64,000 bases of DNA from Heliocidaris erythrogramma (lineage: Eukaryota > Echinodermata > Echinoidea > Camarodonta > Echinometridae). Below, piece by piece: positions 1-64,000 of the stretch (positions within the stretch are counted from its first letter, which is position 1; each line of letters starts with the position of its first letter). The stretch is taken from contig CM046853.1 in the NCBI GenBank assembly GCA_025617745.1, positions 4,150,873-4,214,872 of the forward strand. The letters are read 5' to 3'. The position numbers and the translations under genes are program-made. The notes below the pieces were generated by a model. The model was not told the origin of the DNA. It saw only the letters and a list, made by a program, of their open reading frames with translations, and ran no database searches.

Positions 1-337
1 TAGGGAATTTATAATCTTACTAAGCACTAGTTGCCAGCTAAACTAGTAGCCTTTTATGCACATGGGCCCTGAGCTTTAGTTGAGCCTTTATTTAGTACGT
101 TGTTGATAATTTTCAGTTTTGCCTACCAAATGAGAACCGGTAGAGTGATACGGCACCCTATCACCCCGCCCCCACCCCCTTGTCGGACGAATCTGATATT
201 CATCCTTATTTCCAAAATTTACGTGTATTTTGTTTTCAGTCTAAAAGCTTTAAATGTGTTTTCTCGGCATCCTTCTAGGTCATTGATCAGATTTTCTTCC
301 CAGAATGAGTAACTGTTTCATTCTTTTATTGCCCTAG

Positions 338-723
338 ATTACAAAGTTTCCTTGACATTGGATGAGCAGTTGCTGAATTGTCAGAAGCATCTCGCAACCT
401 TCAAGCAGCTCTATGATGATATGTGTAAGGGGTTCTGTAACAACAACAGCGTCATATCATCCCAGGATGAACGATGCCAACGTGTTGTCAAGCCTATACC
501 AATCTTTAAAGTGTCTCCTTCTGCTTTAGATGCGATTCGATGGGCTGTAGGCCCTCGTCTTGATCATGATGATGACATGGTAAATAATGAGATGATGGCT
601 GATGGTGAAGAAGTCTCGCTGGAAGCTGACCATCTTCAGGTTCTGGTTACAGGGAGTAATTTCATGGTGGGATCGGTGATCCATGTCATCGAACCTAACA
701 TGCTCGATGAAATAGACTACTGA
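338..723 (+). CDS. FPGS: Folylpolyglutamate synthase, last coding exon
   Basis: FPGS adds glutamates to folates in the cytosol and mitochondria, keeping them in the cell. The exon opens after a pyrimidine-rich acceptor ending CCCTAG at 337, with two bases completing a codon begun upstream, and ends at a TGA after ...DEIDY. About 127 residues are visible. The C-terminal stretch LQVLVTGSNFMVGSVIHVIE matches the conserved FPGS ending (VLVTGSLHLVGGVLKLLEP in vertebrates as I recall it). The earlier parts LDEQLLNCQKHLATF and FKVSPSALDAIRWAVG fit the C-domain segments that precede it. The ATP-binding N-domain exons lie off the left edge. Possible polyadenylation signals (ATTAAA) lie near 907 and 934. 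No damage is seen. Confidence 0.88.
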
Positions 724-1616
724 GTTTTCTATTCTTAGAATCTCTTCAGGGGATCAGAGGTTTTAGTTTGTAAAATGATTTAACTACTTGACAATGTTCT
801 AATTTTTTGGATTAGTTTGATATAATCATACATCACTCGTGGAAGAAATAGTGGCTAGTTTGTTCATGCACATTCACCAAAGAAAATCTAAAATTCTCAC
901 ATGTTCATTAAATCTCTTACAGGTACATTCACATTAAAGCATAGTACATGTAAATGTATTGCTATATGAGTAAGGAACAAAGAAACGGGAAGCAACAAAT
1001 ACTACATCTGCCCCTATCAGTTACCCTTTCCTGGTCCCTTAATTGCATCACTATGTGGGTGGGGAACGGGCACGACAGACAAACTCTCCTCCATCGAAGG
1101 AAGGGCAGACAAAAAGAGGAATAGCATGGATAGGCAAGAGAGAGAAAGAGAGAGGGAGGGAGGGGAACAGATTAAAACGATTCATTGCACCTTTTCTCTG
1201 TAAGGCACAGGTGACACCAAATATTAATAATAGTTAAAGTAATAATAATTATAATAATAACAATGATAGTGATAATGGTGATAATGAAAAAATAATGATA
1301 ACAATAATAATAATGATAATAATAACATTTAATACTGAGTGTTGAAGGTGTGAAGTCTGTGACGAATATACAAATGCCCTAAGTGAGAAAATGAACTCCC
1401 AGTTTTAAAATCAATACGAAAAATAGTTAATTTGAATGAAGATGAAATTATGAAAATGGTCTGTTTGCATCTAAGCTATTTCATATTGATGATTCATTAT
1501 TGGATGATTCAAGAAAATATCATTTTGTGCTCACTGTTCACAAGCTTTAGACTTTTTTAGTTGGCCCAGGCCCACCAGATCTCTTAGGAAGTGGTTACTA
1601 GTCTTTTAGTGTTCAT
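724..1616. other. FPGS 3' flank, no gene seen
   Basis: This holds the FPGS 3' UTR and downstream flank. It contains a purine-rich AGAGAGAAAG tract near 1,133-1,165 and a degenerate AAT/GAT microsatellite at about 1,223-1,330. No convincing coding exon is seen on either strand. Confidence 0.6.
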
Positions 1617-2142
1617 TACTTAAGGGGCTTTTAGACTTTCACGGATCACATCACGGATCATCCCGGATCTTAATCCGGGGTGATCAGGCGTGATCCGGCG
1701 TGCGACACCACGATTTCCTCTCAATGCCGGTGTGGATACGTTCTGAACTGGGTGAATACACGGACAAGTGCGGTGTCTATACGAACAGACAAGGTAACGC
1801 ATACGGAGCTAACACGGAGTTCAAGGAAGAGCGCGGAGGCTACTGGGTCCTTCCTTATACGGTCCTTCCTTATAGGGTCCTTACACGGAGGTGTTCGTTG
1901 TCTATTGAGATATCCCGGGAATGTTGACGGGTGAGTTGAGCTTGTAGGCGCTCATTTCTTATAGGCAAAATATAAGGAATTTCAAACCCGGATGAAACCG
2001 GTATTAGTACGGACCTCCCGGTGTCTACACGGAGTGTCCAGGATGTATTCGGCAGCTACACGGAGGTACACGGTGCCAACAAGGAAGAGTACGGACTGGT
2101 TTTCATCCGTGAACTCCGGGATGAAAAATAAAGCAAGCTTAA

Positions 2143-2435
2143 AGGGATACTCAACCGCAGATTGTGGACGTTTTAATGCCGCGAGAGGGCATCGTGATCG
2201 TTACCTGATCATGCCGTTGCCCCGCGGGGCGCAAACCTCGGATAGACTGGTCGCCGCACAAACATGCACGCTCCGCCTGAGCTCGAGCTCTCGTGCGAGA
2301 TTCGGTCGGCATCGTGCAGTCGAAATGTAATCCCACTTAGTCCAACGGACGCGTTCGACGCACAAACTTTGTGTACGAGTGAATGGGACTTACGCAATCC
2401 TGACTTTCCCCACGGCCGCCCAGTGGCGTATCCCT
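2143..2435. mobile_element. Kolobok-type MITE, family K1 copy 1
   Basis: A 293-bp element begins AGGGATAC and ends GTATCCCT, flanked on both sides by TTAA (2,139-2,142 and 2,436-2,439). The interior is GC-rich for this window, with GAGCTCGAGCTC and CCCCACGGCCGCC. Two diverged copies occur at 52,079-52,376 and 60,726-60,937. TTAA target sites with A-G-G-G termini fit the Kolobok (T2-like) group. It lies inside the foldback element at 1,619-3,967 and is therefore younger than it. Confidence 0.75.
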
Positions 2436-3499
2436 TTAATTTTTTTCCCGGGATATGCCGGTACGCCAAGGATCACGCCGGCTGCCTCCACGGTGTATAC
2501 ACGGTAATGCCGGTGATAATACGGATGATCCCGGAGTGACGATCCGGGATGATCCGGGATGCGTCTTTTTTTTTCGTAACCAAGCCTAGGCAGATTTCGC
2601 ATTTTTTCATGAATATGCATGACGCAGGGTGGGGAAACGGTTCCGATTGGTCTTCATGAAAGCACGGTCGCCGGTGGGGGAAAAAAAGTCCCTGGCCTGT
2701 ATGTTTTCATTCGCAACACACAGTACTAGTCTACGTCGCATGCCGTGCATGCACGCACGCAAGCATGAATGAGTCAATATAATACATGTGGACCTAGGCC
2801 TATCCCTCCTTTTCCGACCAAAACTGACACTGCCACTGGCATTACTCTGAAAATAGGTCTATGCGTATATTGACAATTGCCCATCGTAATTTTCTCCACA
2901 AATGAACTTTACAACAATATGCAGAATCAAGACACAGACTCTAGGCTAGGTCTAACAACGTTAGAGTCTTACTGTTCACGTTAGAAATTTCGTTGCATGC
3001 ACACTGTAATTAGCACTTGCACCCTGCTCCTGTAACACACATTGCCCTGAGTTGAGAACTGCAAGAGTCTTCAGGACTGAAAGAAGCAGACTACTACTAA
3101 CGTTCCAATAGTAGTACTAACGTTAGTACCAAGAAAACAACTAATTATTTTGGTGACCTTTTAGCTGATGAAAACAAAGTGCGTAACTAGTTATTGTAGG
3201 TAGATCTAAAATCATCTAGATGTAGATCTACCCCCATCATCAATCATTTACTAGTACTGATTAGATGTAGGTCTAACTCATCATGCTCATTGACCTTAAA
3301 ATAACATTCACTTAATCGCGTTAAACTTAACTGAAATTGAAAATTGTAACAAAATTGGTCTAGTTAGAGTAGATCTAGAGTAGTTAGAGTCTTGGCTAGA
3401 CATACCTGCAAATTTGATGATATCACACCATCACATTCCGATTCCATTTACGTGGAGGCAATTCTAACTCTTATATTAACAAGCTGTGCTTTTCCTTAG

Positions 3500-3700
3500 G
3501 TTCTCCCATGATACTACTTTTTTCTATTGACTAATGTAAATTTTCCACTTTTGACTGTATGTACATGTACATTGGAATTGTTATTGATCATGATAGTTTC
3601 GAAATTTTGAACGATGTATGCTCACCAATTGTAATGTTCATGGCAGATTTCTGCAGTATTATGAAATAAATTCATTCAATTCATTCATTCATTCATATTA
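3500..3700 (+). mobile_element. LINE 3' end fragment with ATTC repeat tail
   Basis: A GAAATAAATTCATTCAATTC run followed by repeated ATTC units is typical of the 3' tail of CR1-like LINEs in this window. No reverse-transcriptase frame is attached. It sits inside the right half of the foldback element. Confidence 0.35.
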
Positions 3701-3967
3701 AGATCTAACTTAGATCGATAATAGATTCAGTGCAAAAACGTAGACTAGGTGCCTACACGTTGAACACATACGATCAAAATATAGCGCTGTACATAATACT
3801 AGTATGCGTACGTGCGTGCAGGCCAGGGACTTTTGACCAATCGGAACCGTTTCCCGACCCTGCGTCATGAATATTCATGAAAAAATGCGAAATCTGCCTA
3901 GGCTTGGTTACGAAAAAAAAAGACGCATCCGGGATGCGATCCGTGAAAGTGTAAAAGCCCCTTACGG

Positions 3968-5430
3968 CTTTTGTCCAAACACAGTTTATCCCGTCAAATA
4001 AAGCCACGTATATTGACTGTAGTATTATGAGAACTGCCATTGCCTGACGTGTTTCATAAAATAATTAAATACGGCTTGAAATTCTTTCATTCTACTAAGA
4101 CATTATGGTATATAATTATATGGACTAAAAAGTGTAACATATTCTATGTACTTCGAAATAATAGCGGTGGTTGGAGAATATTACGAATATTATTTGACAG
4201 TTAGTGATATTATTCTATAATCATTATTTTTTATCATTTTTACAAGTAATAGTGATGGGAACAAAATGAAATGTTGCCATATTATGATATAATCAAATTT
4301 ATTTTATCATAATGGTGATGGGAACGAAAATGACATAGGGATTACATGTATATTTAATTCAAAATTATATGCATGTAATAGCATCAAGTATTTTCTGAAG
4401 TCTGAACGTACATTTTATTTCAAGATTGATCTATATAATGAATGAAAGAAAGAACGAACGAATGGAGGAATAAATAATTGTATGAATTCACTAACATTAA
4501 AGAAGTATGAATGATATTCACAAGGTATAAACATATGTATCCGATTATGGGAGACCGCGAAATATGACAAATGGCTCATGAAAACGTGGTTCCCTTATGC
4601 TACATGTAATGTTACAACTAAAATGCTCGTTAAATTACTTCTGAATATAAACTAACAAAGTGTTATCGTAAAATAACTTCAGAAATGCAGTGACTATACG
4701 TAAATATCTATAAAGCTTTGAAACTGCATATATTGGCAAGAAGTAAATTTCATCACCTTCTACGTGTCATATACGCCTGTATGGAAACCAATTATTTCTT
4801 TATAGTATTGTATGCAAACTGAACAGTGTAATTTTAGATTGATTATTTGTAATTTATTTTTTATGCGTGTTTTAAGAGTGTCCAAAAGCAAAGGCTGAAA
4901 ATTTCACTTTACGAAGTAACAAAGTATTTACATATAGTCATTTTTATATTATCGTTACAAATTTACCATAATCATATTATAAATAATAAATGATAAACAT
5001 ACTTAGTACACACATGTATAACAGTCTCTCTTCTCCGTTCAAAGATCATTGGCAGAGATATGTGACATGTTGAATTGCCTTCCATTTCTACTATTAATCC
5101 ACCTGTCTCAGCTGTTTCTAGGCCGGTCTAGCTCAAGCTCTTAAAAACCCTAACTAATTTTGGTGTTTTTGCCTCCTAATTTTCTAAATATTTACTGTAG
5201 TCATCACTGGTGAAACTTGTACCATTCTTTACAAGGAAATAATTGTGTAAATTTCATATTCAAAATTTTAAAAAGAAGTGAGTGTTCGAAAAATGTACAA
5301 ATTCAAAATCTATACATTATACCTATAGAAAACTACATGATTATCAAATACTATATATGGATACATGATCGCAGCAAGACGATGGGGCTAGTGGCTGCAG
5401 CAAGAGAAGAGGCAGTGAGAGTATGGATTG
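3968..5430. other. AT-rich intergenic, nothing recognised
   Basis: This is AT-rich DNA without an open frame showing coding character, with no inverted repeat of note and no RNA gene. The only local feature is a short GAAAGAAAGAACGAACGAAT run near 4,443. Confidence 0.5.
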
Positions 5431-5435
5431 AAGGA

Positions 5436-5437
<2 letters not shown>

Positions 5438-5471
<34 letters not shown>

Positions 5472-5553
5472 GGAGAGAGAGGGGGAGAGAGAGAGAGAGC
5501 GAGAGAAAGTAGAGAAAGCGGGAGAGAGGGTGGAGAAAAGGGGGAGAGGGGAT
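5438..5553. repeat. GA-rich microsatellite
   Basis: A nearly pure GA run (about 5,438-5,466) grades into a purine-only tract of GAGAGG and GGGAGAG units. The open frame across it is a by-product of the repeat. Confidence 0.9.
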
Positions 5554-5945
5554 GCGAAGTAGGTGGATGATATAAAGGCTACATTCTAAGATAATGAAAT
5601 ATCATATATATGTAATAATGCAATATGTGAAATATATTTTGGATTTTTGCAACATGGTCATATATTTTCTAACGATAACTTCTAACGCTGGTATTTAAAA
5701 ATCATTTTGCAAAACTATACATAACTTGTCTGATTAGAGTAAATATGAATAGTATTTATATATAAATGTACATGCGCTCTTGACAAATTATCGAATACTG
5801 AATTCGAAAAGTATTTCAAAACAAAAGGAGAGACCTTGCCAATTTCTATAAATCAAAGCTTTATCTTGATTGGCTCTCTTCTCTTAGTTCAAATATTTTC
5901 TCCCGCCTATGTACAGTGTCAATTATACACTACAAATCAATTTAA

Positions 5946-7844
5946 AGGGAGAGTCAATTAGAATTACATTTCATGATAATATCAAAGTATTGTGTCAATA
6001 CTGCTAGAAATCGCATATACTTTTTATTAAAAAGATCTGTGTACTTCTCTAAGCTTCGTTGAAATTGCCTAAATCGCACGTTTATCAGCTAGTCTGTCAC
6101 GCCCCTCGAAAAATAGGGCCCAGTCACGTGCCTTGTCAGGTGACCTGTGACGTACCATCGGGAACATCTAGCTAGCGGACGACGCTTGTCTGTGTATATC
6201 CAGTGCAGGGAATTTTGGATAGGCATGATAGGAGTGCATATCTCAAGAAAATGCCGAGGAGATGTGTTGTTGCTGGGTGCAGCAAAGGCACCAGCGATGG
6301 TGTCAGTCTGCACACCTTTCCTAAAGATGATGCAACTCGAAAAATTTGGATTTCAAGGATCAAGCTGACGCGAGCTAGCTCAGTGGGATGGCCCTTCCGC
6401 TCACAGTACTGTTTGCAGTGACCACTTCAGGGAGGAGGACTTCGATAGATAGTCAGGCCCTCAGGCCAGGGGCTGTATGACCAGCTAGGATTTGCGCCCA
6501 AGAATAAAATGCTGCGGCCGACACCTATCCCTGTCATCAGACAGACTGGGAACTGAGGGCTGTGGAACTGGAAGCCAAACACAGAGAGCTAAAAAAACAA
6601 GAGTCGGTCTGCAGTTCTGAAGCTGGAGTCACTGGAGAAAAAGAGGGTAGGTCTACCGTACCGTACCGTAGAGCCCGGGGGGGGGGGGGGGGGCACTTAA
6701 CCTGTTTTTGGATGTGGGTGTGCCGCTGCCAATCTCAAAACAGGGGGCTAAGGAGCTAAATGGTTAATTGAGGAAGCTCATTTTTGAGGGTCTAAGGAGC
6801 GAACGGGCTCATGGGCAGAGCTAATTTTAGCTGCTCGCGATCTCACTACTCTGGTACACATACGGTGCATGAGCTGAGTCAGCGGTCGCAGCGCTGTTTT
6901 TAACGCTGTACATGCCGGGCCACTGCACTGGCTCGATGTCGCATGCAGATTGATCTCGCTGAGCCGCCGCTAGCACTAGTAATACCGCGTTCAGTTAGGG
7001 GGCACTAGGCCGCCCAGCTCCCCGCTGCGCTGGCCTGGGAGGCTAGGGAGCGACCGTTCCCGGACAATAGGCTGTGCGCATTGTTTTCTCATATTCTAGG
7101 GAGCGAGTCGGAAGCCAATCGAGGTGCGGTTAGTGAAAATCTGAAAATCGCATATCATGGGAGCGACCCGAGAAGGTTGAAAATGGGGGACGTCACAGCG
7201 GCACATACATGTGTGACATATATATGTGAGTGCCCCCCCCCCCCCTCGGGAGGCAGCTAGCTTGCAGCACACGATTTTGCTGTAATTGTTGTAATATATT
7301 TAGACTTTCATCCAGTCTTTCAGTGTACTTGGTTGTTATCATAAGCACGCACACAAAGATTCGCAAGGTACGGTCAGCAGTAAAGCGGCTGTCCACACGT
7401 CTACTTGTCTGTAAAATATTACGTTTTTCCAAAACATAAACCTAATCCAAAAGAGGAATTATCATGGGTAAAGTGTTTCAAAAAATGCCAGACTTGTCAT
7501 TTGACCTCTACTAAAATGTCTAAACAACCTATTCAAATCCTTTTGGGGGACTTAAAGATTGTCGAAATTGTATAAATAGTGATATGAAAATGGATAAATT
7601 ATCATTCATTTACATTGCCAACATATTAGTCAAACTTAGTGGCTTCGCGGGGGACTTCCCGATGCTACGTCAAATCGCTCTAGCCAATCAGCTGTCAATT
7701 TTTGGGGGCGTTCCCAAATTAGTGAGTTTTTTGACCAATTTCTTGTTACTGGGCAATTTTTTTTCTGTAAAAATTTCAGAATTGTGTCATTGGACCTATG
7801 TACTACATTTTTAGCCCCAATGTTGATTCTAATTGACTCGCCCT
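5946..7844 (+). mobile_element. Kolobok-type DNA transposon with THAP remnant
   Basis: The termini AGGGAGAGTCAATTAGAAT (left) and ATTCTAATTGACTCGCCCT (right) are inverted repeats with one mismatch. Both are flanked by TTAA (5,942-5,945 and 7,845-7,848). A THAP zinc-finger coding segment lies inside at 6,251. TTAA duplication plus a THAP domain is the known combination in the Kolobok superfamily. The 1.9-kb length is short for a full element and no catalytic transposase frame is seen. The interior also holds two poly-G or poly-C tracts (about 6,677 and 7,234). Confidence 0.75.
6251..6465 (+). pseudogene. THAP domain of the Kolobok-type element, frameshifted
   Basis: The frame starts MPRRCVVAGCSKG, the first half of a C2CH THAP zinc finger (C-x4-C), then continues SLHTFPKDDATRKIWISRIK. 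The second half (CSDHFREEDFDR, with the required Cys and His) is in a different frame around 6,410-6,448, so the domain is broken by a frameshift. THAP domains bind DNA and occur in P, Kolobok and host proteins. The TTAA-flanked terminal repeats around this one assign it to the transposon rather than to a host THAP gene. Confidence 0.75.
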
Positions 7845-7848
7845 TTAA

Positions 7849-8200
7849 AGAATATAATGAATGTATGTATGCATGGATAATATTGCAAACGAATGCAGTA
7901 AAACGGTGTTATACATACAACAATAGTCAGAGAACATATAATATGAAATAAAGAATAACATAATAGGTAATAATGTCAAATACGGTAATAACTCAGGGAG
8001 AGTTGGATGAAAAGAAGGAATCATTGTTCTCATCGCAAATTTCTCATCAAAATATGAGAGCATGAAATGATTTAGCTAAGATGTGGGCAACATCACTCTC
8101 AACACAATCCCTTATGTTCTGACACAGTCCCATGTACAGCAGTGTCAAATCTCATACCAAAGACAGAAGAAAGGGCTAAAAATAAGACATTATGAAATGC
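7849..8200. other. Intergenic, nothing recognised
   Basis: This is AT-rich sequence between two DNA elements, with no coding frame, RNA gene or repeat seen. Confidence 0.4.
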
Positions 8201-8202
8201 AT

Positions 8203-8545
8203 ACTTCGGCGTAGCCACTGGGGCACAAGGGGCCATGAGCCCCCTGTTCATCCGCTAAAAAAGAAATGTCATCCATGGAACTTGGGGTTAAGTCTTCAAC
8301 CCTATCCCTACCCCGTCAGAGACCCGTCTTATAAAGAGTTGCGATTGATTCGAATCGATCACAAGTCCTTCAATCGCACATTTCAAATCTCCTATCTCTT
8401 AAGCACAGAGTTGCGATTGATATAAATTGCAAATTAATTGCAACCAATTACAACTCTTTATAAGACGGGACCCAGGTGTTTAGAGGTCACCCCCTCCCCG
8501 TATGTGCCCCCTTCCTTTCAACAAACATGGCTACGCCAGTGAATG
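8203..8545. mobile_element. MITE with GGCGTAGCCA termini, with a nested MITE
   Basis: The left end GGCGTAGCCACTGGGGCAC and right end CATGGCTACGCCAGTGAAT form an inverted repeat. A second inverted repeat lies inside: GTCTTATAAAGAGTTGCGAT at about 8,326 and ACTCTTTATAAGAC at about 8,452-8,466, with GACCC on both sides as a possible target duplication. It has no coding capacity. Confidence 0.65.
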
Positions 8546-9261
8546 CGCATTTACATTTTGAATGTACATGCATTTCTCAAATCTTCCACGAAAAATGTTT
8601 ATGAATTGTTTACAGAATATATTAAAGTTTTGATGCAGATCAACTCAAATTTCAGGTGCCATATCAAAATACAAACAGACTGACTGACTGAGGAGATATA
8701 AATTTTGCCCAGTTACCTGTACATACGCTATTCATTGGTCATTGATTATACAGTGCGTCCCAGATATTTTTGTGTCATCTCACAGAAGAGACTCTAGGCT
8801 ATCCACAGGTATGACAATTTTCTGAAAATATTTTAAAATATTTAATTGGGGAGACTGTTTTCAACTGTCGATTCTAAAACGGTTCTCAACTATGTTGATA
8901 CCAGCCAGAACAAATACCAATTCTTGTCAAGTGTGAATTTTGCACCCTTTAATAAAAAGTGGCTTTTAAACACTCAGGCGTAATTAATAGTAGATTTTTT
9001 TTTGTGCTATTGCATAGGAGAGACCCTAAGCTATCTACAAGAATGGAAATTCATCGAAAATATTCTGAAATATTTATTTTGGGAAACTTTTTAAAAACTC
9101 TTTCCTTTTTTTGGACGCACTGTAGAAGTATTTGTATTGAAGAATCTATAGGCCTACCTATGCGAGATGATACGCTTAATTATCATATCACATCACTGCA
9201 ATGAAATCATTCTGTCAGTTTTGATAGACGTCTTCTTTGGACTATTCTGATCACGTATTAA
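8546..9261. other. Intergenic, nothing recognised
   Basis: No gene is seen. Two diverged stretches near 8,750-8,880 and 9,000-9,120 share a pattern (GAGAC...CTA...GCTAT, then GAAAATATT and AAATATTTA), which suggests an old local duplication of about 120 bp. Confidence 0.4.
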
Positions 9262-9384
9262 GAATTATTAAGAAATTACACACGTTTATGCAGTTTGAAC
9301 CAAAATTAGATATAAAGAGAATACAAAAATAACTGTGGCCGCAGTTGATATTTATGTTCAAAAGTTTAGCTTGTCTAAATCAAA
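9262..9384 (+). repeat. 123-bp direct repeat, copy 1
   Basis: This is nearly identical to 11,234-11,356, from GAATTATTAAGAAATTACAC through TGGCCGCAGTTGATATTTATG to CTTGTCTAAATCAAA. It lies in the 3' flank of the gene at 9,730-12,157, and its partner lies in that gene's intron. Confidence 0.9.
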
Positions 9385-9729
9385 ATAATTTAGACAAAAA
9401 ACCGAACTAATTGTTGCACTATTTCTCTTTATAAGTGGGGTATATTCTCTCAAATTGTATAGCTTATCCAGCCGTGCGTGACCTATTATTTTATGGAAGC
9501 TTGTATCTCCTTAAGTTAAAGTTTAAGAAGTGCGTTATATAGACAGATATCGAATTGTGTCCTCCCACCATATACCCCTCGCCTATTGCTTATTTTTTTC
9601 TTAGACAACTATAATGAAAAACTACCGAAGGAAGTTACTATGGTCATCTGGTAAGTTTTGCTTCGGAATCAGTGTCCTCGCAACCAAAATGGAATGAAAC
9701 AGGGACATGGAAAAAACCGGTATTTATTT

Positions 9730-12157
9730 TTATTTTCTAACCACCACAATTAACACTATGATCAGACCCACAACAATGATAACAAGCACAAATATCAATT
9801 GTCTTTTAGTTGACACCTGTACACTCTGGCATGCTTCATTGATCAAATCATTCAGGTCGAGGCAAATGTCGGGGCAGTTGGCACGATTGGTGTTGGTCGA
9901 AACGGATTGTGGTGATCGGCCAGCATCCATCAGAAATGCTCGAAGCTCCTCCCATTGGTCGTCACCTAGCTCTACCTTCTCATCAAGCTTCCCGCCCATC
10001 ATCACCAACCTTGCACACTCGAAGGTCGTCGGCTGCTGCAATTTGAAGGCGCTCATCTGGCTTCGGTACTTTTCGACGGTGTTGAACCTCTCTGCTTGGA
10101 AATCATGAACTAAAACGCAGATTTTTGCACTTCCTGTAATGAGATCAGGAGAATAATGACTTTGATCCACAATCGGCTGTTCAAAATATTACCTTGTTCA
10201 AAGGTAACACTGTGTCAGGGTATTTCAGATGTAAAAAAATTCTGACAAGCCACCCTCCTCCAAGTGTTTTCTATAGACATGCGTAGTTTCCTGGAAATTG
10301 CCAGGCTAAAATTATTGGAAAACGTTATAGAGGCAATTACTTCATTCCTTCATCTTCTTCGGGCCGGTTTAATTCCTTATTATGATATTTATCGCAGTTT
10401 ATATCAACATCATGGATGGACTGTTTCGATAAAGAGCCAAAATGTGCTCAGTCCATCAGATCATGAATAATAATAACCCGAGACCGGTCTCGAGTCCCTA
10501 TTTTTTTTTCCGTTTTCCGCTTTTAAGTTTAGCTCAAAAAATTACCCCGCTATTTTTTGCGCACCTTGCTCGATTGAGCGGTATTTTGAACAATGAACTT
10601 AACATTCATCGCCGTAACCGTAAGAGAATGTGCCCAAAGAGACGTTAAGATGTTGTTGTTTTATGCTCGTATACACTCGTTATACACGTATGTCACAGAC
10701 AAGTATTGAAATTGATATTAACCATTTGGAGATGAATTAATCTATGTTATAACACACGTTTCCCCATGCATAGACCCCAGCCTGGGATATCTTGTGCAAT
10801 ATGGGCGTTCTCAAACAGATTACTATTCCACTTGTATTTCAAGCCAGTATTATGAACTACAGTTTTGATCTTCTATTTTTTGACTTGCAACCTATGTTAG
10901 CTGTGGCAAAAAGTCAAAGTCAGCAATCTATATATAATTTTTGGCAGTGTCAAACGGTTTTATGACGGTTTAACAATTACATGTATTGTATCTTTTTATT
11001 AATGAATTCTTAAACACCAGCGACATGTCACGGCAACAAATCACTCTTTTGTGAGCAAGCCTTTACAGTTGTCCACATTCGTACTAAGAAAAGTTACAAT
11101 AAATTAAATTCTCTGACAAGTTTTCAATGAAACAAAAAAAAAATCATGTTATAGAGAATTCACAGTAAGGCATTTATCATAATATAAATAGTGTGACGTA
11201 AAATAAAATTGCAATTTAAGATGTTCCAGTCGGGAATTATTAAGAAATTACACACGTTTATGCAGTTTGAACCAAAATTAGATGTAAAGAGAATACGAAA
11301 ATAACTGTGGCCGCAGTTGATATTTATGTTCAAAAGTTTAGCTTGTCTAAATCAAATAGCTTGTCTAAAACAAAATTGCAATTTAAGATGTTCCAGTCGC
11401 GACTCGGACTCGGATGTCCAGGACTTGGGACTCGGATGCCAGGACTCGGACTTGGACTCGGACTCGGATGGGATGGACTCGACTACAGCACTGGTTGTAA
11501 TTTTCTATTTTGATTATTGATGGAATACAAAATAGGAGTAAAGGCACCGTAGCGTCTGACGGAAATAGCAACATAATTATCTGCTCGATTCAAATGCTTA
11601 AACCTAAACACACACACACACACACACCCTCACTTGAAATTATTAGTACATGTATCTGAGTTTGATAACTTCCATACCAACAGAAAAAATGTCATATCTG
11701 CATATCTATGTTGACAATTACTTTCCAAAGGATATCAATTTGTTTACATTTTCAAATAACCACGTATAAAGACAATACTTCCCTTGATTAACTTTAGAGA
11801 ATGAATATATTACTGGAAAAGAAAAACATTCTGATATTCTTATTATTATTGAAAAAAATCCTGTAAAATAATTATATCGTTTTATACTAACCGAGAGCCC
11901 TCACTCCATTGCGCAAGAATCTGTTGTAAAGGGCGTCCATAACATCAGTAATGGCGAACCTTCTGTTTTTGATTGAGTGACACAAGATCATGACGTCGAT
12001 GCCTGTGTTTCGAAAACGGAAACCATCGATGTCGTTGTAAGGTAGCTCGAAGTGGCGGACATCGCTGATGACCTCGGTACATTTCAAAAGCAATGCATCG
12101 ATGAAGGCCTGGACGTTAAAGGCCTGAGCAGAAGTACATACCGATACCCTAGGTCTC
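9730..12157 (-). CDS. Tail-anchored membrane protein with unassigned alpha/beta domain (partial)
   Basis: Two coding exons are visible on the minus strand: about 11,892-12,148 or 12,157 (donor G|GTTAGT, phase 1), then 9,730-10,133 (acceptor CATTACAG). Together they encode about 220 residues. Strand-like segments RVSVCTSA, VRHFELP, DVMILCHSI, KICVLVHDF and ARLVMMGGKL alternate with helices. A linker with a Cys-rich patch (CPDICLDLNDLINEAC) follows, and the protein ends in one hydrophobic segment (LIFVLVIIVVGLIIVLIVVV) plus RK, so it is tail-anchored. AATAAA overlaps the 3' flank near 9,722. The first exon with ATG was not found, and the exon start phase differs from the paralogue at 30,669-32,841, so the gene may be incomplete or use another 5' exon. 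Function unknown. The fold resembles TIR or SEFIR signalling modules only by inference. Confidence 0.75.
11205..11399 (+). repeat. 139-bp insertion flanked by 28-bp direct repeats
   Basis: The 28-base segment beginning AAAATTGCAATTTAAGATG occurs exactly at 11,205-11,232 and 11,372-11,399. Between them is a copy of the 9,262-9,384 sequence plus a short duplicated GCTTGTCTAAA. This looks like a copied segment inserted with a long target duplication. Confidence 0.85.
11399..11483. repeat. GGACTC minisatellite
   Basis: Degenerate six-base units (GACTCG, GGACTT, GGATGC) are repeated about fourteen times in the intron of the tail-anchored gene. The Gly/Leu-rich and Asp/Ser-rich open frames across it are artefacts of the repeat. 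Confidence 0.85.
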
Positions 12158-12489
12158 CTAATAGTCTATGATACAAGAAAAATGGGAACAAACATTTAAA
12201 AACGTTGGTTACGGTACCAACCTTGTGTAGGGAAGGTGAGGGAGAAACGTGAGGGAATTTCGACGTGAGATGGACATAGTATCAGAAAACCAAGGGCCTA
12301 CCGATATAAAATGGGACTGGCAATGGTAGTGTAAATGGATGAGGGGCAATGATAAACATGAGGGATGGCACATTTCGACTTGTTTCAAAATGGAGCATTA
12401 GGTTAGGATAGGCCATGATTTACCATAACTTATTAAGAATTTTTTTAAAACCTTATGTGTACAGAAGTACAAAAGCTTTATCTTAATCT
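12158..12489. other. Upstream flank of the tail-anchored gene
   Basis: No first exon matching the MAGNTRYGPILDEANNARK exon of the paralogue was found here. GTGAGGGAGAAACGTGAGGG at about 12,236 is a short purine-rich repeat. Nothing else is recognised. Confidence 0.4.
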
Positions 12490-12493
12490 TTAA

Positions 12494-13090
12494 AGGAGAA
12501 TGAAACCTCCCAAATACATGCATTTTAGTAGAAGCAGAAAAATCAAAGAAGCATATCAGTGAAAGGTTAAAGAAAAACGGACAACTAATTAAAAAGTTAT
12601 GAATATTTAAAATCCTTAAATCGCTAAATGAATGGAGATCTGATATTGGCAATGTCCTCATTATGCTAATAAGATGCTGTGATGTAAATGTACTATACTT
12701 TCCAATTGCCTTATACAAATAATGTTGTAAAAATCCACTTTCCTTTGAATACATCTTAGAAAATTTGATCTCTGTATTATAGGTGGTGTTCATAAATTTA
12801 TTCCTCACAATATATTTCAAGCACAATGTTGATAATCCAATTTTGTTTGTTTAAAAGCTGAAATCTGATAATTTTCTTATTCATTACCTATAAAGAGAGC
12901 ACAAAAACGTCATAGCATCTCATGAGCATAATGAGTATGTTGCCAAATTCATCTAGTGAATTTAGGTGTTTAAAATCTTCATAACTTTTTTTATTCTTTA
13001 TCCGTTTTTTTTTTCAAACTTTCAATCATATGCTTTAAGGATTTTGCTGCTTCTGTTAAAATGCATACAAGTTTGGGGTTTCATTCTCCT
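12494..13090. mobile_element. Kolobok-type foldback MITE, family K2
   Basis: A 597-bp element with termini AGGAGAATGAAACC and GGTTTCATTCTCCT is flanked by TTAA at 12,490-12,493 and 13,091-13,094. Inverted similarity extends at least 50 bp inward (ATGCATTTTA, GAAGCAG and AAAATC are mirrored), so the transcript could fold into one long hairpin. It lies just upstream of the tail-anchored gene's first visible exon. Confidence 0.8.
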
Positions 13091-13263
13091 TTAAAAAGGG
13101 CATTAAACTGAGTTTTTTGAAAGACATAAATTAAGGATTTAAAAAACCCACAGATATTCATGCTGCAAATAATAACTTTAAATATTGGTCATTGACAAGG
13201 ACTATATTATGTATTACCTACTTTAAAATATTTTTAAAGAAAAATAATTTGCCTCATGATACA

Positions 13264-14130
13264 TACAACAATGGCTCTCTTATTGCATCGTCCTAGCATA
13301 ATGTTCAATTCCCCAAAATATATGCTAAAATAAGCTACTTGACAAAACAGCTTTAGCCGGCCTGTGACCAGAGATATTGACATTGACATAATAAATAACA
13401 TTGTAAAGAGCATTGAAGTATTCACATAATGCGCTACATAAATACAATATATTATTATTATTATTATTGGTTAAAATTAACGACAGGATATTCCTTCTTA
13501 TCGATCACCGTGAAAACCGAAGTACAGTTAGCTTTCCAATGACAGGTCAAAAAAGTGGTTTATTTATATGATCTAGTCTTGCTTCATTGAGCAGGGCGTT
13601 TACGGTTTATGCCCAAGCTCAAAATGCCATGTTTAGGCCTAATGTGGATGAGAATCATTTTAAGGGGTCGCTGGGTAAGCGTTACTTGATGATAACATTA
13701 TCAAAATCGTCATTCAGAATGATTCCTGACAAATATTCAGTGGCTATATAACAAAAATTAAAAATAGCAGTTTACCTGATTCATGTTAGTGTTGTAACCG
13801 CTCCTGTCTCTTGATTTCAAAGTAATGACACGGTCAGTTTATAAAACAATGCTTATCAGAATTCAATGTATTCCTATAATTGTATTCCGATGTCTTCTTC
13901 AATTTGTAGCCTTATCAAATCGTGTGTAAAAATCTTGGTATAGATTATTAGATTTAAAGCCTGAATTCTATGTCGATCACAAAGGCATAACGGTTTATGT
14001 TGCGTACACTGAAACATTCGCACATTCATGGGGAATCCCCATTCATGTACCACGTACCCGACTGCTATCTGTTGGTTGACAAGGGTTAAAGTTCACTTTC
14101 AGATACGTCAGGGGCAAAATCCAGGATTTG
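13264..14130 (+). repeat. Direct duplication, copy A
   Basis: This runs from ATACAACAATGGCTCTCTTA to about CACTTTCAGATACGTCAGG and matches copy B at 14,359-15,190 over nearly its whole length. Copy A carries an extra LINE-tail insertion at about 13,350-13,470 that B lacks, so that insertion came after the duplication or was lost from B. No coding exon is evident in either copy. Confidence 0.85.
13350..13470 (+). mobile_element. CR1/L2-type tail insertion with ATT microsatellite
   Basis: The stretch GCGCTACATAAATACAATAT followed by repeated ATT is the usual 3' terminus of CR1/L2-like LINEs or SINEs that use the same tail. Copy B of the duplication shows the site without it. Confidence 0.65.
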
Positions 14131-14227
14131 TATTTTAATTCGCGTTTTATAAGCATACAGTGTTACATATTTTTCCTATTCAAGTGATTTTAAAAAGGAA
14201 TTCCCCGAGATACAAATTGAATATTTG

Positions 14228-14275
14228 GTGATGATGATAATGATTATAATGATGATGATGATGATGATGATGACA
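14228..14275. repeat. GAT microsatellite
   Basis: GATGATGATAATGATTATAA leads into pure GAT units, between the two duplicated blocks. Confidence 0.85.
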
Positions 14276-14358
14276 ATACTGGTAATAGTAATAATATCAA
14301 TTAAAAGGGGATCTGTAGATAACGACAGACCACTTAATAATGACACGGGTATATCATT

Positions 14359-15190
14359 ATACAACAATGACTCTCTTATTGCATCGTCCTAGCATAGTGT
14401 TCAATTTCCCCAAATTTGTGCGAAAATAAGCTACTTGACAAAATACCTTTCAAACCAATGAAACTGATTGAAATTAACGACAGGATGTTCTTTCTTATCG
14501 ATCACCGTGAAAACCGAAGTACAGTTAGCTTTCCAATGACAGGTCAAAAAGTGGAACATTTATGCAACCCTCATTTATGTGATCTAGATAGTCTTGCTTT
14601 ATTACTCACATCTTTGTGGTTTTAAAGGATTGAGCAGGACGTTTCCAGTTTATGCCCAAGCTCAAAATGCAATGTAGGCCTACTGTTGATGAAAATCATT
14701 TTTAAGGGGTCGCTGGGTAAGTGTTAATTGATGATGAAATTATCAAAAATCGTCATTCAAAATGATTCCTGACAAACATCCAGTGGCTATGTAAAAAAGA
14801 AAACACACACACATAAAGCAAAACAAATGCATGTTAGTGTTGTAACCGCTCCTGTCTCTTGATTGCAAATTATTGATACGGTCAGTTTACAAAACAATGC
14901 TTATCAGAATTCAATGTATTCCTATAATTGTATTCCGATGTCTTCTTCAATATTATTGTAGCCTTATCAAATTGTGTGTAAAAATCTTGGTATAGATTAT
15001 TAGATTTATAGCCTGAATTCTATGTCGATCACAAAGGCATAACGGGGTTTTTTTGCGTACATTGAAAATTTCGCACATTCATGGGGGAATCCCCATTCAT
15101 GTACCACGTACCCGACTGCTATATGTTGGTTGACAAGGGTTAAATTTCACTTTCGTAATTGACAGGGGCGAAGTTCACTTTCAGATTTTT
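14359..15190 (+). repeat. Direct duplication, copy B
   Basis: This is the partner of copy A. Shared landmarks include GACAGGTCAAAAAGTGG, GTGTTGTAACCGCTCCTGTC and GGGGAATCCCCATTCATG. The two copies differ by scattered substitutions and short indels, as in an old duplication. Confidence 0.85.
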
Positions 15191-15594
15191 TTTCCAGTTT
15201 TTTTTCCAGATATGTTTCAAAGCGCTGTATTTATTACCTTAATAAGCCAAGAATACTTTCAAATGAAAGTCCTAATTATACAAATAAAATGAATTATGAT
15301 TAGAATTCTATTTAATAAGAAGAAGTACAAGTCTAAGAGGTTAGCATATTCCAGGTGTTCAGTCAGTGGAATTACACAAATAATTTCAAAGTATTTTAAA
15401 ATTTAAATGATGTATTGGCGGAGCCCTTATAAAAAGTCGGTGTATCGCGTGGTATTCATCTTTTGAAGTGAAAATGTAATAGACGGAAGGAGAAAGAAAA
15501 ACTACATTTTTTGTCCGAAAGATTACTTTAAATATCATAATTGATAGGATTGAAGTAAATTGAATATCATAAAGAAATGTGAGAAAATTACAAT

Positions 15595-15665
15595 GCTCCG
15601 ACCGGGATTCGAACCCAGGACCCTGGATTACATGACCAGTGCTCTACCAACTGAGCTATCCGGGC
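15595..15665 (-). tRNA. tRNA-Thr(TGT)-like sequence, copy 1 (probably SINE-derived)
   Basis: On the minus strand this 71-nt cloverleaf-like sequence begins GCCCGGATAGCTCAGTTGG and ends with a TTCGAATC T-loop. The D arm (GCTC/GAGC) and T arm pair well. The anticodon loop reads CATGTAA, giving TGT, but position 33 is A where real tRNAs have T, and the pair closing the anticodon loop is T-T. The acceptor stem has mismatches and no CCA is encoded. A pseudo-tRNA or the head of a tRNA-derived SINE is more likely than a working tRNA-Thr gene. Confidence 0.55.
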
Positions 15666-15933
15666 TCCCGTCGAAGCAAAGTAACAATCTCACATATAGC
15701 CCCTCTCTTTCCATCGAGCGTAGGGGGTACATCCATACCAGTTCCATGCGTACGCTATATAATGGCCTACCAATGAGACAGGTCTTCCCTCTAAAGTCGG
15801 GCAAATCCATGCCAACGAATTTCTATAGAGGACAATTTAAATTCGTAATAAAATATTAAATATCATAATTGATTGATAGGATTGAAGTAAATTGAATTGA
15901 ATATAACATAAAGAAATGTGAGAAAATTACAAT

Positions 15934-16004
15934 GCCCCGACCAGGATTCGAACCCGGGACCCTGGATTACATGACCAGTGCTCTACCAACTGAGCTATCC
16001 GGGC
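15934..16004 (-). tRNA. tRNA-Thr(TGT)-like sequence, copy 2
   Basis: This is nearly identical to copy 1. The acceptor end (TCGGGGC) pairs better with GCCCGGA, leaving one mismatch at the fifth pair. The same A33 and T-T closing pair are present, so the unusual loop predates the duplication. Confidence 0.55.
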
Positions 16005-16244
16005 TCCCGTCGAAGCAAAGTAACAATCTCACATATAGCCCCTCTCTTTCCATCGAGCGTAGGGGGTACATCCATACCAATTCCATGCGTACGCTATATA
16101 ATGGCCTACCAATGAGACAAGTCAATCCTATCAATTATGATATTTAATTACGAATTTAAATTGTCCTCTATAGAAATTCGTTGGCATGGATTTGCCCGAC
16201 TTTAGAGGGAAGACCCAATTCTTTTTGAATTGATAACCTTTTTT

Positions 16245-16335
16245 TTGTCAGAGAATTACGGAGGACAGCTGGACCCCATAAAATCTGGTACTCTCCCCCC
16301 TCCCCCCAAACTGAGCGACTCTTGGAGGCCGGCTG
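16245..16335 (+). mobile_element. Fragment of the poly-G GGCGGAT element family
   Basis: GTCAGAGAATTACGGAGGAC, CTGGACCCCATAAA and ACTGAGCGACTCTTGGAGG match the internal part of the elements at 29,377-29,582 and 36,985-37,150. Both termini are missing. Confidence 0.55.
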
Positions 16336-16436
16336 GAGATTTTTTTTTTCACAACCACTACCATGATGTTTGATGTAATATCACGTCATCCCATTTGTTT
16401 TACATGTTACTCAAAGAAAGTTACATGTAATAATTA

Positions 16437-17912
16437 TAATATAGGATTTCTCGTTCAAATTCGTAAGCTGGCCGCACGAATTCATTTGCATTCAAATTCA
16501 CCGATTCTGCCACCGTAGCTGTGTTTTATCATTCAAATTTGTTTTTTAGCATTCGATTTCATAAAACTGTAATTCAAAAACATTTTGTTTGCATTCGAAT
16601 TAAAACGTGTTTCGTCTTCGGAGAATTTTCATTCAAATTAAAGCGAGACGATTCGCGATTACGTAATAATGCCTTCCGTGAATTCAAATTCATTTCTTTG
16701 CATACAACTTCACACGCTTTGCAGACAAAATAAACACGTTAATCATGTTAATCTCACCCAATCTTCATATCAATCCGCTAGCTTCGTTCCGTGCTATATT
16801 CATTTTAAATTATACGGTATAGTGAGTAACAAACATTTCACTTGCTCCCACTAGGGTTGTATACCCACTAAATCAACACTCTTTAGCAACTGAACGATCA
16901 TATATAATTTTTTTTATACCTGGTCACATCACCGACATGTAGAATTAGCAAAGTGTGTGGTGTGGGACATTACATGCTGGGACATCGCTTTATTTTCATG
17001 TTTGTTTATTTGTTCATTTTTTTTTTGAAAATTTATTCTGCGGTCATGATCTCTTTTGGGCCATTTATATTTGTGTACATTATATGTAGTCTTTCTACCA
17101 CAGTCATAATCACAATCACCATCCTAATCGTGGGGTGGGGGGGGGGGGGCATGTCCCCCGTCCCCCGCCTGTTGATACCATGACCCTTAGGTGGTATGCA
17201 AGGAGTTTTCTTAAACACATCACCGGATATAAGCCACTTCGGAGATGCAATCTGAGCATGAGCAGATAAAGGTCATCTGTACCAAATTCTAAAACCCACT
17301 GACACTAATATTCGATATGTGCTCATGAATGTCATGTAATCATTATTCAATTATGCACTAATGGTGCATTCCATGATATCCAGGTGGAAGTATTATTTTT
17401 AAAGGGGGAAACAAAAGCTATTCATGAGGCACCTCTATCACTCCCAGAGTTATTTTTCTGAAGTACACATAAAGGGACCCTCCATGTCTAAAATATCTGT
17501 GGATATTTGGGGTCATTTGTACCATGCGCTAACCCCGAACTGGCTTATTGATAAAGAATAAAGCTCACTTTTGTTAGATGAGAAAAATGTGCATATACCA
17601 TATATTTGTAATGATAGGCGAATTTGAATGAAAACTTTGTTATGTTGAATGATCAGGTGTGAAATTGAATGATCCGGACGTCCGCTTTGCCAGCGTTGAC
17701 GAATTTGAATGCAAACTGCGCATTTGTAACCGGTTGTTAAATTGAATGATACAAGTGCAAATTCCATTGACCAAAGAAGTAATTCAAATGAACGAAGTGC
17801 CATTTTGAATGACATTCTCAAGCCTACATCGGTATTTCGCGAATTTGAATGACTCATGTATTAAAACGAATGAAAAACTTACGAAGTTGGCCGAGAAAAC
17901 CTATATTAATAA
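16437..17912. mobile_element. DNA element with ATTCAAATTCG subterminal repeats
   Basis: The left part (16,455-16,700) repeats ATTCAAATTC about ten times. The right part (17,615-17,870) repeats its reverse (GAATTTGAATG). The outer ends are mirrored: TATAGGATTTCTCG and TTCGTAAG on the left against CTTACGAAGTTGG and CGAGAAAACCTATA on the right. Clustered, oppositely oriented short motifs near both ends are what subterminal transposase binding sites look like. No transposase frame is seen. Confidence 0.65.
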
Positions 17913-17948
17913 TGCATAAAATGCAGCATGTACTGATCTTCCTCTGTA

Positions 17949-19834
17949 ATGACAAGTAAGCTTTCTAGTGTTCTAAAATGTAAAGATTTCATGTCCCATA
18001 ATCTGTACTCGCTTGGTCGCTACCCTCTTTTGCATATTAATAAGGCCTACGTAACCCAGCGTTTTTTATGCATTAAATACAGTTTTCGAAGCACTCGGCA
18101 ACGTTTTAATGCTTTCTCTCCTGTATCGCAGGGCCAAGTTCAGAGAGTTATCAAAGAGTCTCGATCAACTTCCTGTCGACTCGATCCAATCCCTACTTGG
18201 CTACTTAAGAACTGCATCAATGAGTTAACTCCTGTTATTACATCCATTGTCAATGCTTCCCTTGTTGATGGCCATTTCCCTGATTCTCTCAAGAATGCTC
18301 ATGTAACTCCACTCTTGAAGTCACCGAAGCTGAGTCCTGATGACCTAAAGAGCTATAGACCGGTCTCTAATCTTCAGTTCCTGGGAAAGATTGTTGAGAG
18401 ACTTGTGTTAAAACAAATTCAGGAATACTTATCTGAGCACAATCTATATTCTGAGATGCAGTCAGGATACCGACCCCATCATAGTTGCGAAACTGCCCTG
18501 TTAAAAGTCTCAAACGATATTCTTCTCTCTCTGGACAAAGGCGATGAAGCGATTCTGTTGCTGTTGGATTATTCTGCGGCCTTTGACACCGTGAGCCATG
18601 ATGCTCTTCTGAGCCGTTTGCATGATAGATTTGGACTTAAAGACTCTGCCCTGGAGTGGTTTCGTTCCTATCTCACTAACAGAACCCAGTCTGTTGTTGT
18701 TAGTGATTTTGAGTCACGGGTCAGCTCTTCTAGCTTCGGAGTACCTCAAGGGTCTGTGATCGGCCCGTTAGCATTTACACTCTTCTCATCTCCATTAGAG
18801 GATGTCATCAAACACCATGACATAAAGTGTATGACTTATGCTGATGACACTCAAATTTACCTTGTATTGAGAAAAGAAGACCAATCTCCTGCTCTACAAA
18901 GACTCAGTGCATGTTTCTTAGATATTAAGAGTTGGTCAATACAGAATGGTTTAAAGTTGAATGAAAGTAAAACAGAATGTCTACACTTTGTAAGCAGACA
19001 CAGGACTAGTAGTTCGATTAGTGCTATTTCTTTGGACGATACTCCTGTACAATGTTATATAGGTGCTAGAAACCTGGGTGTCATATTTGACATTAATCTA
19101 TCTTTGAAGACTCACGTGAATAATGTTTGCAGATCAGCCTCGTATGCTCTGCATAAAATTGGCAGCATCCGGCAATTTCTTACAAAAGAGACTACCCAGA
19201 GACTCGTTCAGGCACTTGTTATGTCTCGCATTGACTTTTGCAACAGTCTTCTGTATGGTCTTCCGGATGCACAAATCAACAAACTGCAGAGAGTACAAAA
19301 TTCAGCTGCTAGGCTTATCGCTAAGCGTCGTTCACGTGAGTCCGTTACCCCACTGCTGAGGGAGCTTCATATGCTAAGAGTCCGGGAACGAATAAACTTT
19401 AAGATCCTCTTGCTTACCTTCAAATGTTTGAGAAACTCAGCTCCGGCCTATCTTCAACAGTTAATAACAGAATACTCGCCTTCTCGCAATTTGCGCTCAA
19501 GCAAGAAATCACTCTTAAAAGTTCCTCCCACCAATACCCAGTCTTACGGTTCTCGATCTTTTCGTTCAGCATCCCCTCAGCTCTGGAACAATCTACCTCA
19601 ATGCATAAAACAAGCAGACTCAACTGAAAGATTCAAATCCATGTTAAAAACGTATCTGTTCATCAAATAGTTGTATGCCTAATTAGCATATCTAGCTCTC
19701 TCAACCTTTTACTAATATATTTTGTACGTCTGAAACTGTTCCTTTCTTTCTCCTCTTTCCTTTTCTTAAGCGCTTAGAGACATTTTTATGTGATAAGCGC
19801 TATATAAATATTGTAAATTATTATTATTATTAGA
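17949..19834 (+). mobile_element. CR1/L2-type LINE, 5'-truncated with intact RT frame
   Basis: An open frame of 573 codons (17,949-19,670) carries a non-LTR reverse transcriptase. It shows SYRPVSNLQFLGKIVERLV, the LLLLDYSAAFDTVSHDAL box, GVPQGSVIGPL and the catalytic MTYADDTQIYL, and ends with the typical SFRSASPQLWNNLP block. RT similarity begins around residue 55, and the upstream endonuclease domain is absent, so the copy is 5'-truncated. The 3' UTR ends GATAAGCGCTATATAAATAT plus an ATT microsatellite at 19,816-19,833, the hallmark tail of this LINE group. The frame has no stop or frameshift, which suggests a fairly recent insertion. Confidence 0.88.
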
Positions 19835-20458
19835 GACCCCTTGATAATTTTTAAAGACCCTATATTAGGGCAACCACCGCCTCATATTCTTGCCGAGCGA
19901 GGTGCCCGATTATGTTTTGTGCGAAATGTCATATCTCGACGAATTATAGGACTTCTGCTGAAACTTTTCCACTTTTACCACTACAGTCCATTTCTGAAAA
20001 TGTTCCGGTGTATCTTTCGGATTTGGGAACTTATGAAAAGACGTTCCACTGCTCAATTTCCAACTTCTATTCCGGCATCCAACGCTTGACAGTACATCAT
20101 GATTGCTGCTTCCAATGTACAGTTAACCACCTGACCACTGTCGTCTGCCCCGCATTGCGCATGCGAATGATTTCTTTTTCACGCCGATTGTCCGCACCTA
20201 CGTCATTCGTTGCGGGGGGGGGGGGGTGTCTACTGCAAATTGCGGCCCCCATGTGCAGCAGACGACAGGCGAAAGACGTGTGTGCGTGAGTGTGGGCGTG
20301 TAGCCGTATGTCCGAGGACATTTTCGGAAATCATGAGAACAATGGTCCTCGGAAGCCGGAACGTCGAACAATGAATTTGTGCCTTATTCCGTCGACTGTC
20401 CGAGGACGGAGGAACAATAGAGGAACAATACTTGTCCTGGGAAATAAAGCAAAACAAG

Positions 20459-20499
<41 letters not shown>

Positions 20500-21596
20500 C
20501 AACAGGGGTATACTTGTGTGACTAATTGGACAGTCAAACACAATAGATTCCTTTATTCCGTCAGGCTTGTGTGGCTTTTTGTGCTGCTTGTGTGGCTATC
20601 TGAACAATAGAGAGAACAAAGGGGAAAAACACACAAGTATACCTGCGGTAGTAGGTGTGTGTGTGTGTGTGTGTGGGGGGGGGGGGTTATAAAACATTCC
20701 ATAATTTTCTTCATAGCTTTCCAATTCTGGTAAATTTGGTATCAAATTAATCATAAATTAAGTTACGCTTCCTATAATATCAATAGAAAAAAATTAAGGT
20801 AGGGTATCCCTTTAAGCAGAAGAAATAGGAACAGCGCCGTCAAAGTAAACTCATTTTTGTTTTCTGTTCGTTAGAGATTTTATTGATCATGTAAGAAGAG
20901 GCTGACATAAAGTTCTTCCTCAAGTCTTAAATTACAAAAAATGAATACACAATTATAAATATAGAAACAAACATAATTCACAAACAGGTCTAGATATACA
21001 GTTATTTCTTAGATCACTCTCTTTCAAACTTTCGGTTTTGAATCATTGTAATGAAAAAGAAAGTCGCAAAGCAACCACTACCTAGACTTTCTCTCATTTC
21101 CGCTTACACTGCTGTGCCACGGGACATTTCTGTGATATTGCACTCCGTCATCTACAAACTGTCATGCTGATACAGTAACTTTGTTATTGCGTAGAATGGA
21201 AAATTACGTGCATAATGATTTTATGCTGTTTAATCATCAATATTCATGATTTTTATCTTAATTTTAGGAAGCAAAGTCCAAAAAGTACAAACGATATGAC
21301 ACAGAATGGTACCATGTGATACGTGTTCACAATTTGATGAAGGGAGAAAGGTAATAAAAGGGTAATATGAAACTATAGCATATTTGCCCAAAATGAGGAG
21401 GAATAAATTTACTATAAATTGCTGGTCACATTTTTCCAACAACGATAGCGATATTTTCAATCCAAGGTACACCCTATTAAATGGTGTGTACGTGTGACTA
21501 TGCTCCTGACTGTTGATAATAGGGCAGCACTAGGGTGTACCTTTGAAAAATCTCGTTATCGTTATCGTAAAGTTTGTATCGGACAAATTTGACCAG
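19835..21596. other. Intergenic with TG microsatellites and poly-G tract
   Basis: TG runs lie at about 20,462-20,497 and 20,656-20,674, the latter followed by a G run. Another G run is at 20,214-20,226. A GGGTATCCCTTTAA end at about 20,804-20,816 resembles one terminus of a TTAA-flanked element without a visible partner. Open frames here are small and show no coding character. Confidence 0.5.
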
Positions 21597-21988
21597 CCCT
21601 TTAAAGGTGGGTTTTCACGTAGCACGAGAACGATTTGTGAAGGATGCGAATTTGTGAAAAATGGCACAGTCCAACATTCGTATTCTAGGCTCCAAAAATC
21701 GCCAAACATGCGCGGGGCTTCGGAAGTCGTTTACTTCGGCCTGGATTTTAAAAAAGTTTGAATTTCTTGCGAACGTATCCAGCATCCCGGGTCGTGATTT
21801 GCTCTCCAAAAATTCTAAAAAGCTTCGTCGTATGCACGCAACCTACTCACGACGGGCTTGTACCGAAAGGGTGGGTAACGTCAAGTCGCGTTGACTGGAA
21901 CGCGACGGTCGCGACCATTCGTCCAAAGCCCCCCCCCCCCCCCGAGTTTTGTCGAAAAGGTGCGTTTGGACTTTTTATAATATAATAT

Positions 21989-22200
21989 TCAGGGGCGGAT
22001 CCAGGCGGGGGGGGGGGGGAATCGGCTACCTCCCCCCCCCCCCCCCCCCCCCCTTGAAGCGAGGGGGCCGAATCGGCCGCAGCCCCATTCCCCTTTTTCG
22101 GGCTTTAAAAAAAAATCTCATAACGCAGTGGCGGATTTAGGGAGGACCTTGCCCCCTTTTTTTGAAAGAAAGTATACATTGTGCCCCCCCCCCCCTTTTT
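21989..22200 (+). mobile_element. Poly-G GGCGGAT elements inside copy 1
   Basis: Two starts of the same family lie in series: AGGGGCGGATCCAGG at about 21,993 followed by long G and C runs, and CAGTGGCGGATTTAGGGAGG at about 22,127. Neither has a clear matching right end. Confidence 0.55.
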
Positions 22201-22370
22201 AGAACTGGTTTACAAAAACAATATTTAGAAAAGGTCAACGCAACCTTTCGGCAAAACCGGAGGGGAGGGGGCTTTGGACAAATTGTGGCGTTCCAGTCAA
22301 CGCGACGCGACCCAACGCTCCCAACGAACCCTTTCGGCAAAACCGGCGGGGGGGGGGGGGGGGGGTTTTG

Positions 22371-23678
22371 CACTGTTAAAACATGTATTAAAAAACTACG
22401 GATTAAAAAAATGTTGATTAAAAATCGCTCAACATTGGTTATAAAATGAATGTTGGTTAAAAATGACTTTTAATCTTGCGTGGGTTAAAAATATTGTTGA
22501 TTAAAATTATTGTTTTTATTCTTGTTGGTTACTTTGTAACCAACATTGATTAAAAACAGTGTTCTCTGCTTTCCCGCCAAACTGATAGTGCTAACTGTCA
22601 AGACACTTTATCGTTTTGTTGGTTAAAAGTTTGATCAAAGTTGATTATTAATCAACTTTGATCAAACTTTTAACCAACTAAATTAAAAATACCAATCGCG
22701 TGACCGAACAGCGCATGCGCATATGGATTTGGAACAAATTCGCTGCGCACAAATCTATCACAGAAATTGTTTGCGATAAAAATGGAAGGCATTGTCATTC
22801 AAGTCGCTGAATGAGTGGGGACTTTCAAAGAGTTTGTCGGCGTGTTTGAAGGTGAGAAACTATTATTCATATATGTGATTGTTGTCCAGCTTAATCTTGG
22901 GAAGAAATAGATCTACAGTGTGCTCTTTCTTTCTAATTTAAACGTCTTGGGAGCAAGTTCGACCTGCTCGATCTGGACTAGACCTGGCTAAGCCAGGCCC
23001 ACCGGTAGATTTACTGACTGCGCCTATGGTAGCGAGGAGGCGACGCCGGCGGTATGGCGGTGTGTTCAACTTCGCGCATGTCCATATTTCGCGGACAGGG
23101 CAATATGACAAAAACTGAAACTAGAACAGTTTTTTGAGAAAAAGATATAAGCACCAATGTAGGCGTAGGCGTAGTCTACCGGTGGGCCTGGCTTAGTCAA
23201 GTCTAGTCCAGGTCTGAGAAGGTCGAACTTACCAAACCGCTGAAAGTAGATCACTGAGTAGATCTATTTCGTTATAAGGCTAGCTAGACAACAATTACAG
23301 ATATGAAAAGAGTTTCTCCGGGGAGTTTCTCATCAAATAAATCTAACCAACAAATGGTTAAACATTTAACCAACAATTTGTTTAAGTTTAATCAACACCA
23401 TTTTAACCAATGTTGAGCAAAATATGATTAACCAACAAATGGTTAAACATTTAACCAACAATATGTTTTAGTTTAATCAACACCAATTTAACCAACGTTG
23501 AGCAAAATACGATTAACCAACAAATGATTAAAACTTTTAATCGACCACAGGTTAAACTTTAATCAACAGGCCGTTGATTAAAGTTTTAACCTACAAATGT
23601 GTGGTTCACCTGGTAACCCTCGGTTGATTAAAATTTTAACCAACAAGATTAAAAATTTTAATCAACGTTCTAACAGTG
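22371..23678. mobile_element. CACTGTTA element, copy 1 (1,308 bp)
   Basis: The ends CACTGTTAAAAC and TAACAGTG are inverted. The interior is dense in TTAACCAACA and GTTGATTAAA units on both sides. A second inverted pair lies near the middle (GACTAGACCTGGCTAAGCCA at about 22,976 and its reverse at about 23,180-23,215). It is nearly identical to 38,732-39,977. It carries a perfect 61-bp palindrome at 22,618-22,678 that the other copy lacks. The 62-codon open frame conserved in both copies is most simply a by-product of their identity. Confidence 0.85.
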
Positions 23679-24349
23679 TGGACGAATGGTTGCGTTCTAA
23701 TCAACGCGACGCGATGTGGCGCTACCCACCCTTTCAGTACACATGGTACAAGCCCTCACGACGTGCGTGATGTTCTATAAACTATAACCAGATTCCAACA
23801 GTTTGGAGAATGTCTCGTGCATCTCTCGCGAAAGCAGTGAAGTTCGTCCGATCGTTTCTTGACTTAATCTCGAACTGTTCGCGTACTTCCTGAGAACAAT
23901 TTACTTCGCGAAAGAAGCAAACGCAAACTTTCACGTCGAGGCCCACTCTTAATTCGCCTACCGTTCGCGACGATTAATTTGCGAATGTAGCGAAGTATTC
24001 CTGAACTATTCGCGAGCTACACACGAACCAAATCCGAATCTTGCACGAACATTTGGCGAAGGTTTTGCTCACATGACACTCTCACGGCGTTCGTGCGAAG
24101 TTCTCACGAACGTTTGCCGCATGTTTGGCGGCAAATCCGCACTACGTGACGTCTAGCCTAAACTAAGCGCATGGCCGAGGTGTCTGACTTCATATTGCGA
24201 CTAAACAGCGAACTCTTCAAGAAGAGACCGATCAACTCAAGACAGCTATCAACTCACGTTCGCATTTTAGTCGTGATGTGGACTGGCCATAGTTCGACAA
24301 CGGTACACACGAAATTCGCACAGACGTTGTTTACTTATAGAGCATTTTA

Positions 24350-24610
24350 GGGGGCTAAGCGCTGTCGAAGGGCACTTTGGGTTTTCATTTCTGGGGGTCT
24401 CACACCCCTTTTCCGGACGGACAATTTTGTCAGTTTTTGTATTTTTGGAATGTACATCATGGCTCCTCCTTCTGACAATATTTGGTCCCTGGGCTTTTTT
24501 AGGGGCCGTCTGACACCCCATCCCGACGGAAATTTTTGTCAGTTTTTTAGTGTTTTGTAATGTCCAGTCATACTGCTTTGTACTGACAAAGTTTGGTGCA
24601 TGGAGGAGAT
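24350..24610 (+). repeat. Two diverged ~115-bp tandem units
   Basis: Both units contain the pattern CACACCCC...GACGGA...TTTTTGTCAGTTTTT...TGTAATGT(A)C(A), followed by CTGACAA and TTTGGT. The first lies at about 24,385-24,495 and the second at about 24,505-24,600. Confidence 0.55.
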
Positions 24611-25164
24611 GGGGTGAAATCGACCCAACTTTGGGGTCTCTTTTTTGGGGCTCTGGGGGCTAAACCCGGCGGTTACATTCAGGCTGACAACCTTTTTGTC
24701 GATGACTTAAATGGTCTAAGCAACTTTAAGGGGTCAAATGTTATGGGTAAAATGGGTTGACTATTTCGGGCAGGCTCCCAGACTATTGTGAGAACTCCGC
24801 ACAAACTGAGCAAGAATGGTTTACGGCTCCATTGTCCCGACACATTCCGAGAAAAACCTCTCCGAATGTTGGACTTTGCCATTTCTTCGACAGCCACATC
24901 CTTCGCGAATCGTTCGCGTGCCCCGTGATCGGCAAATGATACATAATTTTTGTAGTCAATTTGCACAGCATAGCCATTCCAATTTTGACAGCATTATTTG
25001 GGAGCAAGTTTTATTGAATTTCTCTGAATACTTTTCATAAAAAATGGCTCTGAATAGTAATGAGATTTTTCACTTTTTAAAAAACTCAAGGCCACAAAAT
25101 CTGTGTGTATCAGTAATCAAATCAGAACACAATATTGCTATCGTGTGTTGCAGCTGTCATTTCC

Positions 25165-25406
25165 GGGTCCGCTCGCTATTTATAGAAAATCGCTATTCGT
25201 TTAACACGCATTATGAATAGCGGTCCTTATGAATAGTTAGAATAGTTATGAATGGAGGGCCTTATGAATAGCAAGGTAATTTGTTTATGGTTTGCTCGCT
25301 ATTTAGAAGGACCGCTATTCATTTAGTCACGCGTTATGGACAGCGGTCCCTATATGAATAAGTGGTCCTTATGAATAGCGGTCCTCATGACTAGCGAGGT
25401 TAACCC
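25165..25406. mobile_element. MITE rich in ATTCATAAGGACCGC, copy 1
   Basis: The ends GGTCCGCTCGCTATT and CTAGCGAGGTTAACCC are mirrored in the opposite-oriented copy at 59,430-59,668. The body consists largely of alternating TATGAATAGCGGTCCT and reverse units, so it is a multi-hairpin MITE. Confidence 0.75.
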
Positions 25407-26400
25407 GTCATTTCTGCCAACCTTTTTGCTGCCCAGGGTTATTAATGATTCATGACTCTGGGTTAGAAAGGTGTTCTGGAATTTCAGCTGCAATGTTCAA
25501 TAATGCCAATTGTTATTATGTCAATGCCAATTATTTACTGATACACACAGATTTTTAAAAGTTAAATATCTAGTTAACATTCAGAGCAATATTTTAAGAA
25601 AAGTATTCAGAGAAGTGTCATGAAACTGCTACCCATAAATTTTCCATCATTTAACTTTACAGTGTAAAAACCTCAGTCTGATACGATGTATAATTTTTTA
25701 GTTATTAATGATCAGAAGTGTCCTAGTATATATAATTGCCCTGTGTCAGTTAAATTACACAAAAGTTAACAATAAATAAAACAACAGTTGGAGAGATGAA
25801 ATATTAAGAAAGTTCATCTTTCCAATTATATGCAGTAAGTTGTACCTAAGAAGAGATATGATTTGATTTATTTCTGCATTTTTCCAAATATACAAAGCAT
25901 AATTGATATACAATAAATGAACGAAACATAGTAACACAATACATGATAATATAATCAGCAATAAAAAGAATTATACTTTGACATAACAAATTATAGAAAT
26001 CAAACTAAAGAAAAACAAAGGTTTGATGAGGAAAAATGCAGGAGGTTTCCATCATAAGCATATAGCTTGACTGGGATGGGAGCGTCGAGAAGATTTTGTA
26101 CGATTTTTGGAAATTGTAATGGTTTAGTAATTTAAGAAAAAAGCACAGAAAAAAGGAAGAAAAAAGAAAAAAATACATCTGCAGTTTCGGGCGTACGGAA
26201 GTAAAAGTAGAAGTGTGTGCACGTGAGTGCATAAGTGTAGAGGTGTGTGTATGTGCATCTTGGTTGATCGATTGCTTTATTATGTTGGGTGTGTACTGAA
26301 GAAGTAGTTCAACCCTTTTTTTCATAATGAAGGTATCAATATCTTACTAAAACCCTGAATAATTAATAGTTGGGGTTGACCAAGAGTTAATTCTTTTTTC
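25407..26400. other. AT-rich intergenic, nothing recognised
   Basis: No gene is seen. Frames on the minus strand are AT-driven, and the one at 26,005-26,325 derives from purine and CA/TG-rich sequence. Confidence 0.45.
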
Positions 26401-26416
26401 CAGTGGCATTTTTGTT

Positions 26417-26724
26417 AAGTTAGATTAGATTAGATAGGTGTACTTTAATATTTAAATAATAAATATTTTTTAATCGATGTTTTAAAAGAGTAAATTGAGG
26501 AACATTGATTTAGCCATTGTGGTAGGGCGCTCCAGACATCCGGACCATGGTGCCTGATTGACTTTTGTGCTAAAATAATTCTGGGATTTTCTAAATGATA
26601 ATCTACGGAGTGACGAGTAGGATATGCATGTATATTTGAATTCAAGTTGAATATGTTACAAAATAACGAAGGGAGTTGCTTAAATGTGAATTGTTCACCC
26701 ACCAATAGGGAACGTGAGCTGGGA

Positions 26725-26761
<37 letters not shown>

Positions 26762-28935
26762 ATGAAAGTACATAAACATTCCTGTTTGAAAAGCATGTAT
26801 ATCCTGTATCCTTAATGTTTTTAGACGCTTAAATAAAGGATCAGTGCGAGAAAAATAAGTAGAATTAGTTACAATGCGTAATGCCTTTTTTGAAGTAGTA
26901 ATATAGAATTTAATTTAGTTACACAGCAATTACCCCAAAACAATGTTGCAGTACATTATGTGAGATAGAATCAAGGAATTATATTCAGTTATTAAGTGTT
27001 GTACCCTGCATGATAGCAGAAAGTGGTAAAAATTACGTGATATTTACGTCGTGGTTTTCGTCTTTTTTACGTCATGTAATTACGTCAATAAGACGACAAC
27101 TTGCACCAACGCAAGACGTCAAGAGGACGTCTCATTTTGACGTCAACTGTACACTGTAAAAACTGAAGTGCTGTATATAGCACTTTTTGAGGGCATGCAT
27201 AGTGCTATTGAATGCACACAGCGTGCTATTTCAGCACTTTCACGGAAGCTGGACCGGCTCCTTAAACTGCTAAACATTCATTAAAAATGATTTGGGCGAG
27301 CTTCGAACCAGGGTTCGCTGATCGAGAATTGCTGGCATTACCGCTAGACTAACTCACATTGTACGATTTAGAGCAGATCATATTGTTACATAGTGAATTT
27401 ACGACACCACATAGTTCATGTTATCTACTTGACTCCCATGAATAAACTGCATTGCAAGAAGCATTCGTTAGTCCATCGGTAACATCAGCGCCTCTCGATC
27501 AGCGGAACCTGGTTCGAGGCTCGCCACGGTCACATTTTTTTTTGGCTGGTAAATTAGCACACTACAAGTGCTATAAACAGCATTTCAGGTGCAGTCACTA
27601 TACATGCCCCTAAAAGAAGCACTTTAGTTTTTACAGTGTACAAGACGTAGAGATGACGTCAAAATAAGACGTCCTCTTGACGTCTTGCGTTGGTGCAAGT
27701 TGTCGTCTTATTGACGTAATTACAGGACGTAAAAAAGACGAAAACCACCACGTAAATATCACGTCATTTTTTAACACTTTCTGCTATCAGGGTAGTTTGT
27801 AAAGAATTCCGATGTTTCTGGATATTGATGTATGAATGTTACGTGTGTGTTCTGCCCAGGTTAAATTTGAGTCAATTGTAACTCCTAAAAATTTTGTTTT
27901 GTTTTTCTACCAGAGGTAATCCATCAATTAGTATATTACCATCTACATTCTGTGCGTTTGCCTGTCTAAACTGAATAAAATTAGTTTTTATTAATATTGA
28001 GAGCCAATTTATTACATTTAAACCATAAAGATATGTTTTTTAACTCAGAATTAAGCCTATTTATAAGTACATTTGAATCATGGTGAGAATAAAGTATACT
28101 AGTGTCGTCAGCAAACATAACGAAATTCAAGGATAAAGAAGAATTAATTATATCGTTTACATAAATAATAAATAATAATGGACCCAAGATTGATCCCTGT
28201 GGTACGCCACATTTTATATATTGTCTTTGGGAATTATAAGATTGTAAATTAACATATTATTGTCGGTTATGTAGATAATCTTTGAACCAAGATAAAGCTT
28301 GTCCTCTAACACCATAATTATTTAGTCTATATAATATTCCATGATTAATTGCGTCAAATACTTTCGATAAATCCATGAATATGCCTATAGTATGTTCCTT
28401 TTTTGCAAATGATTATATAATTTTGTCACACATGTGTAAAACAGCATAATCAGTAGAGTGTCCTGGTTTAAAACCAATTTGATTAGGGATCAATAAATTA
28501 TTTATATTCATAAAATTATATAATCGTTTATATATTTTTCTAGGATTTTAGAGATATTGGGTAATATAGATATTGGCCTATAATTACTCATTAATGATGA
28601 ATCATCCTTTTTAAACACAGGGATTACTTTTGCAACTTTGAGAGAGTTAGGGCATTTACCGTTTAATAGTGACAAATTAAAAATATGAGTTAAAGGGGTA
28701 GCAACGTAGTTAATAATTTGTTTCAATAAATAAACACTTATACCATTATGTCCATTAGATTTACTCGACTTAAGTTGTCCAACAATATTTAATATTTCCT
28801 GATTATAAGTTGGATTAAGAAATAAAGAATTTTCACAAGGGGGGATAAAAACTTGGAAAATTGTGCGTTACCAGCAACAATATTAGAGACTAAGTTCTGA
28901 CCTATATTAATAAAATAATTATTAGATAATCTCCC
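26417..28935 (-). mobile_element. CR1-like LINE, antisense, broken, split by an insertion
   Basis: On the minus strand the RT domain begins near 28,935. It is recognisable as KVAKVIPVFKKDD, SNYRPISILPNISKILEKYI (28,530-28,680), then MGPLLFIIYVNDIINSS and FVMFADDTSILYSHH (28,000-28,190). It resumes beyond the insertion with HHGPDVWSALPQW and a C-terminal KTSIKKYLLFKY before a stop at 26,445. The 3' tail is a TCTAA repeat at about 26,419-26,436. It is 5'-truncated, with several frame breaks in the stretches between the open parts. The foldback element at 27,005-27,791 separates the FADD half from the C-terminus. Confidence 0.82.
27005..27791. mobile_element. TA-flanked composite foldback element with tRNA-like core, copy 1
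   Basis: The outer arms of ~140 bp (CCCTGATAGCAGAAAGTG, TTTACGTCGTGGTTTTCGTC and CTTGACGTCTTGCGTTGG are landmarks) are inverted at both ends and flanked by TA. Inside is a second inverted unit, 27,149-27,641, with perfect ends GTACACTGTAAAAACT and its reverse. The inner unit holds two tRNA-like modules with A-box (TAGTCTAGCGG) and B-box (GGTTCGAAGCTC) sequences. They point away from each other: about 27,294-27,354 on minus and 27,466-27,526 on plus. No protein is encoded. It is inserted in the antisense LINE. The second copy is at 34,073-35,005. Confidence 0.82.
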
Positions 28936-29290
28936 TTACCAAAGAACACAAACTTATCCAGGTCGACCGATTGTTTCTAGCATAGGCTCACTTACAGAAC
29001 CTATGTCGACGTACATTGATAGCTGTCTTAAACCAGAATTGGTACACGTTGATAGTTATGTAAAGGACATCACATATTTTCTTAATCTACTTCCTCCCAC
29101 AATCCATCCTTGCTGGTCAGTGATTGGTCACTAGTCTGTACACCAACATCCCCCATCGGGATGGTATAGAAAGCATGAGAAGCTTCCTTACCAAGCATGC
29201 ACCTATAAGGACACTAATATCGATGATCTGACTAGTTTAGCGGAATTTGTACTAAAACACAAATTACACATGTGTTTCGTGTTTTGATGG
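28936..29290 (+). mobile_element. Penelope-like retroelement fragment, broken
   Basis: Translated pieces read PGRPIVSSIGSLTEPMSTYI, SYVKDITYFLNLL and SLYTNIPHRDGIESMRSFL. These are the GRPIVS...ID...SYVKD...SLYTNIPH landmarks of Penelope-family reverse transcriptases. The fragment is short and broken. Its left border coincides with the truncated 5' end of the antisense LINE, so the LINE probably landed in it. Confidence 0.8.
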
Positions 29291-29376
29291 AAAATTCTTC
29301 CTGCAGAAACAAGGTTGTCAAGAACAACCTTTGTTTGAAAGGTATGCATAAAATTTGCCTACATTACCGAAGCGCA

Positions 29377-29582
29377 TTGGCGGATCCAGGGGGGGGGGGG
29401 CACTTCCGGCCCGTGCCCCCCCCCCCCTTTTTGGAAGAAAAGTATGCATTTTGACCATAGACGATCCGCCATTTTCTCGATTGTGCCCCCCTCCCTTAGA
29501 ATGAAGACCTTTTTTTTTTCTTTGCTTGTCAGGGAATTATGGAGGGAAACTGGACCCCATGCCCCCCCCCCCCCCCCCCCTA
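29377..29582 (+). mobile_element. Poly-G GGCGGAT element
   Basis: Begins GCATTGGCGGATCCAGG, followed by a G run, a C run and TTGGAAGAAAAGTATGCATT. The latter part (AATTATGGAGGGAAACTGG) matches the other family members. It is the opposite-strand relative of 42,660-42,862. Confidence 0.65.
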
Positions 29583-29596
29583 GCTATAGCAGGGGT

Positions 29597-29674
29597 AATG
29601 TTGGAGCGCCTTGAGCACCTTATTACGAGGTGGATATGAGCGCTATAAAAATACCCAATATTATTATTATTACA
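29597..29674 (+). mobile_element. L2-type tail fragment with ATT repeat
   Basis: GGAGCGCCTTGAGCACCTTA followed by GAGCGCTATAAAAATACCCA and ATT units is a diagnostic L2-like LINE/SINE 3' end. No RT frame is attached. Confidence 0.75.
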
Positions 29675-30110
29675 GTCAAATCGTTCAAACCTCAGCCTTT
29701 TCAAATGTGTGCAAAGAAAAATGTTTTACATCGTAACCATTTCAAAGTCTTTTGTAATATACTTATATACAATCATGATCATGACTATAAAAATATGATT
29801 GTGAAGTTAGAGGAATTGGGATGTGACTCGACAAATCTGTGAAATATATGTGATATCCTTATGTACACGAATCCCTCTGATATGAACATGAAATACTCAA
29901 AAGTAGCGAAACTGATTGAAATTCAAACGCTGAAGTTGAGATATTTGCATGAAAATGTATACCACTAAGTATGATGAAAACAAAAGAATTTGTAGAAATT
30001 ATTTCTATGAAACATCCAGAAGTTATTTACCTGTAACAGTTTCGATGTCTATGATTTACACCTTTATATAAGACATGTACTGGCTGACTAAAGCCAGGTG
30101 CCAGTTTATG
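29675..30110. other. Intergenic, possible further retroelement remains
   Basis: A plus-strand frame at 29,684-29,842 (KSFKPQPFQMCAKKNVLHRN...) has no recognisable domain. It may be decayed retroelement sequence from the neighbouring insertions. Confidence 0.35.
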
Positions 30111-30114
30111 ATAA

Positions 30115-30375
30115 CAATATTAATAATAATAATAATATAGTAATAACTTTGTTTACCCATGGCAAGCCTCTTCATCATCAATGATGTTCTTCCTGAGGGT
30201 CCTGCAATTATTATTACCCCAGCAATTGCCAGGTACTCATTAACACCTGGGTTGAGAGGGACAACTGTGGGTAAAACATCTTGTCCAAGGATGTAAGCAC
30301 CCAGCGAGGATAGAGCCCAGGACCTCTCGTAGAAGAGTCCAGAGCCTTCACCAATATACCACAGTGCTCCCATGT
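30115..30375 (-). mobile_element. SINE-like element with ATT tail
   Basis: Read on the minus strand: GGTGAAGGCTCTGGACTC, CTGGGTGCTTACATCCTTGG, then GGGTAATAATAATTGCAGG and a terminal ATT run (about 30,118-30,140). The open frame across it is an accident of the repeat. The ATT tail suggests mobilisation by a CR1/L2-type LINE. Confidence 0.5.
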
Positions 30376-30668
30376 TTTTCAATGAATTTGTCTTGTATTC
30401 TATAGGCAAGAAATGTGGACTAGGACTAAATATATATTATGTTCTTCTTTGAGTTATATGGAAGTAAGCACGTATACGTATTTGGGTCCATGGCTACATG
30501 GAGTGATAACTTGGGCAAGAAAAAGCAGGGGAAATAAAAGATAATGTCAACAATATGTATGATTTGTAGACTATACTAAATTGGTGTTAAAGTTCAAACA
30601 GTTGACTTATTGATAATTTGGTAACTGTGCAGTTACTGGGCCTAGTCATATTAGCAAGCAGTTGATGT

Positions 30669-32841
30669 TTAGTGTATATCTGTAGAATTTGGTGTCAGGT
30701 CAGCTGGGATGGGCGAAATAGTTGCAGGGGGAGGAGAAGTTTTCTCAGTGGATGTTGTAGAATTCACTGTGGCGCCAGTGATGGTTGTAGGAGGAGAAGT
30801 TATCTCAGTTGTTTTCACGTTAAGAATTGTGAAATATGTTGTCAGGTCGGTTGTTACAGATGGAACAGTTGTCAAAGGAGAGGTTCCTATGGAAGAGACC
30901 TGTGTACCAGTCTTTGAAGGGATAGTAGTTATAGGATGCAATGTAGTCGATGTTTGGGGGATGGTAGTGGTAGCTGCAGGCAAAGACGTAGTCACTACCA
31001 CACTGAAATATATTACACCTGCCAGAAACAAGAAGAAAAGAGTTAACGCAAGAAGCAATACAAACACCGAGAATTTGTTATTTTTCAGGGACCTTGTATA
31101 TCCAGTGTTGGAATTCTGCCTGTTCTCAGCAGCGTTCTGAAGGAACCCTGTCAAGTCATCCCAGTTGCTTTCTTGTAGCTCTACTGGTCCTTCAAGCTTC
31201 CCACACATCATGACAAGGTCAGCATTCTTGAAAGTTGTCCATTGCTTATTCTTTAAAGATGTCATCTCCATCCTGTACTTGTCAGGGCTGCTCAACTGTT
31301 TTTCTGGAGGGAAGTCGTGCACTATCACACACACCATTTGTTTGCCTAAATAGAAGACAAGGTGACAAATGAAAATTCAGACAACCTCATGCGATATCCA
31401 CCCTCCTGAAAAAAATCATTACTGTCATCACCCTATAATCAATGCCATAATAAGAGCCCATATTTCTTAAATTAATCCTACCTGAAATTGTGCTTATATA
31501 GACCAGATGAATAACAAAATGTGGATTGTAATAATATTATATACATAACATTTGCATATACATGTAGTAACTGAATCATCCTTCCGATGCCAGTGAATTA
31601 TTCAGTTTCTTTGCTTGGGATTAAGTTCACCTCAGAACATATGATCCTGTATGACTACGACGATGATCATTATAAAAATAATTGAATTGATAAGGAATAT
31701 TATGAGTTGTATTAGGAGTTGTTCATGTTATCTCGATTTGATTTAATTTGTTGGGTATAAAATGGAATGGTAGGAGCTTGCACATATTACTTTTTGCAAT
31801 AAAAAAAAAACACTATCACTTTGTACTTTATCCTTGTTGCAGTTGTTCGACATTGACGAATTAAATATATTTCACCTGAAGAAATTTGGGGACCGTGCAT
31901 TCTCATCAGTGGCTCCACGGCTCTGGAATTCGATTCCGCATGATCTCCAAAACATGACTGGACTTGATCATTTTAAATCAGGCCTCAAAACTTACCTATT
32001 TCAGCAAGTGTGTGACAAGGAACTTTTTTATGGAGCAAGCCCCTTTGAATGTTTTTTAACAGATATATGGGGCTATACAAGTGCTGTGCATCATCATCAT
32101 CATTGACGAAAAATATGTATCAAAATACAAATATCTATTCTTCGAGAATATAACGATTTTGCCTTGCTAACACACCTAATATTTTGGCAGCGTTGGGCAA
32201 GAATTTTTGATAGAGAGCGTCCGTAACATCAGTGATGGAACATCTCCGATTGTCGATAGAATGGCACAGGATCATTACGTCCATCCCCTTCCCTTTCAAT
32301 GAGAAATGATCGATGTTGTTGTAGGGAAGTTCGAAATACTGAACATCGAGATGTGGAAGTCTGCTGATAAGCTCGTCGATGAATCCATCCACGTTATGTG
32401 GAAGAGCAGAAGTACATACATACACCCTGCATGGCTACCGGAGAGAAATAGAATAGCATAAATAAGCAACATCCATTCCCTCAAATATGAATTTATAAAA
32501 CGTAAGTAGAAGGAAAAGTAAAATAAACTACCAACGACGGCTACACCTTTCCGGATGTAGGCTAAATGACCTAGGATTTACAGCAAATACCTATCTACAG
32601 TTCAGATTTGCGCATAAAACTTGATCGTTATGTTCTTCTACATTGACACAAAGGAACTTACAATATCCCTTACACCCCACCCCTTTCTCTCTTTCACTTG
32701 TCAGTCTCCCTCTCTATCCCCCTCTATATATTTCTTTGTCTGCTCCATATCCAAATATGACACAATGATGATGGTTTTGCCTACCTTTCTTGCATTGTTC
32801 GCCTCGTCCAAAATTGGACCATATCTCGTATTTCCGGCCAT
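30669..32841 (-). CDS. Membrane protein: unassigned alpha/beta domain, TM and Thr/Ser-rich stalk
   Basis: Three exons join in frame: 32,785-32,841 (MAGNTRYGPILDEANNARK, donor AAG|GTAGGC), 32,176-32,434 (acceptor CCGGTAG, donor G|GTGTGT, phase 1) and 30,669-31,345 (acceptor ATTTAG). The total is 330 residues. Residues 20 to about 180 form the alpha/beta domain shared with the gene at 9,730-12,157: RVYVCTSA, VQYFELPYNNID, DVMILCHSI, NRR.SITDV.DALY, VCVIVHDF, NADLVMMCGKL. Residues 197-223 are one hydrophobic span. Residues 224-330 are rich in Thr, Ser and Pro, as in O-glycosylated stalks, and include NST sites. There is no signal peptide, so the domain is predicted cytosolic and the stalk outside. 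Function unknown, possibly a signalling adaptor or receptor. The short first exon is the least certain part. Confidence 0.8.
31834..32110 (+). mobile_element. CR1/L2-like LINE 3' fragment in intron 2 of the stalked gene
   Basis: The frame reads KKFGDRAFSSVAPRLWNSIP and TGLDHFKSGLKTYLFQQ, the conserved C-terminal block of CR1/L2-type ORF2. It ends in an ATC repeat (about 32,087-32,104). It lies antisense within the intron at 31,346-32,175, 66 bases from the nearest exon. Confidence 0.82.
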
Positions 32842-33265
32842 TTTCTCTCTTGAACTGGTAAGTCGTGCACTCTAGTGTTGCAATGAACGTTTCATAGTGA
32901 TAGTGATAGCTAAACATCTAATCAGCTGACAGCGATATCAATTCGAAGAGTATGATATACGATCCATTGTCATGATTGTGTACATTCAGCTGTATTATTG
33001 ATAGACTGTGTTCATGTATTAACAGCAGGAAACATCACGGGATCGTTATATCCTGAAACTATGACCCAAGAATTCTCTTCTATACGCATGTTCAGTGACC
33101 TCTGAGTCGACATAAACCGATAAAAGTCATTATTGACGGGAGAAGAAAATCAGTTTGGTAAATTGCCTTTGTTATATGGAGGGGTTAGATAACGTTGATT
33201 TAATGTTGCTTATGACTTGTAAATTTATTACGACATCATTTTCTTCACTGGGGTAATCCTAACCT
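32842..33265. other. Upstream flank of the stalked membrane gene
   Basis: This is the 5' flank and probable promoter of the minus-strand gene. The plus-strand frame at 32,621-32,875 is the shadow of its first exon. No core promoter motif can be named with confidence. Confidence 0.4.
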
Positions 33266-33549
33266 CTAATCAAGGCGGTGGTGCTGCTCTGTCGATCCCT
33301 GGTCGATCCTCGATACGCGCGGAATCATCATCTGGTCTTGCTCAGCACATAACCTGCACTAGTCTAGATTCTATCCGTTTATTATATTTGGTTTATTCCC
33401 CTACGCTGCTCTTTCTCTACACTCATATCCCACACAGGAGCGCGACACTACTAATCGCGCAACCCCAAAATTTCACCAAGCTGCGAGGGTGGAGATCGGT
33501 GGGATAAAGGACTGGCTATTGTGTTAGCGTCTAGCGCGTATGGCAAGCC

Positions 33550-34070
33550 AAAGGGGAATATATTCATCTGTTGTATTTATATTCATCTCTAATCTATATT
33601 CGTCTCTAATATATTCGTCTCTTGTATTTATATTCATCTCTAAAATATATATTCGTCTCTGATATATTCGTCTCTTCTATTTATTTTCATCTCTGAAGAA
33701 ATTATATTCATCTTTTGAAGTTGTTTATATTTATCTCTATAGAAATATATTCAGCTTTGCAATATTTTCGTCATTTTAATCTATTCATCTCTTCAATATT
33801 TTCGTCTTTCATTATATTCATCTCTTCAATATTTTCGTCTTTTCATTATATTTATCTTTTTTATATATTCAGCTTTTAAATATTTTTGTCATTTTAATCT
33901 ATTCATCTCTTCAATACTTTTATCTTTAAATTATATTCCTGTATTTCATATATTCATCTTTTCAATATTTTCGTCTTTTTAATCCATTTATCTTTTGAAT
34001 GTTTTCATCATTAATTATATTCACCTATTTCGATATTTTCGTCTTGAAATTATATTCATCCTTTATCATT
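33550..34070. repeat. ATTCATCTCT/ATTCGTCTTTT minisatellite
   Basis: Roughly 10-24-bp AT-rich units alternate TTCATCT and TTCGTCT cores. The same array appears reversed at 41,340-41,780. Confidence 0.85.
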
Positions 34071-34072
34071 TA

Positions 34073-35005
34073 CCCTGATAGCAGAAAGTGTTAAAAAATG
34101 ACGTGATATTTACGTCGTGGTTTTCGTCTTTTTTACGTCCTGTAATTACGTCAATAAGACGACAACTTGCACCAACGCAAGACGTCAAGAGGACGTCTTA
34201 TTTTGACGTCATCTCTACGTCTTCATTCCTCTTCCCTGAAAGCAGAAAGTGTTAAAAATGACGTGATATTTACGTCGCGGTTTTCGTCTTTTTTACGTCC
34301 TGTAATTACGTCAATAAGACGACAACTTGCACCAACGCAAGACGTCAAGAGGACGTCTTGTTTTGACGTCATCTCTACGTCTTGTACACTGTAAAAACTA
34401 AAGTGCTACTTTTAGGGGCATGTATAGTGACTGCACCTGAAATGCTGTTTATAGCACTTGTAGTGTGCTAATTTACCAGCAAAAAAAAAAAATGTGACCG
34501 TGGCGAGCCTCGAACCAGGTTCCGCTGATTGAGAGGCGCTGACGTTACCGATGGACTAACGAATGCTTCTTGCAATCCAGTTTAGTCATGGGAGTCAAGT
34601 AGATAACATGAACTATATGTGGTGTCGTAAATTCACTATGTAACAATATGATCTGCTCTAAATCGTACAATGTGAGTCTAGCGGTAATGCCAGCAGGACT
34701 CTGGTTCGAAGCTCGCCCAAATCATTTTTTTTATGAATGTTTAGCAGTTTAAGGAGCCGGTCCAGCTCCCGTGAAAGTGCTGAAATAGCACGCTGTGTGC
34801 ATTCAATAGCACTCTGAGTGCAGTCCCTATGCATGCCCTCAAAAAGTGCTATATACAGCACTTCAGTTTTTACAGTGTACAGATGACGTCAAAATAAGAC
34901 GTCCTCTTGACGTCTTGGTGCAAGTTGTCGGCTTATTGACGTAATTACAGGACGAAAACCACGACGTAATTATCACGTAATTTTTACCACTTTCTGCTAT
35001 CAGGG
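34073..35005. mobile_element. TA-flanked composite foldback element with tRNA-like core, copy 2
   Basis: Same family as 27,005-27,791, with the inner unit in the reverse orientation. It is flanked by TA at 34,071-34,072 and 35,006-35,007. The left arm is present twice in tandem (34,073-34,223 and about 34,234-34,388), which accounts for the extra ~146 bp. The tRNA-like modules lie at about 34,505-34,563 (minus) and 34,670-34,717 (plus); the second is shorter than in copy 1. The homologous arm at 41 kb lacks the insertion. Confidence 0.82.
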
Positions 35006-35215
35006 TAGATGTCTTTTTGTTCGTCCTTGACAATATTCGTCGTATCTATTCGACTCCAGAGCCCTTGATCTGTGCGACTCTGTGCGGCATTTATTCCACA
35101 GCAGGTTTGTTCGTCTTTGAAATATGTTCGTCTTTTAATATATTCGTCTTTGAAACATTATATTCTTCTTCTCCAATGGGCACGAGATGGCGCTGCTCTC
35201 TGCTCTTGCTCTAAC

Positions 35216-36508
35216 CAAAGAGTTTAAATACGAAGAGTGCTCAGTGCCGAAATAAAGCACGCTTATATATTGTGATACATGTCGATCGGCCCAGAGGGAA
35301 AGGTTATAGTTTTAATCAAGATGTTTGTATTTTTTTATTTTCTTTATTTTTTCTTCTTTTTCTGGACAGCGCTTTTGCCTTTTGGTAAAGCCGTAACTAA
35401 AGGGCATAATCTTGATATTGTCCCTTCAAATACAAACTTATGTCCCAAAACAGATAGGAATCAACTCTAACTGCACCAGGGAGGAGAGGGAGAGAGTTGG
35501 GAGGGGGGCCTCGGACTAGATGTTTGTATTTTTGTTAAAGTTATTTGCTATGAAATTTCTATTAATATTTATGTGATGATGGGGGGGGGGGGGGGGGGTC
35601 CAAACATGTTCCCTGATATTAAGCTCTATATGAGCAAACACTGTGATATCTGACGGGAATGTCGAGAAAAGTTATTTAAAAATAATAATGTGCTATCTTT
35701 ATTTTTCTATTAAATCAGAATATTTCATTTGATATGATTTATGGAAATTAGAGGGATTATAGACCTGCAATGTAATTTTATTAGCCTTATTCTTTTAAAA
35801 TTCAAGACAGAAAAGGCTTTAATAAAATGAGATTGCGTGCGAGCAATTCCTTATATAAATATAAAGATTACATTAAGAGTGGCGTATCCAAGATTATATA
35901 TCCAGGAATGTACGTGCCCCTATGTGCCAGCCAAAACCAAATCTGACATAACTTAGTTACACATCGAATGAAAGGAAATGTGTAACCCCCCCCCCCCCCC
36001 CGCACAGAAAGAATCTGAAAACTGTGATAATATTTTTTTCCTTGCTTGTCCTAAAATTCAAAATAGAATGCATCTGATGATTTTTTTTTGTTCGTCAGGC
36101 GTGAGCCTCCCCCTCTCCCTGCATTCCTGGATACGCCACCAATATAACCAACTTACGGTAAGTTATTTGTAATATTCTGCTGTAGAAATGTGAGACGACA
36201 GGCGAAGAAAACAGTATAGGGGCTTGCTTCGAAACCATCACCAACGCAATAGGGCGTTTACCGATTGTACGAAAAGGGGGATGGCCTCCGTGTTTTGAAT
36301 TGAATTAACTAGTAACCAACAATATAGCAGCTGATGATATAATTTATTTATTACCAGTCCTATTCTGTCTTTGTAGGAATATCCCATTACTTTTGCCCCA
36401 GCTCTCTTTGTCTCTCTCTCCTCCCGCTCTCATTTTTCTCATACTCTCTTTTCTCTCTTACAACCGATCTGTAAAAAATGACTCCAATAGAATTGATGAA
36501 AAAATAAT
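35216..36508. other. Intergenic with poly-G and poly-C tracts
   Basis: A G run at 35,581-35,598 and a C run at 35,987-36,001 are probably residues of the poly-G element family (GTGGCGTATCCAAG and GGATACGCCACC near 35,880 and 36,128 are inverted). No coding exon is supported. Confidence 0.5.
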
Positions 36509-36688
36509 GATCTCTTATTTGTTTTATTTGTGTTTTTATTAGGAAATCAACAATTACAAGTGATTTACATGATTAAAAACAAAATCACTGAGCAAAAAAA
36601 ACAAACAAACAAACAAAACCCCAACAAAAAAAACAGTAAAAATAAAGCAATTGAAAAAAAAAAAAAAAAAAAAAAAAGATCTCTTATT
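36509..36688 (+). mobile_element. Poly(A)-ended retrosequence with 11-bp target duplication
   Basis: GATCTCTTATT occurs exactly at 36,509-36,519 and 36,678-36,688. Between them lie about 158 bp that end in a run of some 24 A. AATAAA (in AAATAAAGCAATTG) sits about a dozen bases before the A run. This is the structure of a polyadenylated RNA copied into DNA by a LINE. The parent transcript is not recognised. Confidence 0.8.
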
Positions 36689-36770
36689 GCTCCCCCCCAA
36701 TCTTTCAATTTAATGAGATCGACAACCAACACTATGCAATCATATTCTTCACATCCATGACAGAATAGCA

Positions 36771-37170
36771 GGGGCGGATCAAGAGGGGGCGAATCGGCCG
36801 CGGCCCCCTTCTTGAAACCCAAGTTGGCATATACGGGCTCTTGCCTAAATTGTGAAAAAAAACCCGGATCGAGCACCAAATTTAGTTTGGAAGCCCAAGA
36901 GGCTAACAATGTCGTTCTATTAACCCTCCGAGAAAAACTTGTAAAAAGGCCCACCCCGCAAGACTGACGTCACAATCCGGGCATGGATCAGAGGCGGATT
37001 TAGGAGGCTTTTAAATAAAATTGTATCCCCCTTTTAGAACTGATAACTTTTTTTGCTTGTCAGAGAATTATGGAGGAAAACTGGACTCATAAATCTGATA
37101 CCCTACACCCCTCCACTGAGCGACTTTCGGAGGGCTGGCGAGAAGAAAAATTTTTGCCAATTTTTGCTAC
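36771..37170 (+). mobile_element. Poly-G GGCGGAT family, two adjacent remnants
   Basis: GCAGGGGCGGATCAAGAGGG at 36,770 and CAGAGGCGGATTTAGGAGGC at about 36,989 are two left ends in series. The second is followed by the family interior (GTCAGAGAATTATGGAGG, ACTGAGCGACTTTCGGAGGG). The right ends are not clear. Confidence 0.55.
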
Positions 37171-37975
37171 ATGGTCTGCTAGTGCACGATCACATTGGAT
37201 GTCGTCGACTCACGTGATCGGTACACGCCCATATTAGGTCATCGATAAAAAATATTGGAATGCACGTGTAGTATGGCAAATTATTTCTTTTGGTCGAAAG
37301 CATGCATATTCCCGGGGATTTGTGCGGGGTTTATTGGACTCATCGAGCCTCAATTATACCCTTCCATAGCTTTAAATTTCATGTAAATCACATTTTTCAT
37401 AATTTCAAATAAATACTAGGGGAATTAAAATCATTTCAAAACCCCTGTTTTCATGTGTTAACCTATGGGAGCTGGAAGGCCAAAAGCATGCATATTCCCG
37501 GGGATTTATGGGGGGTTTACTGGACTCATCAAGCCTTCATTATACGTTATCAGAGCTTTAAATTTCATGTAAATCACATTTTTTACATTTTCAAAGAAAA
37601 ACAAAGGGAATTATAATCACCTTAAAATTCCTTGTTTTTGCGTGTTAACCTATGGCAGGCGAGACGTTTTTGGTCAAAAGCATGCATATTCCCGGGGATT
37701 TATGGGGGGTTTACTGGACTCATCAAGCCTTAATTATACCTTTTCAGAGCTTTAAATTTCATGCAAATCTCGTTTTTTATATTTTCAAATAAAAATTATG
37801 GGAATTATAATCATCCTAAAATTCCTTGTTTTCGCGTGTAAACCTATGGCAGGAGAGACTTTTTGGGGGTAAAAAGCATGCATATTCCCGGGGATTTATG
37901 CGGGGTCTATTCAACTAGTTGAGTCTTAATTATACATTTTCAGAGCTTTAAATTTTATTCAAGGCACATTTTTCA

Positions 37976-40519
37976 GGCTTGTCTCGAATGGGTGGGTTGC
38001 GGGAGCGGGATGGGAGCGGGATGGGAGCGGGAACGGGCACACCCTTTCGAGACAAGCCCCCCCCCCCGGTTTTCTCGAATGGACGCGTTCCCAGCGAGAA
38101 GTTCAATGAACGGGGGGGGGGGGGGGGTGTTGAGTAGACTTTTGTAACAGACGTTTTAGAAATTTTTGAAAAATGTACTCTTGCTGGTTTTTTCGTTTTT
38201 CTTTTGTCTAATATGTAGAAAATATAACCGGGGGTTGTCAAATGAATGTATGAGGTTGCATGAATTCATAATGGAATGTTCATTTAAAATTAAAAGGACT
38301 GGTCGGGCAGACAGTCCAGAATAGAATGTTAATTCACTGCGGCGTATTTTTTTACGGGGGGGGGGGGTGCACAAGATGGCCATGCCCCACCCCTTATTGG
38401 TGGGTGAGTAAGAAAATAGGAAGATGAGTGAGGAAGATGAAAAAATATTCCCGGGAAAATGTAAATAGGGGTCAATTTTCGCAGACTCTGGTGGTTTCCT
38501 CCCCGGGGATAGGAGGGGGGAGGGGTTAATTTCCTAAATTGCCTGGATAGGGGGTCCAATATCTCAGAAAATTCCCCGGGATAGGGGGGTAAAACAAATT
38601 CCAACTTCTCCGGGATAGGGGGTCACTTTTGAAAAGGAGATACGAGCATAGGCCTACCCCTTGTATGGGGAGTTGGGGGCCGGGTACAAACGACCTTTTG
38701 ATATGCGTTTTGACTTTTGATAGTGGGTATTCACTGTTAAAACATGTATTAAAAAACTACGGATTAAAAAAATGTTGATTAAAAATCGCTCAACATTGGT
38801 TATAAAATGAATGTTGGTTAAAAATGACTTTTAATCTTGCGTGGGTTAAAAATATTGTTGATTAAAATTATTGTTTTTATTCTTGTTGGTTACTTTGTAA
38901 CCAACATTGATTAAAAACAGTGTTCTCTGCTTTCCCGCCAAACTGATAGTGCTAACTGTCAAGACACTTTATCTTTTTGTTGGTTAAAAGTTTGATCAAA
39001 GTTGATTAAAATACTAATCGCGTGACCGAACAGCGCATGCGCATATGGATTTGGAACAAATTCGCTGCGCACAAATCTATCACAGAAATTGTTTGCGATA
39101 AAAATGGAAGGCATTGTCATTCAAGTCGCTGAATGAGTGGGGACTTTCAAAGAGTTTGTCGGCGTGTTTGAAGGTGAGAAACTATTATTCATATATGTGA
39201 TTGTTGTCCAGCTTAATCTTGGGAAGAAATAGATCTACAGTGTGCTCTTTCTTTCTAATTTAAACGGCTTGGGAGCAAGTTCGACCTGCTCGATCTGGAC
39301 TAGACCTGGCTAAGCCAGGCCCACCGGTAGATTTACTGACTGCGCCTATGGTAGCGAGGAGGCGACGCCGGCGGTATGGCGGTGTGTTCAACTTCGCGCA
39401 TGTCCATATTTCGCGGACAGGGCAATATGACAAACACTGAAACTAGAACAGTTTTTTGAGAAAAAGATATAAGCACCAATGTAGGCGTAGGCGTAGTCTA
39501 CCGGTGGGCCTGGCTTAGTCAAGTCTAGTCCAGGTCTGAGAAGGTCGAACTTACCAAACCGCTGAAAGTAGATCACTGAGTAGATCTATTTCGTTATAAG
39601 GCTAGCTAGACAACAATTACAGATATGAAAAGAGTTTCTCCGGGGAGTTTCTCATCAAATAAATCTAACCAACAATTTGTTTAAGTTTAATCAACACCAT
39701 TTTAACCAATGTTGAGCAAAATATGATTAACCAACAAATGGTTAAACATTTAACCAACAATATGATTTAGTTTAATCAACACCAATTTAACCAACGTTGA
39801 GCAAAATACGATTAACCAACAAATGATTAAAACTTTTAATCGACCACAGGTTAAACTTTAATCAACAGGCCGTTGATTAAAGTTTTAACCTACAAATGTG
39901 TGGTTCACCTGGTAACCCTCGGTTGATTAAAATTTTAACCAACAAGATTAAAAATTTTAATCAACGTTCTAACAGTGTTGATAGAATGATAGTGGCATTA
40001 AAAGGTGTTTCTAACTTTGGAAAGATGATAAACACACCTTGGCTTATGTCAGCACATGTCTGTAACACAATTTCACAATATTTAACAGGTCACGCCCAAA
40101 AAATAAAAAAAAATTAAAAAAAATCCTAGCTACGCCACTTGCCCTTTCGTCCCCGTGTGTTTTAATGCATAATTATTCAATTCTCCTATTTATTTTGCAC
40201 AAATAATGATTTCCTTGTCAAAAGCTTTTTTTAGATACTGTTTTATTATATTTTCTACATCTTATACAAAAGAAATATGAAAAAACCAGCAAGAGTACAT
40301 TTTTCAAAAATTTCTAAAACGTCTATTACAAAAGTCTACTCAACACACCCATTCGAGGAAAGCCCCCTCCCCCCAGTTGTCTCGAAGTAGCGCATTCATT
40401 GAACTTCTCGCTGGGAACGCGTCCATTCGAGATAACCGGGGGGGGGGGGCTTGTCTCGAAAGGGTGTGCCCGTTCCCGCTCCCATCCCGCTCCCGCAACC
40501 CACCCATTCGAGACAAGCC
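37976..40519. mobile_element. GGCTTGT element, copy 2, exact 9-bp target duplication
   Basis: The element starts GGCTTGTCTCGAATGGGTGG and ends with the reverse of it. CATTTTTCA flanks it exactly at 37,967-37,975 and 40,520-40,528. The inverted arms are ~250-290 bp (GCGGGAGCGGGATGGGAGC, GGGAACGGGCACACCC, GTTCCCAGCGAGAAGTTCAA and GAGTAGACTTTTGTAA are all mirrored). It shares the GGCTTGT..CGAA.GGGTGG start and the 9-bp duplication with 21,855-23,754, so both belong to one Mutator-like family by inference. It encloses the second CACTGTTA element. No transposase is visible. Confidence 0.85.
38732..39977. mobile_element. CACTGTTA element, copy 2 (1,246 bp)
   Basis: This is nearly identical to 22,371-23,678 apart from a few substitutions and short deletions, the largest removing one arm of the 61-bp palindrome (here at about 38,979-39,016). 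Its immediate flanks differ from those of copy 1, so the two appear to have inserted separately into related host elements. Confidence 0.85.
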
Positions 40520-41799
40520 CATTTTTCAAAATTTTTATTTAATTCTGCGGGAATTATAATCATTCAAAAATTCCCGTTTTTGCGTGTTAACCTATATGGC
40601 AGTTGGAAGGCCAAAAGTATGCATATTCCCGGGGATTTATGTGAGGTCTCTTCCACTTTTTGAGTCTTCATTAAGCTATTTCAGAGTCTCAAGTTACATG
40701 CAAGTCACATTTACAATAAATTCAAGGTAATAATAGGGGAACTGTAATCATTCTTAAAATCCCTGTTTTACGTGTTAACCCTATGGCAGACGACTTTGTC
40801 AAAAAGCAGGATGGTCCCTGAGATTTAGTGGCATTTATTGCAAGTAAAGGTTCAAGAAATGTTTTTTGAACTATCCATCCTTCCTTTCGTTCAAAAATCA
40901 GACTTGAAAAAGATAGAGTAAGATATGAAATATCAAGAAAAAAGGAGACATCTTTTCACGTGTTATATACCTATGGCGAACGTATTTTTCAGAGTCTTTT
41001 TTAACACAGCAATTTACGCTTGCCGAATGTACTACGGAAGTAGGTGAGAGTAATCTGTCTTGATACTATTAAAAGTCTTTGCCCTAGCTAGCTAGCTAGC
41101 TCCGGCGCGGCCGGCCGGGGGGAAGTCGCGCGCGCGCGCATTTTTATGTTCGAAAGTGGTAAAGCGCCATCTCGTGCCCATTGGAGAAGAAGAATATAAT
41201 ATGTCAAAGACATAATTATATATTAAGAGACGAACATATTATTTAAAAGACGAACGAACTTGTGGAATAAATGACGCACAGAGTCGCACAGATCGAGGGC
41301 TCTCGAGACGAATAGATACGAGCGCCATCTCCTGCCATTTATCTCAAAAGATGAATATAATTTCAAGACGAAATTATCGAAATAGGTGAATATAATTAAA
41401 AGATGAAAACATTCAAAAGATGAATAAATTAAAAAGACGAAAATATTGAAAAGATGACTATATGAAGTAGATGAATATAATTAAAAGATAAAAGTATTGA
41501 AGAGATGAATAGATTAAAATGACAAAAATATTTAAAAGTTGAATATATAAAAAAAAGATGAATATAATGAAAAGACGAAAATATTGAAGAGATGAATAGA
41601 TTAAAATGACGAAAATGTTGAAAAGCTGAATATATTTCTGTAGAGATAAATATAAACAATTTCAAAAGATGAATATATTTCTTCAGAGATGAATATAAAT
41701 ACAAGAGACGAATATATTAGAGACGAATATATATTAGAGATGAATATAAATACAAGAGACGAATATATTCTCCTTTGGCTTGCCATAAGCGCGAGGGTG

Positions 41800-42655
41800 T
41801 AATAGGATCGCGATCACGCGATACACGGAGACAGTCCACAGAACTCCTAAAGACGTAGAAGGCTCGTGCGGGTGCGAAATTGTAGCCATCGTTCGTACGT
41901 GATCACGTGATATCCGCCATCTTGGTTAGTCCTTCGCTCTCCGGATTCATGAAGCTCGTCGCGTCAACGGCATTCTATTCATTCAGTACAAATTGTTTAA
42001 TTAACACTAGAGTTATATGAAATCTTACTGAAATCGCTAGATTTTGTTAATGCTAGTATCCAAAAGAACCAAGAAAAAAAGAGAGGGAAGTTTCTCTCGA
42101 AATACATGAAATATATTATTGCCAGTGTTATCAAATGTTGCTTTTGGCATTTTCATGCTTATTTGTTATTATAGAAATGCAGTCATCATCCACTCTTGTT
42201 GCTCATTTTGATAATTTTACTGCACTACATTTACTTACCATTTCAAACAACTTTGATCACTGAAATGATTCTTATGGTTCTGGCAAATGAAAGTGGAAAT
42301 TTATGTTATTGTATTCATATCCTGATGCAAGACTTCATGCTTGTATAAGAGTTCGATATGAGATGTGCTCATTTCAGTACGTTGCAATATATAGCCCTCA
42401 AGAAAATTCTTTGTCTTTACAGATCACTGTTATGATCCAGACATCTTTGTTTTGTTGAAGGTTGTCACTCTAAATAAGAACATTAAAAATACATCAAGTC
42501 CAACGAAGTGTCACAAGTCACGACTGCCAAATTGGAAACAAGGGGGAAACAAGGTAGCTTTCTGAGAGGACTACAACTTAATCATTAATCATTAAAATTC
42601 TAATTTGACAAAAATAAAGTTATTACAATTCTAATTCGACAAAAAATTTTTTTAA
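41800..42655. other. R-specific sequence, no gene recognised
   Basis: No open frame with coding character is seen. It lies between the minisatellite and the poly-G element of the right arm. Confidence 0.4.
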
Positions 42656-42659
42656 AAAA

Positions 42660-42862
42660 ATCGCCAGACCTCCAAAATTCGCCCAGTGGGGGGGGGAGGG
42701 GGTATAGGGGTCCAGCTTCCCTCCAAAAAAAAAGCAAAAAAGGTTTTCATTCTAAAAAGGGGGGACACAATCCACAAAAGGGCGGATCCTCTACGGTCAA
42801 AATGCATACTTTTCTTCCAAGGGGGGGGGGGGGGGGGGGGAGTGCCCCCGGATCCGCCAATG
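42660..42862 (-). mobile_element. Poly-G GGCGGAT element, minus orientation
   Basis: Reversed, it reads GCATTGGCGGATCCGGGGGC, then a C run, TTGGAAGAAAAGTATGCATT and GGAGGGAAGCTGGACCCC. It is a close relative of 29,377-29,582. Confidence 0.7.
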
Positions 42863-43218
42863 CCTATGATGATTATGCTTTTGATGCCTTTGCTGCATGT
42901 GCCAATGTGCAGTTTTATGCCAAAGATATTTGCACAGTTGCAGATACATCTATCTTTGATTATTATACATGTAAAACAAACAGCATAGTCATAGATATTG
43001 ATGATTTTTCCCCATGTAGGTTACTAAATTATAGAAATTACAAAGTAATTAGTGAAGAGATTTTTTAGAGTGTGTGCAAAAAAGTCATCGATGAGTCAGA
43101 TATGTGGGTGCTAGTGTGTGAAGATATGAAAGAAAATCGAGGAATCGGTATGATGAGAATTTACAGGAAAATGAACAAAAATTTGTTCATTTTCAAAAGA
43201 TTTGCTGTTATTGCTTAA

Positions 43219-43545
43219 AGGGAGTGGCAAGTCGTAATCCATGGGCCTGACCAGTTGGCCCGACTCTGGGAAATTCGGATACAATCAGGTCCAATCGTGC
43301 GCTACCGAAGGAATGTTATTGCCGGATTCCTCGCGCGATCGTTAACTCGAATCCCTCCATACGCAACCGACCAATAAGATTCAAATACTGGAATAAAGAA
43401 CGCGCGATCTTGTTTACTCAAATTTGGGTCAATGTGCGAACTTTTATTAGCTGCGCACGATAAATTGAAGTCGCTTTGAACTTTGATCCAGAGAAAGGAG
43501 CAGCCAACTGTAAAAGCGCCCATAGATTGCGACTTGTCTCTCCCT
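43219..43545. mobile_element. Kolobok-type MITE, family K3
   Basis: A 327-bp element with ends AGGGAGTGGCAAGTCG and CGACTTGTCTCTCCCT is flanked by TTAA at 43,215-43,218 and 43,546-43,549. It has no coding capacity; the minus-strand frame across it is not supported. Confidence 0.8.
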
Positions 43546-43889
43546 TTAACATTGTCAAATGATATTCCACGGATGATACGGACCAACTTTAATTGAGATG
43601 ATCCGGGAGCAGTGAATTCTGACTGTAAACAATAAGCACATCATCGTATTCATCTGTTTCTTAATATCGATTAGACACACTCAAAGTCTTGTGGGTTAGT
43701 TGAAAAGATCGAGGACTAAGCAATATAGCGACGTGAGCACCAGGTCCATTATCCCACCATGTAGCTTCATGATCCCATCGAACTCCACCCTCGCAGACGG
43801 GTGAAGTTTTGGGGATCGCGCGATTAGTAGAGTCGCGCTCCTGTGTGGGATATGAGTGTAGAGGAAGAGTAGCGTACGGGAATAAACCA

Positions 43890-44297
43890 CAGGGGCGGAT
43901 CTAGCTTTTTCCAAAGGGGGGGGGGGGGGGGTGACCCAACGACGATGCGGAGCATCGTCCACAAGCCGCGTAGCGGCCAACTAATTTCTTTTTACTATTT
44001 TGAACCCCGTAAGTGATGTTTTCCTGGCATCTACTAACGCAATGGAGACCATAAAAAGCCGCGAAGGCGGCGATGTCCGCGAGCCGATTTTTTTGGCTAT
44101 TTTGAACCCCCGTAAGTGATGTTTTCTTGGCATCTACTAACGCAATGGAGACCATAAAAAGCAGTCCATGATAACGTGTGGGTCTGGACATATTATGTCG
44201 CGTTTTTCTACGCACATTAAATTTTTACTTGGCAGCCCAAGGGGGGGGGGGGGGGTTAAACCCCCTAACCCCCCCCCCCCCCGTAGATCCGCCACTG
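43890..44297. mobile_element. Poly-G GGCGGAT element with both ends and an empty-site match
   Basis: The ends CAGGGGCGGATCTAG and TAGATCCGCCACTG are inverted. AACCA occurs on both sides (43,885-43,889 and 44,298-44,302). The inverted copy near 33,380-33,395 shows the uninterrupted site. Inside are long G and C runs and a near-direct repeat of ~110 bp (GTAAGTGATGTTTTC and ACGCAATGGAGACCATAAAA occur twice). CAG-starting termini recall hAT elements, but an 8-bp duplication is not clean. Confidence 0.78.
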
Positions 44298-44739
44298 AAC
44301 CACTTTATAAAAAACGGATAGAATCTAGACTAAAGCTGCACGCGTGTACGTGTGTCGACTTCCCCGAACATGCAGTCAGAGTCGTTTCGGGGATCGACAG
44401 AGCAGCACAGCCGCCTTGATTGAAGGCTAGGGGATTCCCCTCATATTTTTCTCACTGTACAACGTTGATCTCAGAGTCAAATGAAGCTTCAGCGTACTCA
44501 TTCATGTGCATTAGATGCCTTGACAATTTCTCTTAATTTCTACATTTCCCTGTAGAAAACATTTCAAGAAGTACTCACATTAAAAGTAAAAATAATGTAT
44601 AGTTGAGACTTGTTCTTTCATGGATTCGCAAGAAAACAATTCAATGAGGTCATATTGAATTGTGGAATAATTTGCCAAGTGCGACAAAAATGAATGAGTT
44701 GGAAGGAATTTAGGAAAAATTTATTGAGCAAGAATGGAA

Positions 44740-45410
44740 ATTCAAATTCAAATTCGTGTTTATTCATTTCCAACAGACAATAAAAGTCGTGACATGGTTT
44801 ACATTCAATATTAAATATAATACAAGTATATGTAAATAGAGTGAACAAAAATAGATTTTCAATAGTAAGTACGAAAGGTAAATAGTGACTGAAACTACCT
44901 GTGGAAATAGGGGGATTCGCTAAAAAGCAAGGCTTGTATATTGCGAACCCCCTCCCCACCCGACCCCCCCCCCCCCCCCACGGGAAAAAAGGAAAAACTT
45001 GTAATTTGCCTACGAAGATTACAAAAGAGATAAGGAACAATAACAAGGAACAAGAATGGAAAGAGGGGTGGGTAGGGTTCGTTCTGCTTTCAGTAGTAGA
45101 CATGACTTGTTATCTTGTCTAATGTCTATACATTTATGTTTTAATTTTACAATATTTTATGTGTAATTTTGTACTTGTCTTGTTGTTTGATATCATTTTG
45201 AGTGGGTCAATGGATTTATAATTGTTACTGTTGGTTTGTTGATTTGTTTTTTTGTCATGAAATATGCTCTTATATTTCAATCCATTTTATCCATTTTTAT
45301 CCATTTCAATTTTATCTTGCTAAATTAGTACTTTTGACCATGTATCTTTATCTTGTGTTCTATGATTTTTATGTTTTCATGAATAAATAAAATGAATTTA
45401 ATTGAATTAA
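44740..45410. mobile_element. LINE 3' ends in opposite orientation (remnants)
   Basis: On the left, AAATTCAAATTCAAATTCGT reversed is a repeat-type LINE tail preceded by ATGAATAAACACG. On the right, TCATGAATAAATAAAATGAA followed by TTAATTGAATT is a plus-strand tail. No RT domain is seen between them. A C run lies at 44,964-44,980. Confidence 0.45.
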
Positions 45411-45580
45411 GCTTTCGAAAATAATTATGAAATATGACCAGTCCGAAAGATTATGGGAATCAATATGTTGATGACGGCACAGGTATGTAATTCGTTTCGA
45501 ACATTTGAAACAAATTTCCTCGAAGCATGGGTAACTCGTGTTCCATCGTATAACAGTATTATTATAGCATTGAATCCAAC

Positions 45581-45611
<31 letters not shown>

Positions 45612-45973
45612 CCCCTCTCGTTTCATCTTTATCTACACTATAGCTGTCTAGATCTCCTCCTCTACGTGCGTCACATCTTTGCTGATTTAATAAAGGTTCA
45701 CACAAATTATATTTTAGCTCTATAGAAAAATATATTTGTTGGTATTGTGGTCCTTTGGTTAAACGCATGATTATACACCATACTCGAAGAACTGTCAAAA
45801 TGTAATAAAATCTCCAATTATAATAAATCATGATTCGAACAGATTTCATGTCACAAAGTCATAATAGCATGTCCGGAATCGTAAATGAACAGATCTAAAG
45901 AATAAATCACAGAAGTCAAGGTAGTGTTTGAATCTCAACATCACGATTACACCACATGATTGTTGGGTTGTAG
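45411..45973. other. 3' flank of the three-exon gene
   Basis: Contains a short CT microsatellite at 45,591-45,616. No exon or canonical AATAAA on the minus strand is evident within 300 bases of the stop codon at 45,974. Confidence 0.45.
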
Positions 45974-48900
45974 TTACTCATCCAATTGAGTACGGAGAGC
46001 ATTTTTCATCGTATTTATGACATGGATGGCCCGACGATTACTCTCTATATCGGCGGGGATGTTGAATTTTCCTTCCGGTGTATGGGTAGCAATCAATGTC
46101 GGTGCTGTTGGCATTGATCTTGGTTGTACCTCCACTAACGAGTTTCCATCGGCAAAGAAACTACGGCGATGTTGCTTGACCACATGAAGGTCTTCAAAGA
46201 TGTCCTGAGGTAGTTCACAATCATTAGGTGGATTCATAAAACCCATCATTTCCATTGAAGCCATTCCAATATTCTCCTGACTTTGAGAGAGAGATATGTT
46301 AGACATCTGCGAGACTTCTTGTAAGCTGTTCACGCGATTGATCAAAGTAGTCGAATGCATTTTAGGAAGTGATGCTGGTATAGTTATCCTACCGTCTGGT
46401 AAATAAATAGCTCCTGGTCGTTTGTGTAAACTCGTGAGATGTAAGACTCGTTTCTTTTGATCAAGACTGCTGTCTGATATAAGTATTGCAGGTCCGGAAG
46501 AGGGCCTCGGATATGCCTCGCTGTTCCATGCTAGAGCAGTCTGATCTGAAGAATCATTTGGAATTGGAGAAGCACATAAACTTGACAGATGCTCGAGAGG
46601 TTTTACGTTGCCAGCTTTCTCAATGACATTTAGGACAGAATCTCTCCGAGTTGGAATATCATACTGAGCGGACAAATCTACATTATCTTTTCTCACATAT
46701 ACTCTTTGTTTTTCGTCCGTCATTATTTCATCTGCAAACTCAATGCAATTTTTCTTGAGAGGTGGATAGCCATTACTCATAGTTGATTTGGTCAAAACTC
46801 CAGAGTTTACTGAAATTGCCAGGTCTATGTGTCCGATAATGGTTCCATTCGTCCCAATCATCGATTTGACTTGAGGATCCAAGCACGTTTTCCTTTCTTC
46901 CTTGGCGAGGAAACTATTAACTTGGAGTAAATTATTTTCTCCTAAGTTTGGTCTACTCAAAGAAGGTTGGTATACTGTGTTTCCTTTGGTTTCATTGTCG
47001 ATAATCGTCTGCCTAGGCTCCTTGATGACGGGGTCTTTTCTTCTCGCGACCGATTTGTCTTCGTGAACATGGTTTGAGGCGTCTTGATTGACCCCTGTCT
47101 CTGAAAAGACCGTGTGAATAACATCGCCCGACATCTCCATGCGACCTACAAGTCTCCCGTGTACTTTCTTGGCATCCGATATTTCAGCTTTCCGTTGACA
47201 TGGTTGAACATAGATGGAACCTATAAACAAAAGAGATGCGTTGTAATGGAATATGTTGAGATAATATGAAGGAGCTTTTGTATTTTTGCGTACTTCCTAT
47301 TACCTGCAGCCCAAGTTGAATCTTAAAACCATCATCCACCGTAAACGTAGGAAGGCTGACTAATTGTTAGAAAAAATCAATTCATTGATACAACTATAAG
47401 CCTAATATACGTGGCGTAATAATCTGTCCACAGTAGAAAGGGCTAAACCCCGATGCTCAACCACTTACCATACGCGTATGCCCTTTCAGAAAGTTCCCCG
47501 AGGATTCGCAGTGCTAAAAAGGGCTATCCTTAAAGGCCAAGTCCACCCTAACAAAAAGTTGATTTTAATAAATAGAGAAAAATCCAACAAGCATAACACT
47601 GAAAATTTCATCAAAATATGATGTAAAATAAGAAAGTTATGGTATTTTAAAGTTTCGCTTAATTTTGCGAAACAGTTATATGGACATCCTGCTCAGTATG
47701 CAAATGAGGGAACCAGTGACATCACCCACTCACTATTTCTTTTGTATTTTATTGCATGAAATACGAAATATTTTAATATTTCCTTGTTATAATGTGAAAC
47801 AAGGTTTGATTCCTAGCTGAACATGTGTAATTGTCATTGTTGCAACCTATACACAATTCAATGAGAGCTTCCTTTATTGTGAAATCTGCAGAAATTAAAA
47901 TATTCTATATTTCACATAATAAAATACAAAAGAAATAGTGAGTGGGTGACGTCACTGGTTCCCTCATTTGCATATTGAGCAGGATGTGCATATAACTGTT
48001 TTGCGAAATTAAGCGAAATTTTAAAATACCATAACTTTCTTATTTTACATCCTATTTTGATGAAATTTTCAGTGTTATGCTAGTTGGATTTTTCTCTATT
48101 TATTCAAATCAACTTTTTGTTAGGGTGGACTTGGCCTTTAACTACTATAAGTAAGGCTAGGTCTTGCTCTTACCCGAGCAGTTTTGCTTGGGATATCGGC
48201 GTTGGAGTGCTCGGATCAAATCTTGATCACCAAGTGCAAGCATGAGCCTTGCAGCTTCCTTTGATCTGGTAATTGACTTCTCGTTGAAGACACGGTGTAA
48301 AGCCCTGTAACAAGCTTTGCTTTCATCGGGCTGTGCCGTGTTCCGAGCCAACTCTGATGTCAATTGACGAATGTCAGCCTGTGATGAAGGGGTGTAAGAA
48401 GTGTTAGTTAATTGATACAGTGTATGCCACCATTGCAATTTCTTCACATCATCATCATTATCAAATATTTGTAGCTGCATGCTTGACTTTACACTTTGCC
48501 CACGTTTAATTGGAGGGGGGGGGGGGGGGGGTGTCCGAAAACCGTGACAAAAATTAAGCTGTAAATTTTCAACTTGGATTTTACGAAAAATATGCATAAA
48601 GTAACACTAGAATCAGTGAATATTTGCAATTTATCCTTTTGTGAATCTATCTTGTGAAAGATTTATGACAGTTTGCAAGAAAAGTGGTTATATGTACTGT
48701 TTAAAAGTAACCTGTCCGGATATACGACAGGTGGGAATACATCTACATCACTCACCCTGTGATTATCGTCATGACGTGATATATGTACCCCCCCCCCCCC
48801 CAACGAAAAATATAGAGTCTGTAAATAAAATAAAATAAAATAATAATTGTAATAATTACGATAATTTAAGACAAAAATTAAAAATAGATATTTGTTTCAA

Positions 48901-49937
48901 AAATTCAATCAATTAAAAATATATTTTGATTATTAAATTGCATAAGTGAAGAACACCGCCGCCCGTCCCATTCTTAAATTATGTATTCTTAAACGTATTG
49001 GTTATTTGGACAGATATAATCAGAAAATCAAACAATTTTTCCTTAACTAGGTGTCACCAATCATTCAAAAGGCATGTTGATTGTAAAAAGGTATATATTC
49101 ACAGAATTTAGTGTTACATGAAGCATGCATGCCTTTTGGAAAATTCAGTGGTGTAAAACGCCAGTTTGATTCTTGTTACATGTTTGAGTTGAGTTTCATT
49201 AGCTATGTCACTATCACAAGTTATTACTCTATTTTGTCCATGGTCAAATATTGTTAATTTTTTTACATTGGTCCCTTATTCATCTCTTTTCCACTACAGC
49301 AACTCATTAATGGCTTTCCATGTTTTGTTCTTGCTAATTAAGAAGAGGTTACTATAATATTGTCTCATTCCTTAAGACTGAAGTTAAAATATTTCTGTAC
49401 CTCTTGTATTATTCCTCATCTTTCTGGTTACTTTTTGATTCTCTAAGTTTAGAATACAACTTGTGCTTTTTGTAAACGGATTTTAGAACAGCCTTTGTTA
49501 TCCATATAGCTTTTTACCAATATTTTTACTTTTTTTCTTGGAAGTTGATGACACAATTGGTGCATGCTTATCAGAGACTTGCCTAAACGTCACTTCTGTA
49601 CAGTCACTAAACATTCTTCCAATCAGTCTTATCTAGATGTTCATGAAATTCGTGAGCATCATAATTTCTGAAGGTGCGAAATACAAACTTTTAATTATAG
49701 ATTCTTAAAAAATTGTTCATAAAACATTAGGATCTATTTCATCTACTACTAATAAGTACTAGGCCTAGTGACCTTTCACCCACCCCCCACCTCTCTCTCT
49801 CTCTCAAGTCAATGAAAGGAAAGAAACGAAAGATTCACCTTAATCAGTCGATACATCTTCATGTATTTTGACAGCTCTTTCTTCTTCTCTGGATCATTTG
49901 CTTCCAGATTTGAATACCAGTAATTTCCACGAGACAT
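45974..49937 (-). CDS. Unrecognised three-exon protein, ~516 aa
   Basis: Exon 1 is 49,839-49,937 (MSRGNYWYSNLEANDPEKKK..., donor AAG|GTGAAT, phase 0). Exon 2 is 48,174-48,378 (acceptor CATCACAG, donor GG|GTAAGA, phase 1). Exon 3 is 45,974-47,220 (acceptor TTTATAG). All phases agree and the frame runs to a stop after ALRTQLDE. The first ~100 residues are charged and predicted helical (ELSKYMKMYRLIKADIRQLT, EAARLMLALGDQDLIRALQR). The rest is low in hydrophobics and looks mostly disordered, with two similar short motifs, YLPDGRITIPA and THTPEGKFNIPA, about 100 residues apart. There is no signal peptide or membrane span. I do not recognise a family. A Kolobok-type MITE fills much of intron 2. Confidence 0.85.
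47534..48137. mobile_element. Kolobok-type foldback MITE, family K4, in an intron
   Basis: The termini AGGCCAAGTCCACCCTAAC and its reverse are flanked by TTAA (47,530-47,533 and 48,138-48,141). The arms pair over ~230 bp at high identity, including AGTTGATTT, TCCAACAAGCATAACACTG and ACCAGTGACATCACCCACTC. It ends 36 bases from the 5' splice site of exon 2 of the surrounding gene. Confidence 0.87.
48517..48534. repeat. Poly-G tract in intron 1
   Basis: A G run follows TTAATTGGAGG in intron 1 of the three-exon gene; a C run at 48,789-48,800 is similar. No element ends can be drawn around them. Confidence 0.6.
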
Positions 49938-52078
49938 CGTCAGGTATAGGCAATATGTTCCTTCCCTTTATCATTAGAGGATGTTTGAAATCAGAATCAG
50001 AATAAATATTCACCAAGATGATCAAATAAGAATGTAGCATTTAATTTGGCTGTCGTTTTGGATGTCGATATACGGTACCGGTATGTAACGTAGTCATCAC
50101 AATGTAAAGTTACGCATTTTGTATTAAAATTAAGCGTACCTTTTGGAGCGCGTACGTACATAAGCGCGTGCAATAGTTCAACGCACTTTTGATGTAAACA
50201 AAAACAAACGCCGCGTTTTAGTGATGAGGTCACAAAGTGCTTAGTGCGAAGTCTGGCAAGTGTATTATATTGGAGCCAGTATAGTAGTCGGCCCGAATTC
50301 ACAAAGGGGTTTCAGTCAAGATAATTTTTCTACTGTTTGATGCATATGTGTATTACCGGGTACTTTAAACTACGTGATACCCCTTTTGCTGTTGGCACTA
50401 TTTGTAGAATTAAAGTTTGGAGTCCTTATGCAAGATTCATTCTTCATTTGCACAATAAGGCGCATGGGTAGTTAGGTACCAGCACGGCAGCAGGCAGAAA
50501 GTCTTTAAACGCTTCACCGCCTCTTCAAGGCAAGGAGTCTGGAATCGGTGTCATATATATAATTCATGCGTCTCTGTATATTCATCTAGATTTGCGGCCA
50601 AATATAAAAGTGCATTTTTATTTTTATTAAAAAAAAATATCATTACTACTGTTATTATGATCATTATCATCAGCCTTATTATTGTCATATTTTGAAAAAT
50701 ATTACAATAATATCATATTATCATGGGTAGCACATCCCTATCTTTATGATCTGATAGATCATGAAATAATAAAAGCGAAAGTCGACACTATTTATTTCTC
50801 AGAAAGAACTGAAGGTGCCTATTCTCAAGTTGATCAATCGTCTTTCTAAAAAATTATAGCGCCATCTCAAAATTGCCCTTCCTCATTTTTATATGTCAAA
50901 GTCCCTCTATTGTAATATAGTTTTGTCTCCCCCATCATACTTTGGACGAACCTTGTAAACAAGTCTATCGGCGAGATCCTCGATAGTGTGGGGCATATGG
51001 ATCATGGGCTGGAGCTCGAGCTGCGAGAAGTGCACCCAGTATACCCGGTAAGGTACTGAACGGGTCCGTCCGTAATGTGCATTGCTCTGTCCGTGTAGCT
51101 GTTGATGACCGCCGCCTGAACGAGGAGAGGGAGAAGAAAAGCGGTGGAAACGCTACTTGGGCAGGTGTATGTTCTTCAATCTGATCTCTTATTGGATTCA
51201 TTTGATCTTTCTGATTCTGAGTGAAGGAACTCACTTTTTGCAACCCCAAGAGAGGGTGGTGTTCATCTCTCTACCTCGTAAGTATCATCGCTAATCAGTT
51301 GATTTGATCCCCAGCTCCCTGGAGTTACCGCACCTCTAGTCTCCTAACGACACATCTGACTCGAATAGGCCTACATCACATGTGTACACTAACTCCAGGG
51401 AGCGCTCAATGGAGTTACATTAACGAAAGATGTATTTACTATTGGGCAGGCTGCCATGAACAAACTTGACATGCATTTACCACCATGATCATGACCACAG
51501 TATCATTTAGACTGTGAAGATTTGCTTAGCTTTAATTAGACAGAAATAACCATCTGTTATGGGGAAATCTTTAATATTTCTGACATTTATCAACCATCCC
51601 CATCATGTAGCCAGACATAGTCTCAGCGGAACAACCGACGATACAGAGAGACTGAAGCTTTTGGTCTAAGCTTTAATGTGCTTCTACTAGTTCTACTTCA
51701 TCCAACATTCAAAATGGGATGAATAGTTATTAGACTTTGTTAGAAGAGCCTAATCTGCATGAAAATCTATATTTTTTTTTAAATATGTACCTCAAATTTG
51801 GCAAAATTTTATAAATTTGAAATGATAAGGAGGTATTGTAGTATTATACTACTAGGTACTCTCAATAGAAATGACCAATCTTCGTATAGGTCTACACTCT
51901 TCCAGATTGAATTGATTGTGATATGTACCAAGCTTATGGGAATTAATAAAAGTAATATTGTGGGATAAAGCTGATTCCTTTTTGAGGATTATTGCATGAG
52001 ATAGAGAGTAAAAACTGAAAACCATCCACATTTTATAGATATGTTTTACTAACATTCCTGAACAAGGATGACCATGAA
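49938..52078. other. Upstream flank of the three-exon gene, possible 5' exon of a plus-strand gene
   Basis: The minus-strand promoter should lie just above 49,937. On the plus strand, a GC-richer stretch (50,960-51,277) ends in a strong donor, CTC|GTAAGTAT at 51,278. It could be an untranslated first exon for the signal-peptide exon at 54,558, but this is a guess. No coding frame is convincing. Confidence 0.3.
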
Positions 52079-52376
52079 AGGGATACTTAACTGCAGATTG
52101 TGGACATTTTTATTCCGTGAGAGGGCACAGTGATTGTTACCTGATTATGCCGTTGCCCCGCGGGCCGCAAATTTCGGATAGACTGGTCGCCGCACAACAT
52201 GCATGCTCCGCCTGAGCTCGAGCTCGAGCTCTCGTGCGAGATTCGGTCGGCTTCGTGCAGTCTGAAATTTAATCCCAGTGGTCCGACGGACACGTTTGAC
52301 GCACAAACTTTGTGTACCAGTGAATGGGGCTTTCGCAATTCTTTCTTTCCCCACGGCCGCCTGGTGGCGTATCCCT
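52079..52376. mobile_element. Kolobok-type MITE, family K1 copy 2
   Basis: AGGGATACTTAAC at the left and GGCGTATCCCT at the right are flanked by TGAA on both sides, a one-base variant of the TTAA site. The interior is close to 2,143-2,435 (CCGTTGCCCCGCGG, GAGCTCGAGCTCGAGC, CCCCACGGCCGCCTGG). The large minus-strand frame here is not a gene. Confidence 0.78.
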
Positions 52377-52436
52377 TGAAAAGGTGTACCCCAAAACAAG
52401 CACTAAGCACCATGGTTACTGATTTGACACCCAATG

Positions 52437-52556
52437 GAGGAAGAAGAAGGGTAAGAAGGAGGAGAAGGAAAAGAAAGAAAGATGAAGCAAAAGAAAAAGA
52501 GCAAGAAAATAAAGGAGAAGAAAAAAGAAAGAAGAGAAAGGAAAATAATAAGATAA
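52437..52556 (+). repeat. Purine-only AAG/GAAA tract
   Basis: About 120 bases consist almost entirely of A and G (GGAAGAAGAAGGGTAAGAAG and similar). The Lys/Arg/Glu-rich frame is an artefact. Confidence 0.85.
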
Positions 52557-52567
52557 TTGGAGTCAAA

Positions 52568-52620
52568 AGGGGCCTGAGCTTTCGATCCTAGCAGAATCTT
52601 CGTCAGAGGCAAAGATAATT
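52568..52620 (-). ncRNA. Hammerhead-like motif, possibly from a Penelope-like element
   Basis: On the minus strand, CTGACGA is followed by a small hairpin (GATTC...GGATC) and then GAAAG and CTCAGG. CTGANGA...GAAA is the hammerhead core pattern, and Penelope-like elements are known to carry hammerhead ribozymes. The stem II start has an extra A and stem I/III pairing is not shown, so activity is doubtful. Confidence 0.3.
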
Positions 52621-52639
52621 GACAGAAAACACAACACTT

Positions 52640-54557
52640 ACTGGATTTGTATGCATCAAGTTTATACTATTCATCTCCTGTGCCAAAAAATTCTGCTTTA
52701 GTATTTTTTTCAAAAATATAAACTTAATTACCACAACTTTTCATTGGAAGAAAGGATGTAGAAGAAGATGGAGATAGGGAAAGGGAAATGAACTACCATT
52801 TCTTCTGGTGGCTATCTAGAAAAGGAGATACCTGTACATGTATTAATATGTGCATTAGAAATAGATGAAAACTATCAAAATTATTTCCTACATACAGAAT
52901 AAAAATCTCTGATATTTTATAACAATACCCAGTTCCTTATTTTACTTAACCTCCAACAGTGACAAGATCTTTTGATAAATGTGTTATTGATGGCACCTTT
53001 GATGATCATTGCTAAATTTTGTGCAGCTTCCAGAAAGTGTAGTTCATTCCATTTATTTCTCATGTTTATTTTGAGCAAACCATGAATATTTCATAAAAGA
53101 TTGGTCTTTCAGTCTGACTTTTACTGGCCAGAGTCTATTGACAATGATTGTTTCATACACTTGCATTTAGTGGATGGATGTGCATGTTTGAGTAATTGTC
53201 TGTTCTATGCATTTTGGCATCTTCCAATTATCTGATATATGTGTCAACCATTGTGAACAGTATGGTCGATCAATCCTTGCTACCGGGATTTCAAAAGACA
53301 AGCTAAATTGACCAAGATGATTTTCCAAAAAGTAACTTTACAGAGAATTCCTTGTAGTGTGAGCAGTTCATCAAAGGTGTCATAATTGCCAGTCAGACAT
53401 CAACACTCCTCACTTAAATTCTGCCCCCCCCCCATATCCTCAATATCTCATTATTGTCTAGACAAGTCTTGCTGTTTTCCGTCTCTACACCTAAACCTCA
53501 CCACCCGTAAAGCACTAGTCAAAGCAGATGCCACCAAAACCACAAAAATATCACCATCCCAGGAAGTAGCCCAAGTGTCATGGCTTCCCAATCATAACAA
53601 TGCTTGCTGTTGGATTGTTTTTGCCAGGATCCTGATAAATTTTTTGTTTGTTGTATAATCGGATTTGCAGTAAACAAGTTGTGGAAATAAAAGTACATGT
53701 TTGTGTCACAATGAAGGTTATCAGTATGGAAGAAACTTTCATTTGACTTTGTCCTGAAATAGCCTAAATCAATATTTTTCATTTAATAAGTTTAAAAAAT
53801 CCCACATACATGTAGGTCTAGAATTATTTGTGAAACAAATTTGAGTAGCATGGCTGGAAAGAGGCAACTAGACATGAACAGTGTCCGAATAGATTTAGAT
53901 TTAACCTGAGATCTGTGGTTGGTGTCTCTCAAAAATCTATTACACTGCAGAAGATAAAAACTTTAAGTAGAAAATGATGGGTATAGTAAAACATTTGGCT
54001 TGTGATCTTGAAAAATGAAAGGAGTAAAATTTATATATTTGAAGAAATTGAATGATTAGAATTAAAAATCGTTTTAAAAGTAAGTATTCACCAAAAGTGA
54101 AAACTCCCGTTTATTAATTTAACATAAAAATATCCTGTGCAAGACCTCACCTAAACATCTCGATAAGATCCTTATTAGTATAAAGTGTTGGTACTTAATG
54201 ATTTAAGATATTTTTTTATACATAGTTCTGGTGTGCAGTGATCCATAACAAATTTATTTTGTACACCATAATGTCATAGTTATTAATGTTGTTTTTAACA
54301 TCAGATTATTCAGAATTTGTTATCTATCTTGACTTACAGAAATTAATAATGCTGATGTTCAGACTTGTAGGCCTAAAGATATTGATGAAAACTTACATTC
54401 GCTATCATATTTATCACTATTACATGTATTTCTTTATATCTCAGATGTCAAAGGAATTAATTTTTTTTGACCATATCCAAAGACACTTACATCTATACCT
54501 AATATGTCTATGAACTCACATTCCTATCTTCGCTTGCTTTGTTTTGTTTTGTCACAG
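52640..54557. other. AT-rich intergenic or intronic, nothing recognised
   Basis: No exon is supported. The two frames at 53,386-53,782 on opposite strands overlap one another and show no family resemblance. Confidence 0.45.
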
Positions 54558-54610
54558 GGGAAAATCTGTCAATATGCTGCATTATACCATTTTGGTGCTA
54601 TTGCTGAGTG
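54558..54610 (+). CDS. Candidate first coding exon with signal peptide
   Basis: A pyrimidine-rich acceptor (TTTTGTTTTGTCACAG) is followed by GGGAAAATCTGTCAAT and then ATG at 54,574. The frame reads MLHYTILVLLLS, with the next codon split by a strong donor, GTG|GTAAGTAC. A short hydrophobic start exon ending in phase 1 is the usual first exon of secreted and receptor proteins built from phase-1 domains. No downstream domain exon was recognised before the window ends, so the gene would need a long first intron. Confidence 0.4.
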
Positions 54611-54754
54611 GTAAGTACACTTCATCTTCCTACTTCCAAGCCATACCTCAAATTGTATTTCATGATATAAGAATCTTGAACACACCCCCAAAGATCAACC
54701 ATGGAGTTATAACTCTCGCCTCTGTGGCAGTGTGAGTGTGACAAACAGTGAATA

Positions 54755-54927
54755 CAGTCAAACCTGCTTTAGCGACCACCTGTCTATAAAGACCACAATT
54801 TTTGTTTCCCTTGAAAAGTGTTTCTCATTGAAACGTGTATTAAAGGAACCTGTACATAAAGACCACCTGCTCATAAAGACCGCTTTTCTTGTCTCCCTTG
54901 AGCGGTCTTTATAGACAGGTTTCACTG
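54755..54927. mobile_element. TA-flanked MITE, pogo/mariner type
   Basis: CAGTCAAACCTGCTTTAGCG and the reverse CAGGTTTCACTG end the 173-bp element, with TA on both sides. Internal AAAGACCACCTGT repeats are inverted. CAGTCAAACC-type ends are typical of Tc1/mariner-pogo MITEs. Confidence 0.82.
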
Positions 54928-55474
54928 TACTATGTAGGGGGATGGGATTGGAGCATCCATTCATTTGCATCAGTTATCTCATCCCTCAGCTTTACTTTGT
55001 GCATCCAGAAGTAGGGTGGTATGAGAGATCTTTTGTGTTATGTCAATCCCTGTTGAATAAAGAGAATTTAAGCCCTGCCATACACAATGTAGGATCTCTG
55101 CTTGGCTGAGCCCCTTTCTGGAGAGGATATTCTGGGGGTCTATTGTTGAAGTATCCTACATGTACATGTACACTATTGGTGCCCTTGTTGTGCCCTGTGT
55201 TAGCAAATTTTGTAACACCCTTCCCAGTGTTACCTTTGTGATGAATGTGGATGTAGTTCTGTGAAAGAATAAATTACCACCCCCTTGAAGACCTAGTAAA
55301 TTCATTTTTCTACAAGATCTTTAAGGCTTGGTTGTTGTTATGGATTGAAAACCTAAAATGAATCCACTGACAGAGGCCTGTCGGTACATGATGTAGGCCT
55401 ATGTCATTGTGCTGTTCGGCAAAAGTATTTTTCGCAGCCATAATATACATGTACATGCCACCTTTAAAAATTCT

Positions 55475-55602
55475 GGGGCCTGTAACATAAAGAGATACAA
55501 TCAATCTTACGATCAATTGTAACTCTTCAGTACATGGTTTGCCATAGACTTACGATTGATATCAATCGTAAGATTGATTTATCTCTTTATGTTACAGGCC
55601 CC
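55475..55602. mobile_element. Hairpin MITE with GGGGCCTGTAACATAAA ends
   Basis: Both arms are nearly perfect over about 40 bp (GGGGCCTGTAACATAAAGAG and CAATCTTACGAT mirrored). CTGG lies on both sides. A relative with GGGGCCTGTTACATAAAC ends is at 57,873-58,014. Confidence 0.8.
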
Positions 55603-55664
55603 TGGTCTGTCAATTATGAATTATGCACATATGTATGATGATTAAAGGGTCGGTCACATATCAT

Positions 55665-56115
55665 TTATAACATGAAAGTGGAAACTTTCTCATGCATGGA
55701 ACTTTTGCGAATTTCGCAAATATTTAATAGAGATTTTGTGAAAGGTTCATGCTGCTGAATAAATAAATCACATCTATCACAACACAAAGCTTTAGATATT
55801 CGTGAAAATTTCTTTCCCGAAATTGGCTGTGATTTAATATACGCAAAAGTTTCTGGTCTTACAAAAAAACATTTTATTAGATACATTGATATTGCTGTAC
55901 TATCGGATTTATGCCAATGAGCCATTAGCACTGATTTCTGGGATTTGATGTTTGCTACGTAAACCAATTTTATAGCATTATTTTGTTTGCATCTGCCTCC
56001 ATGCTCTTGACATTGCATAACATTGTCACCTACATGTATATCTTTGCTATAAAAATTGAAGGTTGTCAAAAATTGTCCCAATGGCATGTAAATCAAATGT
56101 AAGTAGAGCTTTTAC
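55665..56115 (-). other. Unrecognised open frame beside a TTAAAGGG end
   Basis: About 150 codons are open on the minus strand. The frame includes CQEHGGRCKQNNAIKLVYV, MAHWHKSDSTAISMYLIKCF and CCDRCDLFIQQHEPF. It ends just inside ATTAAAGGGTCGGTCAC (55,643), which resembles a Kolobok-type terminus. It may be part of a decayed transposase, but no matching opposite end or family motif was found, and chance cannot be excluded. Confidence 0.3.
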
Positions 56116-57870
56116 ATTGTTTTCTTATCTTTAAAGCATAAGATTAGATAACATTTCCTATGATTGAGTCATTGACTTTATTGTATTTTGACAATGTCTG
56201 CAGGTCAGAAAACAAGTTGGTGCACTCATCCCCTGTGATTTTATTCCCTAATCACAAATTCCCTTGGATAGAACTGGAACTATTGGTCTATAGACTTTCC
56301 GTATTTTGAAGTCGGGTTATAGAAATCAGTTAGTTACATGTAGATGTAGGCCTTGATTTTGTGATGTAGGAGTGTTATTTGGTGAGCTATTTTAAACAGT
56401 CCTTCTCAGAATGAGAAGTGGAAACAGAGCCATTGAAACTGACTGCTAGGTTCCCTCGAGAGGTTCAGGCACATTCCTTAGTGATGTGGTAATGCTGTTA
56501 ACTTGTTAGGAGCCTTGTCCCAAACACAGTTTGGGTGTTGTGTACATGGTCTTTGAGGGTCAATGTCAAAGAGCTATTTGTGAACTGAAGCATTGGGCCA
56601 CATTTCTGTCCGATTCATACACAGCTAGAGTTACAGTTGAAATTAAAGCTTACTAAATACATGTACAACTGTTTTATTTTTTCTATGCTTTCAATAGTTT
56701 ATTGGGTGTCATTAAAAGTAAGTTTAATATAATGAACAGTTTCATATATATTCATTAAAAATTATGTGGATTGTAAAAATTATAAGGCGTTGCACAAACA
56801 AATGGCATCTTGGCATCTTTTGGACCACCAAATGCCCTCCTGGCTTACACTGCAGTAAGTTGTAACCCATGTTCCCTCCATATTCCATGTGGATACCATA
56901 CAAATAATTCTCTAAAATTGTTTGATATTTGTTTGATATTACTTATATTTACAAGTAGATTTACTTTGTTGCAAATGACATTGATTTTTAAACTTCTAAT
57001 GATCTGCTGACCTAGAAAATTTGTTGATAGGATAGTGGGATCGACTATACAATTAACGTGGGTGCCAGTTGGATTGTAACTTGATAAAGGCTCTTGTGCC
57101 TTTATTTGATTTCAAAGCAAATGGAAGTGCAAAATGTAGATCGGAATAACATTATTTTTTTTCACAAATGAATATAAGTTTAGAAACATGTCTTATGAAC
57201 ACTGTTGTTGATAGTTTGATTTGTTTTGAATGCCAACAAGACACATTTATTTCAGTTTTAGCATTTTGAAAAATCATGAGAACATGAGACTTTATAATTA
57301 TATAATATATATGGAGCTAATCTTCATTGTATGTCTTTTAACCAACTCATGATATTACAGCTTACACTCAATGAACAGAGAAAAAGAATATTTGAAGTTG
57401 TCATGTAGGCCCTAGGCGGGCCTTACATACATGTATGTTAGGGAAATGGTGTGATTAGATTTGAACAATTTCCTCTGTTTCGATCTGAGCTCGGTATCAA
57501 TTTCAGAGTTGATGAAATAAGCATACTCCAAATTTGCTTTTGAATGGGCCTGGAGCCACAAACCTGGTACCAGAAATATGTTGTCTGGAGTATGTAGGTC
57601 ATTTCTATGCATATTGCTAAGGTCTGGAGCATGATGAGAATTCCCTTGTTCACAAAAGTGAGTTGTCATATTTTCTCTCATTTTGTATTATTCACCAACC
57701 ACCACCTCATTTCTTTGCCCTATTCTCATTTTCAGATACAAAAGCACCTTCAGCTTGGGTAGCTTAGCAAACGCAGTGGCACAAAAAGACATGCCGGACC
57801 ACAAAATGCATATTGTTGAAAATTATGATTTTATTGTATTAAGGTAGAAACATATCATTAATCCATAGAC
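56116..57870. other. AT-rich intergenic or intronic, nothing recognised
   Basis: No coding exon, RNA gene or well-formed element is seen on either strand. Confidence 0.45.
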
Positions 57871-57872
57871 CT

Positions 57873-58014
57873 GGGGCCTGTTACATAAACTTCTGCTATC
57901 AATGGTAACTACCATGGTAACATCACTCAACAGCCAATCAAAACTAAGGTTTCCATGGGAGTTACCATTGATGGCAGAGTTACCGTTAATGGTAAGTTTT
58001 ATGCAACGGGGCCC
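57873..58014. mobile_element. Hairpin MITE, relative of 55,475-55,602
   Basis: GGGGCCTGTTACATAAACTT at the left and GTTTTATGCAACGGGGCCC at the right are inverted. The inner TCAATGGTAACTACCATGG and its relatives also pair. Confidence 0.72.
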
Positions 58015-59429
58015 AGGTAAAAATATCTTGATGAGATTGGGTCATAGAGTTTTGTTGTCTAAAACTGTTATCCAGGAAAAAAACTTTGTATTTAAACTTT
58101 TTATGTACTTTTTTATATCTTTTTATCTACTGCCATTTCTTTTGTATATTTACCCAAAATGTACATTATCCAGCAGTATAATATCTTTCTAATTTGACTT
58201 ACATGTACACTACCCAATATAGTTAAAATATCTTGAAATATACATATACATGTAATTTGGCAATAATTTGTTTTCTACGGGAAATACATGTACATCTCTT
58301 TTTTAATATGGTGATTGTCATGGATATTGCAACCAATTTTGTAGGTTGTGCATGTATGAATGATAGAGATCTACATGCAGGCCTATATTTACCTTAGTCT
58401 GTTATATAGCCATAGTTGGTGAATTATCAAATGCTGTGTGACTTTGTTGCATCAGTAAAGGTAAATGCTTGGATCAGTACACATTCTGAAACAAAGTCAG
58501 CCAGCAGTTTGACTTGTCAGGAAATTATCAATAAAAATCAAAGTATGAGCTCATTACGCAAACCTGAGGTAGACATATGCTAAACAGATGGAAGTGATAT
58601 CATCGAACAAGAGAGCTATAGTTAGCTACCTGAATTTGCAACACTGTATTCAGGATAGTAGTATAGTGTATTGTAAAACCATAAACTTTGGTGTGTATGA
58701 AAATTTCATGAATTTTGCGAGTGGTCAAGATCCATGAAAGCATGCTACAAAATCATGGAATTTTTTACAACATCTAATTTGTGGAATATGTGACAGTTCT
58801 TGCAGTAATATTTTTTTTATTTGCAGTAGTCCGTGCATGCCAAGAACTGTCAAGTATTTTTTATATTGTTAAAAAAAATTGTTAAAAGGAACTTTTTCAG
58901 GATTTGCTACTGTATGGTAAAATAGAGATTTCCTTGTAATGGGGGAATATTACACATTTTTTAAAAACAGAACTCTTATTATCAGAACTCTTTTTAGAGC
59001 AATTCAGTGTTGAATTCCTCATCATTCATTGATTTTTCACCCATGTTTTATAGTTGCTGATTGCTCAAGCACTCACAATATACAAAAATGCATCTCCCTT
59101 TATGTATAAAAGTTTGAATAACATTCAAGTATTCAACATCAACTTGACTGTAGTATTTATTCAGAGCTTGAAGCAAGCAAAAGGCAAATGTTACATCCAA
59201 AATGCAGGGTTCTTTGTTGAGATTTTATAGTTACCATATCCAGGAGAAGATGCGATGATAGATGACATAAAAACAGACAAAGCTGCAGTTGTTGTGGTAT
59301 ATAAGCGGCATATTTCTTTAGTGAGTAATTATGGGTAGTCCCTGCAGCAACATCTACAAATGTATTTAGACAGAAAAACCCTCTGATATCAAAGTTCAAA
59401 AGTTAAAGGGTCACAGACAGAATTTTACA
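58015..59429. other. AT-rich intergenic or intronic, nothing recognised
   Basis: No gene is seen. TTAAAGGGTCACAGACAG at about 59,404 resembles a Kolobok-type end without a partner. Confidence 0.4.
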
Positions 59430-59668
59430 GGGTAACCTCGCTAGTCATAAGGACCACTTATTCTTCATAAGGACCGCTATCCATAACGTGTGACTAAATG
59501 AATAGCAGTTCTTCTGAATAGCGAGCAAACCATAGACAAAGTACCTCGCTATTCATAAGGACCAATATTCGTAACTATTCATAAGGACCGCTATTCATAA
59601 CGCATGTTAAATGAATAGCGGTTTTCTATGAATAGTGGTCCTTATGAATAGCGAGCGGACCTGCATTT
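59430..59668. mobile_element. MITE rich in ATTCATAAGGACCGC, copy 2
   Basis: Starts GGGTAACCTCGCTAGTCAT and ends GAATAGCGAGCGGACC. It is the inverse-oriented relative of 25,165-25,406, with the same internal order of ATTCATAAGGACC units. Confidence 0.78.
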
Positions 59669-59839
59669 TACAAATTTGCATAGGGTGCCTTTGCTTTAGT
59701 TCTGTTTCCAGGCAGATATTGTTTTTTTACCCTCTTCTTCAAATATGTTTCAAACTATGTTTTCAAAATATGTAGCCTAGACTATAGTACATCATTTTCA
59801 AGTTGATATATATCACCTCCAAGGTGAGAAGACGTTGTT

Positions 59840-60050
59840 TCTGCGCGACCCATGGAGGTCCACGGTGATCCAAAACGGTGGACCGCTGGTCCACTTCTGG
59901 GGGTGGTCCACGAGAGATAGCGCGATCTCGAGTGTGCAGAGAGTGCCAAGATAGATCACGCTAACCTCTGCAGGTGTGAACCCGCGGCGTGCCAGTGGTC
60001 CTCCCTGGCACGCGCCATGGGTCGCCCCACGATAGCGCCATCCACCTTCC
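59840..60050. repeat. GC-rich inverted repeat, possible MITE
   Basis: GCGCGACCCATGGAGG near 59,848 and GCGCCATGGGTCGCCC near 60,012 are mirrored. The interior carries several GGTCCAC and GGTGGACC units. No target duplication was identified. Confidence 0.45.
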
Positions 60051-60725
60051 AGTCTCGTAATGAGAACGGGGTATTTGTGTAGATTCTACTGGGCATTTCT
60101 CAATCATAAAAGTATGTCTATTGTCATTCTTATCTAGAATAAATTAATTGAAAATGCAATAATAGGGAAATAATAAGAAATAGAAACGAGATGGCCATTT
60201 GATATATTTTTGAATCTTTTGACTTTTACCTTTAGGCCAACATCTTCACTATTTTCATCCAAAATATGCATCTGAAATGACATTTCCCTCATCAACAGTA
60301 TCTGTTCTTTATGGTAGTTTCTCTTGTTCATAGTACATATACATGATACTCTATGGGGTACCCATTACATTTTTTCAAGCCATTAGGCAGTAAATCTTCC
60401 ATAACCATAAAGTTGATTTTATCGTTTTGTTCTGACCTAACCACAGCCCTGTTGTAGTTGATATGTGACCTCAAGATGCCCTGAAGCAGGGCCAATCTTT
60501 CTACCCAACCCAGTCAATATAGAACAGGTCACAACTTTCAGGTGTTGACAATATGGCCAGGTTTTGTGCAAACTGATTAGTTTCCTCTAGTCTAGAAGCA
60601 TAATTCGGAAACTGAATCTAATTTATTTGGAAATACTTGGGATGCATTTCCAGACTAGTACTTTGACATCCTATAATCATATTCTTTTGATGCAGCTCTG
60701 TTTAGAGAATGTTATAAACTATTAA

Positions 60726-60937
60726 AAGGATACTCAACCGCAGATTGTTGACATTTTTATGCACCGTGATCGTTATCTGATCATCTGATCATGCGCCTGA
60801 GCTCAAGCTCTTGTGCGAGATTTGGTCGGCTTCGTGCAGTCCGACGGACCCGTTTGACGCACAAACTTTGTGTACAAGGGCTTGCGCTAGTTGCGCAATC
60901 CTGAATTTCCCCACGGCCGCCTGGTGGTGTATCCCTT
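60726..60937. mobile_element. Kolobok-type MITE, family K1 copy 3 (deleted)
   Basis: AAGGATACTCAACCGCAGAT at the left and CCCCACGGCCGCCTGG...GTATCCCT at the right match the other K1 copies. About 80 bp of interior are missing. TTAA stands at the left and TTGA at the right. Confidence 0.75.
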
Positions 60938-63900
60938 TGACAATTGTGGTTGGGGTGAAATCTTGAATCATTTAATTGTAATCACCCTTTTGATTCTAAG
61001 ATATTTGTTAATGAATTATATCCAAAATTTGCTAATGTGGTCAGGCTAAATCTTATATCATTGAATTATGGTATATAATTACATACATATGTCAATGAGC
61101 AATTGTTATGATCTTTTTGAGTAATTGATAACTTCCATGTTTCATCACAGTGGATGGATAGCAGCCTGTATGCAGGCCTCAAAGGAAACACACATGTACA
61201 CATGGAGTTACAAAACAGTATCATACCATGGACTTACATAAAAGCACAATCGTACAAAGCCTTCATTTATGTCACACAATCACATAATCTAAGGCTATAG
61301 GCCTACATTGTGGTAGTGTGGCTCAGTGGATTGATGGACTTGGAAAGAATATCCCAACAATGGTCACGGTCACTCAATACCTCTTCCACATTCAGATTAA
61401 AAATTGTTATATACAGTACCTCTATAGTTATATGATATAACTTTTGATGGGTGATACGTCGTTCAAAAACTTGATAAAGAATGGTGGTAAGAAATCATAT
61501 TTTGTGTCTTATATATTTAAATGATTAAAGTATGTTCAACTATTTTCAAACTTTTTCCAAAAAATGTTTTTAAATTCTTAAGTCAAAGAAAACTCTTTTT
61601 ATTATCCAAAATATTATAAGATTTCCAGAGGGTAAGATCTTTAAAATGCTCTTACGATTGCATTTAGATGTAATATTTTAAGGTTGTACAGATTGTTTTT
61701 CATACACTATATTTTAAAAAAAATTAATGGATTTCTGATACACACAGATGTTTTATCATGAGCAATTGCAGTTTCTAGCAAAGAGGTGTTGCACATTGCA
61801 GAGAACGAGGATGGGTTTAAAATGTCCTACATGTACATATCAAGATATGATAGAGTTGTGATAAATCAAGTGTAAAGGGTGGTGACCTGACAGGATCCCC
61901 CATACTTGCCAGTGACTACACCACACCCTCTTTCCTCCTCTGCCTCATCTATAATTATGAAGAATTGTGAGGAATAAAGTGGGAGACTTGATTTTGAATT
62001 ACTCAAGACATTTGTTGTACACCTTGATGGCAATTAAATGGTTATCTTCCTGTCATACTTTGATTTTGTTGGACAATTAAAAGACTGGTTGATAAGACTA
62101 GATGTGACATCTCATGGGAAGAGGCACAGTGTTCTCTGTCCTCTCCCATCAATGAGATGGCCCAGCCCATAGAGGTCAACAAAGATCAGATCCAGTGCTG
62201 TGATAATTCCACCTTGGGTTTCCTCCTCATCTCCAACTAAAAAGTGTTGGATCAAGGAGGAATGGAAACTTCAGAATTCCCAAACCAGGATAAGGATGAA
62301 GATGATAAGTTCTTCTGAAACCCTATAGCCCAAGACTAGAGGAGAATCCACATTTCAAACACAGCTGCACTGTCGTCTGGACCTATTTTCTCACAAGTTA
62401 TCAGACTTGGTTACATGTGTGAGATAACATTCATTGTATGCCATTGTAGATATGACCTGAAACTTATGTTTAACAAAATATGTGTATGTTCATGCCTGCT
62501 TTAGATAGTAGAGATGAGATGCACTACTTGATTGTAAAAATGGAAGAAGAAGAAAAAAACAATGATACTTCCACTTCCAGTTGCAATGCCTATTGGGCAT
62601 GGTATAAAAGTAGTTTTTAATTTTAGACTCTCATAATTAAGTGCTCTTCTATCTTCTCATCAGAATCTTATGAATTATGTTCCCGGGAGGAGGGGGGGGG
62701 GGGGGTCACTAACCTCATTATGTGCTATGCAACCACGTCCACAAAAAGCATCGAAAAGGGTCAGTTTTCAGCCTTAAGGCATCAACGTTTCCCTTTAAAA
62801 AGGGGCGTTTTTCACCTTCAATCACCGTTTAGAGTACCATAATGTCACCAGTCACGGACTGATTTGACAGTTTTGGATTCATAATTTTCAGAAAATACCA
62901 TATTTGTTGAGGAATCACCACCCATTTGATGCTGAAAATGCTTGTGAATAAAATCCACTTGAAACATTGCATCTTGCTTCTACGGCGTGAACACCACTGC
63001 GGCGCTTCTGCGGGGCCTCTGCTGCTCCAGTGTCGCCCGCATTGTGCATCAGTGGTGCCGTACCCTTAGCTAATGATATTGTGAAGGAAGGATTAACCTA
63101 AGATAAATCACTCTGTTGTAAAAATATTCACACAGTTCACGGTGCGCTACTAAACCATACGCAGGAAGCTATCTGGCTATGGCATTGTCTTTGCGGCATT
63201 GTGCATGCGCACTGTGTAATGCGCTTGTCGGGCTGCCTATGTCATGATTTGTGTGTTGTAGGAATGGCGCGTCAAGACTGGAGCATATAGCATATAGCAT
63301 ATAGCATCTCGCATCTCGACGAGACAACCAACTTTGAACAAAGATAATTTGTTTCCAAACTGTTTTTCATGCAAAAAAATTGTCTGGCCAACATCTATGG
63401 AAACAGAAAATATGGTACATATTATTTATTTTGCTTCAGTCTGCTAAAGAGGAAGTTCTTTTTTTTCAAAAAAATTAGCAGAACATAAAAGAGCCCTGTG
63501 GATAATTCTTTTTGGAAACAAACTTTTCCAGCCATCATTCTTTGCTTCATCGCAGCCAGCGAATCACCGCATAGTTGTTCCTTATTTATTTTGGTAAAAT
63601 AACTGCTAGCCAATCGCATCCGTTCATTGCGCTTAAGCCTGAGTCGAATCGATTGGTTAGCCGGTGTTCGATCGAAGACATCGACTCCCGAATACGTTTT
63701 GGCAAATTCGGTGCATCGATTTGTAGTCCGCCAGATTTTTGACTACCGTAGCCGCCATGAAAAAATCAAATAAAAAAAGAAACTCCGTAACGTACAGCAT
63801 ATATACTAGCAGAGAACGTGAAGGCGACTTCAAAGTTCAAACTGTTGGCTAACTTTCGCTAATTCGCTCGCGGAGGACGTCGCGCTTTACCTGTGCTTTC

Positions 63901-64000
63901 TCTATGGAAAAATTGTTTTGTCGTTACGAACTGAAGTTTACGATAATTTTCTTGCACTCTCTCTGCATTGTCAATTTGACAATTGTATAATTGAACATGA
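60938..64000. other. Intergenic or intronic; poly-G tract and short repeat only
   Basis: Holds a G run at 62,689-62,705 and an ATAGCAT repeat at about 63,282-63,310. A GC-richer end (63,600-63,900) contains GCCGCCATG at 63,752 followed by a 32-codon frame (MKKSNKKRNSVTYSIYTSRE...). GCCGCCAT resembles a YY1-type promoter site, so a promoter or first exon near the right edge is conceivable but unproven. Confidence 0.35.

Follow-up and report, generated by a model that had tools for sequence, protein, structure and literature searches.

Two minus-strand genes in the window, that is, the whole 64,000-nucleotide stretch of DNA that was analysed, raise the question of what the domain that they share is and what it might do. 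In both genes, here termed A and B, this domain of ~160 aa is interrupted by a phase-1 intron at an identical point and is followed by a predicted membrane segment. Their features are as follows:

32785..32841, minus strand: gene B, proposed first coding exon, MAGNTRYGPILDEANNARK, 19 aa, ATG to a phase-0 donor GTAGGC, read from the sequence alone
32176..32434, minus strand: gene B, domain exon 1, from the first strand to the helix before the fourth strand, with LPYN, CHSI, NRR and TDV
31346..32175, minus strand: gene B, phase-1 intron, GT-AG, 830 bases
30669..31345, minus strand: gene B, domain exon 2, with VIVHDF, CGKL, the predicted membrane segment, the tail and the stop
about 31067-31011, minus strand: gene B, predicted membrane segment (hydropathy)
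11892..12165, minus strand: gene A, domain exon 1; an upstream first exon is not placed
10134..11891, minus strand: gene A, phase-1 intron, GTTAGT...TTACAG, 1758 bases, read by hand
9730..10133, minus strand: gene A, domain exon 2, linker, predicted C-terminal membrane segment and stop, a tail-anchored layout
about 9795-9739, minus strand: gene A, predicted C-terminal membrane segment (hydropathy)

Gene B (32841-30669) gives a joined product of 330 aa, which includes an extra Ser/Thr/Pro-rich tail (57% S/T/P) of about 107 aa after the membrane segment, and gene A (12165-9730) one of 225 aa without its first exon. Gene A must have a further coding exon upstream, since no ATG precedes the domain in exon 1 and the frame is closed by a stop immediately upstream; when 12.2-16 kb was scanned mechanically for short stretches leading from an ATG to a donor, seven candidates came up (four sharing one donor), none of them convincing. 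Read-through of the sequence bore out the exons, frames and common phase-1 intron given for the pair in the preliminary description. Its placement of the intron at the split point also stands, but its reading of ALG plus GSAK does not: the split codon encodes one glycine, and the joined sequences run ...RALGSAKICV and ...KILGKQMVCV. The two domains are 51% identical, and the B domain, used as a genome query, retrieved exon 1 of A at E 2.4e-23 and exon 2 at 1.7e-12, so that their likeness is not due to chance.

Both genes are members of a large multigene family of this probable sea urchin, having the series CHS..NR..TDV..G..V.VI.HDF and the phase-1 intron before the fourth strand by which the family is recognized. 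An earlier guess that the pair belonged to something larger proved correct, as a genome-wide exon count gave 83 exon-1 places, A and B among them, on 10 contigs of the 1.06-Gb genome, mostly clustered. With the B domain as query, 150 of 155 candidates were scored; 124 exon-level hits had E<=0.01 and sorted by query range into 77 for exon 1 and 47 for exon 2, and a divergent query added six exon-1 places. Clusters of exon 1 are found at C5:6.96-7.22 Mb (17), C1:78.05-78.50 Mb (16), C1:53.24-53.36 Mb (8) and C20:13.56-13.80 Mb (8), although the 83 places may include unmerged haplotypes, since some of them score equally in pairs, for instance C1:78.112 with 78.480 Mb and C20:13.597 with 13.687 Mb. 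Of the 27 typed rows, 26 retain the GT-AG phase-1 intron at the shared position (script for 25, reading by hand for A); in the other, L009, the intron is not placed.

The domain also occurs outside the animal. Endozoicomonas elysicola carries an intronless relative on a 5.57-Mb scaffold (38-41% identity, E 9e-27; hhalign 99.9%), which is present in one of 37 genomes of the family to which this bacterium belongs. The hydropathy of its C-terminus, 1.39, is below the membrane threshold. Plasmids searched with the bacterial protein, phages searched with the B domain, and viral contigs covered in two scans yielded no relative.

No family name could be attached to the domain in the preliminary description, and Pfam searches with 22 members at E<=5 (a Pfam-A copy with models to 2025; HMMER filters drop most matches above 0.1) likewise gave none, the TIR, SEFIR, small GTPase (PF00071), CENP-M (PF11111), caspase-like and flavodoxin models all being unmatched. 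A family this large with a conserved domain that has no Pfam-A match would be left unnamed by standard annotation. Weak matches to unrelated families were taken as chance, namely PADLOC (best 0.0034, one of 22 members), NCBIfam (0.013, one of 22), PHROGs (best 0.017, three of 22), Pfam (0.041, one of 22) and PDB sequences (0.024); a BFVD fold search gave diffuse matches only (best 3.0e-4), and DUF5729, the best Pfam match of the E. elysicola protein (0.024), is under that family's cut-off. In the literature, as far as titles and the openings of abstracts tell, no description of such a family was met, which is not a claim that it is absent from print.

An AlphaFold2 model of the B domain, built on an alignment of the two window rows (pLDDT 69.8, pTM 0.72, with scores of 46 and 39 for two of the five models), has a parallel sheet of five strands alternating with helices, an arrangement common to TIR domains, flavodoxins and GTPases. 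With moderate confidence, this suggests a five-strand sheet of the flavodoxin/TIR/small-GTPase type, in agreement with the alternating alpha/beta topology proposed earlier. Flavodoxin-type entries account for 21 of the 50 best rows in the Foldseek search with the B model, from E 2.8e-4 on, and 11 further rows are receptors, of which one carries a flavodoxin fusion in its title and the others presumably are such fusions too. Identity to flavodoxins is 9-20%, with a TM of 0.55 at most, and there is no Pfam flavodoxin match.

The model places much of the conservation at one edge of the sheet. Mean conservation of polar-type residues, a class that here includes G, P, C and Y, is 2.84 in the C-terminal strand zones, 1.83 in the N-terminal ones and 1.90 in the rest of the domain (p 1e-4 by permutation for the first mean; strand ends taken from the first AlphaFold2 model). 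Counted separately, the 30 best conserved positions include 18 polar-type residues, of which 12 fall in the C-terminal zones, where 4.4 would be expected, and six outside. The cluster comprises, in B-domain numbering, S9, P37-Y38-N39, H58-S59, N62-R63-R64, H96-D97 and G135, with C57, T68 and D69 close by; H58, S59, T68, Y75 and G87 are identical in 28 of 28 rows, bacterium included. In the model this cluster is placed as a ligand or active site would be, and the conservation of the site makes the question testable by mutation.

A TIR or SEFIR identity had been suggested for the pair, and there are likenesses: the same alternating alpha/beta order, an association with the membrane, and numerous TIR genes in the same genome. 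The TIR matches number 116, and many of them lie in open reading frames of about 900 aa, as in sea-urchin TLRs, which makes the genome look echinoid-like. In addition, TIR-STING is the top Foldseek match of the model of the bacterial protein (E 8.3e-4, TM 0.49, rmsd 9.1), which is itself weak (pLDDT 57.8). However, none of the 22 members matches Pfam TIR (PF01582) or SEFIR (PF08357) at E<=5; hhalign against five TIR domains of the same genome gives 0.14%, which is noise; and R[DN]xxPG, the BB-loop-type motif of TIR domains, is found in none of the 28 rows. Glutamate is absent from the 30 best conserved positions, and no TIR appears among the 50 best Foldseek rows of the better (B) model. The fold class is thus supported at moderate confidence and membership of the TIR/SEFIR families is not. 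We consider it quite improbable that this is a diverged TIR-type domain that signals by assembling with itself or by consuming nucleotides as an enzyme.

Caspases have His and Cys at the ends of two middle strands, and the B model likewise has H58 at the end of strand 3 and H96-D97 at the end of strand 4, which would constitute the catalytic site if the fold were caspase-like or of another hydrolase type; a GDSL esterase and PatB are also among the matches of the weak bacterial model. This is the least probable of the alternatives, as the 22 members do not match Peptidase_C14 (PF00656), hhalign gives 0.16%, [ST]HG and QACxG are absent from the 28 rows, and none of the 50 best Foldseek matches to the B model is a caspase. 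The same Pfam, hhalign and motif results led to the rejection of a pseudo-caspase reading of CHSI...GK..VCVIAHDF as SHG...QACRG.

A degenerate small GTPase is a stronger contender. In this explanation the family would be a pseudo-GTPase like CENP-M, a Ras/Rho fold lacking the P-loop, switch I and beta2 that serves as a membrane-tethered binding scaffold. Rho/Rac/ROP chains make up 13 of the 50 best Foldseek rows of the B model, and one further row is CENP-M (4wau), with TM 0.52/0.53, the second-best query TM. The profile score against RhoA, Rac1 and seven Ras-type proteins of the same genome is 20.4, exceeding all 60 column shuffles (maximum 18.8, median 12.8) and the reversed alignment (15.1), and the alignment pairs DVMILCHSI...ITDV with DVILMCFSI...LENI, a weak local likeness in the third strand and next helix; TIR and caspase sets, which had no null of their own, score 11.8 and 12.5. 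In CENP-M both switch I and beta2 have been lost (PMC4080450), which leaves the same order of five strands. Against this, hhalign gives a probability of just 2.4% (P 0.019; RhoA and Rac1 alone 2.0%, Ras rows alone 0.25%), the P-loop GxxxxGK[ST] occurs in none of the 28 rows, an NKxD-like motif occurs once and out of place, and DxxG-like motifs occur in five rows at scattered places. Flavodoxins, with the same strand order, rank higher in the Foldseek list, and a C-terminal edge this conserved is easier to reconcile with a retained site than with a defunct one. CENP-M, whose likeness was noticed by eye, is itself at noise against the family (hhalign 0.1-0.2%), although a control comparison of Ras with CENP-M also gives 0.1%, so that the family and CENP-M may still be distant kin. 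With its own conserved site, membrane anchor and many copies, the new family differs from both CENP-M, which has a single locus in this genome (C5 at 29.03 Mb), and small GTPases, and we regard a pseudo-GTPase as rather unlikely. Such an ancestry would be compatible with the preferred reading of a new membrane-tethered family, which leaves the origin of the fold open.

The membrane anchor proposed in the preliminary description is predicted by hydropathy in both A (3.92) and B (3.02), and a segment is also detected in 8 of 22 other tails. The other 14, read to the first stop, have none above the threshold (one is just below), and eight of them measure less than 20 aa and may continue through splicing. 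The anchor may therefore not be general in the family.

The best reading is that of a new membrane-tethered signalling-domain family, plausibly immune, whose function we infer. In its fuller form, which is put forward tentatively, a Rossmann/flavodoxin-type domain with a ligand- or partner-binding edge would act most likely in innate immune or cell-death signalling. The domain is most likely cytosolic, with A, B and part of the other members then carrying a membrane anchor, A having a tail-anchored look and B an N-in/C-out look with a mucin-like outer tail. It would signal from the membrane, and its conserved C-terminal edge would bind, and perhaps act on, a small ligand, or bind a conserved partner. 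Because the family has expanded in clusters and an animal-associated bacterium has a copy, an innate immune or cell-death setting is the likeliest, and a role in host-microbe signalling is plausible because a bacterium living with marine animals carries the same domain; the immune role suggested earlier is likewise one that we infer. A more specific version, in which the family is a new enzymatic or ligand-sensing class with its own His/His-Asp site, forming an arm of innate immunity beside the sea urchin TLRs and acquired by Endozoicomonas to act on the same host pathway, is unlikely. Echinoderm immunity involves TLR, NLR and SRCR genes, and an immune signalling module of this kind would add an arm beside them. 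The bacterial copy offers a handle, since the benefit that Endozoicomonas derives from it would indicate the pathway.

Alternatively, this could be a lineage-specific family of membrane proteins with a non-immune role, in gametes, epithelium or trafficking, and the bacterial copy could be incidental. Diversification is usual in recognition genes, and comparison of whole-domain pairs (48 of 325 with finite dS above 0.05, the pairs not being independent) gave a median dN/dS of 0.28 with none >1, indicating purifying selection only and no sign of diversification. The size and clustering of the family and the retention of a copy in an animal-associated bacterium would, however, be more usual in host-microbe conflict genes, and a non-immune role seems rather unlikely.

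The E. elysicola copy probably arose by horizontal transfer, in either direction. For transfer from an animal there is a precedent in the Endozoicomonadaceae, a host-type gene for inhibitors of apoptosis in Ca. Endonucleobacter, for which phylogeny indicated transfer from the host (PMC11521996); that is a different protein, and its origin was drawn from phylogeny, whereas only one bacterial row is at hand here. In an unrooted tree this row, on a long branch, pairs with the one gene on C9 (support 89/92, not starred). The bacterial gene has a GC content of 38.2% (GC3 29.6%), compared with 47.5-51.1% (GC3 50.8-52.6%) in two neighbours, but the neighbour of 1152 aa is likewise low in GC at 40.5%, so that low GC marks the region rather than the gene.

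The two minus-strand genes of the window, A and B, share an alpha/beta domain of ~160 aa and were read as the following exons.

32841-32785, minus strand: proposed first exon of gene B
32434-32176, minus strand: exon of gene B
31345-30669, minus strand: exon of gene B, with the stop codon
12165-11892, minus strand: exon of gene A, preceded by a required upstream exon
10133-9730, minus strand: exon of gene A, with the stop codon

The shared domain noted in the preliminary description is real: the two copies are 51% identical and both are split within a glycine codon (phase 1), immediately ahead of predicted strand 4. The proposed membrane anchor is also predicted in both, as a single strong segment C-terminal to the domain (hydropathy 3.92 in A and 3.02 in B). 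Protein A stops a few residues past this segment, a layout resembling that of a tail-anchored protein. The B tail continues for ~107 residues, 57% of them Ser/Thr/Pro, and B is therefore likely to be oriented N-in, C-out, its outer tail resembling a mucin; inspection of the proposed N-terminus of B revealed no signal peptide.

The suggestion that the pair might belong to a larger family was an understatement. Searching the same genome with tblastn (26 contigs totalling 1.06 Gb, in which the window is C1:4150873-4214872; E<=0.01) gave 124 matches, sorted by query range into 77 to exon 1 and 47 to exon 2, and a divergent member used as query gave 48 exon-1 matches, six of them new (three on contig C11, two on C12 and one on C2). 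The domain exon count is thus at least 83 exon-1 places, on C1, C2, C5, C8, C9, C11, C12, C16, C20 and C21, which is a lower bound for places, and the number of genes may be inflated by equal-scoring copies. Typed domain rows number 27 (two from the window and 25 out of 53 loci), 22 of which entered the family alignment. The G|GT...AG|G intron was found in 25 rows by script and in A by hand, leaving only locus L009 without a call, and its position is common even to rows just 32-36% identical to B. Nei-Gojobori analysis of 26 rows, using the 48 of 325 pairs with finite dS above 0.05, gave a median dN/dS of 0.28 with no pair above 1; the members look like constrained coding genes rather than chance frames, and the case for a family is strong. 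Near the end of C1 (G000:C1:78.05-78.50 Mb) lie sixteen exon-1 places, some of which pair up with equal scores on opposite strands; haplotypes left unmerged, or else a large inverted duplication, may account for this.

Tails and anchors are more variable than the domain core (hydropathy and inspection). A tail anchor is predicted in A and in loci L006 and L024, a mucin-like tail occurs in B and L005, and L037 has several membrane stretches; of 22 other tails, read up to the first stop, 14 had no strong membrane segment by hydropathy. In a divergent subfamily (L048 at C2:24.16 Mb; L049-L051 on C8 and C11) LIHS or LLHS replaces LCHS, and by inspection L048 carries ~110 aa of extra C-terminal sequence where the membrane segment would be, with no convincing Pfam match.

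A scan with two short motifs, which detects close relatives only, over 84,980 bacterial and archaeal species matched 61 stretches, one of which encodes a relative: a 259-aa uninterrupted ORF (L062:3842-4621) of Endozoicomonas elysicola DSM 22380, 41% identical across residues 4-138 (E 9e-27); the scaffold that carries it measures 5,569,560 bases. The protein ends in a moderately hydrophobic stretch (1.39, below the membrane threshold of 1.6). With the bacterial domain as query, a single genome matched among 293 sampled from the order and a single one among 37 of the family, E. elysicola itself in both cases, and a search of plasmids and viral contigs with the bacterial protein found none. The gene has a GC content of 38.2% (GC3 29.6%); GC/GC3 is 47.5/50.8 and 51.1/52.6 in two neighbouring genes, of which one carries a tRNA-binding domain and the other reads as permease-like, and a 1152-aa neighbouring ORF (L062:4932-8390, minus strand), with no Pfam match at E<=0.5, has 40.5/35.9. 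Since a single patchy bacterial copy stands against a large intron-bearing animal family, transfer to E. elysicola from an animal would be the simplest reading. Published work describes E. elysicola as a sea slug isolate also reported in fish epitheliocystis (PMC12491435) and provides a precedent for host-to-Endozoicomonadaceae transfer (PMC11521996). In the tree, the bacterial protein has L052 (C9:28.40 Mb) as its nearest animal member (support 89/92). This locus, the sole member found on C9, has no membrane segment ahead of its first stop and is perhaps a conserved old gene.

As the preliminary description held, no family name could be attached: Pfam, NCBIfam, PADLOC, PHROGs and PDB sequences gave just weak matches to unrelated families. 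An AlphaFold2 model from the two window rows (pLDDT 69.8, pTM 0.72) has the order E-H-E-E-H-E-H-(H)-E-H, and the 50 Foldseek matches listed (query TM 0.28-0.55) comprise 21 flavodoxin-type, 13 Rho/Rac/ROP and 11 receptor entries, three lumazine synthases, CENP-M and one unnamed protein. One receptor entry bears a flavodoxin fusion in its title, and the other ten are presumably such fusions. A model of the bacterial protein, built together with the A and B rows, was weaker (57.8 and 0.54), with TIR-STING as first match. Because a GTPase lacking beta2, the TIR domain and flavodoxin have one common strand order, these models lend moderate support to the anticipated fold class, and not to the choice of TIR within it. 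Profile comparison likewise did not bear out TIR kinship (0.14% against five same-genome TIR domains; caspase, four rows, 0.16%; Ras, seven rows, 0.25%). The method is sound at family level (bacterial relative 99.9%, divergent subfamily 98.7%) but also fails on the published Ras/CENP-M kinship (0.1%), so distant relatives are conceivable despite the low scores. When RhoA and Rac1 were added, the GTPase set reached a score of 20.4, and none of 60 column shuffles exceeded 18.8 (probability 2.4%, P 0.019), a hint of likeness to GTPases and nothing beyond.

In such folds the working site usually sits at the C-terminal edge. Across 28 rows, L009 included, mean conservation of polar-type residues (counting in G, P, C and Y) was 2.84 in C-terminal strand zones, compared with 1.83 in the N-terminal ones and 1.90 in the rest of the domain (p 1e-4 by permutation). 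The 30 most conserved positions include 18 polar-type residues, 12 of which fall in the C-terminal zones (4.4 expected), and H58, S59, T68, Y75 and G87 (B-domain numbering) are identical in all 28 rows. Chiefly because of this edge, we infer that the domain may bind a ligand or be catalytic. Most likely, it would lie in the cytosol, tethered to the membrane by the C-terminal anchor in members that have one, with the conserved edge binding a ligand or partner; any function is tentative, and the domain may be an enzyme, a sensor or a scaffold. A possible innate immune setting is suggested, in each case indirectly, by the size of the family, by the many TIR genes of the genome (116 matches) and by the bacterial copy.

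Between A and B lies a retrotransposon, recognised by a 577-aa open frame (17937-19670, plus strand) in which Pfam finds the reverse transcriptase domain RVT_1 (E 7.8e-33), and further RT-like pieces were seen by inspection on the minus strand (27981-28256 and 28508-28867). The window also contains minus-strand open frames at 45974-47296 (440 aa) and 48157-48606 (149 aa), with no Pfam match at E<=0.01, and a THAP domain exon at 6176-6421 (plus strand, E 5.9e-7).
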